Below are positions 1-52,790 of a DNA stretch of 52,790 nt, in pieces. The stretch's first letter is position 1. Each line of letters begins with the position of its first letter. The DNA is from Deinococcales bacterium (GTDB taxonomy: Bacteria; Deinococcota; Deinococci; Deinococcales; JAAFIG01), in assembly GCA_013298595.1 (NCBI GenBank), contig JAAFIG010000031.1, forward strand, positions 1-52,790, given 5' to 3'. The notes below the pieces were generated by a model. The model saw only the letters and a program-made list of their open reading frames with translations, made no database searches and had not been told where the DNA came from. The position numbers and the translations under genes are program-made.

Positions 1-264
1 GAGATGGTAGCAACCGAAATTGTCCATGCTCTGATCGGCAGTATTGGTTTAATTCTGGCTGTGCCACTGGCAACCCTAATAGCAGCACGGCTTTTTGCTG
101 GTGGGCGCTTCCCAGGTTCAGATAATGTTCACAGCCATGCTCAAGTGGTTGTGCCACAAAGCCGTTCGGATGCTCTTGCTCGAGCGCTCGAAATGCCCTT
201 AGAAGAACCCAGACGCAGCAAACTCGAGATTAAAGCATTGCTCGAGGATAAGACACCAGATTGA
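1..264 (+). CDS. C-terminal end of a membrane protein, probably YibE/F family (cut by window edge)
   Basis: The reading frame is open from the first base, so this is the 3' end of a longer gene. The first visible residues read EMVATEIVHALIGSIGLILA, then continue as a hydrophobic helix ending near residue 32. A polar tail of about 55 residues follows. The ATEIV..L.GSIGL...VPL pattern is what I recall from the last transmembrane helix of YibE/F-family proteins, a multi-pass membrane family of uncertain function. An internal ATG at position 4 could be mistaken for a start. It has no ribosome binding site in view, and the frame has no upstream stop. Confidence 0.55.
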   Translation, partial: EMVATEIVHALIGSIGLILAVPLATLIAARLFAGGRFPGSDNVHSHAQVVVPQSRSDALARALEMPLEEPRRSKLEIKALLEDKTPD

Positions 265-301
265 AATGAAAGTACTCACAAATTGCCCAATAGAAAAGCC
301 G

Positions 302-307
302 TAAACT
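302..307 (+). promoter_or_regulatory. -10 box TAAACT for the leaderless start at 314
   Basis: TAAACT ends 6 nt before a GTG start that has no Shine-Dalgarno sequence. The spacing fits transcription beginning at or next to the start codon. Confidence 0.5.
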
Positions 308-313
308 AAGAAC

Positions 314-685
314 GTGCGTTTCTTGTTTAATGTATTGTTATTTATAGCTGTGGTTGCTGCCTTTGCTTGGTGGTTCAGAGCTTACTGGCAACGCTGGGGA
401 CGAATGATTCGTGGTGCTCAAAATGCGTTTAAGTTTGTTAAACAAGTGCGGGATGCCAACAAAAACGGTGGTTTTAGCGTATCTGGCAGAAGACCAGATA
501 CCCAAACACAAGATGCCAAAACAGTCAATGTGACTGCCAAGATGAGTGTTAAAGTTGGTTGTCCAATCTGCAAAGAAATGCTTTCTGAAGCCCAAGTTAC
601 TGCTTTACGTTCAGGTAGTGTGCGTTGCGAAGCAAGCCGTCAACACAACCTTGAATGCCCCTATTTTGGAAGGTCTTTGAACTAA
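314..685 (+). CDS. Small membrane-anchored protein with four cysteines, unknown function
   Basis: The product has 123 residues and I do not recognise the family. Residues 4-20 form one hydrophobic segment, followed by Trp/Arg-rich sequence that suggests an inside-facing anchor. The soluble C-terminal part carries CPIC (C83, C86), C105, H111 and C115, a spacing that could hold a zinc ion. The start is GTG, 6 nt after the -10 box TAAACT at 302-307, so the message may be leaderless. Its stop codon overlaps the next start by one base (TAATG), so it is probably translated together with the TPR protein. No CTCGAG occurs in this gene, unlike almost all its neighbours. Confidence 0.7.
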   Translation: MRFLFNVLLFIAVVAAFAWWFRAYWQRWGRMIRGAQNAFKFVKQVRDANKNGGFSVSGRRPDTQTQDAKTVNVTAKMSVKVGCPICKEMLSEAQVTALRSGSVRCEASRQHNLECPYFGRSLN

Positions 686-1713
686 TGCTCGAAAACCCCC
701 AAGCCCTAGAACACCAAGCTGTTGAGCAAAGACTCGAGCGAGCTAAAACACTGTTAAAAGCAGCAGTTACAAAACTTGAAGTCTTAGAAGCCCAGTGTTT
801 ACTAGGTGATGCTTTACATGAATTATCCGAGTATCAAGCTGCTAAGAATGCTTTTTTAGTAGCCGAACAACTGGCTCGATCCCTTGGGCAAAGCCGCTGG
901 ATTGCTGAGGCATTAACTGGACTTGTGCGAACAGCTGGTGGTTTTGCTGAATTTGCCAAAGTCCATAAAACTGCGCTTGAAGCTGTTGGATATGCCAGAA
1001 AAGCCAGTCATCCTGCAACGCTTGCTAAAGCCCTGTACTGGTTAGGTAACACCGAATTTTATATTGGTAACCTGACCACTGCCCGCAATACACTCGAGGA
1101 ATCTTTAAGCATTGCTAAAACTCAACCCGATCAATTACGCATCGCTGGTACCATGACTTTACTCGGACGAGTAGAAGGACAAGCAGGTCGGCAACAACGC
1201 TGTATTGAATGGCTAACTGATGCCTTAGAAATCAACCGTAACCTTGGGTATCAGCGTGGAATTGCCATGTGTTTAACAGGGTTAGCTTGGTCTAAATTAT
1301 TAATCGAACAATATATTGAATCTGAAAATTTGGCTCGAGAAAGTCTGGTTTTGTACCGCGAACTTGGTTCACGTTTTGCCATTGCCAATTCATTACTTAA
1401 TCTTGCTCATGCACTGATTGGGCAAGAACGAATTGTTGAGAGTAAAAAAGTTTTATCTGACGCTTTAGAAATCGGAATTCAAATCAATGCAAACAGTATT
1501 TTGCTCGAGTTACTGGTAGCGGCTGCCCGAACTGAAACCGATATTATCCGAGCCAGACAATGGATTCGTATTGCGGTTATGCACCCAAACAGCACATCTG
1601 AACTGAGAAGTTTCGCAGCACTTGATATCGAACGTCTCGAGGTTGCTTTGAAAAGTGTTGAAGAACAAGCGTTACAGCAAATTTTGCCAGATGTGCGAGT
1701 ACGGTTGAGTTAA
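685..1713 (+). CDS. TPR-repeat protein
   Basis: The product has 342 residues and is nearly all alpha-helical, built of tetratricopeptide-like repeats (for example ALYWLGNTEFYIGNLTTARN and the repeat after it). Such repeats usually form a scaffold for protein-protein contacts. No enzymatic or membrane domain is visible. I chose the ATG at 685 because GGAAGG lies at a good distance upstream and the codon overlaps the previous stop by one base. An upstream ATG at 655 would overlap the previous gene by 31 bases. The partner protein is unknown. Confidence 0.8.
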   Translation: MLENPQALEHQAVEQRLERAKTLLKAAVTKLEVLEAQCLLGDALHELSEYQAAKNAFLVAEQLARSLGQSRWIAEALTGLVRTAGGFAEFAKVHKTALEAVGYARKASHPATLAKALYWLGNTEFYIGNLTTARNTLEESLSIAKTQPDQLRIAGTMTLLGRVEGQAGRQQRCIEWLTDALEINRNLGYQRGIAMCLTGLAWSKLLIEQYIESENLARESLVLYRELGSRFAIANSLLNLAHALIGQERIVESKKVLSDALEIGIQINANSILLELLVAAARTETDIIRARQWIRIAVMHPNSTSELRSFAALDIERLEVALKSVEEQALQQILPDVRVRLS

Positions 1714-1755
1714 AGGTCAAAACTATGAGGCATGCCTTATGCAATTGCTTCTTGC

Positions 1756-1761
1756 TATGCT
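1756..1761 (+). promoter_or_regulatory. -10 box TATGCT deciding the pdxY start
   Basis: TATGCT ends 6 nt before the ATG at 1768. That ATG is also where homology to pyridoxal kinases begins, which favours it over the in-frame ATG at 1732. Confidence 0.5.
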
Positions 1762-1767
1762 GCTTTT

Positions 1768-2640
1768 ATGCAAAAACCACAGAATATTCTTTCGATTCAA
1801 AGTTGGGTTGCTTATGGTCATGCGGGCAATGCTGCAGCGGTTTTTCCTTTGCAACGCATGGGTTTTGAAGTCTGGGCGGTTCATACAGTGCAATTTAGTA
1901 ATCACACAGGGTATGGGGCTTGGACAGGACAGGTTTTTCCAGCCGAGCAGACTCGAGTACTGGTGCAAGGGATGCTCGAGCGTGGTGTGCTTGCCGAGTG
2001 TAGCGCGGTGTTATCTGGGTATATGGGAGCACCTGATACTGCCACAGCAATTCTCGAAGCTGTGGCGTTGGTTCAAGCTGCTAATCCTGAAGCTGTTTTT
2101 TGTTGTGACCCTGTGATGGGAGATGTTGGACGTGGTGTTTTTGTGCGCCCTGAACTACCCGATGTGATTCGTGATTTGGTTGTGCCAGCGGCTGATATTC
2201 TGACCCCAAATCAATTTGAACTTGAAATGCTGACCAATACAAAAATTGTGTCGCTTGAGGATGCGTTGCGGGCAGTTGCAATGCTTCGCTCGAGAATGCG
2301 AGCAAATGCGGTTGTGCTGGTTACCAGTCTCGAGCGAGCTGATGCACCCATCAACACTATTGAGGTTTTAGCTGTCTCGAGTGACGGAGCATGGTTGGTG
2401 CAAACGCCAAAAATAGCACTTGACCCACCACGCAATGGTACTGGTGATTGCATCACTGCACTATTTCTTGGGCATTACTTACAAACCAAAAGTATCAAAA
2501 TTGCCCTCGAGCAAGCCGTGGCTGGTTTGTACGGTTTACTCGAGATGACCCATCAGCTTAACACCAGAGAAATCCAGTTGATTGCAGCTCAAAACGAATT
2601 TGTACACCCCTCAAACGTTTTTGCGGCTCGAGCACTTTAG
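1768..2640 (+). CDS. pdxY: Pyridoxal kinase, PdxY type
   Basis: This is a ribokinase-fold kinase that phosphorylates pyridoxal with ATP in vitamin B6 salvage. The N-terminus [20 protein letters not shown] followed by [10 protein letters not shown] is diagnostic for PdxY. The C-terminal anion-hole motif NGTGD, with the catalytic Asp, is present. The length of 290 residues matches the family (about 287). The start at 1768 is supported by homology and by a -10 box 6 nt upstream; there is no ribosome binding site. The stop overlaps the convergent neighbour by 4 bases. Several PLP enzymes are encoded in this window (kynureninase, transaminase, MetY). Confidence 0.93.
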
Positions 2641-3263
2641 TTACTTAAACTCACAGCTTGTCCAAGCCAGACATCGGAGTGCAATTGTTCTAAACAAAAA
2701 TGGGCGACATCGGCTCGAGTTATTCTGGCTGAACTACCTGCTACAAGTTTACGGGCTGCTTGATAAGTGCCAATTGCAGGTTTGGTTTGTAGCCCACCTG
2801 GACGAGCAATGACAAACTCGAGTCCGCTGGTTTGTAGTAGGGTTTCTTGACAGAGTTTATCGGCAAATTCGTCTTTTAGCAGTAATGGCACAATAATAGA
2901 TTCAAAGAAAAAACCTGCTTGACCTTTGCTGTCACCAACACCTAAAGAAGTGATGGCAATAATTCGTTTTAGCCCACCAGCTTTCATAGCAGTAATAATA
3001 TTTTTGGTGCCATGCTCGAGCGGACGGGTTTTATCTCCTGGTTTGCCGCCCAAAGAAATAATCACAGCACTTGTGCCTTCGATTGTTTTAGCAACAGCCT
3101 TATCATCAAGTACATTACCCTCAAGAATTAGTAAGTTTGGGTGTTGCACCTCGAGTTTTGATGGTGTTCGAGCTAAGGCTTGTACACCATGACCACGCTC
3201 GAGGGCTTGGCGCACAATTTCGCGTCCTGTGGCTCCTGTGGCTCCAAAAACTGCAATTTTCAT
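2637..3263 (-). CDS. NAD(P)-binding Rossmann protein (NmrA/SDR-like)
   Basis: The 208-residue product begins [19 protein letters not shown], the GxxGxxG dinucleotide-binding loop of atypical short-chain dehydrogenases and NmrA-like proteins (PF13460). The later blocks [15 protein letters not shown] and [11 protein letters not shown] are also typical. Members include NAD(P)H-dependent epimerases, biliverdin/flavin reductases and sensor proteins, and the substrate cannot be told here. The ribosome binding site GGAGGT lies just upstream of the ATG. It is convergent with pdxY, overlapping it by 4 bases. Confidence 0.85.
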
Positions 3264-3321
3264 GGATTACCTCCTATGGTCAAAGTAGCTATGGTTTTAA
3301 AACTTTGACCGAGATTACTAG

Positions 3322-4548
3322 CTACGATTGAGTCGAACGGAAAGCCAAGCTGGGTCGTAATTTTTCGGGAATAATGCCATAGGCTGTTAGGCGTGCGGGT
3401 AATTCTCGGAGCAATGGCATTGAACGCAAGAATCTCAGTGCCGTTGGTACTTTTGCGCCTTGGTTTTTTTCAAACGCATCGGTGCTGGCTTTTTCGATGG
3501 CTACTTGTTGAGCTTGCAAAATAGCCACTTGCCAATTGCGGCGGCGCTGCACAGCTGCTAAGTGCCGAGTCTCGAGGCGATTCTCGAGAAGGAGTGTGGT
3601 AATGCTGTTGGCTGTAGCGATGGCATCTTGAACAGCAATGTTGATGCCAACACCACCAACGGGTGATATCACATGGGCTGCATCGCCAATCAGCAGTAAA
3701 CCGGGTTTGAACCAACGTTTTGCGCGACTAATTTGTACCGATAACAACGTGATTTGTGAGAAATCTGTTAATTGGGTCATTCGGTCGGCTAACCACGGAA
3801 TGCGTTCTTGGATAACGGTTTGGATGGTTTGTACACCTTGTTGTTTGGCTGCTTGAAAACCACCTCGAGGAATACTAAAACCCACTTGCCAATGATCGGC
3901 ACGGTCGAGCATCGCAATATAGTGCTTATCGGAAAGGTATAAATCGGTTTCACTATCAGGCGGGTCGGTGGGGTATTTGGGTAACTTAAACCACAATACA
4001 TCGGTGGCAGGCGATAATTGCAGCATTTCGGTTTGTGCCAGTTGGCGTACCTTACTAAAACGACCATCAGCCCCAATCACCACGCTCGAGGGTAAATCCA
4101 CTAAATTATTATTTTGCCGGTAGCGTACCCCCGTGATTTGTTGGTTCTGCTCGAGTAAAGCTTCAACTCGAGCACCCATAACTATTTGAAAATTTGGGTA
4201 TTGCTTTGCATGTTCAAGTAAAACCTCGAGCATCTCACTTTGCCGAATTAAAGCAATGAATGGATAACGATATTTTGATGTGGTCATATCGTAAGCTAAA
4301 AAATTTTCGGTTGGTGTGCGGTAGCGAAAACTGGTGGCTTTGACATGCTCGAGGTTGAAGATGTCATCGATCAAACCCATTTGATCAAATAAATCGAGAA
4401 TAACGGGGTGCACTGTATCACCACGAAATTCGCGTTTGAAATCTTGGGCTGCCTCGAGTAGCGTGACTGGCACACCATTGCGAGCAAGAATCAGTGCCAA
4501 AATCATACCAGCAGGACCTCCACCGACAATACAAACTGTTTGCTGCAT
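3322..4548 (-). CDS. FAD-dependent aromatic-ring-type monooxygenase
   Basis: The product is a 408-residue class A flavoprotein monooxygenase of the UbiH/PHBH superfamily. It has the N-terminal GGGPAG dinucleotide loop (CIVGGGPAGMILALILARNG), the middle motif GADGRFSKVR, and the FAD-ribityl motif LLIGDAAHVISPVGGVGIN. Such enzymes hydroxylate aromatic substrates with NAD(P)H and O2. Substrate unknown; detoxification of a drug or phenolic is a reasonable guess because a TetR-type regulator sits next to it. The start follows AAGGAG. The 18-bp palindrome at 4567-4584 lies directly in front and probably binds that regulator. Confidence 0.85.
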   Translation of the reverse strand: MQQTVCIVGGGPAGMILALILARNGVPVTLLEAAQDFKREFRGDTVHPVILDLFDQMGLIDDIFNLEHVKATSFRYRTPTENFLAYDMTTSKYRYPFIALIRQSEMLEVLLEHAKQYPNFQIVMGARVEALLEQNQQITGVRYRQNNNLVDLPSSVVIGADGRFSKVRQLAQTEMLQLSPATDVLWFKLPKYPTDPPDSETDLYLSDKHYIAMLDRADHWQVGFSIPRGGFQAAKQQGVQTIQTVIQERIPWLADRMTQLTDFSQITLLSVQISRAKRWFKPGLLLIGDAAHVISPVGGVGINIAVQDAIATANSITTLLLENRLETRHLAAVQRRRNWQVAILQAQQVAIEKASTDAFEKNQGAKVPTALRFLRSMPLLRELPARLTAYGIIPEKLRPSLAFRSTQS

Positions 4549-4566
4549 AAACTCCTTTTAATTAAA

Positions 4567-4584
4567 CTACCTAATATTAGGTAG
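4567..4584. promoter_or_regulatory. Perfect 18-bp palindrome, probable TetR-family operator
   Basis: CTACCTAATATTAGGTAG is a perfect inverted repeat between the regulator gene and the monooxygenase start. Its CTACC/GGTAG arms recur in front of the regulator gene at 5209-5230, which suggests one protein binds both. Confidence 0.7.
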
Positions 4585-4617
4585 GTAAAGCCGAAAATAA
4601 AAACTCGAGCCAAATTG

Positions 4618-5199
4618 CTAGGCGTGTAAACCGCGAATCAAAAAGTCAATTAATCGCTCTGGAAGAGATAGAGGTTCTTTAGTATAAGGCAGCATTTTAT
4701 GTATTTCCGCTAAGACTGCCAGCACCGACCAAGTGGAAAGTTCAACATCGTGGTCACGAAATTCCCCACTCGAGATACCTTCAGTAATAACAGCTTGAAT
4801 TGGGGCGTATAGCTTAGCAAAAAAAGACTGTGTTAAATCTGTCTGATGTGCTTCTGGCATAAAGCGCATTGAATCGTACAAGACATTTGCGGTAGACCCC
4901 GAAGTGTTTGCCATCCACCGTGCCACGGCACGTAACTTACCTGTAGCGGTTGGACTCGAGGCAATGGCATAATTAAAACCTGCTTCGTCACGTTTTAGAA
5001 TACGGTGGGCAATCTCGAGCATTAGCTCTTCTTTGCCATTAGGGAAATGATGGTACAGACTAGCTTTTTTGATACCAATGCGCTGAGCAACGACCTCGAG
5101 TGAAACGCCAAGATACCCATGTTGGTGCAATAATGCTTCGGTGACTTCGAGCGCCTGATCTCGAGTACTGATTGATTGAATGGTTTGTGGTTTAGGCAT
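4618..5199 (-). CDS. TetR/AcrR-family transcriptional regulator
   Basis: The product has 193 residues. Residues 14-60 form the TetR helix-turn-helix, with YLGVSLEVVAQRIGIKKASL and YHHFPNGKEEL typical of the recognition helix and following turn. The rest is the helical ligand-binding domain, and the ligand is unknown. It is transcribed in the same direction as the monooxygenase, 69 bases upstream. Related inverted repeats in front of both genes point to autoregulation and control of the monooxygenase. Upstream of the ATG, TAGAAA ends 6 nt before the start, a weak match to the leaderless pattern. Confidence 0.9.
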   Translation of the reverse strand: MPKPQTIQSISTRDQALEVTEALLHQHGYLGVSLEVVAQRIGIKKASLYHHFPNGKEELMLEIAHRILKRDEAGFNYAIASSPTATGKLRAVARWMANTSGSTANVLYDSMRFMPEAHQTDLTQSFFAKLYAPIQAVITEGISSGEFRDHDVELSTWSVLAVLAEIHKMLPYTKEPLSLPERLIDFLIRGLHA

Positions 5200-5208
5200 C
5201 TGAACTTT

Positions 5209-5231
5209 CTACCAACCTACTGGAAGGTAGG
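5209..5231. promoter_or_regulatory. Imperfect inverted repeat before the TetR gene, probable operator
   Basis: CTACC (5209-5213) and GGTAG (5226-5230) are spaced by 12 bases, and a nested CCTAC/GTAGG pair lies at 5216-5220 and 5227-5231. The arms are the same as in the perfect palindrome at 4567-4584. The site overlaps the expected promoter of the regulator gene. Confidence 0.55.
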
Positions 5232-5283
5232 GAGAGTGTACTTGCTCGCTCTTGAATACACTTGAGCGTTGATTACAATTTTC

Positions 5284-6798
5284 TTATTCCCATTCAATCG
5301 TGGCTGGGGGTTTACTGGTGATGTCATAAACCACTCGGTTGACTTCGGGTACAGCATTAACAATTTTATTACTAACAAACTCGAGAAAATCGTGGGGCAG
5401 TCGCGCCCAGTCGGCGGTCATACCGTCTATGCTGGTAACAGCACGAAGTGCAACCAAATAACTGTAGGTGCGTCCATCACCCATGACACCTACACTGCGA
5501 ACAGGTGTAAGCACGGCTAAAGCTTGCCAGACAGCATCGTATAAATTCCATTCTTTTAAGCCACTGATAAAAATGGCATCCACCCGTTGCAAAATATCAA
5601 TTTTTTCTGGAGTGATATCGCCCAGAATACGGATACTCAGTCCTGGACCTGGAAATGGATGGCGCAAACGAATCGCATCGGGTAATCCAAGCACCTTAGC
5701 AATTTCGCGTACTTCATCTTTGAATAACAACCTGAAAGGCTCGAGCAATTCAAATTTCAGATCGTCAGGTAAACCACCAACATTATGATGGCTTTTAATG
5801 TTAGCAGCACCGATCCCACCGGCACTTTCGATCACATCGGGGTACAAAGTGCCTTGGGCTAACCAACGATAACCTTGAGATTCCAAGGCTCGAGCTTCGC
5901 GTTCAAACACCCGAATAAATTCTCGTCCAACAATTTTGCGTTTACTTTCAGGGTCGGATACGCCCTCGAGTGCTGATAAAAACGGTTTTGAGGCATCCAC
6001 CACTCGTAAATCGGCATTGGCAAGAGCAGTTTCGACTTCGCTGCGTTCGTTGAGACGCAGCAACCCATGATCCACAAAGACAGCGGTTAATTGTGTGCCA
6101 ATGGCTTTTTGCAACAATAATGCCAAGGTGCTCGAGTCCACACCACCAGAAACTGCCAGCATGACTTTATCTGAGCCAACTTTGTTGCGAATATCGGCAA
6201 TCAGTTCGTCTACAATATGCTCGGCTGTCCAATCGCGGGTTACACCAGCAATCTCGAGGAAATTCTCCAGCACCAATGCACCTTTTGGTGTGTGTACAAC
6301 TTCTGGGTGGAACTGAATACCAAAACGTTGCAACTCGAGATTTTCAAAGCCTGCAATGGCAGTGTCGGTTGTGCTACAGGTAATGCTGCAATGACTGGGA
6401 ATACTTTTTACGCCATCACCGTGACTCATCCAAGCAACAAATTCACCTTCAATACCTTTGAATAATGTGCCAGCATAACTCGAGAGTACAGATTTGCCGT
6501 ACTCTCGCACAGTTGCAGCTTCTACCTTGCCACCAAGGTGTTGTGCTAAGAAATTCATGCCATAACAAATGCCTAAAATCGGCATGGCTAACTCGAGTAC
6601 CCCAGCACTTGGTTTGGGTGCATCGGTATCATAAACACTGTTTGGACCACCCGAAAGTACAATGGCTTTTGGCTCGAGTTTGAGAATTTCTTCAAGTGGT
6701 GCATTGCTGGGTAGTATCATGCTAAAGGCGTTTAATTCACGGAAACGCCGAGCAATTAAACGCGTAAACTGAGAACCAAAATCAAGAATAACAATCAC
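5284..6798 (-). CDS. guaA: GMP synthase (glutamine-hydrolysing)
   Basis: This 504-residue enzyme makes GMP from XMP, ATP and glutamine. The class I amidotransferase domain (residues 1-185) has nucleophile C78 in GICYGMN and the H164/E166 pair in IQFHPEV. The ATP-pyrophosphatase P-loop SGGVDS is at residues 217-222, and the C-terminal dimerisation domain ends in the conserved ATIEWE. The family usually has YGMQ after the nucleophile; here it is YGMN. The start is GTG, 7 nt after a -10 box (TACACT on the minus strand), with no clear ribosome binding site. Confidence 0.97.
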
Positions 6799-6805
6799 GT
6801 GCTCG

Positions 6806-6811
6806 AGTGTA
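6806..6811 (-). promoter_or_regulatory. -10 box TACACT for guaA, overlapping CTCGAG
   Basis: On the minus strand TACACT ends 7 nt before the GTG start of guaA. Its last two bases are the first two of a CTCGAG (6802-6807). No convincing -35 box is visible. Confidence 0.5.
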
Positions 6812-6844
6812 CCCTTTTTAGGTCAACAACTCGAGTCTTTAAGT

Positions 6845-6881
6845 TTGACAAGACACGGATAAAAATAGGCTGGCTTGTCAA
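6845..6881. repeat. Inverted repeat in the guaA upstream region
   Basis: TTGACAAG (6845-6852) and CTTGTCAA (6874-6881) are exact inverted repeats 21 bases apart. They lie in the 358-base gap between guaA and the gene at 7157. Read on the minus strand, one arm contains TTGACA, a perfect -35 hexamer, but no good -10 follows at 16-18 bases. Function unknown. Confidence 0.4.
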
Positions 6882-7008
6882 GCGAGACAGACCTGCTTTT
6901 ACAAAACTCAAATGCGTTGTAGGCAAGAGCATATTGATATTCAAATATTAGAAATAATTTTCTCGAGTTCACACATTAGATTTCCTGCGAAAGTTAATTC
7001 AATGTTAG

Positions 7009-7031
7009 GGTAGGGCGACCACGCCCCTACC
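7009..7031. repeat. GC-rich hairpin in an AT-rich intergenic stretch
   Basis: GGTAGGGCG and CGCCCCTACC form a stem with one bulged base and an ACCA loop, followed on the plus strand by AATATTTTTTG. It looks like a terminator, but no plus-strand gene precedes it. It may be a small interspersed repeat; a similar AGGGCGA...TCGCCCT hairpin lies at 47398-47426. Confidence 0.45.
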
Positions 7032-7144
7032 AGACAATATTTTTTGTAATCTCCTCCTTTGCCAAGACGTATTTGTCCACTTTCGTAAGAAGCCTATTAT
7101 TGTTAGCAATTTCTGTAAGGACATGCACACATATTGTTCTCGAG

Positions 7145-7150
7145 TAACAT
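7145..7150 (+). promoter_or_regulatory. -10 box TAACAT for the gene at 7157
   Basis: TAACAT ends 6 nt before the ATG and directly abuts a CTCGAG at 7139-7144. There is no ribosome binding site. Confidence 0.45.
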
Positions 7151-7156
7151 GGTTGT

Positions 7157-7654
7157 ATGTCGTGGTTTGCTCGAGTGATGTTTTTGTTGTTATTTGCAGC
7201 GTCTAGTGCTTTTGCTCATGCGGTGGCTGTGAATTTAGATGCGTATACCGAGAAACAACAATTGGTTGTTTTAATGAATGGCACAATGGGTCAGCCAATT
7301 AATGGGGCTGTGCTGGCTTTTAGTGTGTTAAGCAGTTCGGGAGAAATCGCTGGTGGTGCTTTGAAGATGGTGGCAGATGGTGAGTATCGTGCTGCTTTGC
7401 CTATTATCCAAGCGGGTACATACACTCTCAAATTCCGCGATACAACCTTTCCCCAAGAAGCCCTAGAAATTGGTAGGAGTGTAGATTTTCCTTTGCAGAA
7501 CGCGGTACGACTTTTATTGCCTGCCTCGAGTGCAGGGCAACCCGCCATTGCAGTATTGGTGGGTTTAGCAACATTACCTGTGATTATTGCCATGCTGGTT
7601 TTACTTGTGGTTTTGTTTGTGCGCCCTAAACCCAAACCCGAGGCAATTGAATAA
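7157..7654 (+). CDS. FixH-like exported/membrane protein paired with a polyferredoxin
   Basis: The product has 165 residues. The first 20 or so look like a signal peptide ending AFA. A beta-rich extracytoplasmic domain follows, including ADGEYRAALPIIQAGTYTLKF, which resembles FixH/YtkA-like domains. A C-terminal membrane helix (about residues 129-153) ends in a short basic tail. The stop overlaps the next start by one base (TAATG), so it is translationally coupled to the membrane 4Fe-4S protein. FixH and CcoG (FixG) are the known pair in cytochrome oxidase copper handling, so a similar membrane redox role is inferred. The family call itself is tentative. Confidence 0.6.
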   Translation: MSWFARVMFLLLFAASSAFAHAVAVNLDAYTEKQQLVVLMNGTMGQPINGAVLAFSVLSSSGEIAGGALKMVADGEYRAALPIIQAGTYTLKFRDTTFPQEALEIGRSVDFPLQNAVRLLLPASSAGQPAIAVLVGLATLPVIIAMLVLLVVLFVRPKPKPEAIE

Positions 7655-9096
7655 TGCTTCTGAACCGCTTAGATGTGCTGCGTGTCCCGTTGTTGGGTGC
7701 ATTTCTGCGCTGGCGGTACTCGAGATTTGTTTTGCAAGTGCCATTGTTGTTACTGGCAATGATTGCTGTTTTTGATGGTTTGACGGGACGGCAATTGGCA
7801 CCAAGTAACACGGCAACTGTGGCAGTTTGGGTGCATTACCGTGGTTTGGTAGCACTGATATTAGCCATTTTTGGCAATCTTTTTTGTGCAGCTTGTCCTT
7901 TAATGTTAACTCGAGGGGCAAGTAAGTTTTTTAAGCGTTTTTTGCCACAGCTCGAGTATCCAAAAGCGTTACGAAATAAGTGGTTGGTACTTGGTTTGAC
8001 GGCTCTTTTTTTATTTTCCTATGAATTCTTTGATTTATGGGCAAGCCCGTTTATCACAGCTTGGTTGATTCTTGGATATTTTATCGCTGCGCTGTTAGCA
8101 GATTCGATTTTTCCAGTAGGAACTTTTTGTCAATATATTTGCCCATTAGGAAATTTTAATTTTGCTTTATCCAGCAGCAGTCCATCTCAGATTATGGCTC
8201 GGGATGCGGATGTTTGCACAGCTTGCGAGGGGAAGTACTGTCTGAATGGTCGGATTGAAACCAGAACGACTCGAGCACCCGTACTTGGCAATCGTTCCGA
8301 GCATGTGTTGTTACAACTCGAGCCTTTACAAACCTTACCTGTTGGCACGTTCCCTGGTTGTGAAACCAATTTATTTGTACCTACCATCAGCAGCAACGAG
8401 GATTGCACATTGTGTCTTAATTGTGTTCGAGCTTGCCCCCACGACAATGTGGCATTGGCGTTGCGTAACCCATTACAAGAGGCGATTCTCGAGAAACCCA
8501 AAATAGATTGGACTTGGTTTTTGGTTTTTTTAATGTGGGGTGGTTTACTCAATGCTTTTGCGATGATTCCGCCATATTATGCACTGGCAGCTTGGTTATC
8601 GACTGTGCTGGGTACGCGGAACGAAGCTTTGTTACTGCTTTTGATTATGACTGGTTTTTTAGCCCTTGGTTTTGCTTTGACTGTCTTAGCCGCTCGAGCT
8701 ACCCGAGGTTCTTTGCGAGCATGGGTTGGGGTGTTGTATCCACTTGCTTTAGCAGCTTGGGGTGGGCATTATTTATTTCATTTTATGACAGGCTACAGTA
8801 CTTTATTACCCAATATAGTTAATGCTTTCATTCGAGGCGGATTACCACTCGAGCCATTACCTAGTGCTGCGATACCACGTTTAGATACTATTTTCCCATT
8901 TCAAGTTTTTGTCACATACCTTGCTTTAGCAGCCAGTTTTTATGTGATTTATCGTAAAGCCGCCAATCAAGAAACAGATGCTCGAGTGATTGTGCTTAAA
9001 ATGCTGCCGTTTCTGATTTTAGCTTTGATTATAAGTACCATCACAATTTTAATTTTTGCTCAACCAATGCAGGCTCGAGGCAGTTTGTTGCAATAA
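7654..9096 (+). CDS. Multi-pass membrane 4Fe-4S polyferredoxin (NosR/NapH/CcoG-like)
   Basis: The product has 480 residues and multiple membrane helices. It carries the paired CAACPLML (near residue 72) and FCQYICPLGNF motifs typical of NapH/NosR-type membrane proteins. One complete 4Fe-4S motif is present, CTLCLNCVRACPHDN. An earlier block, CTACEGKYCLNG, lacks the CP end, and GCETNLF sits between. The order CxxC....C / GCE..LF / CxxCxxCxxxCPHDN is a recognised variant in this superfamily. It probably passes electrons across or within the membrane. The coupled FixH-like protein suggests a link to oxidase or metal-centre assembly. No terminal oxidase gene is in the window. Confidence 0.8.
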   Translation: MLLNRLDVLRVPLLGAFLRWRYSRFVLQVPLLLLAMIAVFDGLTGRQLAPSNTATVAVWVHYRGLVALILAIFGNLFCAACPLMLTRGASKFFKRFLPQLEYPKALRNKWLVLGLTALFLFSYEFFDLWASPFITAWLILGYFIAALLADSIFPVGTFCQYICPLGNFNFALSSSSPSQIMARDADVCTACEGKYCLNGRIETRTTRAPVLGNRSEHVLLQLEPLQTLPVGTFPGCETNLFVPTISSNEDCTLCLNCVRACPHDNVALALRNPLQEAILEKPKIDWTWFLVFLMWGGLLNAFAMIPPYYALAAWLSTVLGTRNEALLLLLIMTGFLALGFALTVLAARATRGSLRAWVGVLYPLALAAWGGHYLFHFMTGYSTLLPNIVNAFIRGGLPLEPLPSAAIPRLDTIFPFQVFVTYLALAASFYVIYRKAANQETDARVIVLKMLPFLILALIISTITILIFAQPMQARGSLLQ

Positions 9097-9156
9097 CCTA
9101 AATGGTGCTTACTGGTATGCTTTTTGATTGAGACGGTGTTGAGACGCTTGGTTTTA

Positions 9157-9162
9157 TAGAAT
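9157..9162 (+). promoter_or_regulatory. -10 box TAGAAT for the gene at 9169
   Basis: TAGAAT ends 6 nt before the ATG at 9169, which has no ribosome binding site. Confidence 0.5.
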
Positions 9163-9168
9163 TTATCT

Positions 9169-9354
9169 ATGAAAGAAACTGCGCCGCAAAAAAAGGGTAA
9201 AATAACCAGTTATTTGTTGCGTCTCGAGCCAAGCAGCAGTGGTGAGCATGTCCTTTTAACAGATTTAATCAGTGGTGAACGTCTCGAGTTTGACTCACTC
9301 GAGGAAGTTCAAGCGCATCTAACAAAATCTAAGATACGACATGGGTTACGATGA
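9169..9354 (+). CDS. Small protein of 61 residues upstream of the BTAD regulator, unknown
   Basis: I do not recognise the family. The N-terminus is basic (KETAPQKKGKIT). A short beta-rich core follows, with LLRLEPSSSGEHVLLTDLIS and LEFDSLEEVQAHL. That core resembles small proteins in which a regulated property is described per sequence, but no assignment is possible. The stop is 3 bases before the ATG of the large regulator at 9358, so the two are surely one transcript. A -10 box at 9157-9162 suggests a leaderless message. It may be a partner or leader of the regulator. Confidence 0.7.
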   Translation: MKETAPQKKGKITSYLLRLEPSSSGEHVLLTDLISGERLEFDSLEEVQAHLTKSKIRHGLR

Positions 9355-9357
9355 AGT

Positions 9358-12246
9358 ATGTTGCTACGGGTTTTGCGTCATCCTTGTGTTGAAAAAGGAG
9401 AGCTGCATACTGCTTTGACATTGACGAAACCCGCGCTGTTATTGTGTTATTTAGCATTGCAAGGCGATTGGGTTTCGCGAATTACCTTAGCAGATTTAGT
9501 GCGTCCCGATGCTGATGAGGAAACAGCGCGACATCAATTACGAATTTTGCTGCATCGGGCTAAAGCCCTACCTTGGGCAGAAGGTCTCGAGATTGAAGTT
9601 GGGCGGGTGCGTTTTGCAGTGCAAACCGATGTTGGTTTATTCCGAGAAGCGATTGGGCAAACAAATTGGGCTGCTGCTCTCGAGTTGTACGCGCAGCCTT
9701 TGTTGAAGGATGCCACAGAAATCAGTTTGGTATTTGATGAATGGTTATTGCTTGAACGTCAACGTCTGCATGATGCTTGGTGCGAAGCGTTACTCGCGCA
9801 AACCCATGTTTTCTTGCAATCCGAACAATTTGTCGCAGCCATAGATTTGTTACAGCGTTTACTCGAGCAAAACGAATTTGATGAAGCTATTGTGCAGTTG
9901 TACATGAAAACCTTGTACTTGGCAGGGCAACGTGAAACAGCTTTGCAGGTCTTTGAGCGATTTTCGCATTTATTGCAGACAGAAATGAATGCTTTGCCCA
10001 GTGCTGAAACTCTGGAAATCCAACGGGTTATTTTGGCAGCTAAACCACTCGAACTTGGCGTAGAAACGGTGCGGGTACCACTCGAGGTTTTGCGTCCACC
10101 CAGTTTAATTGGACGCGAATTGCCAATGCAGGCGTTGCGGACAACCCAAGCAATGTGTGTTGTGGTGACTGGTGAACCAGGGGTGGGTAAAACCCGTTTT
10201 GTACAAGAAGTCATGCCGAATGCGGTGTTATTGCGTTGTAGCGAGGGTTTATCAACGGTTAGTTGTGCGCCACTGTTGGGGTTTGCCAGTGAATTGCTGA
10301 CCCCAGCTAATCTCGAGGCATTAGGCAGTTACCAAGTGGATTTAGCACGTTTACTGCCTGAATTGCCACAAGTTCTGGATGCCGATAAGGACTCGAGTTA
10401 CAGTAAAATTCGTTTGCTCGAGGCTTTGGCACGGTTATTTGAAATGCAAGCACAGCCATTATTTTTTGATGATTTGCAATGGGCAGATAGCAGTACCTTG
10501 GAGTTGCTGAGCTTATTACTGACCCGTGGCAAAATTCGGGTTTTTGCGACAATTCGTACTGAAGCTTTGCATGGGCAACTCGAGCAGTTGTTAGCCGCTT
10601 GGAAAGCCGAACGGATTGCATTAGAGCCATTGTCATTGGCAGCTGTTCAGGTTTTACTCTCGAGTTTGGTGGGTCGTGAGGAAACGTATCCTGTGTTTGC
10701 ACAATTTTTATTTGCCCGCAGTGGTGGGAATAGTTTTTTTCTACTCGAGATGCTACGGGCTTTATTTGAATCGGGTGCTTTACGCATTGTTAATGGAGCT
10801 TGGCATAGCGCTTTAGATCAGATCACTGCCGATTATCACGAATTTAGAGTACCTAACCGAGTCTCGGATTTGGTTTTGGCTCGGGTAGCGCGTTTATCCG
10901 AAACCACAAAGACTGTACTAATGGCAGCCAGTGTGCTTGGTAATGATTTTACTGTGGCAGCTTTGCAACACCTGACCGATTACAGCTCAGATGGCATACT
11001 GGCAGCCCTCGAGGATTTAGAAAAAATAGGTATGATTCGTGGGCAACGAATTACCCATGATTTGCTGCGCCAATCAGTGTATCAGCATGTATCGCATTTT
11101 AGAAAACAACACTGGCATGGCAAAGCTGCGTTGTTACTGAATTTACCACGTGTGGCTCGAGCTGAGCATTATCTTATTGCCACTCAAGTAAATGCAGCAA
11201 TTCAATTATTTTTTGAAGAAATACTCTATCGTAAGCGTCTTGGTTTGTTGCGAGAAGCTGTAGAAATAGTGCAACGTATTTTGCAACTCGAGCCTGAAAA
11301 CCTTGAAGCTTTGGTGCAAAGTGCCATGCTTTACTCGTTGTTAGGTGAACACAAAGAAGCCAATACTCGAGCCACAAAAGTTTTAGAGCATAGCCAAAAA
11401 CCAGAGCATCGTTGTCAAGCACTTAATGTTCAAGCCAATTTAGCTTTTCATCAGGGTAGGTTATCCGAGGCAGCTGATGCTATCGAAGCGGCTTTGGCAT
11501 TAGCCCAAACTTTTGTTCGCACCGATGCTGACCTCGAGGAAACCGCTTTTGATATTTTTGAAGGACAAGCCCGTTATGAAGAATGTATGACGATATTAAC
11601 TGCGGCTCGAACACGGTTAATTGCTTTTGGCGACAGTGGCGATTTATCTGTGATTGTCTCGAGTTTAGCGGCTGTTTATGATGATATTGGTCGGTACGAA
11701 GAAGCTCTCGAGTTGCACTTTGAAGCGCTTGCAATTGCTAAGCGTTGCCAAGCTCGGTATGCCCATGTCAATGCGGCTGTTCAAATCATGTGGGGTTTAC
11801 ACCGCGCCAAGCGTGAACAAGAAGCTGTGCAGATTGGCGAAGAAGCCCTTGCTCTTGGTGAGTATGGCAACACCACCTATTTACGCAATGGTTTAGGTGC
11901 ATCGTATATGCACCTTGGTCAGCTCGAGCCAGCTTGCCACCATTACGAGCACAATACGAGGCACGGTAGTACTGTTACACAGACTTTGGCTTGGGGCAGA
12001 TTGGCTGGTTTGTACCATCAATTAGGACGCGAAACCGATTGCCAACAAGCTGTTGCTCAGGCGCTCGAGTATGCCATAACAACCGAAGTACCTTTTGCTC
12101 GAATTAGGGCTGCCATTGCTGTTTTAAACCACGGCTCTGATCTTCAACTCGAGCAGATTTTACCGCTAATTAAAAATTTTCATACCCCAGATACCTTGGC
12201 GCAAAGTGAATTAGAGGCTGCCTTACAAGCTCGAGGAATCACGTAA
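9358..12246 (+). CDS. Large transcriptional regulator: winged helix + BTAD + AAA ATPase + TPR
   Basis: The product has 962 residues. Residues 1-95 resemble an OmpR-like winged helix (LCYLALQGDWVSR...). Residues 95-230 form the bacterial transcriptional activation domain (BTAD) common in SARP-type activators. An AAA/NTPase module has Walker A GEPGVGKT at residues 272-279 and Walker B FFDDLQWAD around D371-D372. The last 350 residues are TPR-like repeats. Such MalT/SARP-type proteins are ATP-dependent activators, probably switched by a ligand or protein bound to the repeats. Its target is unknown. The small protein 3 bases upstream is the obvious candidate partner. Confidence 0.88.
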   Translation: MLLRVLRHPCVEKGELHTALTLTKPALLLCYLALQGDWVSRITLADLVRPDADEETARHQLRILLHRAKALPWAEGLEIEVGRVRFAVQTDVGLFREAIGQTNWAAALELYAQPLLKDATEISLVFDEWLLLERQRLHDAWCEALLAQTHVFLQSEQFVAAIDLLQRLLEQNEFDEAIVQLYMKTLYLAGQRETALQVFERFSHLLQTEMNALPSAETLEIQRVILAAKPLELGVETVRVPLEVLRPPSLIGRELPMQALRTTQAMCVVVTGEPGVGKTRFVQEVMPNAVLLRCSEGLSTVSCAPLLGFASELLTPANLEALGSYQVDLARLLPELPQVLDADKDSSYSKIRLLEALARLFEMQAQPLFFDDLQWADSSTLELLSLLLTRGKIRVFATIRTEALHGQLEQLLAAWKAERIALEPLSLAAVQVLLSSLVGREETYPVFAQFLFARSGGNSFFLLEMLRALFESGALRIVNGAWHSALDQITADYHEFRVPNRVSDLVLARVARLSETTKTVLMAASVLGNDFTVAALQHLTDYSSDGILAALEDLEKIGMIRGQRITHDLLRQSVYQHVSHFRKQHWHGKAALLLNLPRVARAEHYLIATQVNAAIQLFFEEILYRKRLGLLREAVEIVQRILQLEPENLEALVQSAMLYSLLGEHKEANTRATKVLEHSQKPEHRCQALNVQANLAFHQGRLSEAADAIEAALALAQTFVRTDADLEETAFDIFEGQARYEECMTILTAARTRLIAFGDSGDLSVIVSSLAAVYDDIGRYEEALELHFEALAIAKRCQARYAHVNAAVQIMWGLHRAKREQEAVQIGEEALALGEYGNTTYLRNGLGASYMHLGQLEPACHHYEHNTRHGSTVTQTLAWGRLAGLYHQLGRETDCQQAVAQALEYAITTEVPFARIRAAIAVLNHGSDLQLEQILPLIKNFHTPDTLAQSELEAALQARGIT

Positions 12247-12249
12247 ACT
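12244..12249 (+). promoter_or_regulatory. -10 box TAAACT for the gene at 12257
   Basis: TAAACT ends 7 nt before the ATG and overlaps the stop codon (12244-12246) of the preceding regulator gene. There is no ribosome binding site. Confidence 0.5.
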
Positions 12250-12256
12250 AACGACT

Positions 12257-12760
12257 ATGCGTTCTGTTACCCAGTGGCTTGAAATGATTGCTCGTACCCA
12301 ACCAAGTGAATTTGCCATTCGGGCTTTAAGGCTGCAACTCGAGCGTGAAAAACAGTTTTTGCAACCCCAAGAACTCGAGACTATTCAAATGGCGCTTAGT
12401 CAACTCGAGGTGACCCCAGTTGCTACCACGCAATTTGGTGTTGTTAATATTGATTATCGCCCCGAAGGAATGGGTGGCAAAGGCAGATTGTATCTCGAAG
12501 TTGGTGGCAGAACCATGCGTGAATTACTCGAGAATCCTGTGCTTGATGATTTACAAATTTATATTTTCTTACAACACAACAAATTTGCTGGTTTACAAGT
12601 GGATGCTGCTAAAACCCTGCCACAGCGCCTCAAAGAAGCAAGCGCAGAACTTAATAACCTCGATCTCGAGTTGCTTGATTGCCCAGATATCAATCTCAAA
12701 GGTGCAACTATTGCCACCATCCTCGAGTTAGCTGTGCAGCAATTTATTAATTTGTACTAA
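12257..12760 (+). CDS. Conserved-looking protein of 167 residues, unknown function
   Basis: I do not recognise this protein. It is soluble and mixed alpha/beta. Residues 1-50 are helical and charged (LRLQLEREKQFLQ, LETIQMALSQLEV). The middle reads GVVNIDYRPEGMGGKGRLYL, and a C-terminal part ends in a helix LELAVQQFINLY. There is no signal peptide, membrane segment or metal motif. It lies between the BTAD regulator and deoC on the same strand with gaps of about 10 bases. Each of these genes also has its own apparent -10 box, so they may be expressed independently. Confidence 0.65.
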   Translation: MRSVTQWLEMIARTQPSEFAIRALRLQLEREKQFLQPQELETIQMALSQLEVTPVATTQFGVVNIDYRPEGMGGKGRLYLEVGGRTMRELLENPVLDDLQIYIFLQHNKFAGLQVDAAKTLPQRLKEASAELNNLDLELLDCPDINLKGATIATILELAVQQFINLY

Positions 12761-12763
12761 ACT
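12758..12763 (+). promoter_or_regulatory. -10 box TAAACT for deoC
   Basis: TAAACT ends 6 nt before the deoC ATG, and its TAA is also the stop codon of the upstream gene. There is no ribosome binding site. Confidence 0.5.
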
Positions 12764-12769
12764 ACTGCC

Positions 12770-13744
12770 ATGACTTTAGCAACCACCGACCTTTGGCTTG
12801 AACGTAACCCAGGTATGGCACTTGATCTTGATTGGGTTCAGGAGACTCGAGTCAATAAAAGTGCAGTGGAACGCCGAGCTGCCACCATTGGTACGCGTCG
12901 GACTGTGAAGAAAGAATTTCAGGCGGCTTGGTTGCTCAGAGCCATCACTTTAATTGACTTAACCACACTTTCTGCCGACGATACCGATACCAATGTGCAA
13001 CGCTTGTGTGCCAAAGCACGAAATCCTGTCCGACCAGATTTACTCGAGGCACTGGAAGTTAGTGTCTTAGGCATCACAACAGGCGCGGTTTGTGTGTACC
13101 ATCCTTTTGTTCGCACAGCTGTAAAAGCCCTAGAAGGTAGCGCTGTACCTGTTGCGGCTGTCAGTACGGCGTTTCCAGCAGGGCTTGCCCCGATGAAAAC
13201 GCGACTCGAGGAAGTCCGAGCCAGTGTGGCTGATGGTGCAGCCGAAATTGATATGGTGATTACTCGAGGGGCTGTGCTTGGCAATAAATGGCAAGCCCTG
13301 TACGACGAAGTTCGTCAAGTCCGCGAAGCATGTGGTGAATCCAGATTAAAAGTCATTCTTGGCACAGGCGAACTTGGTAGTTTAAGCAATGTCGCCAGAG
13401 CCAGCTTAGTGGCTATGATGGCAGGTGCAGATTTTATTAAAACCAGCACAGGCAAAGAAAGCGTGAATGCCACGCTGCCAGTTTCTCTGGTGATGGCAAG
13501 ACAAATTAGGGCATACCTTGAGCGCACAGGTATCCGCGTTGGTTATAAACCCGCAGGTGGTATCCGAGCTGCAAAAAACGCCCTCGAGTACATGTTTTTA
13601 ATGCGAGACGAACTTGGTTTACCGTGGTGTGAGGCGCACTTATTCCGATTTGGTGCCAGCGGCTTATTAACCGATATTGAACGGCAACTCGAGCATTTTG
13701 TCACAGGTAAATACTCGAGTGCTAAACGCCACGCGATGCCGTAA
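12770..13744 (+). CDS. deoC: Deoxyribose-phosphate aldolase
   Basis: The enzyme cleaves 2-deoxyribose 5-phosphate to glyceraldehyde 3-phosphate and acetaldehyde in deoxynucleoside breakdown. The TIM-barrel motifs are visible: TLIDLTTL, a conserved Cys-Val-Tyr strand, EIDMVITRG, and the Schiff-base lysine K224 in FIKTSTGK. A second conserved lysine follows in VGYKPAGGIR. At 324 residues it is the long, eukaryote-like form rather than the roughly 220-residue short bacterial form. The next gene is convergent, and a strong hairpin at 13764-13791 separates them. Confidence 0.95.
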   Translation: MTLATTDLWLERNPGMALDLDWVQETRVNKSAVERRAATIGTRRTVKKEFQAAWLLRAITLIDLTTLSADDTDTNVQRLCAKARNPVRPDLLEALEVSVLGITTGAVCVYHPFVRTAVKALEGSAVPVAAVSTAFPAGLAPMKTRLEEVRASVADGAAEIDMVITRGAVLGNKWQALYDEVRQVREACGESRLKVILGTGELGSLSNVARASLVAMMAGADFIKTSTGKESVNATLPVSLVMARQIRAYLERTGIRVGYKPAGGIRAAKNALEYMFLMRDELGLPWCEAHLFRFGASGLLTDIERQLEHFVTGKYSSAKRHAMP

Positions 13745-13763
13745 ATTCTGTATCACTTTGTAA

Positions 13764-13791
13764 AAACGGTCAGGCATAAGCCTGACCGTTT
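13764..13791. terminator. Bidirectional terminator between deoC and the methyltransferase
   Basis: A 12-bp perfect stem AAACGGTCAGGC/GCCTGACCGTTT has a 4-base ATAA loop, with T-rich sequence on the plus side. It lies between convergent genes. Confidence 0.85.
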
Positions 13792-13806
13792 CCTTTGGCT
13801 CGAGTT

Positions 13807-14592
13807 TTACACTTTGGTGGTGCGTAAATGAAACGACCAAGGTGTTTTAATGGGTGTTTCAAGTTCTTTGTAGCGTTCGTTCATGAATGGTTTGATGGCA
13901 CGACCCGCTTCAAAACGAAGTTCGATGGGAATGTTCTTAGTAAAACTGTATAAACCATCCTCGAGGGCTTCGACAACTTCAAGAGGTGTATGCGAAACCT
14001 CCCAGCGGGCAATAACAGTTTCTTGTGGGGTCAGTCCTCGGTTCTCTAGGTACGCAAGACTGGTATTCAGGGCGACTCGGTGTCCACCGCGTTGGACAGG
14101 GTGTCCAAGTTTCTCGAGGGCTTTGCACCATTCATCTTGAATTTCGAGTTCGGCACTGCTGGCATCAGGTGAATCCCAACCTTCAAATAAAAATCCGCCC
14201 GGACTGAGAACGCGGACGGCTTCATCTAAGGCTGTGGTTAAGTCTGGTACGAGATGCCAGACATGGACTGCAATGATTCCTTGGAATGTGGCATTGGCAA
14301 ATGGGAGTTCTTGGGCATCTGCCGTGACTAACGAAACTCTTCTCGAGACTCCAGCGAATTTTTGGCGAAAGGCACTCATCATTTCAGGGTCTATGTCAAC
14401 ACCTGTGAATTGAACACCTCTGGCAACGATTGGCATAGCGATTCTGCCCGTACCGACACCAATTTCTAGGATGTGCTGTGTTCCTTTGTATTCGCGCTCA
14501 AGCGGTTCTACAATGGAGGTAGCAATCCGTCCGGAGACTTCCGGCGGGTGATAACGGTTACGGTCATAGGCGCGGGCGACGCGCAAGCTCAT
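13807..14592 (-). CDS. SAM-dependent class I methyltransferase
   Basis: The product has 261 residues. Motif I is ILEIGVGTGRIAMPI, followed by the acidic loop FTGVDIDPEMM, the post-motif TADAQELPFANATFQGI and VRVLSPGGFLFEGW. This is the Methyltransf_11 pattern of small-molecule or quinone-type methyltransferases. The substrate is not predictable. The start at 14592 follows GGAGG (14599-14603). The frame stays open another 131 codons upstream, but that stretch has no family similarity and is probably non-coding. Confidence 0.88.
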   Translation of the reverse strand: MSLRVARAYDRNRYHPPEVSGRIATSIVEPLEREYKGTQHILEIGVGTGRIAMPIVARGVQFTGVDIDPEMMSAFRQKFAGVSRRVSLVTADAQELPFANATFQGIIAVHVWHLVPDLTTALDEAVRVLSPGGFLFEGWDSPDASSAELEIQDEWCKALEKLGHPVQRGGHRVALNTSLAYLENRGLTPQETVIARWEVSHTPLEVVEALEDGLYSFTKNIPIELRFEAGRAIKPFMNERYKELETPIKTPWSFHLRTTKV

Positions 14593-14743
14593 TTTTTGCC
14601 TCCGCGCAGATATTAACAAACCGCTTCTATATCGGCAAGTGGCAAAACGAAATCTGACAATGCAAACTTGACACCAAACAAAGGTTCTTACGTAAACGCT
14701 TGCAGCTAAACCCTGTTCGGAACAATGTAAAAGCCCGAGCCTA

Positions 14744-15043
14744 TCACGAAGTTGCCGCCATAATCCGTAATAGAATGGTTGTGGCTGGTACTTTTTGCTT
14801 GCCTCCAACAGGAGAGAGTTTATGCACACCTCGAACTGTGCAAGCCTCGAGTGGACGCAAGTGTATAAATTCGAGTCCAATGTCAATAACTGCTTCTGAT
14901 TCAAGACAAATGTATAAAGTTTCTTGAGGGTTGCTATCTTCGATTGGGTGCTCGAGACGTAAAGTTTCGACTCGAACTCCATCAAGTGGAATTGGGAAAC
15001 CGCCTTGGCTTTGACTAACGCGTAGTAAGTGAGTGCCTTTCAT
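14744..15043 (-). CDS. Small protein of 99 residues, possibly cupin-like
   Basis: The sequence is beta-rich with cupin-like spacing (ETLYICLESEAVIDIGLEFIHLRP, then VHKLSPVGGKQKVPATTILL). It lacks the usual cupin metal histidines, so the fold is a guess. The start at 15043 is supported by a -10 box (TAGACT on the minus strand, 15051-15056) 7 nt upstream. The gene is divergent from the MFS transporter. The 151 bases between its stop and the methyltransferase start hold nothing I recognise. Confidence 0.55.
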   Translation of the reverse strand: MKGTHLLRVSQSQGGFPIPLDGVRVETLRLEHPIEDSNPQETLYICLESEAVIDIGLEFIHLRPLEACTVRGVHKLSPVGGKQKVPATTILLRIMAATS

Positions 15044-15050
15044 TGGCTCG

Positions 15051-15056
15051 AGTCTA
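15051..15056 (-). promoter_or_regulatory. -10 box TAGACT for the 99-residue protein, overlapping CTCGAG
   Basis: TAGACT (minus strand) ends 7 nt before the ATG at 15043, and its CT starts a CTCGAG (15048-15053). Confidence 0.45.
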
Positions 15057-15121
15057 TACCTAAAAGCAATGACCCTATTGTTTTGATTACGTTTTAGGTT
15101 AAATTAATACTCGAGGTTTTT

Positions 15122-16348
15122 ATGAATCAGCGCCAACCTGCTCTTGGTTTTATTTTTGTCACACTTTTCATCGATATTTTGGGTCTGGGTCTGATTATTC
15201 CCGTGCTGCCAGAATTGATTAAACAATACGTTGGTGGTAACACCAGCCAAGCTTCGTTTTACTCAGGTGCACTCATCGCGGTGTATGCACTGATGCAGTT
15301 TATTTGCGCTCCAATTCTTGGTAGTTTATCCGACCAGTACGGTCGCCGCCCGATTATTTTGCTATCTTTATTTGGTTTAGGCGTGGATTACATTATTTTA
15401 GCCGTATCCCCTAATCTTGCATGGTTTTTTGTTGGACGGGTGATTGCAGGTATGACCTCAGGGAGTATTTCTGCCGCCACAGCTTATATTGCTGATATCA
15501 GCCCACCCGAAAAACGTGCTCAAAACTTTGGCATTATTGGCGCTGCTTTTGGACTGGGTTTCATCGCTGGACCAGCCCTTGGTGGTTTACTTGGTAAAAC
15601 AGGTCTGCATGTTCCTTTCTGGGTGGCAGCAGGCATCACCCTTGCCAATTGGTTATATGGATTACTGATCCTGCCAGAATCACTCAGCTTAGAAAATCGT
15701 CGCAAATTCTCTTGGACTCGAGCTAACCCCATAGACTCAATTCAGAACCTCAATAAATACCCAGTTGTGTTGGCATTAACTTTTAGTATTGTACTCTCGA
15801 GCTTAGCGCAAAATGCTTTACAAACAAATTGGGTGTTATACACAGGGTACAAATTTAATTGGGATACAGGACAAGTCGGATTATCTTTGGCTTTAGTGGG
15901 TATTACAGCGGCAATTATGCAAGGTGGTGTGATACGCATACTTTTACCAAAACTTGGTGAACGCCGAGCCATTTTACTTGGGCAAATCACCAGTATGCTC
16001 AGCTTTATTTTCTACGGTTTAGCCAGTGAGGGTTGGATGATGTACGCTATTATCATTGCAGGTGCTATTGGCAGTGTTGGCGGACCAGCTTTGCAGGGCT
16101 TAATTTCTAAAAGTGTTGCAGATAACGAACAAGGTGCGGTGCAAGGCAGCATTGCTAGTTTGAATAGCTTAACTGGCATTGTTGGACCAGTCATTGGCAG
16201 TGTGGCTTTTAGTTACTTTATTTCCGATGCTGCCCCCTTGAAAATACCAGGTATTGCATTTTTCCTTGGTGCTGGCTGCATTGCACTGTCCTTGATACTG
16301 ATTTTGCGCGCCTTTAACACCCCTGTCATCAAAGAACGTTTAACCTAA
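15122..16348 (+). CDS. MFS multidrug/tetracycline-type exporter (TetA-like)
   Basis: The product has 408 residues and about 12 membrane helices. The N-terminus LGFIFVTLFIDILGLGLIIP, the loop motif GSLSDQYGRRPII and SGSISAATAYIADISPPEKR are the hallmarks of the TCR/Tet family of drug-proton antiporters. The substrate is unknown. GAGGT at 15113-15117 serves as ribosome binding site. CTCGAG is sparse here, with only two sites in 1.2 kb. The stop is only 6 bases from the convergent ruvX stop and no terminator is visible between them. Confidence 0.88.
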   Translation: MNQRQPALGFIFVTLFIDILGLGLIIPVLPELIKQYVGGNTSQASFYSGALIAVYALMQFICAPILGSLSDQYGRRPIILLSLFGLGVDYIILAVSPNLAWFFVGRVIAGMTSGSISAATAYIADISPPEKRAQNFGIIGAAFGLGFIAGPALGGLLGKTGLHVPFWVAAGITLANWLYGLLILPESLSLENRRKFSWTRANPIDSIQNLNKYPVVLALTFSIVLSSLAQNALQTNWVLYTGYKFNWDTGQVGLSLALVGITAAIMQGGVIRILLPKLGERRAILLGQITSMLSFIFYGLASEGWMMYAIIIAGAIGSVGGPALQGLISKSVADNEQGAVQGSIASLNSLTGIVGPVIGSVAFSYFISDAAPLKIPGIAFFLGAGCIALSLILILRAFNTPVIKERLT

Positions 16349-16354
16349 TGAGGT

Positions 16355-16831
16355 TCATTCAGATGTAGCTTCAATCTCGAGTTGTGTAGTATTAGCTAAC
16401 TCGAGTCGGCGTTTTTCGAGGTACGTTTCTAAAATCAATACCGCACTTTGGGCATCGGTTAAGCCTTTCTCGAGCCGATCTCGTTTATTGGTGGTAACAA
16501 GTAATTGGCTTTGTGCCAATTTGGTGCTAAAACGTTCGTCTTGTAAAACCAGTGGAATCCCAGCTCGCTCGAGGTCTTTGGCAAAAGCCCGAACCCGTTG
16601 GGTTTGCCCTGAGTACATGCCATCAGTGCGAAGTGGTAAACCCACAACCAGAAAATGGGCTTGTTCTTGCTGCATTTGTTTTTGCACAGCGGCAATATCA
16701 GCTGTTAATTTAATGCGTTTAACATACCCTCTGGGGAAAGCAAAACGCCCGCTCTCATCGCTGATGGCAAAGCCAATTCGAGCAATGCCAACATCTAAAG
16801 CAAGGGCTGGGAGTAAAAAAAGTTCGGACAT
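16355..16831 (-). CDS. ruvX: Putative pre-16S rRNA nuclease / Holliday junction resolvase-like YqgF
   Basis: The product has 158 residues and the RNase H-like YqgF fold. It has ALDVGIARIGFAISD near the N-terminus, VVGLPLRTDG in the middle, DERFST, and the final DAQSAVLILETYL. Asp, Glu and Asp of the presumed active site are all present. In other bacteria YqgF finishes the 5' end of 16S rRNA. The usual DVGTKRIGVA is here DVGIARIGFA, a mild variation. A -10 box (TATGCT, minus strand) lies 8 nt upstream, and GAGG is very close to the ATG. Confidence 0.92.
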   Translation of the reverse strand: MSELFLLPALALDVGIARIGFAISDESGRFAFPRGYVKRIKLTADIAAVQKQMQQEQAHFLVVGLPLRTDGMYSGQTQRVRAFAKDLERAGIPLVLQDERFSTKLAQSQLLVTTNKRDRLEKGLTDAQSAVLILETYLEKRRLELANTTQLEIEATSE

Positions 16832-16839
16832 CTGCCTCG

Positions 16840-16845
16840 AGCATA
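16840..16845 (-). promoter_or_regulatory. -10 box TATGCT for ruvX, overlapping CTCGAG
   Basis: TATGCT (minus strand) ends 8 nt before the ruvX ATG, and its CT begins a CTCGAG (16836-16841). Confidence 0.4.
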
Positions 16846-16898
16846 CCTGTTTTATGGTCCAGTGTCGGATTTGTGATGCGTTTGTGATTCTAAAGCGG

Positions 16899-16904
16899 TA
16901 GAAT
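16899..16904 (+). promoter_or_regulatory. -10 box TAGAAT for the gene at 16912
   Basis: TAGAAT ends 7 nt before the ATG at 16912, which has no ribosome binding site. Confidence 0.5.
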
Positions 16905-16911
16905 AGATGTA

Positions 16912-17433
16912 ATGACGCTTGACTTAACTTGGTTTGATTTGGTGTTAGCGATTTTGTTCGCTGGGATTGTGGTGCTTGGCGCTCGTCGTGGTTTGATTGG
17001 TTTAGTCACCAGTTTGGTTGGTTTATTATTGTGGTTTGTGGTCAATGTGCTTGGTAATATTCATCCTTTGGTCAGCTTTGTGTTGGCACTGGGTTCTGGG
17101 GCACTGTTGGCAATCATCAGCCGCAATTTCTTATCTGAAGTGATGGATAATCTCTCTGACATTTCTAATGCTGTTGCAGGGGGTGTGGGGGGGTTCTTTA
17201 TTGCCTTAGGTGTAGTCTGTGCGCTCGCGATGTCATTTCCAGTCAGTTATAACGCTGTAACTGAAAAATCAGCCTATCCAAGTGTTAGTTTACCGCTATG
17301 GATAGGTGAGGCAGTGCGTAAAAGTGCAGTGACAACTTGGCTAACCCAATCCTCGAGTCAAGGTGGTGTTGGTATTTGGGATGCAAGTGCAGGAGCTGTA
17401 CGCAATTTATTAATTCCAGATTACGCTCGTTAA
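16912..17433 (+). CDS. CvpA-like membrane protein
   Basis: The product has 173 residues. The N-terminus LTWFDLVLAILFAGIVVLGARRGLIGLV is the typical first CvpA helix pair (WxDxxxxxxxxxxxxxGxxRGxI). Two or three further membrane helices run to about residue 110, followed by a soluble tail. CvpA proteins are linked to colicin V production and envelope stress. Role here unknown. The stop is one base from the end of the convergent transglutaminase gene. Confidence 0.65.
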   Translation: MTLDLTWFDLVLAILFAGIVVLGARRGLIGLVTSLVGLLLWFVVNVLGNIHPLVSFVLALGSGALLAIISRNFLSEVMDNLSDISNAVAGGVGGFFIALGVVCALAMSFPVSYNAVTEKSAYPSVSLPLWIGEAVRKSAVTTWLTQSSSQGGVGIWDASAGAVRNLLIPDYAR

Positions 17434-17434
17434 T

Positions 17435-18262
17435 TCATTGTTGGGCTTGAATAAATACTTTGACACCTAGGGTTTCGGTGCCACCACCTCGGCGTAAACC
17501 ATGAACTGGGGCAATATCATCATAATCGCGTCCAGTACCAATCAGCACATGGTACTCGGACTCGAGCACATTGTTGGTCGGGTCAAAGCCAACCCAACCA
17601 ACCTCGGGAATAAAACACTCAAGCCAAGCATGGGTAGCTTCTGAGCCAATAAATTCTTTACCAGCGTAAATATACCCACTGACATAACGGGCTGGTATGC
17701 CTTGTGAACGACACACTGCCAGCATCGCATGCACATAATCTTGGCAGACACCTGTGCCACGTTGCATAAATTCCTCGAGTGAGGTTTCTACAGTGGTGCT
17801 ACCTGTTTGAAAAGTAAATCGTTGTTGTAAATGCTGATTTAAGCCAAGTAAATACTCAAGTAAATCGGTGCTTGGTTCTAAAGCTGGGTACTCGAGTGAA
17901 GCTGCCCAGTTTAATTCGAGTGGGATGCGTTTACTGCTGCTAAGGTATTCGATTTGTTGGCTGCGAATAGCTGCTAAGCTCGAGGCTTGGTTGCTGTTTG
18001 GGTATGGTTTAGGGTGTTTGACCACAATGCTATTGGTTTCGATTCGTAAAGCTGTGTGCGCTTCACGGATATGAAAATGATGCACGGTTGTACCAAAGTA
18101 ATCTGTGGTGCTGGTAATACCTGCATGTGGCTCGAGTTCGATACGAAATGCCAGTAAGCTTTGCTGGTCGGTATGGGCAGGTTGTAAGCGCACTTGATTG
18201 AATGAATCAAAGGCGGGTACAGGGTATTTGTATTCGGTGATATGTCGGATTTCGGCGCGCAC
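17435..18262 (-). CDS. Transglutaminase-like cysteine protease family protein
   Basis: The product has 275 residues. Residues 1-80 form the bacterial transglutaminase-like N-terminal domain (starting IRHITEYKYP). The papain-like core follows, with the triad C173 (GVCQDYVHAML), H211 (THAWLECF) and D227 (GWVGFDPTN). Such proteins are probable amidases or proteases, and no substrate can be named. The start is GTG, 6 nt after a -10 box (TAGCAT, minus strand, 18269-18274), with no ribosome binding site. Confidence 0.9.
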   Translation of the reverse strand: MRAEIRHITEYKYPVPAFDSFNQVRLQPAHTDQQSLLAFRIELEPHAGITSTTDYFGTTVHHFHIREAHTALRIETNSIVVKHPKPYPNSNQASSLAAIRSQQIEYLSSSKRIPLELNWAASLEYPALEPSTDLLEYLLGLNQHLQQRFTFQTGSTTVETSLEEFMQRGTGVCQDYVHAMLAVCRSQGIPARYVSGYIYAGKEFIGSEATHAWLECFIPEVGWVGFDPTNNVLESEYHVLIGTGRDYDDIAPVHGLRRGGGTETLGVKVFIQAQQ

Positions 18263-18268
18263 AGTGTC

Positions 18269-18274
18269 ATGCTA
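18269..18274 (-). promoter_or_regulatory. -10 box TAGCAT deciding the transglutaminase GTG start
   Basis: TAGCAT on the minus strand ends 6 nt before the GTG at 18262. An ATG at 18270 is out of frame. Confidence 0.45.
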
Positions 18275-18383
18275 ACAGGGGAGACTCTGATCGGCAAATC
18301 GCCTTTAGGCTTGATGTGTCAATACCTGTTTTTCATACACTGATTTTGTAATTTTTCAGACGATTTTTGCTTAGTAATGCGGC

Positions 18384-18438
18384 GTGGCTTACGGGTTTTA
18401 TGGGTTTCTTATGAGGCTTGATTGATTTAGTAAGCCAC
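18384..18438 (+). repeat. Inverted repeat in the leader of the fasciclin gene
   Basis: GTGGCTTAC (18384-18392) and GTAAGCCAC (18430-18438) are exact inverted repeats around a 37-base spacer. They lie 77 bases before the fasciclin start. It could be a structured 5' leader or an operator pair. I recognise no known riboswitch in it. Confidence 0.4.
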
Positions 18439-18514
18439 CTTGGTTTTTGATTGTTCATTGTCACCCTAATAAAAAACCTAATTTTGCATAGTGTATGTCA
18501 CGGAGGTAACACCC

Positions 18515-19012
18515 ATGAAGAAATTTGCTATTCTCGGTTTAACTGCTGCATTACTTTCCACAGTGGTAGCTCAAACCCAACCTGGTACCATTGTCGAAGT
18601 TGCAGCAGCTAACAGCTCGTTTGCTACCCTTGTTGCTGCTGTCAAAGCTGGCGATCTGGTCGGAACACTTTCAGGCGCAGGTCCGTTTACGGTCTTTGCA
18701 CCAACCAACGAAGCTTTTGCGAAATTGCCTGCTGGCACAGTCGAAACTTTGTTAAAACCAGAGAACAAAGCTGCTTTGGTTAAAGTCCTGACCTACCATG
18801 TTGTTTCGGGCAATGTCATGGCAGCCGATGTTGTCGGGCTAAACCGCAAAAAAGTCAAAACGGTGCAAGGTGGTGACCTAACTGTTTTTGTACTGAACAA
18901 AAATGTGTACTTATTAGACGAATCAAAGCGTTTAACCAAAGTCATTGCAACCGACGTAAAAGCCAGTAATGGTGTGGTTCACGTGATTAACCAAGTGCTT
19001 TTGCCAAAATAA
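18515..19012 (+). CDS. Secreted fasciclin (FAS1) domain protein
   Basis: The product has 165 residues. The N-terminus [20 protein letters not shown] is a signal peptide. The rest is one FAS1 domain with the H1 box ([11 protein letters not shown]) and H2 box ([11 protein letters not shown]), plus the YH motif [11 protein letters not shown]1 proteins mediate adhesion on the cell surface or in the matrix. I chose the ATG at 18515 because GGAGGT lies at 18502-18507; an ATG at 18495 or the GTG at 18491 has no such site. No CTCGAG occurs from 18137 to 19034, the longest gap I found. A paralogue lies at 26417-26944. Confidence 0.93.
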
Positions 19013-19029
19013 TAATTCTTAGGCTTGCA

Positions 19030-19059
19030 AATCCCTCGAGTTTCGGGGGATTATTTTTT
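19030..19059 (+). terminator. Intrinsic terminator after the fasciclin gene, stem contains CTCGAG
   Basis: A 10-bp stem (AATCCCTCGA with TCGGGGGATT, one G-U pair) closes on a GTT loop, followed by ATTTTTTG. The left arm contains most of a CTCGAG. Confidence 0.85.
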
Positions 19060-19062
19060 GAC

Positions 19063-20553
19063 ATGCTCATTTCACTTAAAAATGTTGCTGTGAGCCTGAA
19101 TCATCGGGTATTACTCGAGGATATTCATCTCAAAGTATCGGCTGGTGATGTTATCCGTATTTTTGGGGCTAATGGTGCGGGTAAAAGCACGTTGTTAAAG
19201 GTTTTATTTGGTGATGTTTGGCAAACCAGTGGGCAACGTTGGTATTTTTTGACCGACCCTCCCAGAGATTCTCCGATTGGGTCTCGAGAACAAATGGCGT
19301 TGATTTCGCCTGAAATACAGGAGCGTTTTCAGCGATTAGCCTTTGATCGGACTGCTTTGGAGATGTTGCAAACGGGTTTTGCCCAAAGCGATTATTTGTA
19401 CACGCCATTAACCGAGGTACAACAACAACAAGTTTTACAGATGGCAGCCGATTGCCAATTATTTGGGTTGCTTGAACAGATTTTTGCCAAACTCAGTAAA
19501 GGGCAAATGCGGCAAGTGCTACTAGCTCGAGCTTTGTTGCGACAACCAAAGGTTTTACTGCTGGATGAGTTCTTTAGTGGTATAGATGCCAATGCTCAGC
19601 AGCGTTTACAGCAGATGGTAGTGGCGTATCTCGAGACAGGTGGCACACTTTGTTACACCACGCATCGCAATGAAGCCACACTGGGTTTTAGCGAACAACA
19701 AGTTTGGCTTGAGCAAGGCAAAATAGTTCAATCTCAGCCGCATCAGGTAAATCCCCCTAAAGCCCAAAAGAGCGCCAAGAAAGCAAAAATAAATGCTCGA
19801 GCAAATTTAGCGCAAATACTGGTTGAAATGCAAAATGCCAATGTTTACCTTGGCGAACCTCGAGACGATGCCACTGCACTTTTTGGTGATGCCTCGAGCG
19901 GTTCGCGTTTAATTTTAAGCGATATCAATCTGCAACTCCTGCAAGGGCAGCACTACCTTTTGCTTGGACATAATGGCGCGGGCAAAAGCACCTTAGCTCG
20001 AGTGATTCGTGGCGATGTTTTACCAGCTGTTGGAGGAATTGTGCGTTGGTTTGGCTCGAGCACCATGCCAATTTGGGAACGTCAAGCCCGAATTGCCCTG
20101 ATTTCTAGCGATCAACAAGCATGGCATCGGGTGGATGCTACAGGTTTTGAAATTGTGGCAAGTGGTTTGACAGGCGGTATTGGCTGGCATCGGCAATTAA
20201 CAACCAGCCAAAAAACTCAGGTAAAAACCTTATTGGCGATGTTTGAGATGTCTGCTTTTGAACACCGTAACGCTTTGCACTGCTCGCAAGGTGAATTACG
20301 CAAACTCTTAATTGCTCGAGCTTTAATCACCAACCCAGAACTGATTATTTTAGATGAAGCATTTGATTATTTAGATATAGCTTCAAGACAAATGGTTTGG
20401 CAAGCCTTAGAAAACACTGCTGCCAGTCTACTGATTATCGCCCACCGAGCCGAAGATACTGCACCATTTCCGACCCATGTAATGCGTTTAGAAGCTGGTC
20501 AAATCGTTTGGACTGGCAGCTCGAGTCAACTCATATGGCACTCAAGCCCTTGA
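19063..20553 (+). CDS. Double ABC ATPase (ModF-like)
   Basis: The product has 496 residues and two ABC ATPase domains with no membrane part. Domain 1 has Walker A GANGAGKST, signature LSKGQMRQ and Walker B VLLLDEFFSGID. Domain 2 has GHNGAGKST, signature CSQGELRK and Walker B LIILDEAFDYLD. Length and layout match ModF/PhrA-type proteins, whose exact job is unclear. No permease is adjacent, so it may serve a transporter encoded elsewhere. The ATG is 3 bases after the terminator of the previous gene, and TATTTT at 19052-19057 may act as its -10 box. Confidence 0.85.
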   Translation: MLISLKNVAVSLNHRVLLEDIHLKVSAGDVIRIFGANGAGKSTLLKVLFGDVWQTSGQRWYFLTDPPRDSPIGSREQMALISPEIQERFQRLAFDRTALEMLQTGFAQSDYLYTPLTEVQQQQVLQMAADCQLFGLLEQIFAKLSKGQMRQVLLARALLRQPKVLLLDEFFSGIDANAQQRLQQMVVAYLETGGTLCYTTHRNEATLGFSEQQVWLEQGKIVQSQPHQVNPPKAQKSAKKAKINARANLAQILVEMQNANVYLGEPRDDATALFGDASSGSRLILSDINLQLLQGQHYLLLGHNGAGKSTLARVIRGDVLPAVGGIVRWFGSSTMPIWERQARIALISSDQQAWHRVDATGFEIVASGLTGGIGWHRQLTTSQKTQVKTLLAMFEMSAFEHRNALHCSQGELRKLLIARALITNPELIILDEAFDYLDIASRQMVWQALENTAASLLIIAHRAEDTAPFPTHVMRLEAGQIVWTGSSSQLIWHSSP

Positions 20554-20596
20554 CTCTCGAGCATTCTTCTGATACCTTTTAGCGCTGACCGATGGC

Positions 20597-20671
20597 GGCC
20601 CCGTCATCTAGCGGTTAGGATATCGCCCTTTCAAGGCGAGTACACGAGTTCGATTCTCGTCGGGGTCACCA
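20597..20671 (+). tRNA. tRNA-Glu (anticodon TTC)
   Basis: The cloverleaf is complete. The acceptor stem GGCCCCG/CGGGGTC has one G-U pair. The anticodon stem TCGCC/GGCGA carries the loop CTTTCAA with anticodon TTC, and the T-loop is TTCGATT. The CCA end is encoded (20669-20671). A terminator follows after 5 bases. With GAG heavily used through CTCGAG, this isoacceptor must read it by wobble unless a CTC-anticodon tRNA exists elsewhere. Confidence 0.97.
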
Positions 20672-20676
20672 AAGAA

Positions 20677-20708
20677 CACCAGAGCCTAGGCTCTGGTGCT
20701 TTCTTTTG
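20677..20708 (+). terminator. Intrinsic terminator after tRNA-Glu
   Basis: CACCAGAGCC and GGCTCTGGTG form a perfect stem with a TA centre (20677-20698), followed by CTTTCTTTT. Part of it may also serve the convergent phosphoesterase gene. Confidence 0.85.
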
Positions 20709-20715
20709 AGGCTGT

Positions 20716-21423
20716 TTATCGTTTGGCAGAACCGTTTTTAATCACATCAACAATCACACTTGGTAAGTCCCAAGTCATGATGTCAAACCCAGCTGCGGAA
20801 AAATTATAAGGTACTTTGAGCATTTCGATACGTAATTTGGGGCTGTTAAAATCCAGAATGGTGCAGTCTGCGCCAGGTTCTCCGTTTAAACTTAAACCAA
20901 CACTGCCAGGGTTGATGATAAACCCTTGGTTGACTTCTCGAAAACTTGGAATGTGCGTACCACCTGTTAAAAGAATCTGGCAATGTTGCTGCTCGAGTAA
21001 TTGATTAAGTTTTTCTTGTTTCTCGGACATGTCCACTTTGGCATCGGGGTCGTCGGGTAAGCCGTGCATAAAACGCAATTTGCCATGAGGGGTGTTAATT
21101 CGCCCTGTCATCGGTAATGCCCGAATCCATTTCATATCTTCAGCACTTAAACGCGTTTTGCTCCATTCGATGGTTTGATCGGCAATACCTTCTCGAGCAT
21201 TTCGTTCGTTTAAGTCAAATGCCAGACGTGCTTCGCTTGAACCCATGGTGGTACTGACGCGGTGTTCTTGTAAAAACCGTACTACTTCATCGGGTGTAGC
21301 GCAATAACCCACTAAGTCGCCAAGGCAAACGATGCTGTCAACACCAGCCTCTTCGAGTTTTTTCCAGACTGCTCTTAACGCATGTATGTTTGCGTGGACA
21401 TCACTGATAACTCCCAATCTCAT
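20716..21423 (-). CDS. Calcineurin-like phosphoesterase with altered metal-binding motifs
   Basis: The 235-residue product has the YfcE/PF12850 layout: SDVHANIHAL (D8, H10), GDLVGY (D36), MHGLPDD (H120) and the conserved NPGSVGL. Two metal motifs are unusual: the expected GNHD/GNHE is GSSE (61-64) and the expected GHTH is GGTH (154-157). It may bind one metal, bind metal differently, or be inactive. The start at 21423 is 7 nt after a -10 box (TAGAAT, minus strand). The frame runs on upstream but would overlap the divergent lnt gene. Confidence 0.85.
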   Translation of the reverse strand: MRLGVISDVHANIHALRAVWKKLEEAGVDSIVCLGDLVGYCATPDEVVRFLQEHRVSTTMGSSEARLAFDLNERNAREGIADQTIEWSKTRLSAEDMKWIRALPMTGRINTPHGKLRFMHGLPDDPDAKVDMSEKQEKLNQLLEQQHCQILLTGGTHIPSFREVNQGFIINPGSVGLSLNGEPGADCTILDFNSPKLRIEMLKVPYNFSAAGFDIMTWDLPSVIVDVIKNGSAKR

Positions 21424-21430
21424 TAAGGCT

Positions 21431-21468
21431 ATTCTACTCGAGAAATGATAATCATGAAGTGTTATTAT
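21431..21468. promoter_or_regulatory. Divergent leaderless promoters with a central ATGATAATCAT palindrome
   Basis: TAGAAT (minus strand, 21431-21436) serves the phosphoesterase and TATTAT (21463-21468) serves lnt. Each ends 7 nt before its ATG. Between them lies a perfect 11-bp palindrome ATGATAATCAT (21445-21455), identical to the core of the Fur-box consensus. The flanks do not match that consensus, so a Fur-family site is only a possibility. Confidence 0.5.
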
Positions 21469-21475
21469 CCAAGCA

Positions 21476-23005
21476 ATGCTTCGTGGTGGAGATTTAGCTT
21501 TTTCTTGGCGTAGTGCGCCACAAGCCCAGCCTATGGCAATTCCAATGGCTGTGGCGGCTGGTTTATGTGCTGGGTTTTTGCATATTCCTTTTGTTGCAGC
21601 TTGGTTAGTGGTTTTTCCACTAGCGGGTATGTTGTACTTAATTGCTCGAGAAGCCACACCACGTTTAGCAGCTCGAGTGGCGTTTTTTGCCTGGCTTGGT
21701 TTTTGGTCGGTGCATTTATTTTGGTTACCCCAATCTTTTTCCGAGTTATTCGGGGCAGGTTCGTGGGTCAGTGGTTTGGCTTTCTGGGTGTTAATGCCTA
21801 TTTTATGGGTGATAGAAGCTGGGTTTAACACAGGTATGGCGTGGGTAGCGCATCGTCTGACCAAAACCAATCTTGGTATGGTTTTTGTGCATGCCATGTT
21901 ATTGGTCTTACTCGAGTTTATACGCCACAGAATGGGTGCTTTGGCGTTTCCGTGGGGTAACTTTGGCTATACCCTGATAGATACGCCTTTGGTACATTTA
22001 GCGCAATTTGGTGGCGTTTACTTACTGAGTATTATTATTGTGCTTTGTGCTGCCAGTGTCGCGGCAATGGCGTTGCTCGAGTGGCGCGGTTTAGTCGTCA
22101 GTGCCATTATTGTTATTGCAGGCTTGGTCTTTGGCTTAACCCGTCCTAATTTACCAACTCCAACTCGAGAAGCTTTATTGGTGCAAGGAAACATAGACCC
22201 GCGTGCCAAAGTGAGTGGGCTTTCTAATGCACTCGAGGTTTACTCGAGTTTAGCTAAACAAGCCACGTCTAATGCTGTGGTGGTTTTCCCAGAAGCTGCC
22301 TTGAACTTATATGAGTTAACACCGCTTGATTTTTCTCCAAGTAATTTGCCCAAAATTCGGCGTTTAATTGCTGGTGTTGCTGATATACGTAAAGGTGCTC
22401 GATTGAATTCTGTAGCAGCTATCAAGAGCACCGTTTTGCAAGGCACATCTACCAAAGCACACCTTGTGCCATTTGGAGAATTTTTTCCATTGCGACAAGC
22501 CCTAAGTTTTATTTACAACCCCATTTTTTCTATCATTGGCTATGGAGAAAATTACGGTGGTTTAGAATTGCGTTACGAAACCCGCACTCTCGAGTTAGAC
22601 GGCGAACGGTTTGGTACGTATGTTTGTTATGACAGTGTTTTCCCAGATGTCTCGAGGGATCGAGTTCTGGACGGAGCACAAGTGTTGGTCAATGTTTCTA
22701 ACGATGCTTGGTTTGGGCGTACTTGGGGTATCGAACAGCATTTTATGATGGGGCGAATGCGGGCAGTCGAAACTCAACGCTACGTATTACGAGCTGGCAA
22801 TACTGGCATTACAGCTGTTATAGACCCATATGGACGGGTCTTACAACGTTCGCCAATTCAGCAACGTTTAGCACTCGAGGCAAAATATGCGTTGCAAACA
22901 GGTAAAACTATCTATGTGCAATTTGGTGATTGGGCTGTTTTACTTGCCGCTATCCTTGCTGTGATTGGCATGGTTTTATCCAGACGTGAAAATGACACTT
23001 GGTAA
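21476..23005 (+). CDS. lnt: Apolipoprotein N-acyltransferase
   Basis: Lnt adds the third acyl chain to the N-terminal Cys of lipoproteins in the inner membrane. The 509-residue protein has about six N-terminal helices, a nitrilase-like domain and a last C-terminal helix. The catalytic triad is E273 (VFPEAAL), K327 (TKAHLVPFGEFFP) and C384 (YVCYDSVF). The motif spacing is close to that of E. coli Lnt. The start is 7 nt after a TATTAT -10 box. The fasciclin at 26417-26944 is a candidate lipoprotein client. Confidence 0.93.
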   Translation: MLRGGDLAFSWRSAPQAQPMAIPMAVAAGLCAGFLHIPFVAAWLVVFPLAGMLYLIAREATPRLAARVAFFAWLGFWSVHLFWLPQSFSELFGAGSWVSGLAFWVLMPILWVIEAGFNTGMAWVAHRLTKTNLGMVFVHAMLLVLLEFIRHRMGALAFPWGNFGYTLIDTPLVHLAQFGGVYLLSIIIVLCAASVAAMALLEWRGLVVSAIIVIAGLVFGLTRPNLPTPTREALLVQGNIDPRAKVSGLSNALEVYSSLAKQATSNAVVVFPEAALNLYELTPLDFSPSNLPKIRRLIAGVADIRKGARLNSVAAIKSTVLQGTSTKAHLVPFGEFFPLRQALSFIYNPIFSIIGYGENYGGLELRYETRTLELDGERFGTYVCYDSVFPDVSRDRVLDGAQVLVNVSNDAWFGRTWGIEQHFMMGRMRAVETQRYVLRAGNTGITAVIDPYGRVLQRSPIQQRLALEAKYALQTGKTIYVQFGDWAVLLAAILAVIGMVLSRRENDTW

Positions 23006-23016
23006 ATTTGTTAGAC

Positions 23017-23022
23017 TAGGCT
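23017..23022 (+). promoter_or_regulatory. -10 box TAGGCT for the gene at 23030, overlapping CTCGAG
   Basis: TAGGCT ends 7 nt before the ATG, and its CT begins a CTCGAG (23021-23026). Confidence 0.4.
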
Positions 23023-23029
23023 CGAGTAT

Positions 23030-23788
23030 ATGCTGATAGTTCTTCCCGATTTGCACGGACGTGCCGACCTTCTCGAGGCGGCAATTCGGTATTATCCGTC
23101 GGATACACATTTTATTTTTCTGGGAGATGCCATTGATCGCGGTCCAGACTCAAGAGGTTGCGTACGAACACTACTCGAGCTAAGTGATGCTGGACGAATG
23201 ACATTACTGCGCGGCAATCATGAAAGCATGTTGTCCACAGCTGCTGAGTACGACCGTTTAGCCCAAGAAGTTGGTGATGCCAACATGCTGAAAATGGCTC
23301 GAGAAGAATTTGTTAATTGGCAACGCAATGGTGGTAGCGCACTTTTTAAGGAATACGGTTTTTTCGGACCCGGTAATGTACCAGATGATTTGCTCGAGTT
23401 TATTCGTCGTACACGTTTAGCTTTTGAAAGTCCGAATCATTATTTGTGCTCGCATGCTGCGCCACCTGTGCTGCTTGACCGGTATCATACTGTTGCCGAT
23501 ACAATGCTTTGGGCACGTCCGAACGAAGGTCCATTTGACCTCGATAAACACCTTGTTGGTAGTATTCATGGGCACACACCTTTAGCTGTGCCAACCTGGG
23601 TTGAGCGCCATTTATACATCGATTTGGGCGCGGTTTTTAGTGGCAATCTTTGTACCGTTAATTTAGATACCCTCGAGACCATTGTTTTACGAGGTGCTGG
23701 TGCTGGTGGACGAGAGGCATTACTCGAGCTTGCCTCGGATGAAGATGGTTTGGTGCGCGAGCAGCCATTTAGAATTGTTGAAATTTAA
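23030..23788 (+). CDS. PPP-type metallophosphoesterase (serine/threonine phosphatase-like)
   Basis: The product has 252 residues and all the canonical PPP motifs: DLHG (D7, H9), LGDAIDRGPDS, LLRGNHES, LCSHAAPP and GSIHGHTPL. The family includes bacterial protein phosphatases and diadenosine tetraphosphatases (ApaH/PrpE-like). Without more context I cannot choose between them. It contrasts with the phosphoesterase at 20716-21423, whose metal motifs have decayed. The next gene is NAD salvage, 106 bases on, with its own -10 box. Confidence 0.9.
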   Translation: MLIVLPDLHGRADLLEAAIRYYPSDTHFIFLGDAIDRGPDSRGCVRTLLELSDAGRMTLLRGNHESMLSTAAEYDRLAQEVGDANMLKMAREEFVNWQRNGGSALFKEYGFFGPGNVPDDLLEFIRRTRLAFESPNHYLCSHAAPPVLLDRYHTVADTMLWARPNEGPFDLDKHLVGSIHGHTPLAVPTWVERHLYIDLGAVFSGNLCTVNLDTLETIVLRGAGAGGREALLELASDEDGLVREQPFRIVEI

Positions 23789-23881
23789 GATGATCTGACT
23801 TAAAGGCTTTTATGACACCTTATTTCGGTGGCTGTTGATGTTTGGATTTTTCAAATTTCATATAACTCATGAAAAATAATT

Positions 23882-23887
23882 TATTAT
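23882..23887 (+). promoter_or_regulatory. -10 box TATTAT for nadM
   Basis: TATTAT ends 7 nt before the nadM ATG. There is no ribosome binding site. Confidence 0.45.
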
Positions 23888-23894
23888 TAAAAAC

Positions 23895-24911
23895 ATGAAA
23901 ACCGATCCTCAGTTCACCTACGGAGTCTTCATCGGCAGATTTCAACCACCCCACCAAACCCATATTGGAGTCATGCTCGAGGCACTGGAAAACATTCAAA
24001 AACTGATTATTGTCATTGGAAGCGCTAAAAATGCACGCAACATCAAAAACCCATTCACTGCCGAAGAACGCCAACAGCTGATTCAAACGGCGCTCGAGTC
24101 GGCAGGTGTAGATAAATCCCGAATCGCTTTTACTTTTGTCCGAGATTATTTTTATAACGAAGCCATGTGGTTAGCTACAGTGCAAAATGGTGTGCACAGC
24201 ATCACCAAAGGCAGCGACCATATTGCTTTATTAGGGCATATCAAAGATAACTCGAGCTATTACTTAAAAAGCTTCCCACAATGGGATTACTTACCGACCA
24301 AAATCGTCTCGAGCCTGAACGCCACCGATGTTCGCAATGCCCTCTGGACAGGTCAACCGATCACAGATTTTGTCAATCCTAGCACCGCCAAATTTCTTAT
24401 AGATTTCAAAAAAACCCCAGAATTTCAAGAACTTGTTCTTGAGTACCAATATGTCCAAGAGTATAAAAAACTGTGGTCAACCGCGCCATATCCACCTGTT
24501 TTTGTGACCACCGATGCTGTTGTGATGAAAAGCGGGTTTGTGCTGGTGATAAAACGTGGCGACCATCCAGGTAAAGGAAAATACGCCATTCCAGGCGGTT
24601 TCTTAAACCAAAAAGAAAGCTTAATCGAAGGTTGTTTACGCGAATTACTCGAGGAAACAGGTCTAAAACTCGAGTCAGATAAGCACCTCAAAAATACGGC
24701 GGTGTTCGATTACCCAGATCGTAGTTTACGCGGCAGAACCATCACCCATGCTTATCACTTTGACCTTGGTATCGGTAGCCTTCCAACGATCAAAGGTGGT
24801 GATGATGCAGCTGATGCTTTCTGGATGCCACTTTCTGATGCGCTCTCTAAACCCGAATTATTCTTTGAAGATCATCATGCAATTATCGAACACTTTGTAC
24901 TCAGGCAATAA
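23895..24911 (+). CDS. nadM: Bifunctional NMN adenylyltransferase / Nudix hydrolase
   Basis: The 338-residue protein has two domains. Residues 1-185 are a NadM-type nucleotidyltransferase with GRFQPPHQTH (HxTH form of the HxGH motif) and a C-terminal ATDVR; it makes NAD from NMN and ATP. Residues 200-338 are a Nudix domain with the full Nudix box at 235-257 (G235, E241, R249, E250, E253, E254), probably ADP-ribose hydrolase. The same fusion, next to nicotinamide phosphoribosyltransferase, is known in Synechocystis (Slr0787/Slr0788). The following nadV starts 56 bases on. Confidence 0.95.
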   Translation: MKTDPQFTYGVFIGRFQPPHQTHIGVMLEALENIQKLIIVIGSAKNARNIKNPFTAEERQQLIQTALESAGVDKSRIAFTFVRDYFYNEAMWLATVQNGVHSITKGSDHIALLGHIKDNSSYYLKSFPQWDYLPTKIVSSLNATDVRNALWTGQPITDFVNPSTAKFLIDFKKTPEFQELVLEYQYVQEYKKLWSTAPYPPVFVTTDAVVMKSGFVLVIKRGDHPGKGKYAIPGGFLNQKESLIEGCLRELLEETGLKLESDKHLKNTAVFDYPDRSLRGRTITHAYHFDLGIGSLPTIKGGDDAADAFWMPLSDALSKPELFFEDHHAIIEHFVLRQ

Positions 24912-24967
24912 GCCAGCAAAACCCAACCCCATCTTCCATTACTTTAAAATCGAAAAAGGAGCAATTT

Positions 24968-26353
24968 ATGACCCCTATTAACGATAACAACATCATTCTC
25001 GACACCGACAGCTACAAAAGCTCGCATTTTATGCAATACCCACCAACCATGACTCGAATGATGAGTTACCTCGAGTCTCGAGGTGGAACATACCCAGCCA
25101 CGCGCTTTTTTGGTTTGCAATACGTACTCAAAAAGTACTTAACCACACAAGTCACTCTTGAAATGGTCGAAGAAGCCAGTACAATCCTTAGTGCTCACGG
25201 CGAACCATTCCCACTCGAGGCTTGGCGAATCATTGCCACAGAACTGGGTGGCAAATTACCACTCGAGATTCGAGCAGTCCCAGAAGGCACACTGATCCCC
25301 AATCACAATGTGCTTTTAACCTGCACCAACACCGATGAGCGCTTCCCGTGGTTGGTCAGTTGGTTTGAAACGATGCTGATGCGCGTTTGGTACCCAACCA
25401 CAGTTGCTACTCAAAGTTACTTTATTCGAGGCATCATCGAAAAAGCACTCGAGGAAAGTGCTGATGACCCCAAAAACGAAATTGCTTTTAAACTCCACGA
25501 TTTTGGCTCGAGAGGTGTTTCTAGCCGAGAATCGGCTGGAATTGGTGGATTAGCCCACTTATTGAATTTTATGGGCACAGATACGCTCGAGGCAATTCGT
25601 TTAGCCCGAAATTATTATGGAGCAGACATCGCAGGGTTTAGCATTCCAGCTGCTGAGCACAGCACTGTCACCAGTTGGGGCAAAGAAAACGAACTCGAGG
25701 CATACCGTCACACAGTCAAAATGTTTGCCAAACCAGGGGCATTATTTGCAGTGGTATCCGATAGCTACGACCTCAAACATGCCATTAATGAATTCTGGGG
25801 TGTAGCATTGCGTGAACAAGTAATTGCCAGCGGCGCAACCCTTGTGGTACGCCCAGACAGTGGCGATCCACCTGCTGTGGTTCGTATGGCAGTCAAAGCA
25901 TTGGATGCCAAATTTGGACACACCATCAATAGCAAAGGCTTCAAAGTGCTTAATCATGTGCGAGTGATTCAAGGTGATGGCATCAACGAAGACAGCATCA
26001 AAGAAATCCTTGCCGCTATCATGAACGATGGTTACAGTGCCACAAATGTTGGCTTTGGTATGGGCGGCGCACTTTTGCAGAAAGTAGACCGTGACACGCA
26101 ACGTTTTGCCTACAAAGCCAGTGCAGGCATTGTGGACGGCAAGTACCGCCCAATTTATAAAGACCCAGTCACCGACCCACGCAAACGCAGTAAAGATGGC
26201 ATCCTAGACTTGGTGCTCGAGAAAGGCAAATACCAGACCATGCAATACACCGACTTTGCCTCGAGCTACCCTAACAGCATCATGCGAACCGTTTACAAAA
26301 ATGGTGAATTACTCGTAGAAGATAACCTCGAGACAATCCGTAGCCGCGCTTAA
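24968..26353 (+). CDS. nadV: Nicotinamide phosphoribosyltransferase
   Basis: The enzyme makes NMN from nicotinamide and PRPP, the first step of the short NAD salvage route. The protein has 461 residues. The block SIPAAEHSTVTSWG carries H231, the equivalent of the autophosphorylated His247 of human NAMPT. FKLHDFGSRGVSS and LVVRPDSGDPP are also family hallmarks. AGGAG lies just upstream of the ATG. With nadM it forms a two-gene nicotinamide salvage operon ending at the strong hairpin 26363-26401. Confidence 0.97.
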   Translation: MTPINDNNIILDTDSYKSSHFMQYPPTMTRMMSYLESRGGTYPATRFFGLQYVLKKYLTTQVTLEMVEEASTILSAHGEPFPLEAWRIIATELGGKLPLEIRAVPEGTLIPNHNVLLTCTNTDERFPWLVSWFETMLMRVWYPTTVATQSYFIRGIIEKALEESADDPKNEIAFKLHDFGSRGVSSRESAGIGGLAHLLNFMGTDTLEAIRLARNYYGADIAGFSIPAAEHSTVTSWGKENELEAYRHTVKMFAKPGALFAVVSDSYDLKHAINEFWGVALREQVIASGATLVVRPDSGDPPAVVRMAVKALDAKFGHTINSKGFKVLNHVRVIQGDGINEDSIKEILAAIMNDGYSATNVGFGMGGALLQKVDRDTQRFAYKASAGIVDGKYRPIYKDPVTDPRKRSKDGILDLVLEKGKYQTMQYTDFASSYPNSIMRTVYKNGELLVEDNLETIRSRA

Positions 26354-26362
26354 CTATGCAAA

Positions 26363-26401
26363 AAAATATCCTTCCCGTTTATTATGCGGGAAGGATATTT
26401 T
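26363..26401. terminator. Bidirectional terminator between nadV and the fasciclin lipoprotein
   Basis: A 15-bp perfect stem (AAAATATCCTTCCCG and its complement) has a 9-base loop, flanked by A and T runs on the two sides, between convergent genes. Confidence 0.92.
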
Positions 26402-26416
26402 GATAATTCACAAAAT

Positions 26417-26944
26417 TCAGCTTGGTGGTAACAAAACAGTATCAATCACATGGATAACACCGTTGCTTGCAGGAACATCAACAGCAATCACATTGGCATT
26501 ATTGACTGTAACTTTGCCATCTTTAACTGCAATTGCCACAGTTGCACCATTGACTGTTTTTACATTCTGACCAGCAAGTTTAACCACATCACCACTGAGT
26601 GCTTTACCAGCAATCACATGGTATGTCAGGATTTTTACCAAAGTTGCTTTATTTTCTGGTTTTAACAAATTTGCCACTGTACCAGCAGGCAATTTCGCAA
26701 ACGCATCATTGGTCGGAGCCAGCACTGTAAAAGGTCCAGCACTCGAGAGCACACCAACTAAATCGGCAGCTTTAACAGCAGCGACCAATGTAGCAAAGGT
26801 ACTATTACCAGCAGCTACTTCAACAATATTGCCAACCGTAGCTTGAGGTTGAGCAGCAGGAGCCGCAGCGGCAGGAGCTGTTTGAGTTGGCATACAAGAC
26901 GAAAACAGAGCGGCGACCAATCCGAGAGCAAGGAACTTTTTCAT
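26417..26944 (-). CDS. Fasciclin (FAS1) domain protein, probable lipoprotein
   Basis: The product has 175 residues. The N-terminus [17 protein letters not shown] is a signal peptide ending at C17 with a weak lipobox (FSSC), then an Ala/Pro/Gln-rich linker. Residues 42-175 are one FAS1 domain ([30 protein letters not shown]). It is a close paralogue of the protein at 18515-19012. If acylated it would be a client of Lnt. The ribosome binding site is AGAGG. The single CTCGAG here lies near 26743. Confidence 0.92.
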
Positions 26945-27532
26945 AAAACCTCTTTCTAAAAGCGTAAATTTTGACTGCTCGAGAAGAATAAGCTGGTTTT
27001 GCTAAAGCAATACGGTGATGACACGGAATTAAATTGAGTCTTCTCATACAAGTTCATTCATATAAACTCATCTCGAGATAGCAATGGCTAGAAACTTGGC
27101 AATATTTTTTTAAGTTTAGAAAGCGATTTTTTGATAAATTGAAGCTAAATAAATGTTTGTTTAGTTTTCCTTAATTAAAGCTAGGCGATTTTCCTAAAAC
27201 CTGAGCAGATTATGCAAGAAATCACTTTCTAAATACTCGAGCCGAAAAAACTAGCAATCGCATAGATTTTAATGAGCTTGGGCGACCGAGAGAATGCGTA
27301 AATCTCAAAAAAATATCGCATTAGTCACAGCTCAAGAAATCTTGTCACCCTTAAATCTTAGTCTAAATCTACCAAACAAACCCGATCCATCATCACTAAA
27401 CACTAGTTGAGTAGATATTGTTGCTTCTAACATGACTTTCTGTTATGTGAGCTAAGCAGATAACAGTAGCCATCCTCGTTGTATCAGTAATTTCCTACAA
27501 CCAATCAACCCTTCATCGGGCATACTTAAAAT
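26945..27532. other. AT-rich intergenic region, nothing recognised
   Basis: This is the longest gene-free stretch, 588 bases between divergent genes. It is AT-rich and must hold both promoters. The plus-strand gene has CATACT 6 nt before its ATG, a weak -10. I see no convincing hairpin, riboswitch, tRNA or small ORF. CTCGAG occurs here (near 26977, 27073 and 27237), so the motif is not confined to coding DNA. Confidence 0.5.
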
Positions 27533-28132
27533 ATGGGAATTGACTACTCGCTTTGTGCTATTTTGCCCAGAAATCAATCATCACGTTTTCTCGAGCAATT
27601 GTCTAAATTACTGGCTGCTCCCAGCCGACGCAGAATCAAAAATCTGGTTTGGTCAGAAGCAATCCAAATCAGCCATGCAGACTCGAGGGGAATTGCTGGT
27701 TTGCTATTAGAAGAAAACGAATCCGCTAATAATTACGCTTTTTCGTTGTACATCAAACTCGAGCGGGACATGGAAGCATATTCGGATGGGCATAGCTTTA
27801 AGTGTTTTACTCGAGAAGGTTCGTTCGGTTCGATGTGGACTTCGGTGTTTGCCAGCCCCGCGTTCTTGTTGGTGAAAATGACAGCGGCAACATCGGGTAT
27901 GAGCCGCGTTTTACAGCATTCAGAGGCAATTCATAAACTCTGGCAGCAGTTTGCTAAGGCAGCAAAAGCGGTTGTAGCTTATGTTGATCTCGAGTCTGAG
28001 TCTGGGGTGATGGTGTTTCCAAATGCGGGTGATTGTGTGCTTCCTGTCAATGATACATTTGTATGTTTTGAATGCGATGAATTCAGTCTCGATGAAATGG
28101 TGAAATTTATCCAACAAGAAAATAATCTTTGA
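27533..28132 (+). CDS. Soluble protein of 199 residues, unknown
   Basis: I do not recognise a family. The sequence is a mixed alpha/beta protein without signal peptide or membrane helix. It has aromatic-rich blocks (SLYIKLERDMEAYSDGHSF, FVCFECDEFSLDEMVKFI) and ends in a charged helix. There are few cysteines and no metal motif. It stands alone: divergent from the fasciclin lipoprotein, convergent with der. CATACT 6 nt before the ATG is the only start signal. Confidence 0.6.
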   Translation: MGIDYSLCAILPRNQSSRFLEQLSKLLAAPSRRRIKNLVWSEAIQISHADSRGIAGLLLEENESANNYAFSLYIKLERDMEAYSDGHSFKCFTREGSFGSMWTSVFASPAFLLVKMTAATSGMSRVLQHSEAIHKLWQQFAKAAKAVVAYVDLESESGVMVFPNAGDCVLPVNDTFVCFECDEFSLDEMVKFIQQENNL

Positions 28133-28181
28133 TAGTGCATGAGGTTCGAGATTTTTAAATACTGCACTCTCTCGAGCAATT

Positions 28182-28215
28182 ATTTCACCTTTAAAATTTA
28201 GTTCAAAGGTGAAAT
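28182..28215. terminator. Hairpin between convergent genes, possible terminator
   Basis: ATTTCACCTTT and AAAGGTGAAAT form an 11-bp perfect stem with a 12-base loop. The U tract is poor on both strands, so termination efficiency is uncertain. Confidence 0.5.
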
Positions 28216-28274
28216 CACTACTCACATTCCGAAGAAACTGCCAAGAGAAAATATGTGGCGAGCAAGTCTCGAGT

Positions 28275-29672
28275 TTAATTATTGGCTGCGTCTTTGGCTT
28301 CCTTAGCGGCTTTTCTTTGGCTTCTCGAGAGTTTTGGTGCGCTTTCTGCTACTGCTTCTGCGTCATCCTCGACTTTCTTTTTCCAACCACCTTTTTCTCG
28401 CCATACTACTCGCACTGGTATACCCGGTAAGCCTAAGTCTTCACGGATGCGGTTGCGAAGGAAATTTTCGTAAGCTCGAGTCACAAAAGATTCGCGGTTG
28501 ATAAAGAAAACAAATGTGGGTGGCGCAATTTCTGCTTGGGTTAAGAAGTACATTCGCAGTGGTCTGCCGTTAAAGTTTGGTACAGCTTGACGCATTTGCC
28601 AAACCTCGAGCCAGCGGTTCAGTTCAGAAGTACCAATACGGGTTTGCCAGAGGTTATAGAGTTTGGTGGCTTCGGCAAGTAATTCGTGGATACCGTATTC
28701 GTTGATGGCACTGGTGTACACTCGTGGGGCAAACTCGAGGTGATGCAATTTGTAATCGATGTCTTTTTGGCGTTTCTCGAGGTCTTCTTCTTCAACTAAA
28801 TCCCATTTATTAATGACAATAATCACGGGTTTGCCGCTGTCATATGCCATGTTGGCTAGTTTTAATTCGTGGTCGCCGAGGTCAAATGGGTCTATGACCA
28901 GCATAATCACATCGGTTTTACCAATGGCTTGTTCTGAGCGTTGCTGCGAGTAATACTCGACATTGTCGGCTGGACGATGGCGAATACCTGCGGTGTCCAC
29001 CAGCACAAAGCGGTTACCTGCATAATCAAATTCGATGTCTATGCTATCGCGTGTTGTGCCAGCAATGGGTGAGACAATCACACGGTCAGAATTGGTAATG
29101 GCGTTGACCATGCTGCTTTTACCAACATTAGGACGACCAATAAAGGTCACGCGGATTGGCGCAACTGCCGAGATATCTTCTTCATCAGTGGGTAAGTGTG
29201 TTACCACTGCGTCCATCAATTCCTCGAGTCCACGTGCATGTTCGGCACTGGTGCAAATTGGTACACCGTATCCGAGGGCGTAAATTTCGGATAATTCATT
29301 TTCGTGTTTGAAATGATCTATTTTAGTCGCCGCTAAGATGACAGGTTTACCAAGGCGACGTAACCACTCGGCAATTTCGTAATCGGCACTGGTGATATCT
29401 TCGCGTCCGTCTACAGCAAAAATGACACAACGACAATCATGAATTGCCATCTCGGCTTTCTCGAGAATTTTGGTTTCCCATTCGTCACCGCTCCACAATC
29501 CGCCTGTGTCCATCATCAGGATACGGTGATTTTCATATAAGTACATTTCTTCTTTGACATCACGTGTCACACCAGGCATATCGGCAACTACAGCTGCTCG
29601 ACGACCAATGATGCGATTAAATAAACTGCTTTTTCCAACGTTCGGACGACCAACAATTGCAACTTTGTGCAT
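28275..29672 (-). CDS. der: GTPase Der (EngA), ribosome assembly
   Basis: The product has 465 residues and two tandem GTPase domains plus a C-terminal KH-like domain. Domain 1 has GRPNVGKSS and DTGG, and domain 2 has GRPNVGKSS, DTAG and NKWD. The G4 motif of domain 1 reads TKID rather than NKxD. Der matures the 50S subunit. The C-terminus carries a lysine/alanine-rich tail. AGGGG lies before the ATG. era lies 81 bases upstream on the same strand, so the two GTPase genes may be co-transcribed. Confidence 0.96.
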   Translation of the reverse strand: MHKVAIVGRPNVGKSSLFNRIIGRRAAVVADMPGVTRDVKEEMYLYENHRILMMDTGGLWSGDEWETKILEKAEMAIHDCRCVIFAVDGREDITSADYEIAEWLRRLGKPVILAATKIDHFKHENELSEIYALGYGVPICTSAEHARGLEELMDAVVTHLPTDEEDISAVAPIRVTFIGRPNVGKSSMVNAITNSDRVIVSPIAGTTRDSIDIEFDYAGNRFVLVDTAGIRHRPADNVEYYSQQRSEQAIGKTDVIMLVIDPFDLGDHELKLANMAYDSGKPVIIVINKWDLVEEEDLEKRQKDIDYKLHHLEFAPRVYTSAINEYGIHELLAEATKLYNLWQTRIGTSELNRWLEVWQMRQAVPNFNGRPLRMYFLTQAEIAPPTFVFFINRESFVTRAYENFLRNRIREDLGLPGIPVRVVWREKGGWKKKVEDDAEAVAESAPKLSRSQRKAAKEAKDAANN

Positions 29673-29753
29673 AATAAACCCCTGAGAAAAGAGAAATGAG
29701 GAAGGGATGTCAGAAAGGTACTTTTCTCTTTTACCTTCCCGCTTTCCTCCGCT

Positions 29754-30683
29754 TTATTCGTATCCTAGTTCACGTAAGGCTTCTGTGTCGGAACGCCAAT
29801 TGGTCATAACACTAACTTCGAGGTCTAAGTAAACTTTTTTGTTCAGGAAAACCTCGAGTTGTTTACGAGCACGCAGCCCGATTTGTTTGATCATTTTTGC
29901 GCCAGCACCAATCACAATTTTACGATGCGAGCCTTGTTCAACAATTAAATCTGCCTCGAGAACTTGCATGCCGTTATCGCGTTCAACCCAAGAATTCACT
30001 CGAGTGGCGACACTGTACGGGATTTCGTCGCGTAGGGCTTGCATTGCTTCTTCGCGGATAATTTCGGCTGCCCATTGTTCGCGGCTTTGGTCGGAACGAC
30101 CGTAATTTGGGAAGAAAAACGGGTTCTCAGGTAAGTTTTTGAGAACATCCGCTAAAAGTGTTTGCACCGCTTCGGGGTCGTTTTGGGCACTGAGTTTGAC
30201 TTTGATAATATCGTCACGTTCGAGTAATTTTTCGTAAGCATTGAGGGCTTCGTCGGGGTATTTTGCCACATCAAGTTTATTGCCAACCAACCACAAAGGT
30301 TTATCAAATGGCGAGATGGCTCGAGCCACTAATTTATCCTCTTCGGTGGGTGGGCGGCGCAAGTCTACCACCCAAACAACTGCATCCACATCCGATAAGG
30401 CATTGTGGACTTCGTTGTTCATGTATTTACCAAGGGCATCGGCGGGTTTATGCAAACCTGGAGTGTCCACAAAAACAGCTTGGTAGGGTGCGGTTTCACC
30501 ATAGCCAGTGTAAATGCCGCGCATGCCGCGCCGTGTTGTTTGTGGTTTTGGTGTCACAGCCGAAACTTTTGCACCAAGCAAAGAGTTCAGTAAGGTGCTT
30601 TTACCAACGTTGGGTTTGCCAACAATTGCCACAAAGCCAGAGTAGGTTTTATTTAAGAGGTCATCACTCGGTATAGAGTCCAT
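29754..30683 (-). CDS. era: GTPase Era, 16S rRNA/30S maturation
   Basis: The product has 309 residues. It has GKPNVGKST (G1), the TTR of switch I, DTPG (G3), NKLD (G4), and a C-terminal KH domain with the [15 protein letters not shown] block. Era binds the 3' end of 16S rRNA during 30S assembly. Its promoter is one of the clearest in the window (TTGACA, 17 bases, CACACT; 30693-30721), with a 9-base gap to the ATG. der follows on the same strand. Confidence 0.96.
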
Positions 30684-30692
30684 AAGCGCTCG

Positions 30693-30721
30693 AGTGTGCC
30701 ACTGTAAGCCAGACTTGTCAA
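30693..30721 (-). promoter_or_regulatory. Promoter of era: TTGACA-17-CACACT
   Basis: On the minus strand a perfect -35 TTGACA (30716-30721) is followed after 17 bases by CACACT (30693-30698), which ends 9 bases before the ATG. Its CT starts a CTCGAG (30689-30694). Confidence 0.55.
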
Positions 30722-30877
30722 GGGCAAAATGAACACTATGCGTTAGTATTTACTCAATCAAGGTGTGCTGATCGTTATTCTCGAGTATTGAGAAATGTTA
30801 GTTGGAGTTTGAGATTTTGAGCACTACAATTAAAGATCTGTTTTTCTGGATAATTGAAACTCGAGTTTTGTAAGGTG

Positions 30878-31231
30878 ATGAACCTTTTCTTGGCTGGCTT
30901 CTGGTATATTTTGCAAATGGGTAAGACTCGTCGTGAAGAAAAATTGGCTAGACGCGGATACGAAGAATCGTTGAAATCTTCGCGTAAATTCTCTTGGAAA
31001 AAATATTTTGGGGTGCTGGCTAAAACCTTGCCTAAAGTTATTTTGGTGTTTGTAGCAACGCTGGCATTGCAGATTCTGCTGGTTAGTTTAGGTGTTAAGT
31101 TTTTTGAAACAGTTTATGGTCAACTGATGTTATTTGTTCCCGCTTATATCGCCACGATGTACTGGACTCGGCAATCAGCTAAGAGTCTCTATGAAGCACC
31201 TGAAAAACCCGATATTCTCAAACGTAGATGA
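30878..31231 (+). CDS. Small membrane protein coupled to kynureninase
   Basis: The product has 117 residues from the ATG at 30878, which follows AAGGTG. There is a hydrophobic start, a basic stretch (KTRREEKLARRG), then two membrane helices at about residues 53-95, ending in a charged tail. I do not recognise the family. Its stop overlaps the kynureninase start (ATGA), so translation is coupled. A link to the transport or membrane placement of a kynurenine-pathway step is possible but unproven. An alternative start is the ATG at 30917. Confidence 0.6.
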   Translation: MNLFLAGFWYILQMGKTRREEKLARRGYEESLKSSRKFSWKKYFGVLAKTLPKVILVFVATLALQILLVSLGVKFFETVYGQLMLFVPAYIATMYWTRQSAKSLYEAPEKPDILKRR

Positions 31232-32469
31232 ACAACAATTTGCTTCTCGAGGCAGCGCAGTTAGATACTGCCGATGGTTTGGCAGCATTCAGGACTCGTT
31301 TTTTATTACCAGAGAATAAAATTTATTTGGATGGTAATAGTTTGGGCGCATTACCCGCTCATGTACCTGCTCGAGTGGCGGATGCTATAGAGCGGCAATG
31401 GGGGCAGGATTTAATCTCGAGTTGGAATAAGAACGCGTGGATTGATTTACCAAGTAAAGTTGGGGCAAAAATTGCGGCATTGGTTGGGGCAAATGCCGAT
31501 GAGGTAATAGCTGCGGATAATACCAGTATTAATGTTTTTAAGGTGCTACTGGCGGCTTTGCAATTGCGTCCTGAACGTAAAGTGATTGTTTCAGATATTG
31601 ATAATTTCCCCACCGATTTGTACATGGTGCAGGGTGTGAATACCTTACTTGGACAACAATACGAGTTGCGTTTTGTCAAACGGGCTGATCTCGAGACAGC
31701 TTTAGATACTCATACCGCTGTGTTGCTTTTAACTGAGGTGGATTATCGCACAGGTGAACGTTTAGATATGGCGGCTTTGACTGCTCGAGCACAGGCTGTT
31801 GGTGCGTTGTGTATTTGGGATTTGGCACATAGCGCTGGAGCTTTTCCTGTGGTTTTGAATGCTTGCAAAGTGGATTTTGCAATTGGTTGTGGTTATAAAT
31901 ACTTGAATGGTGGACCTGGAGCACCTGCTTTTCTATTTGTGGCTCGAGAACATCAGACTCGGGTATTGCCTGTACTGACGGGTTGGATGGGTCATGCCGA
32001 GCCATTTGCTTTTACACCTGATTACGCACCAGCATCAGGAATGCTACGTTTCACAGCGGGTACGCCTAGTGTGCTGGGTTTAACGGCTTTGGATGCGGCT
32101 CTCGAGATTTGGGATCAAGCCAGTATTGCTGCTGTTGAACAAAAAAGTTTTGCTTTAACCGATTTATTTATGCGTGCCATGCAACCCCTCGAGGCAACGT
32201 ATGGTTTTTGTTGTGTCACCCCACTACTGCCAGCCAAGCGTGGTTCACAAGTGAGTTATACGCATCCTGATGGCTATGCCATTATGCAGGCACTGATTGC
32301 GGCTGGTGTGATTGGTGATTTCCGAGCGCCTGATATTGTGCGCTTTGGCTTTGCGCCGTTGTACCTCAGTTTTGTAGATGTACTCGAGGCTGTGCAGCGG
32401 CTCGAGCAGATTATGCAAACAGGTGCTTGGCAACAACCAGAATTCTCAAATCGGCGTAAAGTGACTTAG
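31228..32469 (+). CDS. kynU: Kynureninase
   Basis: This PLP enzyme cleaves kynurenine to anthranilate and alanine (or 3-hydroxykynurenine to 3-hydroxyanthranilate). The product has 413 residues. The PLP lysine is K224 in GCGYKYLNGGPGAPAF. YLDGNSLGALP at the N-terminus and IWDLAHSAGAF are also typical. No other tryptophan-degradation gene (kynA, kynB) is in the window, so the source of its substrate is open. It is coupled to a small membrane protein upstream. Confidence 0.95.
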   Translation: MNNNLLLEAAQLDTADGLAAFRTRFLLPENKIYLDGNSLGALPAHVPARVADAIERQWGQDLISSWNKNAWIDLPSKVGAKIAALVGANADEVIAADNTSINVFKVLLAALQLRPERKVIVSDIDNFPTDLYMVQGVNTLLGQQYELRFVKRADLETALDTHTAVLLLTEVDYRTGERLDMAALTARAQAVGALCIWDLAHSAGAFPVVLNACKVDFAIGCGYKYLNGGPGAPAFLFVAREHQTRVLPVLTGWMGHAEPFAFTPDYAPASGMLRFTAGTPSVLGLTALDAALEIWDQASIAAVEQKSFALTDLFMRAMQPLEATYGFCCVTPLLPAKRGSQVSYTHPDGYAIMQALIAAGVIGDFRAPDIVRFGFAPLYLSFVDVLEAVQRLEQIMQTGAWQQPEFSNRRKVT

Positions 32470-32518
32470 GTTTTGCTGAGGTTTCCATTTTTGACCAGCA
32501 TTCCTCACAAATTTGGAC

Positions 32519-32524
32519 TACACT
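32519..32524 (+). promoter_or_regulatory. -10 box TACACT deciding the GTG start at 32532
   Basis: TACACT ends 7 nt before the GTG start, which has no ribosome binding site. Confidence 0.45.
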
Positions 32525-32531
32525 GAAGATT

Positions 32532-32954
32532 GTGAGTATTACCCGTGACACCCGACCCGTCAACCCAGTGCAACAAGCGCAACGAGAGCAACTCGATGCC
32601 TTGGCAGTTGAATTACGGCAATTACATTCGATGCTTCTTGATGCAGTCAAAGCTGATTACGAAAAACTAAACGGCAAAACCCAAGGACCTTTCCATATGT
32701 TTAAGCTGGTTACAGACGACCCATTTTTTCAATGGTTACGTCCGCTCAGTGGCATGATGGCAAGTATTGATGAAATCACAGATGAGAAACGCTTACTCAA
32801 ACAAGCTGAAATAGATCAAATCAAGGATTTGGTTGTGCAACAACTTTCTCCTACCGAGCCAGCTTTTGGTAGCAATCTCGAGATTCGGGCATCAGATAAC
32901 AAGAAAATTGCTGCTAAACGCGAAGCGGTGATGGAATTACTCGAGACGTTATGA
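32532..32954 (+). CDS. Hypothetical helical protein of 140 residues
   Basis: Family not recognised. The protein is mostly charged helix (QREQLDALAVELRQLHSMLL, DEKRLLKQAEIDQIKDLVVQ) around a short aromatic block FHMFKLVTDDPFFQWLRPLS. It begins with GTG, 7 nt after TACACT. Its stop overlaps the next start by ATGA, so it is coupled to a 41-residue acidic protein. Both follow kynU on the same strand after 62 bases. Confidence 0.7.
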   Translation: MSITRDTRPVNPVQQAQREQLDALAVELRQLHSMLLDAVKADYEKLNGKTQGPFHMFKLVTDDPFFQWLRPLSGMMASIDEITDEKRLLKQAEIDQIKDLVVQQLSPTEPAFGSNLEIRASDNKKIAAKREAVMELLETL

Positions 32955-33076
32955 CCCAGCCCGAACCAATTGAACTCGAGGAAACAGAGTCTACTGATTT
33001 TGATGATGAACAGCGCCCCGAGCGTCGTTCAGATGATAAAGACCCTTGGCATGGCTTATCTGATTTCGACGAATAA
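32951..33076 (+). CDS. Acidic 41-residue protein
   Basis: This small ORF starts at the ATG overlapping the previous stop (ATGA) and ends 16 bases before a strong terminator. It has about 15 acidic and 6 basic residues and ends DPWHGLSDFDE. The family is unknown. Translational coupling, the following terminator and a CTCGAG in phase (Leu-Glu) argue that it is a real gene. Confidence 0.65.
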   Translation: MTQPEPIELEETESTDFDDEQRPERRSDDKDPWHGLSDFDE

Positions 33077-33092
33077 ATGCTTGTTCATATAG

Positions 33093-33126
33093 GAAAATCC
33101 CCAATGCGTTTACATTGGGGATTTTC
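33093..33126. terminator. Bidirectional terminator
   Basis: GAAAATCCCCAATG and its exact complement form a 14-bp stem with a 6-base loop, with T and A runs on the two sides, between convergent genes. Confidence 0.92.
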
Positions 33127-33135
33127 GTTTTGAAA

Positions 33136-34383
33136 TTAGCCTTTTGGATTCACATTCTCGAGTACAGCAGCGACTGCTTTGACCACTTGGTCTATTTCAG
33201 CTTTGCTAATCACTAAGGGTGGTAAAAAACGCATGACGGTTGGTGTGGCACTGTAGGCAAGAATCGCGTGGTCTTTCTCGAGTGCTTCGAGGTATGGAGC
33301 GCTGTGTTCTTTGAGTTCAAGCCCGATTATTAAGCCTCGAGCGCGGATTTCTTTGATTTTTTTGCTGTTGATTTTGCTAAGTTGCTCGAGAAAGTATGCT
33401 CCAAGTTCGGCACTTTGTTCGATTAGATTGTGTTTTTTCATGTATTTGATGGTGGCAATTCCAGCTGCCATTGCCAGCGGGTTGCCACCGAAGGTTGTTC
33501 CGTGTCCGCCTTTGGGCATTTTATTGGCAACCTCGTGGGTCATGGTCATGGCACCCAGTGGAATGCCGCTGCCAATGGCTTTAGCAAGGGTCATGATGTC
33601 TGGTTGGATGGTGCAACCGCTGCTGAGAGCGCAAGTGTGGGTGCAGTCTGGTTCGCAAGCGTGCTGATGTCCCCACCATTTGCCAGTGCGTCCAAAGCCT
33701 GTTTGGATTTCATCAAAAATCAGCAGTGCCCCATGTTTTTTGGTTAAAGCTCGAGCCGCACGGAGGAATTCTGGGGTGGCTGGGCGCACACCACCTTCAC
33801 CTTGGACTGGTTCAATAATAACGGCAGCAGTGTTTTCGTCTATGGCAGCTTCGAGCTGCTCGAGGTCGTTAAAGGCAACAAAGCTAGTTTCGTGCACCAA
33901 ACCACCGAATGGTTCGCGGTACTTGGGTTCGTAAGTTAGGCTTAGTGCGCCCATGGTACGCCCGCTAAAACCGCGTTTCATGGCGACAAATTTTTCGCGT
34001 CCAGTGGCAACTCGAGCAAATTTTAGGGCGGCTTCCATGGCTTCAGCCCCGCTGTTACAAGGAAATATTCGCTCGAGTCCAGCGGGTAAAATGCTGGCAA
34101 GTTCGGCGTAGAATGCAGAGCGTTTATCGTTTGGGTATGTTTGCGGGCAGACCATCAGCGTTGCAGCTTGGTCTTGGATGGCTTTGACCACATCTGGGTT
34201 GCTGTGCCCAACATTGGCAACGCTGATACCAACCACACAATCAATGTATTCACGTCCGTCAGCATCCCAAACTTTAGCGCCTAAGCCTTTGGTAATTACA
34301 ATGCTGTGTTTGTTATAGACACCAGAGTCGTAACGGCTTTCGGTTGCGATAATGTCTTGGGTTTTAGATGCGGTTAATGTCAT
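33136..34383 (-). CDS. lysJ: Acetylornithine / LysW-aminoadipate-semialdehyde transaminase with Cys-rich insert
   Basis: The product has 415 residues and is a class III PLP transaminase. [48 protein letters not shown] and [17 protein letters not shown] closely follow the Thermus LysJ/ArgD pattern. The PLP lysine is K268 (TLAKAIGSG), with D224 in FDEIQTG. Between WGHQHA and IQPDIM a short insert contains C243, C247, C251 and C257, absent from the Thermus enzyme as I remember it. The start at 34383 follows GGAGGT; an upstream in-frame ATG at 34419 has no such site. lysJ versus argD cannot be settled from one gene. Confidence 0.88.
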
Positions 34384-34463
34384 GAGAACCTCCATTATTT
34401 TTGCTGCTCGAGTTGTCATTGTACGAAAAATAGGGGAGAGGTGATAGTGATGCGTATAGTCTT

Positions 34464-34492
34464 TTGCGCTGCCTCGAGTTTTTGCGTAGAAT
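34464..34492 (+). promoter_or_regulatory. Promoter TTGCGC-17-TAGAAT deciding the permease start
   Basis: TTGCGC (34464-34469) and TAGAAT (34487-34492) are 17 bases apart, and the box ends 8 nt before the ATG at 34501. This supports a leaderless start at 34501 over the in-frame ATG at 34450, which does have a GGGGAGAG upstream. Confidence 0.5.
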
Positions 34493-34500
34493 CTAAGGCA

Positions 34501-36375
34501 ATGAATGAATCTTTAAAACCGCGTCCGAATGTTGTTTTGGCGCTTGTGGCGGTTATAGCTGCTATTTCGAGTTTTGCATTACCATTTGCCACGCTCACCC
34601 GTAGCTTTGGTGGTCAAGGGGCAATGTTGGTGCACCCTAGTATGGTCATTGATTTTACTGGGTATTTACCTAAAGCCTTACCTGATTTCTCGAGTACCAC
34701 CATTTTAATTTGGTTGACATTGTTGGCATTGCTCAGTATTGCAGCACTGGCTTGGTTTATGCCACGTTTTTTATGGGTTGGTGGTGTTTTCACAGTGTTT
34801 TGTATCATCTCGAGTTTTGTGGTTTACGCCATGACTTTAGATGCAGTACATGCTCCATTACTGGCGGCGGGTACAGCGTATCGGCGTTTGCCTTTTGTTA
34901 ATTTTGGTCCTTCAATCTGGGCATTTTTTGCATTTTTTACGGGTCTTGGTGCGATAGCCTCGAGCTTACGGGCTGCTGGGCGCTTTCCCAATTTTTTTCG
35001 TAGTATCACAGGTGTTGTTGTGCCTGGTATTTCAATTTTATTGGCTTTGGTGATTTGTGGTGTCTTGATTTTATTGATTCAGCAGCCACCAGGTTTAGAT
35101 AAAGTGGCAAAGAGTTGGGTGTCAGACTGGTTTGCTCGAGTGGATTTGATTTGGTTTTCCTACAGCATGCTTTTTGGGTCGGTATTACCTAAGTTTCGTC
35201 CGACTTTGGATTTTGCTCCTGTTTGGCAAAGTTTATCCTTGGCAACACCACTTATTTTTACGGGCTTAGGTTTGTCATTTGGTTTTCGCACTGGTTTATT
35301 TAATATTGGTGCTCCTGGTCAAGTTATTGTGGGTGGTATTTTCTGTGCAGCAGTGAGTATCTATTTGCCAGGTCCGTGGTTTATTATTTCACCTTTAGCA
35401 GTAGTGGCAGCCGCTGTTGGTGGTGGGCTTTGGGGTGCGTTACCGGGCTGGCTCAAAGGGCGTTTTGGTGCTTCAGAAGTGATTAATACTATTATGCTCA
35501 ATAACATTGCCAGTGGTTTATTGGTATTTTTAATTGGTGCTAATGAATACAAATTTTTTGGTCAAACCGTAACATTGCCATTCAAAGCCGAAGGTGGCGA
35601 GGCGAAAAGCCTCGAGTTTGGTGCTGGTGCTCGTCTCTCGAGTATCACCGATCCGTTTAGTTACACTCGAGATGGTTTAAGTTATATGGGTTTGGCAGTG
35701 CCTTTTCTCCTGATTGGTGCGATTCTTGGTTTTGCAACAGCCAAAGGTTCAGTGCGTACTCGAGGGATTGCTTCTGGTGTTGGTGCGGCGGTTGGTTTGG
35801 GCTTGGGCTTGTTATTACGTGAAATTCCTGTAACTGGCGCGATGCAAACAGCAGCCTTAAATCTGAGCTTTGTGATTGCAATTTTGGCAGCTGGATTTGT
35901 GGGTGTGTTTTTGTGGCGTACCAAATGGGGTTTTGAACTGCGGGCTGTGGGTTTAAGCCCTAAAGCTGCCGAGTATGGTGGTGTGAATATTGCTAAAAAT
36001 ACGATTATGGCAATGGCAATTTCTGGGGCATTATGTGGTTTAGCAGCGACTCATTTTACAATGGGTGGTGCTTTGTCTGAATACAAATTAAAACAAGCTA
36101 TCCCAGCCGATAGTGTTGGTTTTGGCGGTATTACTGTGGCATTACTTGGGCAGAATACACCAGCTGGTGTGGTTGTCTCGAGTATTTTGTTTGGTGTGCT
36201 AAATACAGGTGGTTTGCGCTTAGATCAGGCTTTAGATGATATTTCTCGAGAAATTGTCACGGTTTTACAAGCGCTCATTGTGTTGTTTATTGCCACTCGA
36301 GGGTTTCTCAGTGGTGATTTTTTACGCAGTATCAATAATTCAAATAAACCTAAGAAAGAAAAGGAGGCGGCATGA
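34501..36375 (+). CDS. Nucleoside-type ABC transporter permease 1 (BmpC/NupP-like)
   Basis: The product has 624 residues. The C-terminal half is a BPD_transp_2 permease: [58 protein letters not shown] and [20 protein letters not shown] are typical of the guanosine/purine-nucleoside permeases NupP and YufP. About 250 extra N-terminal residues with several helices precede it. An alternative start is the ATG at 34450. Permease 2 overlaps by ATGA. Neither the ATPase nor the substrate-binding lipoprotein is in this window. Confidence 0.9.
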
Positions 36376-37301
36376 TGGATACTGCTGTTTTACTGGTGGT
36401 GTTAATTACCACAATTCGTAGTACAACACCGTTGTTGTTTGCGGCACTGGGTGGCATGTTCTCGGAACGAGCTGGTGTGGTTAATATTGCCCTTGAAGGA
36501 ATTATGCTTTTTGGTGCTTTGACCGCTGCAATTGTTGCACAACGCACCGAATTTTATGTGTTAGCCAATAATCCAGATGCCAATGTCTGGTGGACTTCTT
36601 GGTTTGGGGTTTTAGCAGCAATGCTGGTTGGTGCACTGATTGCTTGGATTCATGCTGTGGTCAGTATTAAATACAAAGCCGATCAGGTGATTAGTGGTAC
36701 AGCTATTAACTTGCTGGCTTTTGGTGTGCCTGCGGTGGTTTTGCAGAGTTTTTATAAAAATACTTCTGATTCGGATAAAGTGCTCAATCCGTTGCCATTG
36801 TGGGGTCTCGAGAATTTTGAGTTTTCACCTTTAACGTATTTGTCTTTTTTGCTTGTGCCAATTGCAGCGTATGTCATTTTTCGTACACCTTTTGGCTTGC
36901 GGTTACGAGCCGTCGGAGAAGCCCCTCAAGCCGCTGCCAGTGTGGGTGTTAATGTCTATCGTACAAGGTATGCAGCCGTTATGATTTCGGGTGTACTAGC
37001 AGCTTTGGCGGGCGCTTTTTTAAGTATTGGCAACCTGGATGGTTTTAACCGTGGTATGAGTGCAGGACAGGGTTTTATTGCTTTGGCAGCCTTGATTTTT
37101 GGTCGTTACCAACCATGGCAAGTTTTGGGTGCTTGTGTGTTGTTTGGTTTTTTTCGGGCTTTGGCTATTCGATTAGGTGGCGATAACATTCTGCCCAGTG
37201 CTTTGGTGGATAACTTACCTTTTGTTATTACCATGTTTGTGTTGGCTGGATTTATTGGTCGCTCGAGATCACCTAAAGCGCTGGGTAAGCCTTACCCATA
37301 A
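36372..37301 (+). CDS. Nucleoside-type ABC transporter permease 2 (NupQ/YufQ-like)
   Basis: The product has 309 residues and is a BPD_transp_2 permease. ATTPLLFAALGGMFSERAGVVNIALEG-type blocks are visible (positions 36420-36500), together with GEAPQAAASVGVNVYRTRY and GQGFIALAALIFGRYQPW. It overlaps permease 1 by ATGA and has AAGGAGG at 36361-36367. It forms the heterodimer partner of permease 1. CTCGAG is sparse here (two sites). A LacI-type operator palindrome starts 33 bases after its stop. Confidence 0.92.
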   Translation: MMDTAVLLVVLITTIRSTTPLLFAALGGMFSERAGVVNIALEGIMLFGALTAAIVAQRTEFYVLANNPDANVWWTSWFGVLAAMLVGALIAWIHAVVSIKYKADQVISGTAINLLAFGVPAVVLQSFYKNTSDSDKVLNPLPLWGLENFEFSPLTYLSFLLVPIAAYVIFRTPFGLRLRAVGEAPQAAASVGVNVYRTRYAAVMISGVLAALAGAFLSIGNLDGFNRGMSAGQGFIALAALIFGRYQPWQVLGACVLFGFFRALAIRLGGDNILPSALVDNLPFVITMFVLAGFIGRSRSPKALGKPYP

Positions 37302-37333
37302 GGTTTTGACTGGTGTTGGTATAATGAATGTTG

Positions 37334-37365
37334 AATATTTTTTGAAAACGTTTTCAAAAAATATT
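37334..37365. promoter_or_regulatory. 32-bp perfect palindrome with LacI-type core TGAAAACGTTTTCA
   Basis: The whole 32 bases are a perfect inverted repeat centred at 37349/37350, with the core TGAAAACGTTTTCA at 37343-37356. The core has the form of a LacI/CcpA-family operator. A second such core lies 157 bp downstream. The AT-rich arms could also help terminate the permease operon. Confidence 0.75.
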
Positions 37366-37461
37366 GGTTGCCTTGAGACCAAAGAAATTTTGTTCTGTAC
37401 CAATGCTACAAATCTAAAATGCTTGTGAATTAAGGATTGAAAAGGTATCAGATAGCAAAGG

Positions 37462-37491
37462 TTGATGGTAGTTCAGATAAGGATATATAAT
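37462..37491 (+). promoter_or_regulatory. Promoter TTGATG-18-TATAAT for the xylanase
   Basis: TTGATG (37462-37467) and the perfect -10 TATAAT (37486-37491) are 18 bases apart. The expected transcription start falls inside the operator at 37500-37513, which would allow repression by steric block. Confidence 0.65.
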
Positions 37492-37499
37492 ATGATTTT

Positions 37500-37513
37500 T
37501 GAAAGCGCTTTCA
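37500..37513. promoter_or_regulatory. LacI-type operator TGAAAGCGCTTTCA at the xylanase start site
   Basis: A perfect 14-bp palindrome of the same class as the core at 37343-37356 begins 8 bases after the -10 box. The two centres are 157 bp apart, close to 15 helical turns, which would suit DNA looping. No LacI-family regulator gene lies in the window. Confidence 0.75.
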
Positions 37514-37554
37514 AATAAAGTAGTAACTCAGGATTGGTTTTAGGAGGTTCTTAA

Positions 37555-39165
37555 ATGGTGAAAAGTATTCTTACTGTATTTGGTTTAGCGGCTTCAGCGG
37601 TACTAACTTGGGCGCAAACAACACCAACGTTGCGTAATCTAGCGGATGCTCGAGGGGTGTATATGGGTGCAGCAGTTGCTCCCATTTTTTATGACAGCAC
37701 CGAGCCTGATTATGGAATTGTTTTAGCTCGAGAGTACAACATGTTGGTGGCAGAAAATATCATGAAATGGTCGTCGCTTTCTTCGGGGCGTGGTAAATTT
37801 AGTTTTGCCGCAGCCGATGCTATGGTTGCTTTTGCTGAAAAGCATAAACAAGCTGTGCGTGGGCATGTTCTGGTTTGGCATGAACAAGTGCCAAGTTGGG
37901 TTTTAACCATTAAAGATAAAGACGAGATGCGAGCTGTGCTAAAAGAACAAGTGCAAACTGTTGCTAAGCATTTCAAAGGTAAAGTTTTTGCTTGGGATGT
38001 GCTTAACGAAGCCATTCTTGAGGATGGTTCGTTTCGTAAAACACCATTTTATAATTTACTAGGTGAATCTTTTATTGCCGATGTTTTTCGTTGGGCACGT
38101 GAAGCCGATCCGACTGCGAAGTTATTTTATAATGATTACAATACTGATGGGATAAACCCCAAATCTATAGCTGTGTATGAGATGGTAAAAAAACTCAAAG
38201 CCCAAGGTGTACCAATTGATGGTGTTGGTTTCCAAGCCCATGTTGATAGCAACTTCAATGTTGTCCAACAACGTAGTCTCGAGAACTTGCAGCGTTTCCG
38301 TAATTTAGGTCTCGAAGTGCAAATGACCGAAGTTGATGTGTTATTGGCAGGCAATGCACCTAAAGCAGAGCGTTTGGTAGCTCAGGCAAAAGTCTATGGT
38401 GATTTGTTACGCACATGTTTGGCAGTTAAATGTACTGCGTTTATTACTTGGGGTTTCACTGATGCGTTCTCGTGGCGGGCAGCTAATAGTCCTTTGCCTT
38501 TTGATTCGGATTACCAACCAAAACCAGCTTACTTTGCTTTGCTCGAGGTGCTGAAAAACCCAACTGCGCCAATACCTACCACTACACCTGTAGCAATAAC
38601 TCCTGTGGCAACAACGGCAACACTCGAGTTTGCTCGGTTTACTACTGATGCCAGCAAAAGTGTGCAAGGTGGTGCAATTGTTAAAACCGAGTACAGCGAA
38701 AAAGCAGGTGATTCTAAAGTTGAATCACTGACCGTTGCTAATGGTGTAATCAATGTTAAATACAAATTAACCAAACAAGCTGGTAGTTCTTTTGCGGGTG
38801 CTGGTGTTGGTATTAATGCTGTGCCAGATGGCAAAACCATCAATGCTCAGGGCTATACAGTGTTGCGCTTACAAGTTGGTTCAACCCAAGCCACCAGTTT
38901 ACGAATTCGGATTAGTGGTTCTGAACAAGCTGTTATTAATGCGGGTTGTTACCCAGTGGTGTTTTTAGATGTCAACCCCGAATTAAAAACGTATAGTATC
39001 CCGCTCGAGAAATTTGCACCACCGAGTTACTGTGCTGCTAATGGTCGTACACTAGCGCAAATTATCAATAGTGTTTTTATTATCGAAGTCGTTGATGAAG
39101 GTATCCCTAATACGGGTGTACGTCAAGGTGAAATCAATGTTGGTACTATCGAATTTGTTCGTTAA
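37555..39165 (+). CDS. Secreted GH10 endo-xylanase with C-terminal beta-sandwich domain
   Basis: The product has 536 residues. Residues 1-20 are a signal peptide ending TWA-Q. Residues 30-330 are a glycoside hydrolase family 10 barrel, with acid/base E152 (WDVLNEA) and nucleophile E259 (MTEVDV), plus VRGHVLVWHEQVPSW. A Thr/Pro linker follows (near 340), then a beta-rich domain of about 180 residues that looks like a carbohydrate-binding module. It would cut xylan outside the cell. AGGAGG precedes the ATG. The promoter is doubly operated by LacI-type sites, so sugar-dependent control is likely. Confidence 0.95.
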   Translation: MVKSILTVFGLAASAVLTWAQTTPTLRNLADARGVYMGAAVAPIFYDSTEPDYGIVLAREYNMLVAENIMKWSSLSSGRGKFSFAAADAMVAFAEKHKQAVRGHVLVWHEQVPSWVLTIKDKDEMRAVLKEQVQTVAKHFKGKVFAWDVLNEAILEDGSFRKTPFYNLLGESFIADVFRWAREADPTAKLFYNDYNTDGINPKSIAVYEMVKKLKAQGVPIDGVGFQAHVDSNFNVVQQRSLENLQRFRNLGLEVQMTEVDVLLAGNAPKAERLVAQAKVYGDLLRTCLAVKCTAFITWGFTDAFSWRAANSPLPFDSDYQPKPAYFALLEVLKNPTAPIPTTTPVAITPVATTATLEFARFTTDASKSVQGGAIVKTEYSEKAGDSKVESLTVANGVINVKYKLTKQAGSSFAGAGVGINAVPDGKTINAQGYTVLRLQVGSTQATSLRIRISGSEQAVINAGCYPVVFLDVNPELKTYSIPLEKFAPPSYCAANGRTLAQIINSVFIIEVVDEGIPNTGVRQGEINVGTIEFVR

Positions 39166-39184
39166 TCACTGATATATCAAGACC

Positions 39185-39215
39185 AGTCCCTCAAGTTTTG
39201 TTCGAGGGACTTTTT
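39185..39215 (+). terminator. Intrinsic terminator after the xylanase gene
   Basis: AGTCCCTC and GAGGGACT form an 8-bp stem with an 11-base loop, followed by TTTTT. Confidence 0.9.
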
Positions 39216-39233
39216 ATGCTCATCTCGAGACCG

Positions 39234-39239
39234 TAAACT
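39234..39239 (+). promoter_or_regulatory. -10 box TAAACT for psuG
   Basis: TAAACT ends 8 nt before the psuG ATG. There is no ribosome binding site. Confidence 0.45.
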
Positions 39240-39247
39240 GGTAAACA

Positions 39248-40147
39248 ATGGCGAATTTATTTTTTTCTGCTGAAGTGAGAACTGCTCTCGAGCAGCGACA
39301 ACCTATTGTTGCATTGGAAAGCACAGTTATTACGCATGGTCTGCCATTCCCAGCGAATCTCGAGACTGCATTAGCACTCGAGGCTGAGGTGCGGGCAGCA
39401 GGGGCAATTCCTGCGACTATTGCTGTGCTGGATGGTCAGGTTTTTATTGGTTGTACATCTGAGCAACTCGAGCGTTTAGCCAAAGAGCCAATGGAGAAAG
39501 TGTCTTTGTGGAATTTGCCTGCAATACTGGCAAAATCTGCAAGTGCTGGTACAACTGTGGCAACCACGGCGCATTTAGCGTATTTAGCAGGAATCCATGT
39601 TTTTGCCACAGGTGGTATTGGTGGGGTGCATTTTGATGCTTTTGACGAAAGTGCTGATTTACCAGCCCTTGCCCGAATTCCTATTGTGGTGGTTTGTGCT
39701 GGGGCAAAAAGTATTCTGAATTTACATGCCACCATCGAACGACTCGAGACGCTGGGGGTACCTGTGATTGGGTATCAAACCGATTCTTTACCTGCCTTTC
39801 ATACGCCAACCAGTCCGCATAGTGTGGCAGCGCGTCTGGATTCTCCGCTCGAAATTGCTAAAGCGCATGTGGCTGCCCGTGATCTCGAGATGCGCCAAGC
39901 TATTTTGGTGGCAAATCCTGTAGATACTGGTATTGCTTTTGAACGGGTTCAAGCATGGGTCGAAGCTGCCAATCACGAAGCCCGTAAGCAAATGGTGACA
40001 GGTAAACGCCTCACACCATTTTTACTTGCTGAATTAGCTAGGTTATCTGGTGGCGAAACAGTGCAAGTCAACGGTAGACTATTACGGAACAATGCGCGAC
40101 TCGGTGGAGACATTGCAGTCGCGTTACATTCACTGGGGCAATTATGA
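39248..40147 (+). CDS. psuG: Pseudouridine-5'-phosphate glycosidase
   Basis: The enzyme splits pseudouridine 5'-phosphate into uracil and ribose 5-phosphate. The product has 299 residues with the family blocks VALESTVITHGLPFP, TTVATTAHLAYLAGI, VFATGGIGGVHFDAFDESADL, and VVCAGAKSILNL. The pseudouridine kinase PsuK, usually adjacent or fused, is not seen here. The nucleoside-type permeases 2 kb upstream could bring in pseudouridine, but they are separated by the xylanase. Its stop overlaps the rodZ start by ATGA, an unusual partnership. Confidence 0.95.
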   Translation: MANLFFSAEVRTALEQRQPIVALESTVITHGLPFPANLETALALEAEVRAAGAIPATIAVLDGQVFIGCTSEQLERLAKEPMEKVSLWNLPAILAKSASAGTTVATTAHLAYLAGIHVFATGGIGGVHFDAFDESADLPALARIPIVVVCAGAKSILNLHATIERLETLGVPVIGYQTDSLPAFHTPTSPHSVAARLDSPLEIAKAHVAARDLEMRQAILVANPVDTGIAFERVQAWVEAANHEARKQMVTGKRLTPFLLAELARLSGGETVQVNGRLLRNNARLGGDIAVALHSLGQL

Positions 40148-41148
40148 AAGAAGATAATCTGGTCGGACGTTTGAATGTCACCCGCGAAAACCTCGCACCG
40201 CTCTTAAAGGAAGCTCGAGAAGCCAAAGGTTTTACTGTTGAAGAAATCGCTGATAAATTAAAAATTCGTCCGAGTTTACTCGAGCAAATCGAAGCAGGCA
40301 AATATGAAACCCTGCCAGAAATGATTTACACCAGAGCGTATATTCAAAAATTTGCTCAGATTGTGGGTTTGACTCCTGAACCATTTGTGACAGCCTATGA
40401 ACGCATTGCCGCTTCGGTTTCAGCGGCGAATGCAGCAGCAAAAAGTAATAAAAATATGGTGATCGAACAACCACCTATTCATCGTCCTGTGCCAATGACA
40501 GCGCCTGCATCTGGTATCAATTGGCTTTTAATCGCAGGTGGGGCATTGCTATTGGTTGGGTTGGCTGTAGCAGCTTTTTTCTTAACCAGAGGACCTCAGC
40601 CTCGAGTGATTGCCACCAATACCGCACCTATTGAAACTTCGACTATGCCATCGCAACCACAAACACCAGTGGTCAATAATCTGGCAGGCACAGTCAAACT
40701 AAGTGTTGGTAGCACCCCAAGTGGCGCAACCGTATTTTTAGATAATTATAAAATTGGTTTAACCCCCTTAAAACAAGCACTTGTTTCCAGCCGAGCCGCC
40801 CGCGAATTGCGGGTGGTGAAAGCTGGATTTAAGCCCTACATCAGCACTCGAGATTTACTGGCGGATAGCAATTTAATTGTCACCCTCGAGAAACAAGTGG
40901 GTGCCAATATTACAGGGGTCAACACAGGCAAAGTACAACTGATTTACCGTGGTAGCTCATGGACTCGAGTACGCGATGCCAGAGGTACAATTATTTACGA
41001 AGGTGTACCAAAACCAGGTGACCGCCTCGAGTTCACACCACCTGTTTCGGTGCGTTTAGGTGCGCCAAGTGTGGTCAGTGCTGTGGTGGCTGGGCAAACC
41101 AGAGAACGATTGGGTGGCAGTAGTCCTGTCACTATTCAATTGCCCTAA
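40144..41148 (+). CDS. rodZ: RodZ-like cytoskeletal protein with an inserted PEGA domain
   Basis: The product has 334 residues. Residues 10-90 form the HTH_25 domain of RodZ (LLKEAREAKGFTVEEIADKL, IEAGKYETLPEMIYTRAYI). A membrane helix lies at about 122-142. A PEGA domain follows at about 180-255 (KLSVGSTPSGATVFLDNYKI). Residues 262-334 resemble the RodZ C-terminal DUF4115 domain (WTRVRDARGTIIYEG). RodZ links MreB to the cell-wall machinery. A PEGA domain may add surface or sugar contacts. Its start overlaps the psuG stop (ATGA), and a terminator follows. Confidence 0.85.
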   Translation: MKEDNLVGRLNVTRENLAPLLKEAREAKGFTVEEIADKLKIRPSLLEQIEAGKYETLPEMIYTRAYIQKFAQIVGLTPEPFVTAYERIAASVSAANAAAKSNKNMVIEQPPIHRPVPMTAPASGINWLLIAGGALLLVGLAVAAFFLTRGPQPRVIATNTAPIETSTMPSQPQTPVVNNLAGTVKLSVGSTPSGATVFLDNYKIGLTPLKQALVSSRAARELRVVKAGFKPYISTRDLLADSNLIVTLEKQVGANITGVNTGKVQLIYRGSSWTRVRDARGTIIYEGVPKPGDRLEFTPPVSVRLGAPSVVSAVVAGQTRERLGGSSPVTIQLP

Positions 41149-41170
41149 GTGCGTTATCATAGGGTTTCTA

Positions 41171-41195
41171 GGCGCAGGTTGCTGCGCTTTTTTTT
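41171..41195 (+). terminator. Intrinsic terminator after rodZ
   Basis: AGGCGCA pairs with TGCGCTT around a GGTTGC loop, followed by a run of T (41188-41195). Confidence 0.8.
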
Positions 41196-41208
41196 ATGAG
41201 GTTTGATT

Positions 41209-42603
41209 ATGGAAATGGCTGTTGCTAAAAAAGTGGGTTTTGTCAGTCTGGGATGCCCTAAGGCATTAGTAGATTCTGAACGAATTTTAACCCAAATTCG
41301 GGCTGAAGGTTACGAAGTTGCTGTCAATTACGAAGATGCTGAAGTGGTCGTGGTCAATACTTGTGGCTTTATTACTCCAGCTATCGAAGAATCGCTGAGT
41401 GCCATTGGTGAAGCCCTCGAGCGAACAGGTAAAGTCATTGTAACGGGTTGCCTTGGTGAACGCCCAGAAACCATTCAAGCACGCCATCCCAATGTTTTAT
41501 CGGTAACGGGTGCAGGCGATATTGCAGGTGTGATGAATGCTTTGCACGAGGTGATTCCACCAGATGCAAACCCGTTTACGCAGTTGCTACCAACGGGTAT
41601 TAAACTCACCCCTAAACACTATGCTTATGTCAAAATTGCTGAAGGCTGCAATCACACTTGTAGTTTTTGTATTATTCCAAAATTACGTGGTTTACAAGTT
41701 TCCAGAGATGCTGGCGAAATCCTATACGAATCTTACCGACTTGTCTCGAGTGGCACAAAAGAACTCTTGATTATTTCGCAAGACTCGAGTGCCTATGGTG
41801 TGGATATTCGTCATCAAACCTCGGAATACCAAGGACAAGCGGTGGTTGCCCATTTGGTGGATTTATGCCAGAAACTTGGTGAGCTTGGTGTCTGGGTGCG
41901 TTTACATTATGTCTACCCGTACCCACATATCGAAAATATTGTTAAACTCATGGCACAAGGCAAAATCCTGCCGTATTTAGATGTACCTCTGCAACACGCC
42001 AGCCCAAATATCCTCCGAGCCATGCGTCGTCCAGGTGCGGGTAAACAACTCGAGACGATTATGCGTTGGCGTGAAATTTGCCCAGATATTGTTTTACGAA
42101 GCACCTTTATTGTTGGCTTTCCTGGCGAAACCGAACAAGATTTTCAGATGTTACTGGATTTTCTGGTCTCTGCCCGATTAGACCGAGTGGGTTGTTTTAC
42201 CTATTCAGAAGTCGAAGGTGCAGATGCCAACACCTTAGCGAACCCCGTGCCTGAAGAGATTAAACTCGAACGCCAAGCCCGTTTAATGGCAGTGCAACAA
42301 CAAATTTCTTTGGAAAAAAACGAAGCTAAAATTGGCAAAATCCTCGAGTGCATTGTAGATGAATACAACGATGACGAAGATGATTTGGCTGGTACTAAAT
42401 TGATCGGTAGAAGCCAAGGCGATGCTCCAGGTATTGATGGCAGCGTGATGATTGCAGCTGGTGAACTTGTTGGACAAATTAAAATCGGCGATCTGATTCA
42501 AGTGCGTATCGAAGATGCCGACGAATACGATTTATACGGAGAAGCCGTCAGCATTGTGGATTGGCAACCCAACGTGATTCGTATGCCAACCATGACTGTG
42601 TAG
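41209..42603 (+). CDS. rimO: Ribosomal protein S12 methylthiotransferase RimO
   Basis: This radical SAM enzyme methylthiolates an Asp of ribosomal protein S12. The product has 464 residues from the ATG at 41209. The N-terminal UPF0004 domain has [16 protein letters not shown] and a later TCGF. The radical SAM motif CxxxCxxC is in [18 protein letters not shown], and a TRAM domain forms the C-terminus (ECIVDEY..., YDLYGEAV). GAGGT at 41198-41202 fixes the start; the TTG at 41203 has nothing. rodZ directly upstream is a common neighbour in bacteria. Confidence 0.95.
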
Positions 42604-42609
42604 CAAAGG

Positions 42610-42650
42610 AAGGTAAAAAACGAGGAAAGACTGCTTTCCGTCTTTACCTT
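42610..42650. terminator. Nested hairpin between rimO and the diguanylate cyclase
   Basis: AAGGTAAA (42610-42617) pairs with TTTACCTT (42643-42650), and inside it GGAAAG pairs with CTTTCC around ACTG. It lies between convergent genes and could terminate in both directions. Confidence 0.6.
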
Positions 42651-42655
42651 TGCCT

Positions 42656-44608
42656 CTAAAAATGTGTGACTGGTGCAGTGCCATTGTGCCGCTCGAGTTT
42701 TCGTTGGTACATGTCCTGATCGGCAACATGGTACAACTCCTCGGGGGTATTGCCCGCGTTGGGGAAAATGGCAATACCAATACTGGCACTGGCTCTGAAA
42801 TCAGGGGCGGCTTTTAAGCTGATTTGGGCAATAGCACTTTTTAGACGTTGCACAAGGCTTTCGGCTTCGGAGTGTTGCCTGATATTTGGGGCGATAATAC
42901 AGAATTCATCACCACCAAGTCGTGCCACGGTATGGGTTGCCAGTACAGTGTTGGTTAAGGCTTGGGCAACACTGACCAGCAATTCATCGCCGCTGCTGTG
43001 CCCAAAAGTATCATTGACTTGTTTAAAGAAATTCAGGTCAATATTGAGCAACGCAAAACCATCACGGTGACGCTTGGCATGGGCAATACTCTCGAGTAAG
43101 CGCTGATTATACAAAGAGCGGTTAGGTAAATTGGTCAGTTGATCGTGGGTTGCTTGTTGCTCGAGCGAACGTAACAAACGATGTTGTTCGATGGCAATGG
43201 TGGCTAAACTGCTGATCGAAGTCATTTTGCTATCACGAATTAAATGTTGCTGGTCGGTGCTCGAGAAGAAGACCATGCCACCCCAGGTTTGTCCATTGGC
43301 AAGCCGAATTGGGCGGATACTGACAAATCCAAGTTCGGCATAATTTAATAATTGGCGTAAATCAGCAGCAAATAAGATATTAGATTTAACTGCAAAACTA
43401 TAAGAATCGCCTGTTTTGAGTTGGGCATAAACACTTTGCGCTCTACCTTTAAATTGGATACGCTCGAGGTAAGGCACAATAATTTTAGCGATGCCAACGT
43501 TGGCACGAAAAAGCATTTCGTTTTCTTCGTATTGCACAATGCCGCAAGGTACGCGAAATTGTTGATGTAAAACATGAACAATGCTTTGTAACACATCTGA
43601 TAAGGCAGCACCTTGTGCCAGTAACTCGAGCACACGGTTGCGTTCGCGTTCAAACAGCTGCTGTTGTTTTAAAGCTGTGATATCGGTGGTTAAACCGCGC
43701 CAGAACAAGTTTTCCTCGAGATCTACTCGGGCTTGGGTTCGTACCCAGATAATACTGCCATCGGCTCGACGCAAACGGTATTCTTCGTCAAAAGGGGTGC
43801 TGTGATCGGTCATTGTGCGGGTTAAAGCTTCGCGTACACGGTCACGGTCGTCTGGGTGTACAGGGCGAACATACAAAGCGGGTTCGTGAAACCAATGTTC
43901 AAAACGATACCCCAACATGTTCTCGGTGTTTTGTGAAACAAAGGTTAATTGTGGTACGCCATCGCGTAAACAACCTTCAAAAACAATACCCTCGAGTGAA
44001 TTAACAAAATCAAAAAACTTGGTTTTGCTCATCCGCAATTGATACTCGGCAATACGGCGTTCTTGTAATTCTTGTTGCAAAGATTCATTAAAACGTTGTA
44101 ACTCGAGTGCAGGACTGAGAAAACGTAGTACTCGCAAGGCTGCGCTTTGTTCTTCGGGCAGAAATACTCGAGGATTTTGCGTGCAGACACACATCACGCC
44201 AATGGTTTGATGTTGCATCAGAATCGGCAGCATCAACAGACTGGTCATATCGCACTGCATGACAATGGTAAATAATTGCCCTAAACCCTGACTGACATCT
44301 TCAAGCATGGCAGATGTTTGGGTCTCGAGCAAATGCTGAGTGATGGTGTCACCGTGTAATTCAACACGAATACCCACCGCTTTGCGTTTGAGCAGGTTGT
44401 ACTCGGCAGTTAACGCCAATTGATCTCGAGTAGGATTTAATTGCCAAAACATTGTCCAATCGGCATGCAGCAATTCGCAGATTTCTTGGCAGGCTTGTGG
44501 CAGTAAAGTATCGGCAGCAGCATGGGCAACCTCTGGTTTATAAGGCAATGACAATTGAAAACCCAAGGAAATGGGTGTATTTAACTCGAGTAAAACATCA
44601 TCTGGCAT
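42656..44608 (-). CDS. GAF-PAS-GAF-GGDEF diguanylate cyclase
   Basis: The product has 650 residues. An N-terminal GAF domain (about 30-180), a PAS/PAC domain (about 200-325, with RRADGSIIWVRTQARVD), a second GAF (about 335-480) and a GGDEF domain at the C-terminus are visible. The active site reads RLGGDEF, with GGDEF at 565-569, so it should make cyclic di-GMP. It starts 6 bases after the stop of the PLD gene and has a -10 box (TACCCT, minus strand) 8 nt upstream. It is soluble, with no membrane segment. Confidence 0.92.
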   Translation of the reverse strand: MPDDVLLELNTPISLGFQLSLPYKPEVAHAAADTLLPQACQEICELLHADWTMFWQLNPTRDQLALTAEYNLLKRKAVGIRVELHGDTITQHLLETQTSAMLEDVSQGLGQLFTIVMQCDMTSLLMLPILMQHQTIGVMCVCTQNPRVFLPEEQSAALRVLRFLSPALELQRFNESLQQELQERRIAEYQLRMSKTKFFDFVNSLEGIVFEGCLRDGVPQLTFVSQNTENMLGYRFEHWFHEPALYVRPVHPDDRDRVREALTRTMTDHSTPFDEEYRLRRADGSIIWVRTQARVDLEENLFWRGLTTDITALKQQQLFERERNRVLELLAQGAALSDVLQSIVHVLHQQFRVPCGIVQYEENEMLFRANVGIAKIIVPYLERIQFKGRAQSVYAQLKTGDSYSFAVKSNILFAADLRQLLNYAELGFVSIRPIRLANGQTWGGMVFFSSTDQQHLIRDSKMTSISSLATIAIEQHRLLRSLEQQATHDQLTNLPNRSLYNQRLLESIAHAKRHRDGFALLNIDLNFFKQVNDTFGHSSGDELLVSVAQALTNTVLATHTVARLGGDEFCIIAPNIRQHSEAESLVQRLKSAIAQISLKAAPDFRASASIGIAIFPNAGNTPEELYHVADQDMYQRKLERHNGTAPVTHF

Positions 44609-44614
44609 GACAAT

Positions 44615-45919
44615 TTAGGGTAGCACAGTAATCTGATCTGGTGTGTTCAAAATCACTTCGTAATAATCGCCATACAGTTGTACCCGTCCACGAATTTGCA
44701 CCCGTTTACCTAAATAAGCTTGTGGAAAGGGTTGCTCAAAACTATCGTAAGCTCGAGCAAAAACCACAGCTCGAGGAGCCGTACTGCCCTTACCAAAATT
44801 GAGGAACGCCACTGCGTCACGGCGTTCGACTTCTTCGACCAGACCTTCAAAAATACCTGTGCGTCCAACAAACTCACCTATTTTACGGGCATCTTGCACA
44901 GTCTCGAGTGGGGCTAAACCATACGGGTTGATATCCATGCTTTTACTAATATCAGCTTCGATTTGTGCTACTAAGGCATCCACCGCAGTTGTAGCCGTGT
45001 CACGCTCGAGAATAACGCTCAGTTCACGGTTCGCATTGATGCTGTTACCACTGAGGTTGATACTACCAATTAACGCTTTGGTTTTGTCTGCCACGATTAC
45101 TTTGGCATGTACATAATTGCTCAGTAAATATTTGACTGTTACACCTGTTTGCCGTAAACGCTCAGCACCCGCAATAAAGTACGTGTCGGTCAGTTCGTTT
45201 GGCGCTCCAACAATGGTCACTTTGACCCCGCGCTGAGCGGCTGTACTTAGTTCACGAATGGTTTCTTCATCTGCCATTGCTTGTTGCTCGAGTAATAAAC
45301 TTTGCCTAGCATTACGAATTAAATCAAGAATTTTATCTCGAGCATTGCCGCGCACTGTGCCATTGGATTTAATTTGACTCGGACTCCAAACCAGTTTGGC
45401 ATCGCGTAAATCAATATCATCGCCGTTCCAATCGGCATCAAAGACCTTGGCAATTTCTTGTACCAAGGCAGGTTCATTCAACGCTACTTGGTATTCACGA
45501 TTTGCCGAAAAACTCGAGCCTGTGATATTGGCAGTTGAAATGATGGCTTCTTGATCGTCAAAAACAAAACTTTTTTCATGCACAAAAACAAACTTAAATG
45601 CCTTACTGAGTTGCACATTTAAACCAGCCGCTTTGAGTTGTAAAAAAATGTTGGTATTGCCACCAATGGAACCGCTTGGTTCACGCTCGAGCAAAATTCG
45701 TACATCCACACCGCGTTTTGTGGCAGCAGCTAAGGCTTCAATTACATCTTGGCGTGAATCTGTGAACAAATAAATTTTATGACGAATACTTTTTTTGGCG
45801 GCATTAATTCGCGTAAGAATCGGCGCAATACCGTCTTGTGGTTGAATAAATAATTTCGGTGCAGCCAAGGCTAAACCAGAAAGTAGTACAAAAACCAGCA
45901 GAGCTTGAATCCATTTCAT
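44615..45919 (-). CDS. Secreted phospholipase D-like protein (two HKD motifs)
   Basis: The product has 434 residues. Residues 1-19 form a signal peptide (LVFVLLSGLALA). Two HxKxxxxD-type motifs (VHEKSFVFDD and VHAKVIVADK), each followed by a small Ser/Asn-rich turn (TANITGSS, SINLSGNS), define the PLD superfamily, which includes phospholipases and nucleases. The C-terminal 100 residues look like an OB-fold (GKRVQIRGRVQLYGDYYEVIL), which favours nucleic acid binding. Export of a nuclease for DNA uptake or scavenging is possible. A -10 box (TAGAAT, minus strand) ends 6 nt before the ATG. Confidence 0.88.
   Translation of the reverse strand: MKWIQALLVFVLLSGLALAAPKLFIQPQDGIAPILTRINAAKKSIRHKIYLFTDSRQDVIEALAAATKRGVDVRILLEREPSGSIGGNTNIFLQLKAAGLNVQLSKAFKFVFVHEKSFVFDDQEAIISTANITGSSFSANREYQVALNEPALVQEIAKVFDADWNGDDIDLRDAKLVWSPSQIKSNGTVRGNARDKILDLIRNARQSLLLEQQAMADEETIRELSTAAQRGVKVTIVGAPNELTDTYFIAGAERLRQTGVTVKYLLSNYVHAKVIVADKTKALIGSINLSGNSINANRELSVILERDTATTAVDALVAQIEADISKSMDINPYGLAPLETVQDARKIGEFVGRTGIFEGLVEEVERRDAVAFLNFGKGSTAPRAVVFARAYDSFEQPFPQAYLGKRVQIRGRVQLYGDYYEVILNTPDQITVLP
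44617..44622 (-). promoter_or_regulatory. -10 box TACCCT for the diguanylate cyclase
   Basis: TACCCT (minus strand) ends 8 nt before the ATG at 44608 and overlaps the end of the upstream PLD gene. Confidence 0.35.
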
Positions 45920-45925
45920 AACAGT

Positions 45926-45931
45926 ATTCTA
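45926..45931 (-). promoter_or_regulatory. -10 box TAGAAT for the PLD-like gene
   Basis: TAGAAT (minus strand) ends 6 nt before the ATG at 45919. There is no ribosome binding site. Confidence 0.5.
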
Positions 45932-46006
45932 TCCTAATGGTGTGGTTTATTTGAGTTTTGAGCTGCTTATTTTGTGGGCGAATTTCTGCGTTGACACACA
46001 TGAAAT

Positions 46007-47116
46007 TTACTCGAGACCTGCCAAGAACGCCTGCACTCGCTCGGTTAATCTGGCTGTCTCGAGCAAAAAAGCATCGTGTCCATGAGGGCTGTTTAATTCC
46101 CAGTACTGCCCATTTTGTACGGTTTCAGCAATTTCTCTGGCTTCGGCAGGTAAGTACAATAAATCACTCGAGATGCCAATACTTAATAGTGGTACTGCTA
46201 TTTGGGCTAGTTGCTCTGGGCTAATATCAAAACGATCCATGGCTTTGGTGATGGTGATGTAACTATTGGCATCAAAACGCTCAAGTAATCGTGCGCCTTG
46301 ATGCTCGAGATAGGTTTCCATAGCAAAACGTGTGATATCGGTTGGGCTAGGACGACGACCTTGGGTTAAACCAAAGGATTCTGGGCTGCGGAAAAACAAG
46401 GTGGTAATGGCTCGAGCTAAAGCTAAACCTTGTGGTTGGGATGTGTATTTGCCATTTTTGTAATCAGGGTCGCCTTGAATTGCCATTCGGGCTAAATGAT
46501 TAAAAGTAATTCCCCAAGCACTATGACGCGGTGGTGCACCAATGATAATGGCGGCAGCGATTCGTTCAGGAAAGGCTCGTACCCACTCGAGGGCTTGCAT
46601 TCCACCCATGCTGCCGCCAACCACAGCTTGAATGCGTTTAACGCCTAAATGCTCGAGAAGTGCTGCTTGGACTCGCACCATGTCGCCAATGGTGATTTCA
46701 GGGAAATTACTGCCGAAAGTGCGGTTGCTACTGGGGTCTACACTGGTGGCTCCTGTGCTGCCATAACAACCACCAAGCACATTGGCACAAACCACAAAAT
46801 GTGTGTCTGTATCGAGCATCCGACCAGCACCTAAGGCATCTGACCACCAACTCGAGACACTGCTCGAGCCAGTTAAAGCATGGCAAACCACCACGGCGTT
46901 ATCGGCAGCAGCATTTAAGACACCATAAGTGCTAAATGCCACCCGCACCATGTTTAACGAACCACCTAACTCGAGTTTTAATGCTTCACGAATAAACAGT
47001 GTTGTGTGTCGAACATCAGAATCCGATGGTTTTGGTTCGGGAAACAAAACCCGTACTTCAAAATCGCCAAGGCGTTCGATTTCAAAGTTTTGTTCGGGTT
47101 TAAAAGCAACAGTCAT
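46007..47116 (-). CDS. metX: Homoserine O-acetyltransferase
   Basis: The enzyme acylates homoserine for methionine synthesis. The product has 369 residues and the alpha/beta hydrolase fold. The nucleophile serine lies in VVGGSMGGMQALEW, and the catalytic His in SPHGHDAFLLE. The block HALTGSSSVSSWW is typical of MetX. It is the last gene of the metY operon, coupled by ATGA to a small CxxC protein, and so lies under the SAM riboswitch. The acyl donor (acetyl versus succinyl) cannot be read from the sequence with certainty. Confidence 0.94.
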   Translation of the reverse strand: MTVAFKPEQNFEIERLGDFEVRVLFPEPKPSDSDVRHTTLFIREALKLELGGSLNMVRVAFSTYGVLNAAADNAVVVCHALTGSSSVSSWWSDALGAGRMLDTDTHFVVCANVLGGCYGSTGATSVDPSSNRTFGSNFPEITIGDMVRVQAALLEHLGVKRIQAVVGGSMGGMQALEWVRAFPERIAAAIIIGAPPRHSAWGITFNHLARMAIQGDPDYKNGKYTSQPQGLALARAITTLFFRSPESFGLTQGRRPSPTDITRFAMETYLEHQGARLLERFDANSYITITKAMDRFDISPEQLAQIAVPLLSIGISSDLLYLPAEAREIAETVQNGQYWELNSPHGHDAFLLETARLTERVQAFLAGLE

Positions 47117-47379
47117 AAACGCTCCGCAAACTCAAAACAAGGAATACAAAACTCGAGCAAAATCGCTTCGATTTCTTGTTGTAACACCTGTTTTGCTGCT
47201 TCACTCGAGGATAGTTCATACTGCAACTGTAATTGCTCGAGATCAAGATGCCAAGGTAAATTTGCTTGGTCACATGCCAACTTACCACGTGGGAATCGTC
47301 GTCGCTCGAGACCAATCAAAGCGCTACTAGCAATAAATTTTCTGCGTCCAGAACAAATAGGACAGTCATCCTCGAGCAT
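47113..47379 (-). CDS. Small CxxC protein inside the methionine operon, unknown
   Basis: The product has 88 residues with two Cys pairs, CPIC (C6, C9) and CIPC (C78, C81), plus C36. The two pairs could form one zinc site or a redox pair. The middle is basic, then helical (LEQLQLQYELSSSEAAKQVL). I do not recognise a family. GAGGT lies before the ATG. The stop overlaps the metX start by ATGA, so synthesis is tied to MetX. Placement between metY and metX under a SAM riboswitch suggests a sulfur- or metal-related role. Confidence 0.75.
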   Translation of the reverse strand: MLEDDCPICSGRRKFIASSALIGLERRRFPRGKLACDQANLPWHLDLEQLQLQYELSSSEAAKQVLQQEIEAILLEFCIPCFEFAERL

Positions 47380-47397
47380 TTATAACCTCGGTGGGTT

Positions 47398-47426
47398 AGG
47401 GCGAAGTTGTTAGCCAACCTCGCCCT
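47398..47426. repeat. Hairpin between metY and the small CxxC gene
   Basis: AGGGCGA and TCGCCCT (7 bp) plus an inner GTTG/CAAC form a stable hairpin without a U tract. It may tune expression inside the operon or be a small interspersed repeat like that at 7009-7031. Confidence 0.45.
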
Positions 47427-47432
47427 GAATGT

Positions 47433-48824
<1,392 letters not shown>

Positions 48825-48878
48825 TCAGCAGACGTTTTTTATGTGTTGTTTAGGCTAAAACCAGTAGCTAAAAATTTA

Positions 48879-48904
48879 CGCCCCTCCTTTCTCGAGAAGG
48901 GGCG
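48879..48904 (-). terminator. GC-rich hairpin in the riboswitch expression platform
   Basis: CGCCCC and GGGGCG pair around a bulged arm that holds TTCTCGAGAA, itself containing CTCGAG. On the minus strand it is followed by AAATTTTTAG, a broken U tract. It is the likely SAM-induced terminator. Confidence 0.6.
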
Positions 48905-48932
48905 CATGTTTTTAGCGTTGGAATCCCATTCT

Positions 48933-49136
48933 CTTATCTATCCGCTTTGCGCGGCTGGATTTAGCACCGAATGGGTTTGAAATATGCTCGAGCGTTACAC
49001 ACCAAAGTCAGTCACCATTCGGTGGCTGAACATTCGATTTGTACACATTGGTTTGAGCATAGATTCCCTGGTTGCTGCGACGCTGGTTGTGCAGTTGCAC
49101 AGTTTCGAGCCAGTCTCTTGCGTCGCTCTTGATAAG
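48933..49136 (-). ncRNA. SAM-I (S-box) riboswitch with enlarged P2 and P3 arms
   Basis: On the minus strand P1 is CTTATC (49131-49136) with GATAAG (48933-48938). AAGAG follows the 5' arm. P2a is CGACG/CGTCG, P2b is GAG-ACTGG-CTC with the pseudoknot loop, and the P3 base is GCAACC with GGTGC. The pseudoknot partner GCTAA and a P4 hairpin (CCGC-GCAAA-GCGG) complete the fold. Two additions are unusual: a TGTGCA/TGCACA hairpin inside P2 (49088-49101) and a P3 arm of about 100 bases (48969-49069) with its own stems. It should control metY, the CxxC gene and metX. Confidence 0.95.
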
Positions 49137-49257
49137 GTATTTGGCACGTTTTGCAACGCACGGGTTCTGATGAACTTGTTAGAACTGTAAAATAAGTTGA
49201 GTAGTTTTGTCAAGGATGTATTTGGTGTTACTCCGATGAATAGCATGACTTTCCGCG

Positions 49258-49263
49258 TAGAAT
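49258..49263 (+). promoter_or_regulatory. -10 box TAGAAT deciding the kinase start
   Basis: TAGAAT ends 7 nt before the ATG at 49271, which fixes the start there rather than at the TTG one codon upstream. Confidence 0.5.
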
Positions 49264-49270
49264 ACATTTG

Positions 49271-52126
49271 ATGAGCGTATCTGTTGCACCACTCGAGGCG
49301 TATCTCGAGCAAATCACCAAAACCCGTGGGTTAGCGGCAACTGGGCAGTTGATTGCTCGTACAGCTTTAACTTGGTCTGGTGCTTTATCGGTGCGGGTGT
49401 TGTTGTTGGTTTCCGAGCGCTTAGAAACAGTGGCGGTGTCTAATGCTGCGGGTGTCTCGAGTTTACTGGGTGATGGTTTTCGCTTTGATGATATCCCAGC
49501 CGATGCAGCGCTCGAGGGAGCATTACCATTAGAGGCGCGAGGACGGCATTTAGGGTTTTTGCAAATCCGAGGTGGTAGCATTCTCGAACCAAGTTTTGTG
49601 GCTGTCAGTGCGGTTGCTCTTGAAGCAGCACGGTTGTCACGCGATGCGGTGCGTCGAGAAAAAGAAACCAAGGCATTATCAGAATTATCAAAACGGGTTT
49701 CAAATAGCTTAGATTTAAATGCGATTCTCGAGGAAAGCCTTGAGTTTACTGTGCAGGCACTTGGTTTAGAACGTGGGTTGCTTGGGTTATTTTCAAATAC
49801 TTCGGAGTTGGGCGCAGAAGCAAAAGGGTATTTTAAGTTTGCTTTTGCTGAACTCGAGGCAGATGAAGTGCTGAGTATCTCAGCCGAGAGTTTTGCACGC
49901 TTGCATCGTGGGCAACCTATCGTGCTTAACGATGTGAAAACATCTTCTCGCAGTTTTGCTGATACCCCACGTAAATTGGGTGCAGAAGCTTTTTTGATGT
50001 TACCACTGGTCTCGAGAGGGGAGACTTTAGGGGTTTTATATGCCGATGTCACCCGAACGGGTTTAGAAATTACAGAGCGCATGGTGTCTTTAGCCCAAGC
50101 AATGCTAGAAATTGCTGCACTGGCAATGGAAAATGCGCGTTTATACGCCTTAGAAAGTAATAAACGCCAAAATGCCGAAGGGTTGCGTTTAGTCATGCAG
50201 CGTTTATCCGAAAGCCTCAGTATTTCCGAAACCCTCGAAGCGATTCTCGAGACAGCTGTGCGTTTACTGGGTGCAACAGGTTGTGCTGTTTTTGAACGGG
50301 TGCGTAATGTACTCGAACCTCGAGCCAGTTATGGTGTGGAAAACGATGCTTTACTTGAACGGGGTATTGATTTTTTACTCGAGAGTACTGTGCAACGCGA
50401 AGTGATCGCCACAGCCGATTTATTAGCTGCACCGCTGTTAACTCGAGGCGAGGTCTATGGCGCACTGGCATTGTATTTTGCCGAGCAGAAAACGTTTACT
50501 CCAGACGAACTCGAGACGTTATCAGCATTTGCGGCTCAAGCAGGTGTGGCACTAGGGAATGCCCGAGTTTTTGCGGATGAAAACGCTTTGCTCGAGATGG
50601 CACGTTTGACCAGTGGTACACTTGAACTCGAGGAAGTATTAGCGCGAGTATGTTCTGAAGCGCTGATTACACTCGATTTAGAACGCAGTTTTATTGGTTT
50701 TTTTGATGTGCTTGATATGCAAGCCGAACGTGCCGAAATTGGTAAATTATACGCTCAGGGTTTTGAAAATGGTTTAGATGGCTTTATTCAACCCTTTGTT
50801 ATTGCCGATGAAGCCTTTGCTAAACTGATTCTTGAACTCGAGCCAATTGTCATTAACGAAGCCCAGGACGAATCGCTCGAGAACGAAGGTCCGACCTTAT
50901 TGGGTGCCCAAGCCTTTGTGGTTGCCCCAATTCAAGTTCAAGGACAAGTGTTAGGCATTTTATATGCCGATAGCACCAGAGCCTCGGAAATCACAGCTCG
51001 AGAAGCCCGTTTAGCGGCTGCTATTGCCCAACAAGCTGCTTTGGCTATTCAGAATGCTCGGCTGTACGAACGCTTACAGGCCCAGCAGCAGCAGTACAGT
51101 TTACTTGCCGAAGGTGCCACCGATTTAATTGCATCTACTGACCTTGAAGGCAACATTACGTATGCCAATAACGCAGCTCTTGAAATTCTGGGTTATGCCC
51201 CGAGCGAACTGCTTGAGATGCGCTTTGTGGACTTACTCGAAGCAGAAAGTGCCTTAGATGCCGAAGCAGCTTGGCGTACCATGCGCGATACCAACGCCCC
51301 AGATAGTACCTTTACGGCTCGAGTTCAGCGGGCTGATGCAACACTGGCGACACTCGAGATTAAACTTTCGGCGTTATACCGTGATGGTGCATTACAAGGC
51401 GGTCTGGTGATTGCTCGAGATATGTCCGAGCAGCAAAAACTGGCTGTGGAAATTGCCCAACGTGGACAAGCCCAAGCTCGAGCCAGCGAATTACGGTCGT
51501 TCCTGAGTTTATTTACCCAAGCCCAAGAAGAGGAACGTCGCCGTATTGCCAGAGAACTCCACGATGACACTGCCCAAACACTGGTTGCCATTACACGGCG
51601 TTTAGACCGACTCGAGACTGCCTTAGAAACCATGCCACTCGAGGCAGCTAAAGACCGAGTCCGAGATATTCGTTCGGATGTAGATGCTGCCATTGGCAGT
51701 GTACGGCGCTTCAGTCGAAATTTACGCCCCAGTGCTCTCGATGATCTAGGACTCTTACCTGCCCTCGAATGGTTATGCGAGCAGAGCAGCACGGATGCCC
51801 GATTAGAAGTGCAAGGCTCAGAACGTCGCCTCGAGACAGCTTTAGAACTGACAGTTTACCGAGTTGTCCAAGAAGCTTTAACCAATATCAACAAACATGC
51901 CCAAGCCAGTCATTGCGCTGTACGATTACGTTTTCTCGAGCACAGACTCGAAGTGGTTGTCCAAGACGACGGCAGAGGGTTTGCCACCCAAAACGGCAAT
52001 TTGCTACTCGAGGGACACCTTGGTTTAGCGGGAATGCGTGAAAGAGTTGCTTTGGCAGGTGGTGAAATGAAAGTCTCGAGTGAAGAAAATGCTGGTGCAA
52101 GCCTCGAGTTTATTTTCCCAAATTGA
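49271..52126 (+). CDS. Sensor histidine kinase: three GAF domains, PAS, HisKA_3, HATPase
   Basis: The product has 951 residues and no membrane segment. Three GAF-like domains (about 130-285, 320-445 and 455-605) and a PAS domain (about 615-730, TDLEGNITYANNAALEILGY) precede a NarL-type kinase core. The phospho-acceptor is H764 in RRRIARELHDDTAQTL. The ATPase has ALTNINKHAQASH (N box) and VVQDDGRGFA (G1 box). It would sense small molecules or redox state in the cytoplasm. No response regulator lies beside it in this window, so its partner is encoded elsewhere. The gene diverges from the riboswitch-controlled met operon. Confidence 0.93.
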   Translation: MSVSVAPLEAYLEQITKTRGLAATGQLIARTALTWSGALSVRVLLLVSERLETVAVSNAAGVSSLLGDGFRFDDIPADAALEGALPLEARGRHLGFLQIRGGSILEPSFVAVSAVALEAARLSRDAVRREKETKALSELSKRVSNSLDLNAILEESLEFTVQALGLERGLLGLFSNTSELGAEAKGYFKFAFAELEADEVLSISAESFARLHRGQPIVLNDVKTSSRSFADTPRKLGAEAFLMLPLVSRGETLGVLYADVTRTGLEITERMVSLAQAMLEIAALAMENARLYALESNKRQNAEGLRLVMQRLSESLSISETLEAILETAVRLLGATGCAVFERVRNVLEPRASYGVENDALLERGIDFLLESTVQREVIATADLLAAPLLTRGEVYGALALYFAEQKTFTPDELETLSAFAAQAGVALGNARVFADENALLEMARLTSGTLELEEVLARVCSEALITLDLERSFIGFFDVLDMQAERAEIGKLYAQGFENGLDGFIQPFVIADEAFAKLILELEPIVINEAQDESLENEGPTLLGAQAFVVAPIQVQGQVLGILYADSTRASEITAREARLAAAIAQQAALAIQNARLYERLQAQQQQYSLLAEGATDLIASTDLEGNITYANNAALEILGYAPSELLEMRFVDLLEAESALDAEAAWRTMRDTNAPDSTFTARVQRADATLATLEIKLSALYRDGALQGGLVIARDMSEQQKLAVEIAQRGQAQARASELRSFLSLFTQAQEEERRRIARELHDDTAQTLVAITRRLDRLETALETMPLEAAKDRVRDIRSDVDAAIGSVRRFSRNLRPSALDDLGLLPALEWLCEQSSTDARLEVQGSERRLETALELTVYRVVQEALTNINKHAQASHCAVRLRFLEHRLEVVVQDDGRGFATQNGNLLLEGHLGLAGMRERVALAGGEMKVSSEENAGASLEFIFPN

Positions 52127-52140
52127 GCTTAAAAGCTCAA
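52123..52140. terminator. Short palindrome spanning two convergent stop codons
   Basis: TTGAGCTT and AAGCTCAA are separated by AA and include the stop codons of both convergent genes. This weak hairpin may terminate both. Confidence 0.4.
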
Positions 52141-52622
52141 CCTGCGTCGCTTCTCGAGCCTAAGATGCGTTGCAGTAACTTATTTTTGCTGTCTTTGTAG
52201 CCTTCGCGTATGGCAATAGCTTCAAGATGCGAATCGGCAAGCAGTTGTAATTCGTAAACTGCGCCGTCGTAAGCACTTTTGGTCACACAATGCAGCAATC
52301 CTGGAAGGCAACCACTGGGTGCATCTGGGTGGACTCGAATGCTCGAGATGTAAACTAAGGCTTTGTCACCCATCCAAATGCTTTGGGCAAGGATAAAGCC
52401 GTAAACAGTGCTGGTCTCTGCGTCTACACTACTGGCTTCGACTGCCACAAAACTATGTTCGCTTCTCGAGTAAAACCGCAAGCTGGGTAAACTCGAACGT
52501 AGTCGTGCTTGGCGCTCTTTTTCGGGTTGGGAATCATAATTTTTGTCATCTAGCCTAGCAAGCTCGAGGTCGAGGGCTTGGATTCCTGGGTAGTCAGCTT
52601 CTTGTGGAGCGCGATAAATCAT
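52137..52622 (-). CDS. GNAT-fold protein, DUF1999-like
   Basis: The product has 161 residues. It begins MIYRAPQEADYPGIQALDLE, the usual GNAT beta1-alpha1 start, and SFVAVEASSVDAETSTVYGF and ALVYISSIRVHPDAPSG form the central strands. The last 40 residues are helix plus strand. It resembles the DUF1999 family described from Thermus/Deinococcus, whose substrate is unknown. A -10 box (TAAACT, minus strand, 52630-52635) ends 7 nt before the ATG. Confidence 0.7.
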   Translation of the reverse strand: MIYRAPQEADYPGIQALDLELARLDDKNYDSQPEKERQARLRSSLPSLRFYSRSEHSFVAVEASSVDAETSTVYGFILAQSIWMGDKALVYISSIRVHPDAPSGCLPGLLHCVTKSAYDGAVYELQLLADSHLEAIAIREGYKDSKNKLLQRILGSRSDAG

Positions 52623-52629
52623 TGGCTAT

Positions 52630-52635
52630 AGTTTA
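52630..52635 (-). promoter_or_regulatory. -10 box TAAACT for the GNAT-like gene
   Basis: TAAACT (minus strand) ends 7 nt before the ATG at 52622. There is no ribosome binding site. Confidence 0.45.
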
Positions 52636-52647
52636 CCGAAATTTTGC

Positions 52648-52709
52648 GCCCGCCGTTGGGGAGCGGCGGGCAGGGGAGGGGTTGGAGCGGCGCGTTGGGA
52701 GGTACGCGC
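52648..52709. repeat. GC-rich intergenic patch with two hairpins
   Basis: GCCCGCCG/CGGCGGGC (52648-52671) and GCGCGT/ACGCGC (52690-52709) are perfect stems in a stretch far richer in G and C than the rest of the window. It may be an interspersed repeat or the terminator of the minus-strand gene entering from the right. No U tract is seen. Confidence 0.5.
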
Positions 52710-52720
52710 TAAGTAAGGGG

Positions 52721-52790
52721 TCAATCGAAGATATCAAAGATGCGTCCGAGGGCGCTTTTTTTCTTTTTACCATAACGGTGGTCATCGTCA
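52721..52790 (-). CDS. C-terminal end of an unknown protein (cut by window edge)
   Basis: The minus-strand frame is open from the window edge to TGA at 52721-52723 and encodes an end reading DDDHRYGKKKKSALGRIFDIFD split over its last 22 codons. The His/Asp then Lys run followed by an amphipathic end looks like a real C-terminus. There is too little to name the family. Confidence 0.5.
   Translation of the reverse strand, partial: DDDHRYGKKKKSALGRIFDIFD

Follow-up and report, generated by a model that had tools for sequence, protein, structure and literature searches.

CTCGAG is iterated throughout the window and the genome

The window analysed here, a stretch of 52,790 bp, is one entire contig (G000:C25) of the MAG G000, which comprises 4,582,226 bp in 68 contigs and derives from an uncultured bacterium related to Thermus and Truepera. 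The nicotinamide/nicotinate phosphoribosyltransferase encoded in the window has 89% identity to its counterpart in a MAG labelled 'Deinococcales bacterium'. Over its whole length (positions 1–52,790) lies an array of 335 copies of the palindrome CTCGAG, distributed over genes, in all codon phases, and intergenic DNA, with no context beyond the six bases. Relative to the 10.4 copies expected from base composition this is a 32-fold excess, and the mean spacing is ~158 bp. Examples are found at positions 179–184, 223–228 and 241–246, the last pair being 18 bp apart, near the low end of the usual spacing; the longest CTCGAG-free gap in the gap list of the window extends from 18,131 to 19,035 (904 bp). 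A preliminary description of this DNA had put the over-representation at about 35-fold and had reported sites in all three codon phases and outside genes, and on each of these points it is borne out by the counts given here and below.

The enrichment is not confined to the window. Across the G000 genome there are 27,159 copies, one per 169 bp, and only 15 copies of the reversed word GAGCTC, which has equal composition. Raw counts are genome-wide; fine statistics were calculated on a 452,790-bp sample of G000 that consists of the window and twenty 20-kb stretches (L014–L033). In this sample 2,764 sites were observed against 45.9 expected from dinucleotides (first-order Markov), i.e., 60-fold, and the runner-up among hexamer palindromes, GATATC, reached 1.8-fold, the maximum for any other 6-mer palindrome under the same model. 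The counts exceed both the dinucleotide and the codon-pair expectation. The trinucleotide expectation is 193.9 sites, and the resulting 14-fold excess is an underestimate because the CTCGAG sites themselves set the trinucleotide counts. Words of seven and eight bases that contain CTCGAG occur at the frequency predicted by the hexamer and its flanks; the motif is therefore exactly six bases long, with sharp edges.

Other palindromes are extremely avoided in the same 453 kb: GGCC occurs 12 times (1,401 expected), ATGCAT 3 times (191 expected) and CGATCG 7 times (50.7 expected), and TTCGAA, GAGCTC, CTTAAG, GGGCCC, CGGCCG, CCGCGG and AGGCCT have zero copies. The set of avoided palindromes differs partly between relatives. 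Such avoidance suggests that restriction pressure is, or has been, heavy.

Sites in coding and intergenic DNA and the effect on proteins

In the G000 sample, the density of CTCGAG is 6.16/kb in coding and 5.63/kb in intergenic DNA, and the sites in codon phases 0, 1 and 2 number 1463, 580 and 449, respectively. Between genes, 464 sites were found against 6.4 expected, counting both strands, which is a 72-fold enrichment, and convergent, divergent and co-directional intergenic DNA have similar densities (5.5–6.2/kb). The equal density of coding and intergenic DNA, together with the uniformity among intergenic orientations, argues against a transcription signal.

Within genes, the hexamer is used far more often than predicted by codon usage outside the sites: 69.4% of Leu-Glu pairs are encoded as CTC GAG (1.6% expected), and CTCGAG is used in 63.6% of [SPTA]R[VADEG] (4.0% expected) and 39.6% of xS[SR] (1.2% expected). 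For Leu-Glu, the log-odds bias toward CTCGAG is 4.9. CTCGAG in G000 is not codon bias. The Leu-Glu dipeptide is itself over-represented in G000 (2.37-fold, with Glu-Leu at 0.93-fold), and protein sequences have therefore shifted; [SPTA]R[VADEG] is found at 1.34-fold in G000 proteins and the reverse order at 0.87-fold. The Leu-Glu excess was repeated in five further samples and was absent in the motif-less G004. Among relatives it measured 2.35–2.9-fold in dense genomes, 1.9-fold in G001 and 1.5-fold in Meiothermus-like samples, and it was near parity where the motif is weak or lost (1.05-fold in G004, 1.08-fold in one Thermus-like genome). A caution for genomes of this kind is that the frequencies of amino-acid pairs are dictated in part by DNA, and not by protein function.

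Sites are kept between species and exclude each other at short range

To follow individual sites between species, orthologous blocks were aligned to relatives, with generic hexamers in the same comparison serving as the control. The blocks included a stretch at 24,957–26,324 (forward strand), alignable by blastn to L006, L007 and L008, and the region 33,000–52,790 (forward strand), aligned piecewise to G005, G006 and G007. Over all aligned blocks, 58 of 87 window sites (67%) were kept as CTCGAG in G005-like DNA compared to 22% of generic hexamers (p ~1e-18), 26 of 42 (62%) compared to 13% in G006-like DNA, and 19 of 38 (50%) compared to 9% in G007. The sites are therefore conserved across relatives far above generic hexamers. 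Near-misses of the transition type are elevated (1.6–2.6-fold between genes) and those of the transversion type are not, a pattern which, intergenic DNA included, is as expected of decaying sites and not of efficient conversion of near-misses.

The positions of sites also depend on one another. In G000, 45 pairs of CTCGAG lie less than 18 bp apart, against 184.5 in a simulation of independence on the same proteins. A Leu-Glu pair is encoded as CTCGAG with a probability of 0.14 when another site is 6–9 bp away and of 0.38 at 12–18 bp, rising to ~0.6 at 18–40 bp and 0.78 beyond 60 bp, and the trend with distance is alike in the other reading frames. GC-matched inverted 6-mers showed no deficit of close pairs, either over the whole of the DNA or within its coding part. 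The repulsion is thus not caused by avoidance of mRNA hairpins, which would deplete generic inverted 6-mers over equal distances as well. Samples of G005, G006, G007 and G002/G003-like DNA likewise show exclusion below 20 bp, which was not seen in the small G001 sample; its range is ~40 bp in G000 versus ~20 bp in relatives. Gaps of more than 400 bp are fewer in G000 than simulated, and no extra demand for CTCGAG in long gaps was found at the synonymous level. No helical or nucleosome-like periodicity of spacing was seen in 10-bp bins. The deficit below 20–40 bp is the spacing expected of occupied sites, which would lie at least one protein footprint apart.

Distribution across the order

We surveyed 111 genomes of the order that includes Thermus and Truepera. 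Those belonging to the window's family (f1; G000, G005, G006 and G007) contain 5,900–6,500 CTCGAG per Mb, and those of a second family (f2) contain 7,700 (G002), 6,200 (G003), 3,600 (G001) and 300 (G004) per Mb. Groups g10–g11 range from 2,400 to 3,400 per Mb, group g12, which we take to be Meiothermus-like, from 1,390 to 3,070, and group g13, presumably Thermus-like, from ~630 to 1,090. Phase 0 accounts for nearly all of the mild Thermus-like enrichment, which is plausibly codon-driven. Among palindromes, CTCGAG ranks first throughout a first set of samples from relatives, except in G004 and the Thermus-like G044; in a second set it leads in about half, several of these samples being too small to judge. 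The enrichment is thus common to both closest families and graded over much of the order. The 2.3-Mb genome of G004 has 683 copies, which is background although its f2 siblings are dense; it is a natural loss of the motif, suited to comparative work.

Outside the order, a piece of the D. radiodurans megaplasmid MP1 (L381, positions 1–50,000) has 8 CTCGAG against 18.8 expected, and judged by this megaplasmid piece the feature may not extend to the Deinococcaceae. Among viral contigs, at least 120 stretches are dense in CTCGAG. The 80 loci measured are mostly GC-rich, and the best observed/expected ratio, 16 on a 3.4-kb piece, is nothing like that of the host.

Methyltransferases and XhoI-type nucleases

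The preliminary description had proposed a possible tie to a DNA methyltransferase (MTase), which is unsupported for G000. MTases of five Pfam families were searched for and then compared all-against-all, some weak matches being left out; the MAGs in this comparison are 91–94% complete, and specificity is not readable from sequence. No MTase of the five families was found to be common to the four f1 genomes (G000, G005, G006 and G007), and XhoI-type nucleases occur only at modest CTCGAG density. Three candidates for the writer were rejected. P0001 (G000:C11), which is TaqI/Eco57I-like, has no close relative elsewhere in the order. The C5 MTase L124 is present in G000, G005 and G003, and G006 and G007 are without a comparably close relative. 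The P0002 type, found in Meiothermus-like genomes (g12) and some Trueperaceae, is absent from f1 and f2 and was undetected in the g12 genomes G026 and G030, still high in CTCGAG.

P0002 itself (L053:1426–3114) belongs to a family of N6 adenine MTases of ~560 aa with an M.Eco57I-like C-terminus, a family that most Meiothermus-like genomes and many plasmids (matches L093–L096) carry. On plasmids these genes are followed by one for a ~300-aa protein without any Pfam match, possibly an undescribed type II nuclease.

The hexamer is identical to that of the XhoI/PaeR7I restriction-modification systems, but the XhoI-family nuclease (PF04555) had no match in G000, in any f1 or f2 genome or in Meiothermus-like genomes. 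It is present in 4 of the 111 genomes, all of modest CTCGAG density and none dense, and restriction normally lowers, and does not raise, site counts. In G108, which looks like Truepera and which we take to be Truepera radiovictrix, the XhoI-family gene (L385/L386) is interrupted into two overlapping frames and lies beside an intact-looking MTase. XhoI-like genes adjoin two different MTase types, that of G108 and an unrelated beta-class type in G012–G014. Relatives of the G108 type occur in G024 and G025 (47–49% identity), both of them without a reported XhoI nuclease, and a distant one (25% identity) in G007; the compared MTases of G000, G005 and G006 included none close to either type. These gene contents make a solitary CTCGAG MTase plausible for g11, but as the common cause across genomes it is not supported. 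Raw CTCGAG counts in G012–G014 are below those of their sisters, yet the CTCGAG/GAGCTC ratio is equal and the small-sample observed/expected ratio of G014 (3.2) matches that of G009 (3.1); we therefore make no claim that an XhoI nuclease lowers CTCGAG.

Relation to known iterated motifs

To our knowledge, neither a shift of the proteome nor exclusion between sites has been reported for HIP1 of cyanobacteria; CTCGAG shows both, the shift being measurable. The two motifs have much in common: like HIP1 (GCGATCGC), CTCGAG is a short GC-rich palindrome in genome-wide excess (32-fold in the window, 60-fold in the sample), found in coding and non-coding DNA with no single phase, lineage-wide, and lost in some reduced genomes (PMC4390886). 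Compared to the 300–2,700 HIP1 sites per Mb of cyanobacteria (PMC4390886), the dense genomes, with 5,900–7,700 CTCGAG per Mb, are 2–20 times denser and lie above the range, and the Meiothermus-like genomes lie mostly within it. CTCGAG is not HIP1 itself, the latter being cyanobacterial, the host here belonging to another phylum (Deinococcota) and CGATCG being avoided; it has six bases with sharp edges in place of eight, and no shared cognate MTase was found for it in f1 among the five Pfam families, candidate solitary MTases being seen only in G024 and G025. Alternate HIPs, which include the hexamer GGCGCC, each come with a cognate MTase (Elhai, PMC4390886). As in these cases (GGCGCC in Calothrix PCC 7103, GCsGC, rCCGGy), where a hexamer or shorter palindrome replaces HIP1 at high density, a short palindrome is highly iterated here, but the alternate HIPs are sporadic in single strains with a newly gained MTase, whereas CTCGAG is shared across the order and graded. 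DNA uptake sequences and Chi sites are likewise short motifs iterated genome-wide, from which CTCGAG differs in its density, palindromy and lack of orientation or intergenic bias. The best reading is a HIP-like palindrome in a new phylum; that it is independent of the cyanobacterial one, as had been proposed, is supported by the genome-wide excess, the distribution among relatives, the phases and the conservation. A literature search of incomplete coverage found no description of CTCGAG in a HIP-like role.

A proposed occupied chromosomal site

The observations to be explained are the enrichment, its independence of phase, its cost to proteins, the maintenance of sites between species, the order-wide distribution and the short-range repulsion. 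We lean, at about even confidence, to the explanation that CTCGAG is a chromosome-wide functional site, kept near saturation by a putative symmetric sequence-specific protein that binds or marks DNA and occupies it. This occupant would most likely be an abundant architectural or nucleoid protein, or possibly a solitary methyltransferase unlike the kinds recognised so far. The repulsion would be the footprint of the predicted bound dimer, ~20 bp, a second site inside one footprint bringing little benefit, and selection, not only biased repair, would maintain the sites. Among the possible roles, occupancy of the chromosome suits the data best, given the short-range exclusion between sites; uptake and a Chi-type role both fit poorly with how dense the sites are, with their palindromic form and with their being equally dense between genes. 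Against occupancy, the short-range exclusion could come from repair acting less near an existing site, which is the main alternative. The differing range of exclusion between species, its absence from the small G001 sample and the lack of extra synonymous demand in long gaps also speak against it.

Repair is central to the ratchet of Elhai, in which a CTCGAG methyltransferase would bias mismatch repair so that near-misses become CTCGAG and the sites need no function of their own. We place occupancy ahead of this mechanism, which we regard as a possible but distinctly less probable account. Every cyanobacterial HIP is accompanied by a cognate MTase (PMC4390886), relatives of the G108-type MTase lacking an XhoI gene occur in the dense G024 and G025 (47–49%), with a distant one in G007 (25%), and the exclusion could be an effect of repair tracts. 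However, no MTase of the five Pfam families is common to G000, G005, G006 and G007, and transition near-misses are raised (1.6–2.6-fold between genes), not depleted. Elhai's ratchet moreover saturates near one site per kb, a sixth of the density seen here, and requires a GC step, which CTCGAG does not have (PMC4390886).

A palindromic Chi-like or anti-nuclease signal, bidirectional since it is a palindrome, could instead mark host DNA as self and spare it in defence or recombination. The saturating density with avoidance of long gaps, the scarcity of CTCGAG in AT-rich, probably acquired genes and the restriction pressure evident from the other palindromes are in its favour, but it gives no reason for the repulsion over 20–40 bp, and the Chi sites known so far lack symmetry and occur at much lower density; we think it improbable. 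Still less probable is an uptake sequence favouring the import of kin DNA. Relatives in Thermus-Deinococcus are naturally competent and the motif is lineage-wide; however, CTCGAG exceeds the density of known uptake sequences (about 1 per kb) roughly tenfold, has no intergenic preference, and tends not to occur in close pairs, an arrangement common for Neisseria uptake sequences in terminators. An explanation by ordinary composition, by codon usage or by an assembly or linker artefact has next to no probability and for G000 is already refuted by these results: although the mild Thermus-like enrichment, nearly all in phase 0, is plausibly codon-driven, CTCGAG is enriched 72-fold between genes, GAGCTC of equal composition is nearly absent, and the sites recur at orthologous positions in separately assembled MAGs.

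A narrower form of occupancy, which we regard as possible but less likely than not, is that CTCGAG is the docking site of a putative undescribed sequence-specific architectural protein, approximately one per 170 bp, in a chromatin-like lattice independent of methylation. If true, bacteria would possess such a lattice, and its need for sites would be strong enough to rewrite the proteome. What HIP1 does is debated, in part owing to its description in a single phylum and its association with methyltransferases, and an independent, denser case in the Deinococcota helps to separate the palindrome from methylation. The series from about 7,700 per Mb to background, with a natural loss and no evident shared MTase, makes the matter testable in culturable Meiothermus or Truepera, and HIP1 genomes, too, can be examined for the two quantitative signatures seen here, site exclusion and the shift in amino acids.

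Site-poor genes

Site density varies with the GC content of genes, from 1.9/kb below 38% GC to 8/kb above 50% GC. Among the site-poor stretches are an E2/E1/JAB-type operon and a gene for a D12 methyltransferase, both of a sort that often spreads by horizontal transfer, and the AT-rich, site-poor genes are probably acquired. Since genes of this type are poor in CTCGAG, sites seem to build up after acquisition. The low-GC, CTCGAG-poor region at L016:8041–12184 contains three genes, one of which encodes an E2/ThiF(E1)/JAB fusion protein of 740 aa, and in gene content appears like a ubiquitin-like antiphage operon. At L033:4268–6238, inside a 2.3-kb site-free gap, a 656-aa FG-GAP repeat protein is encoded with zero CTCGAG and zero Leu-Glu.
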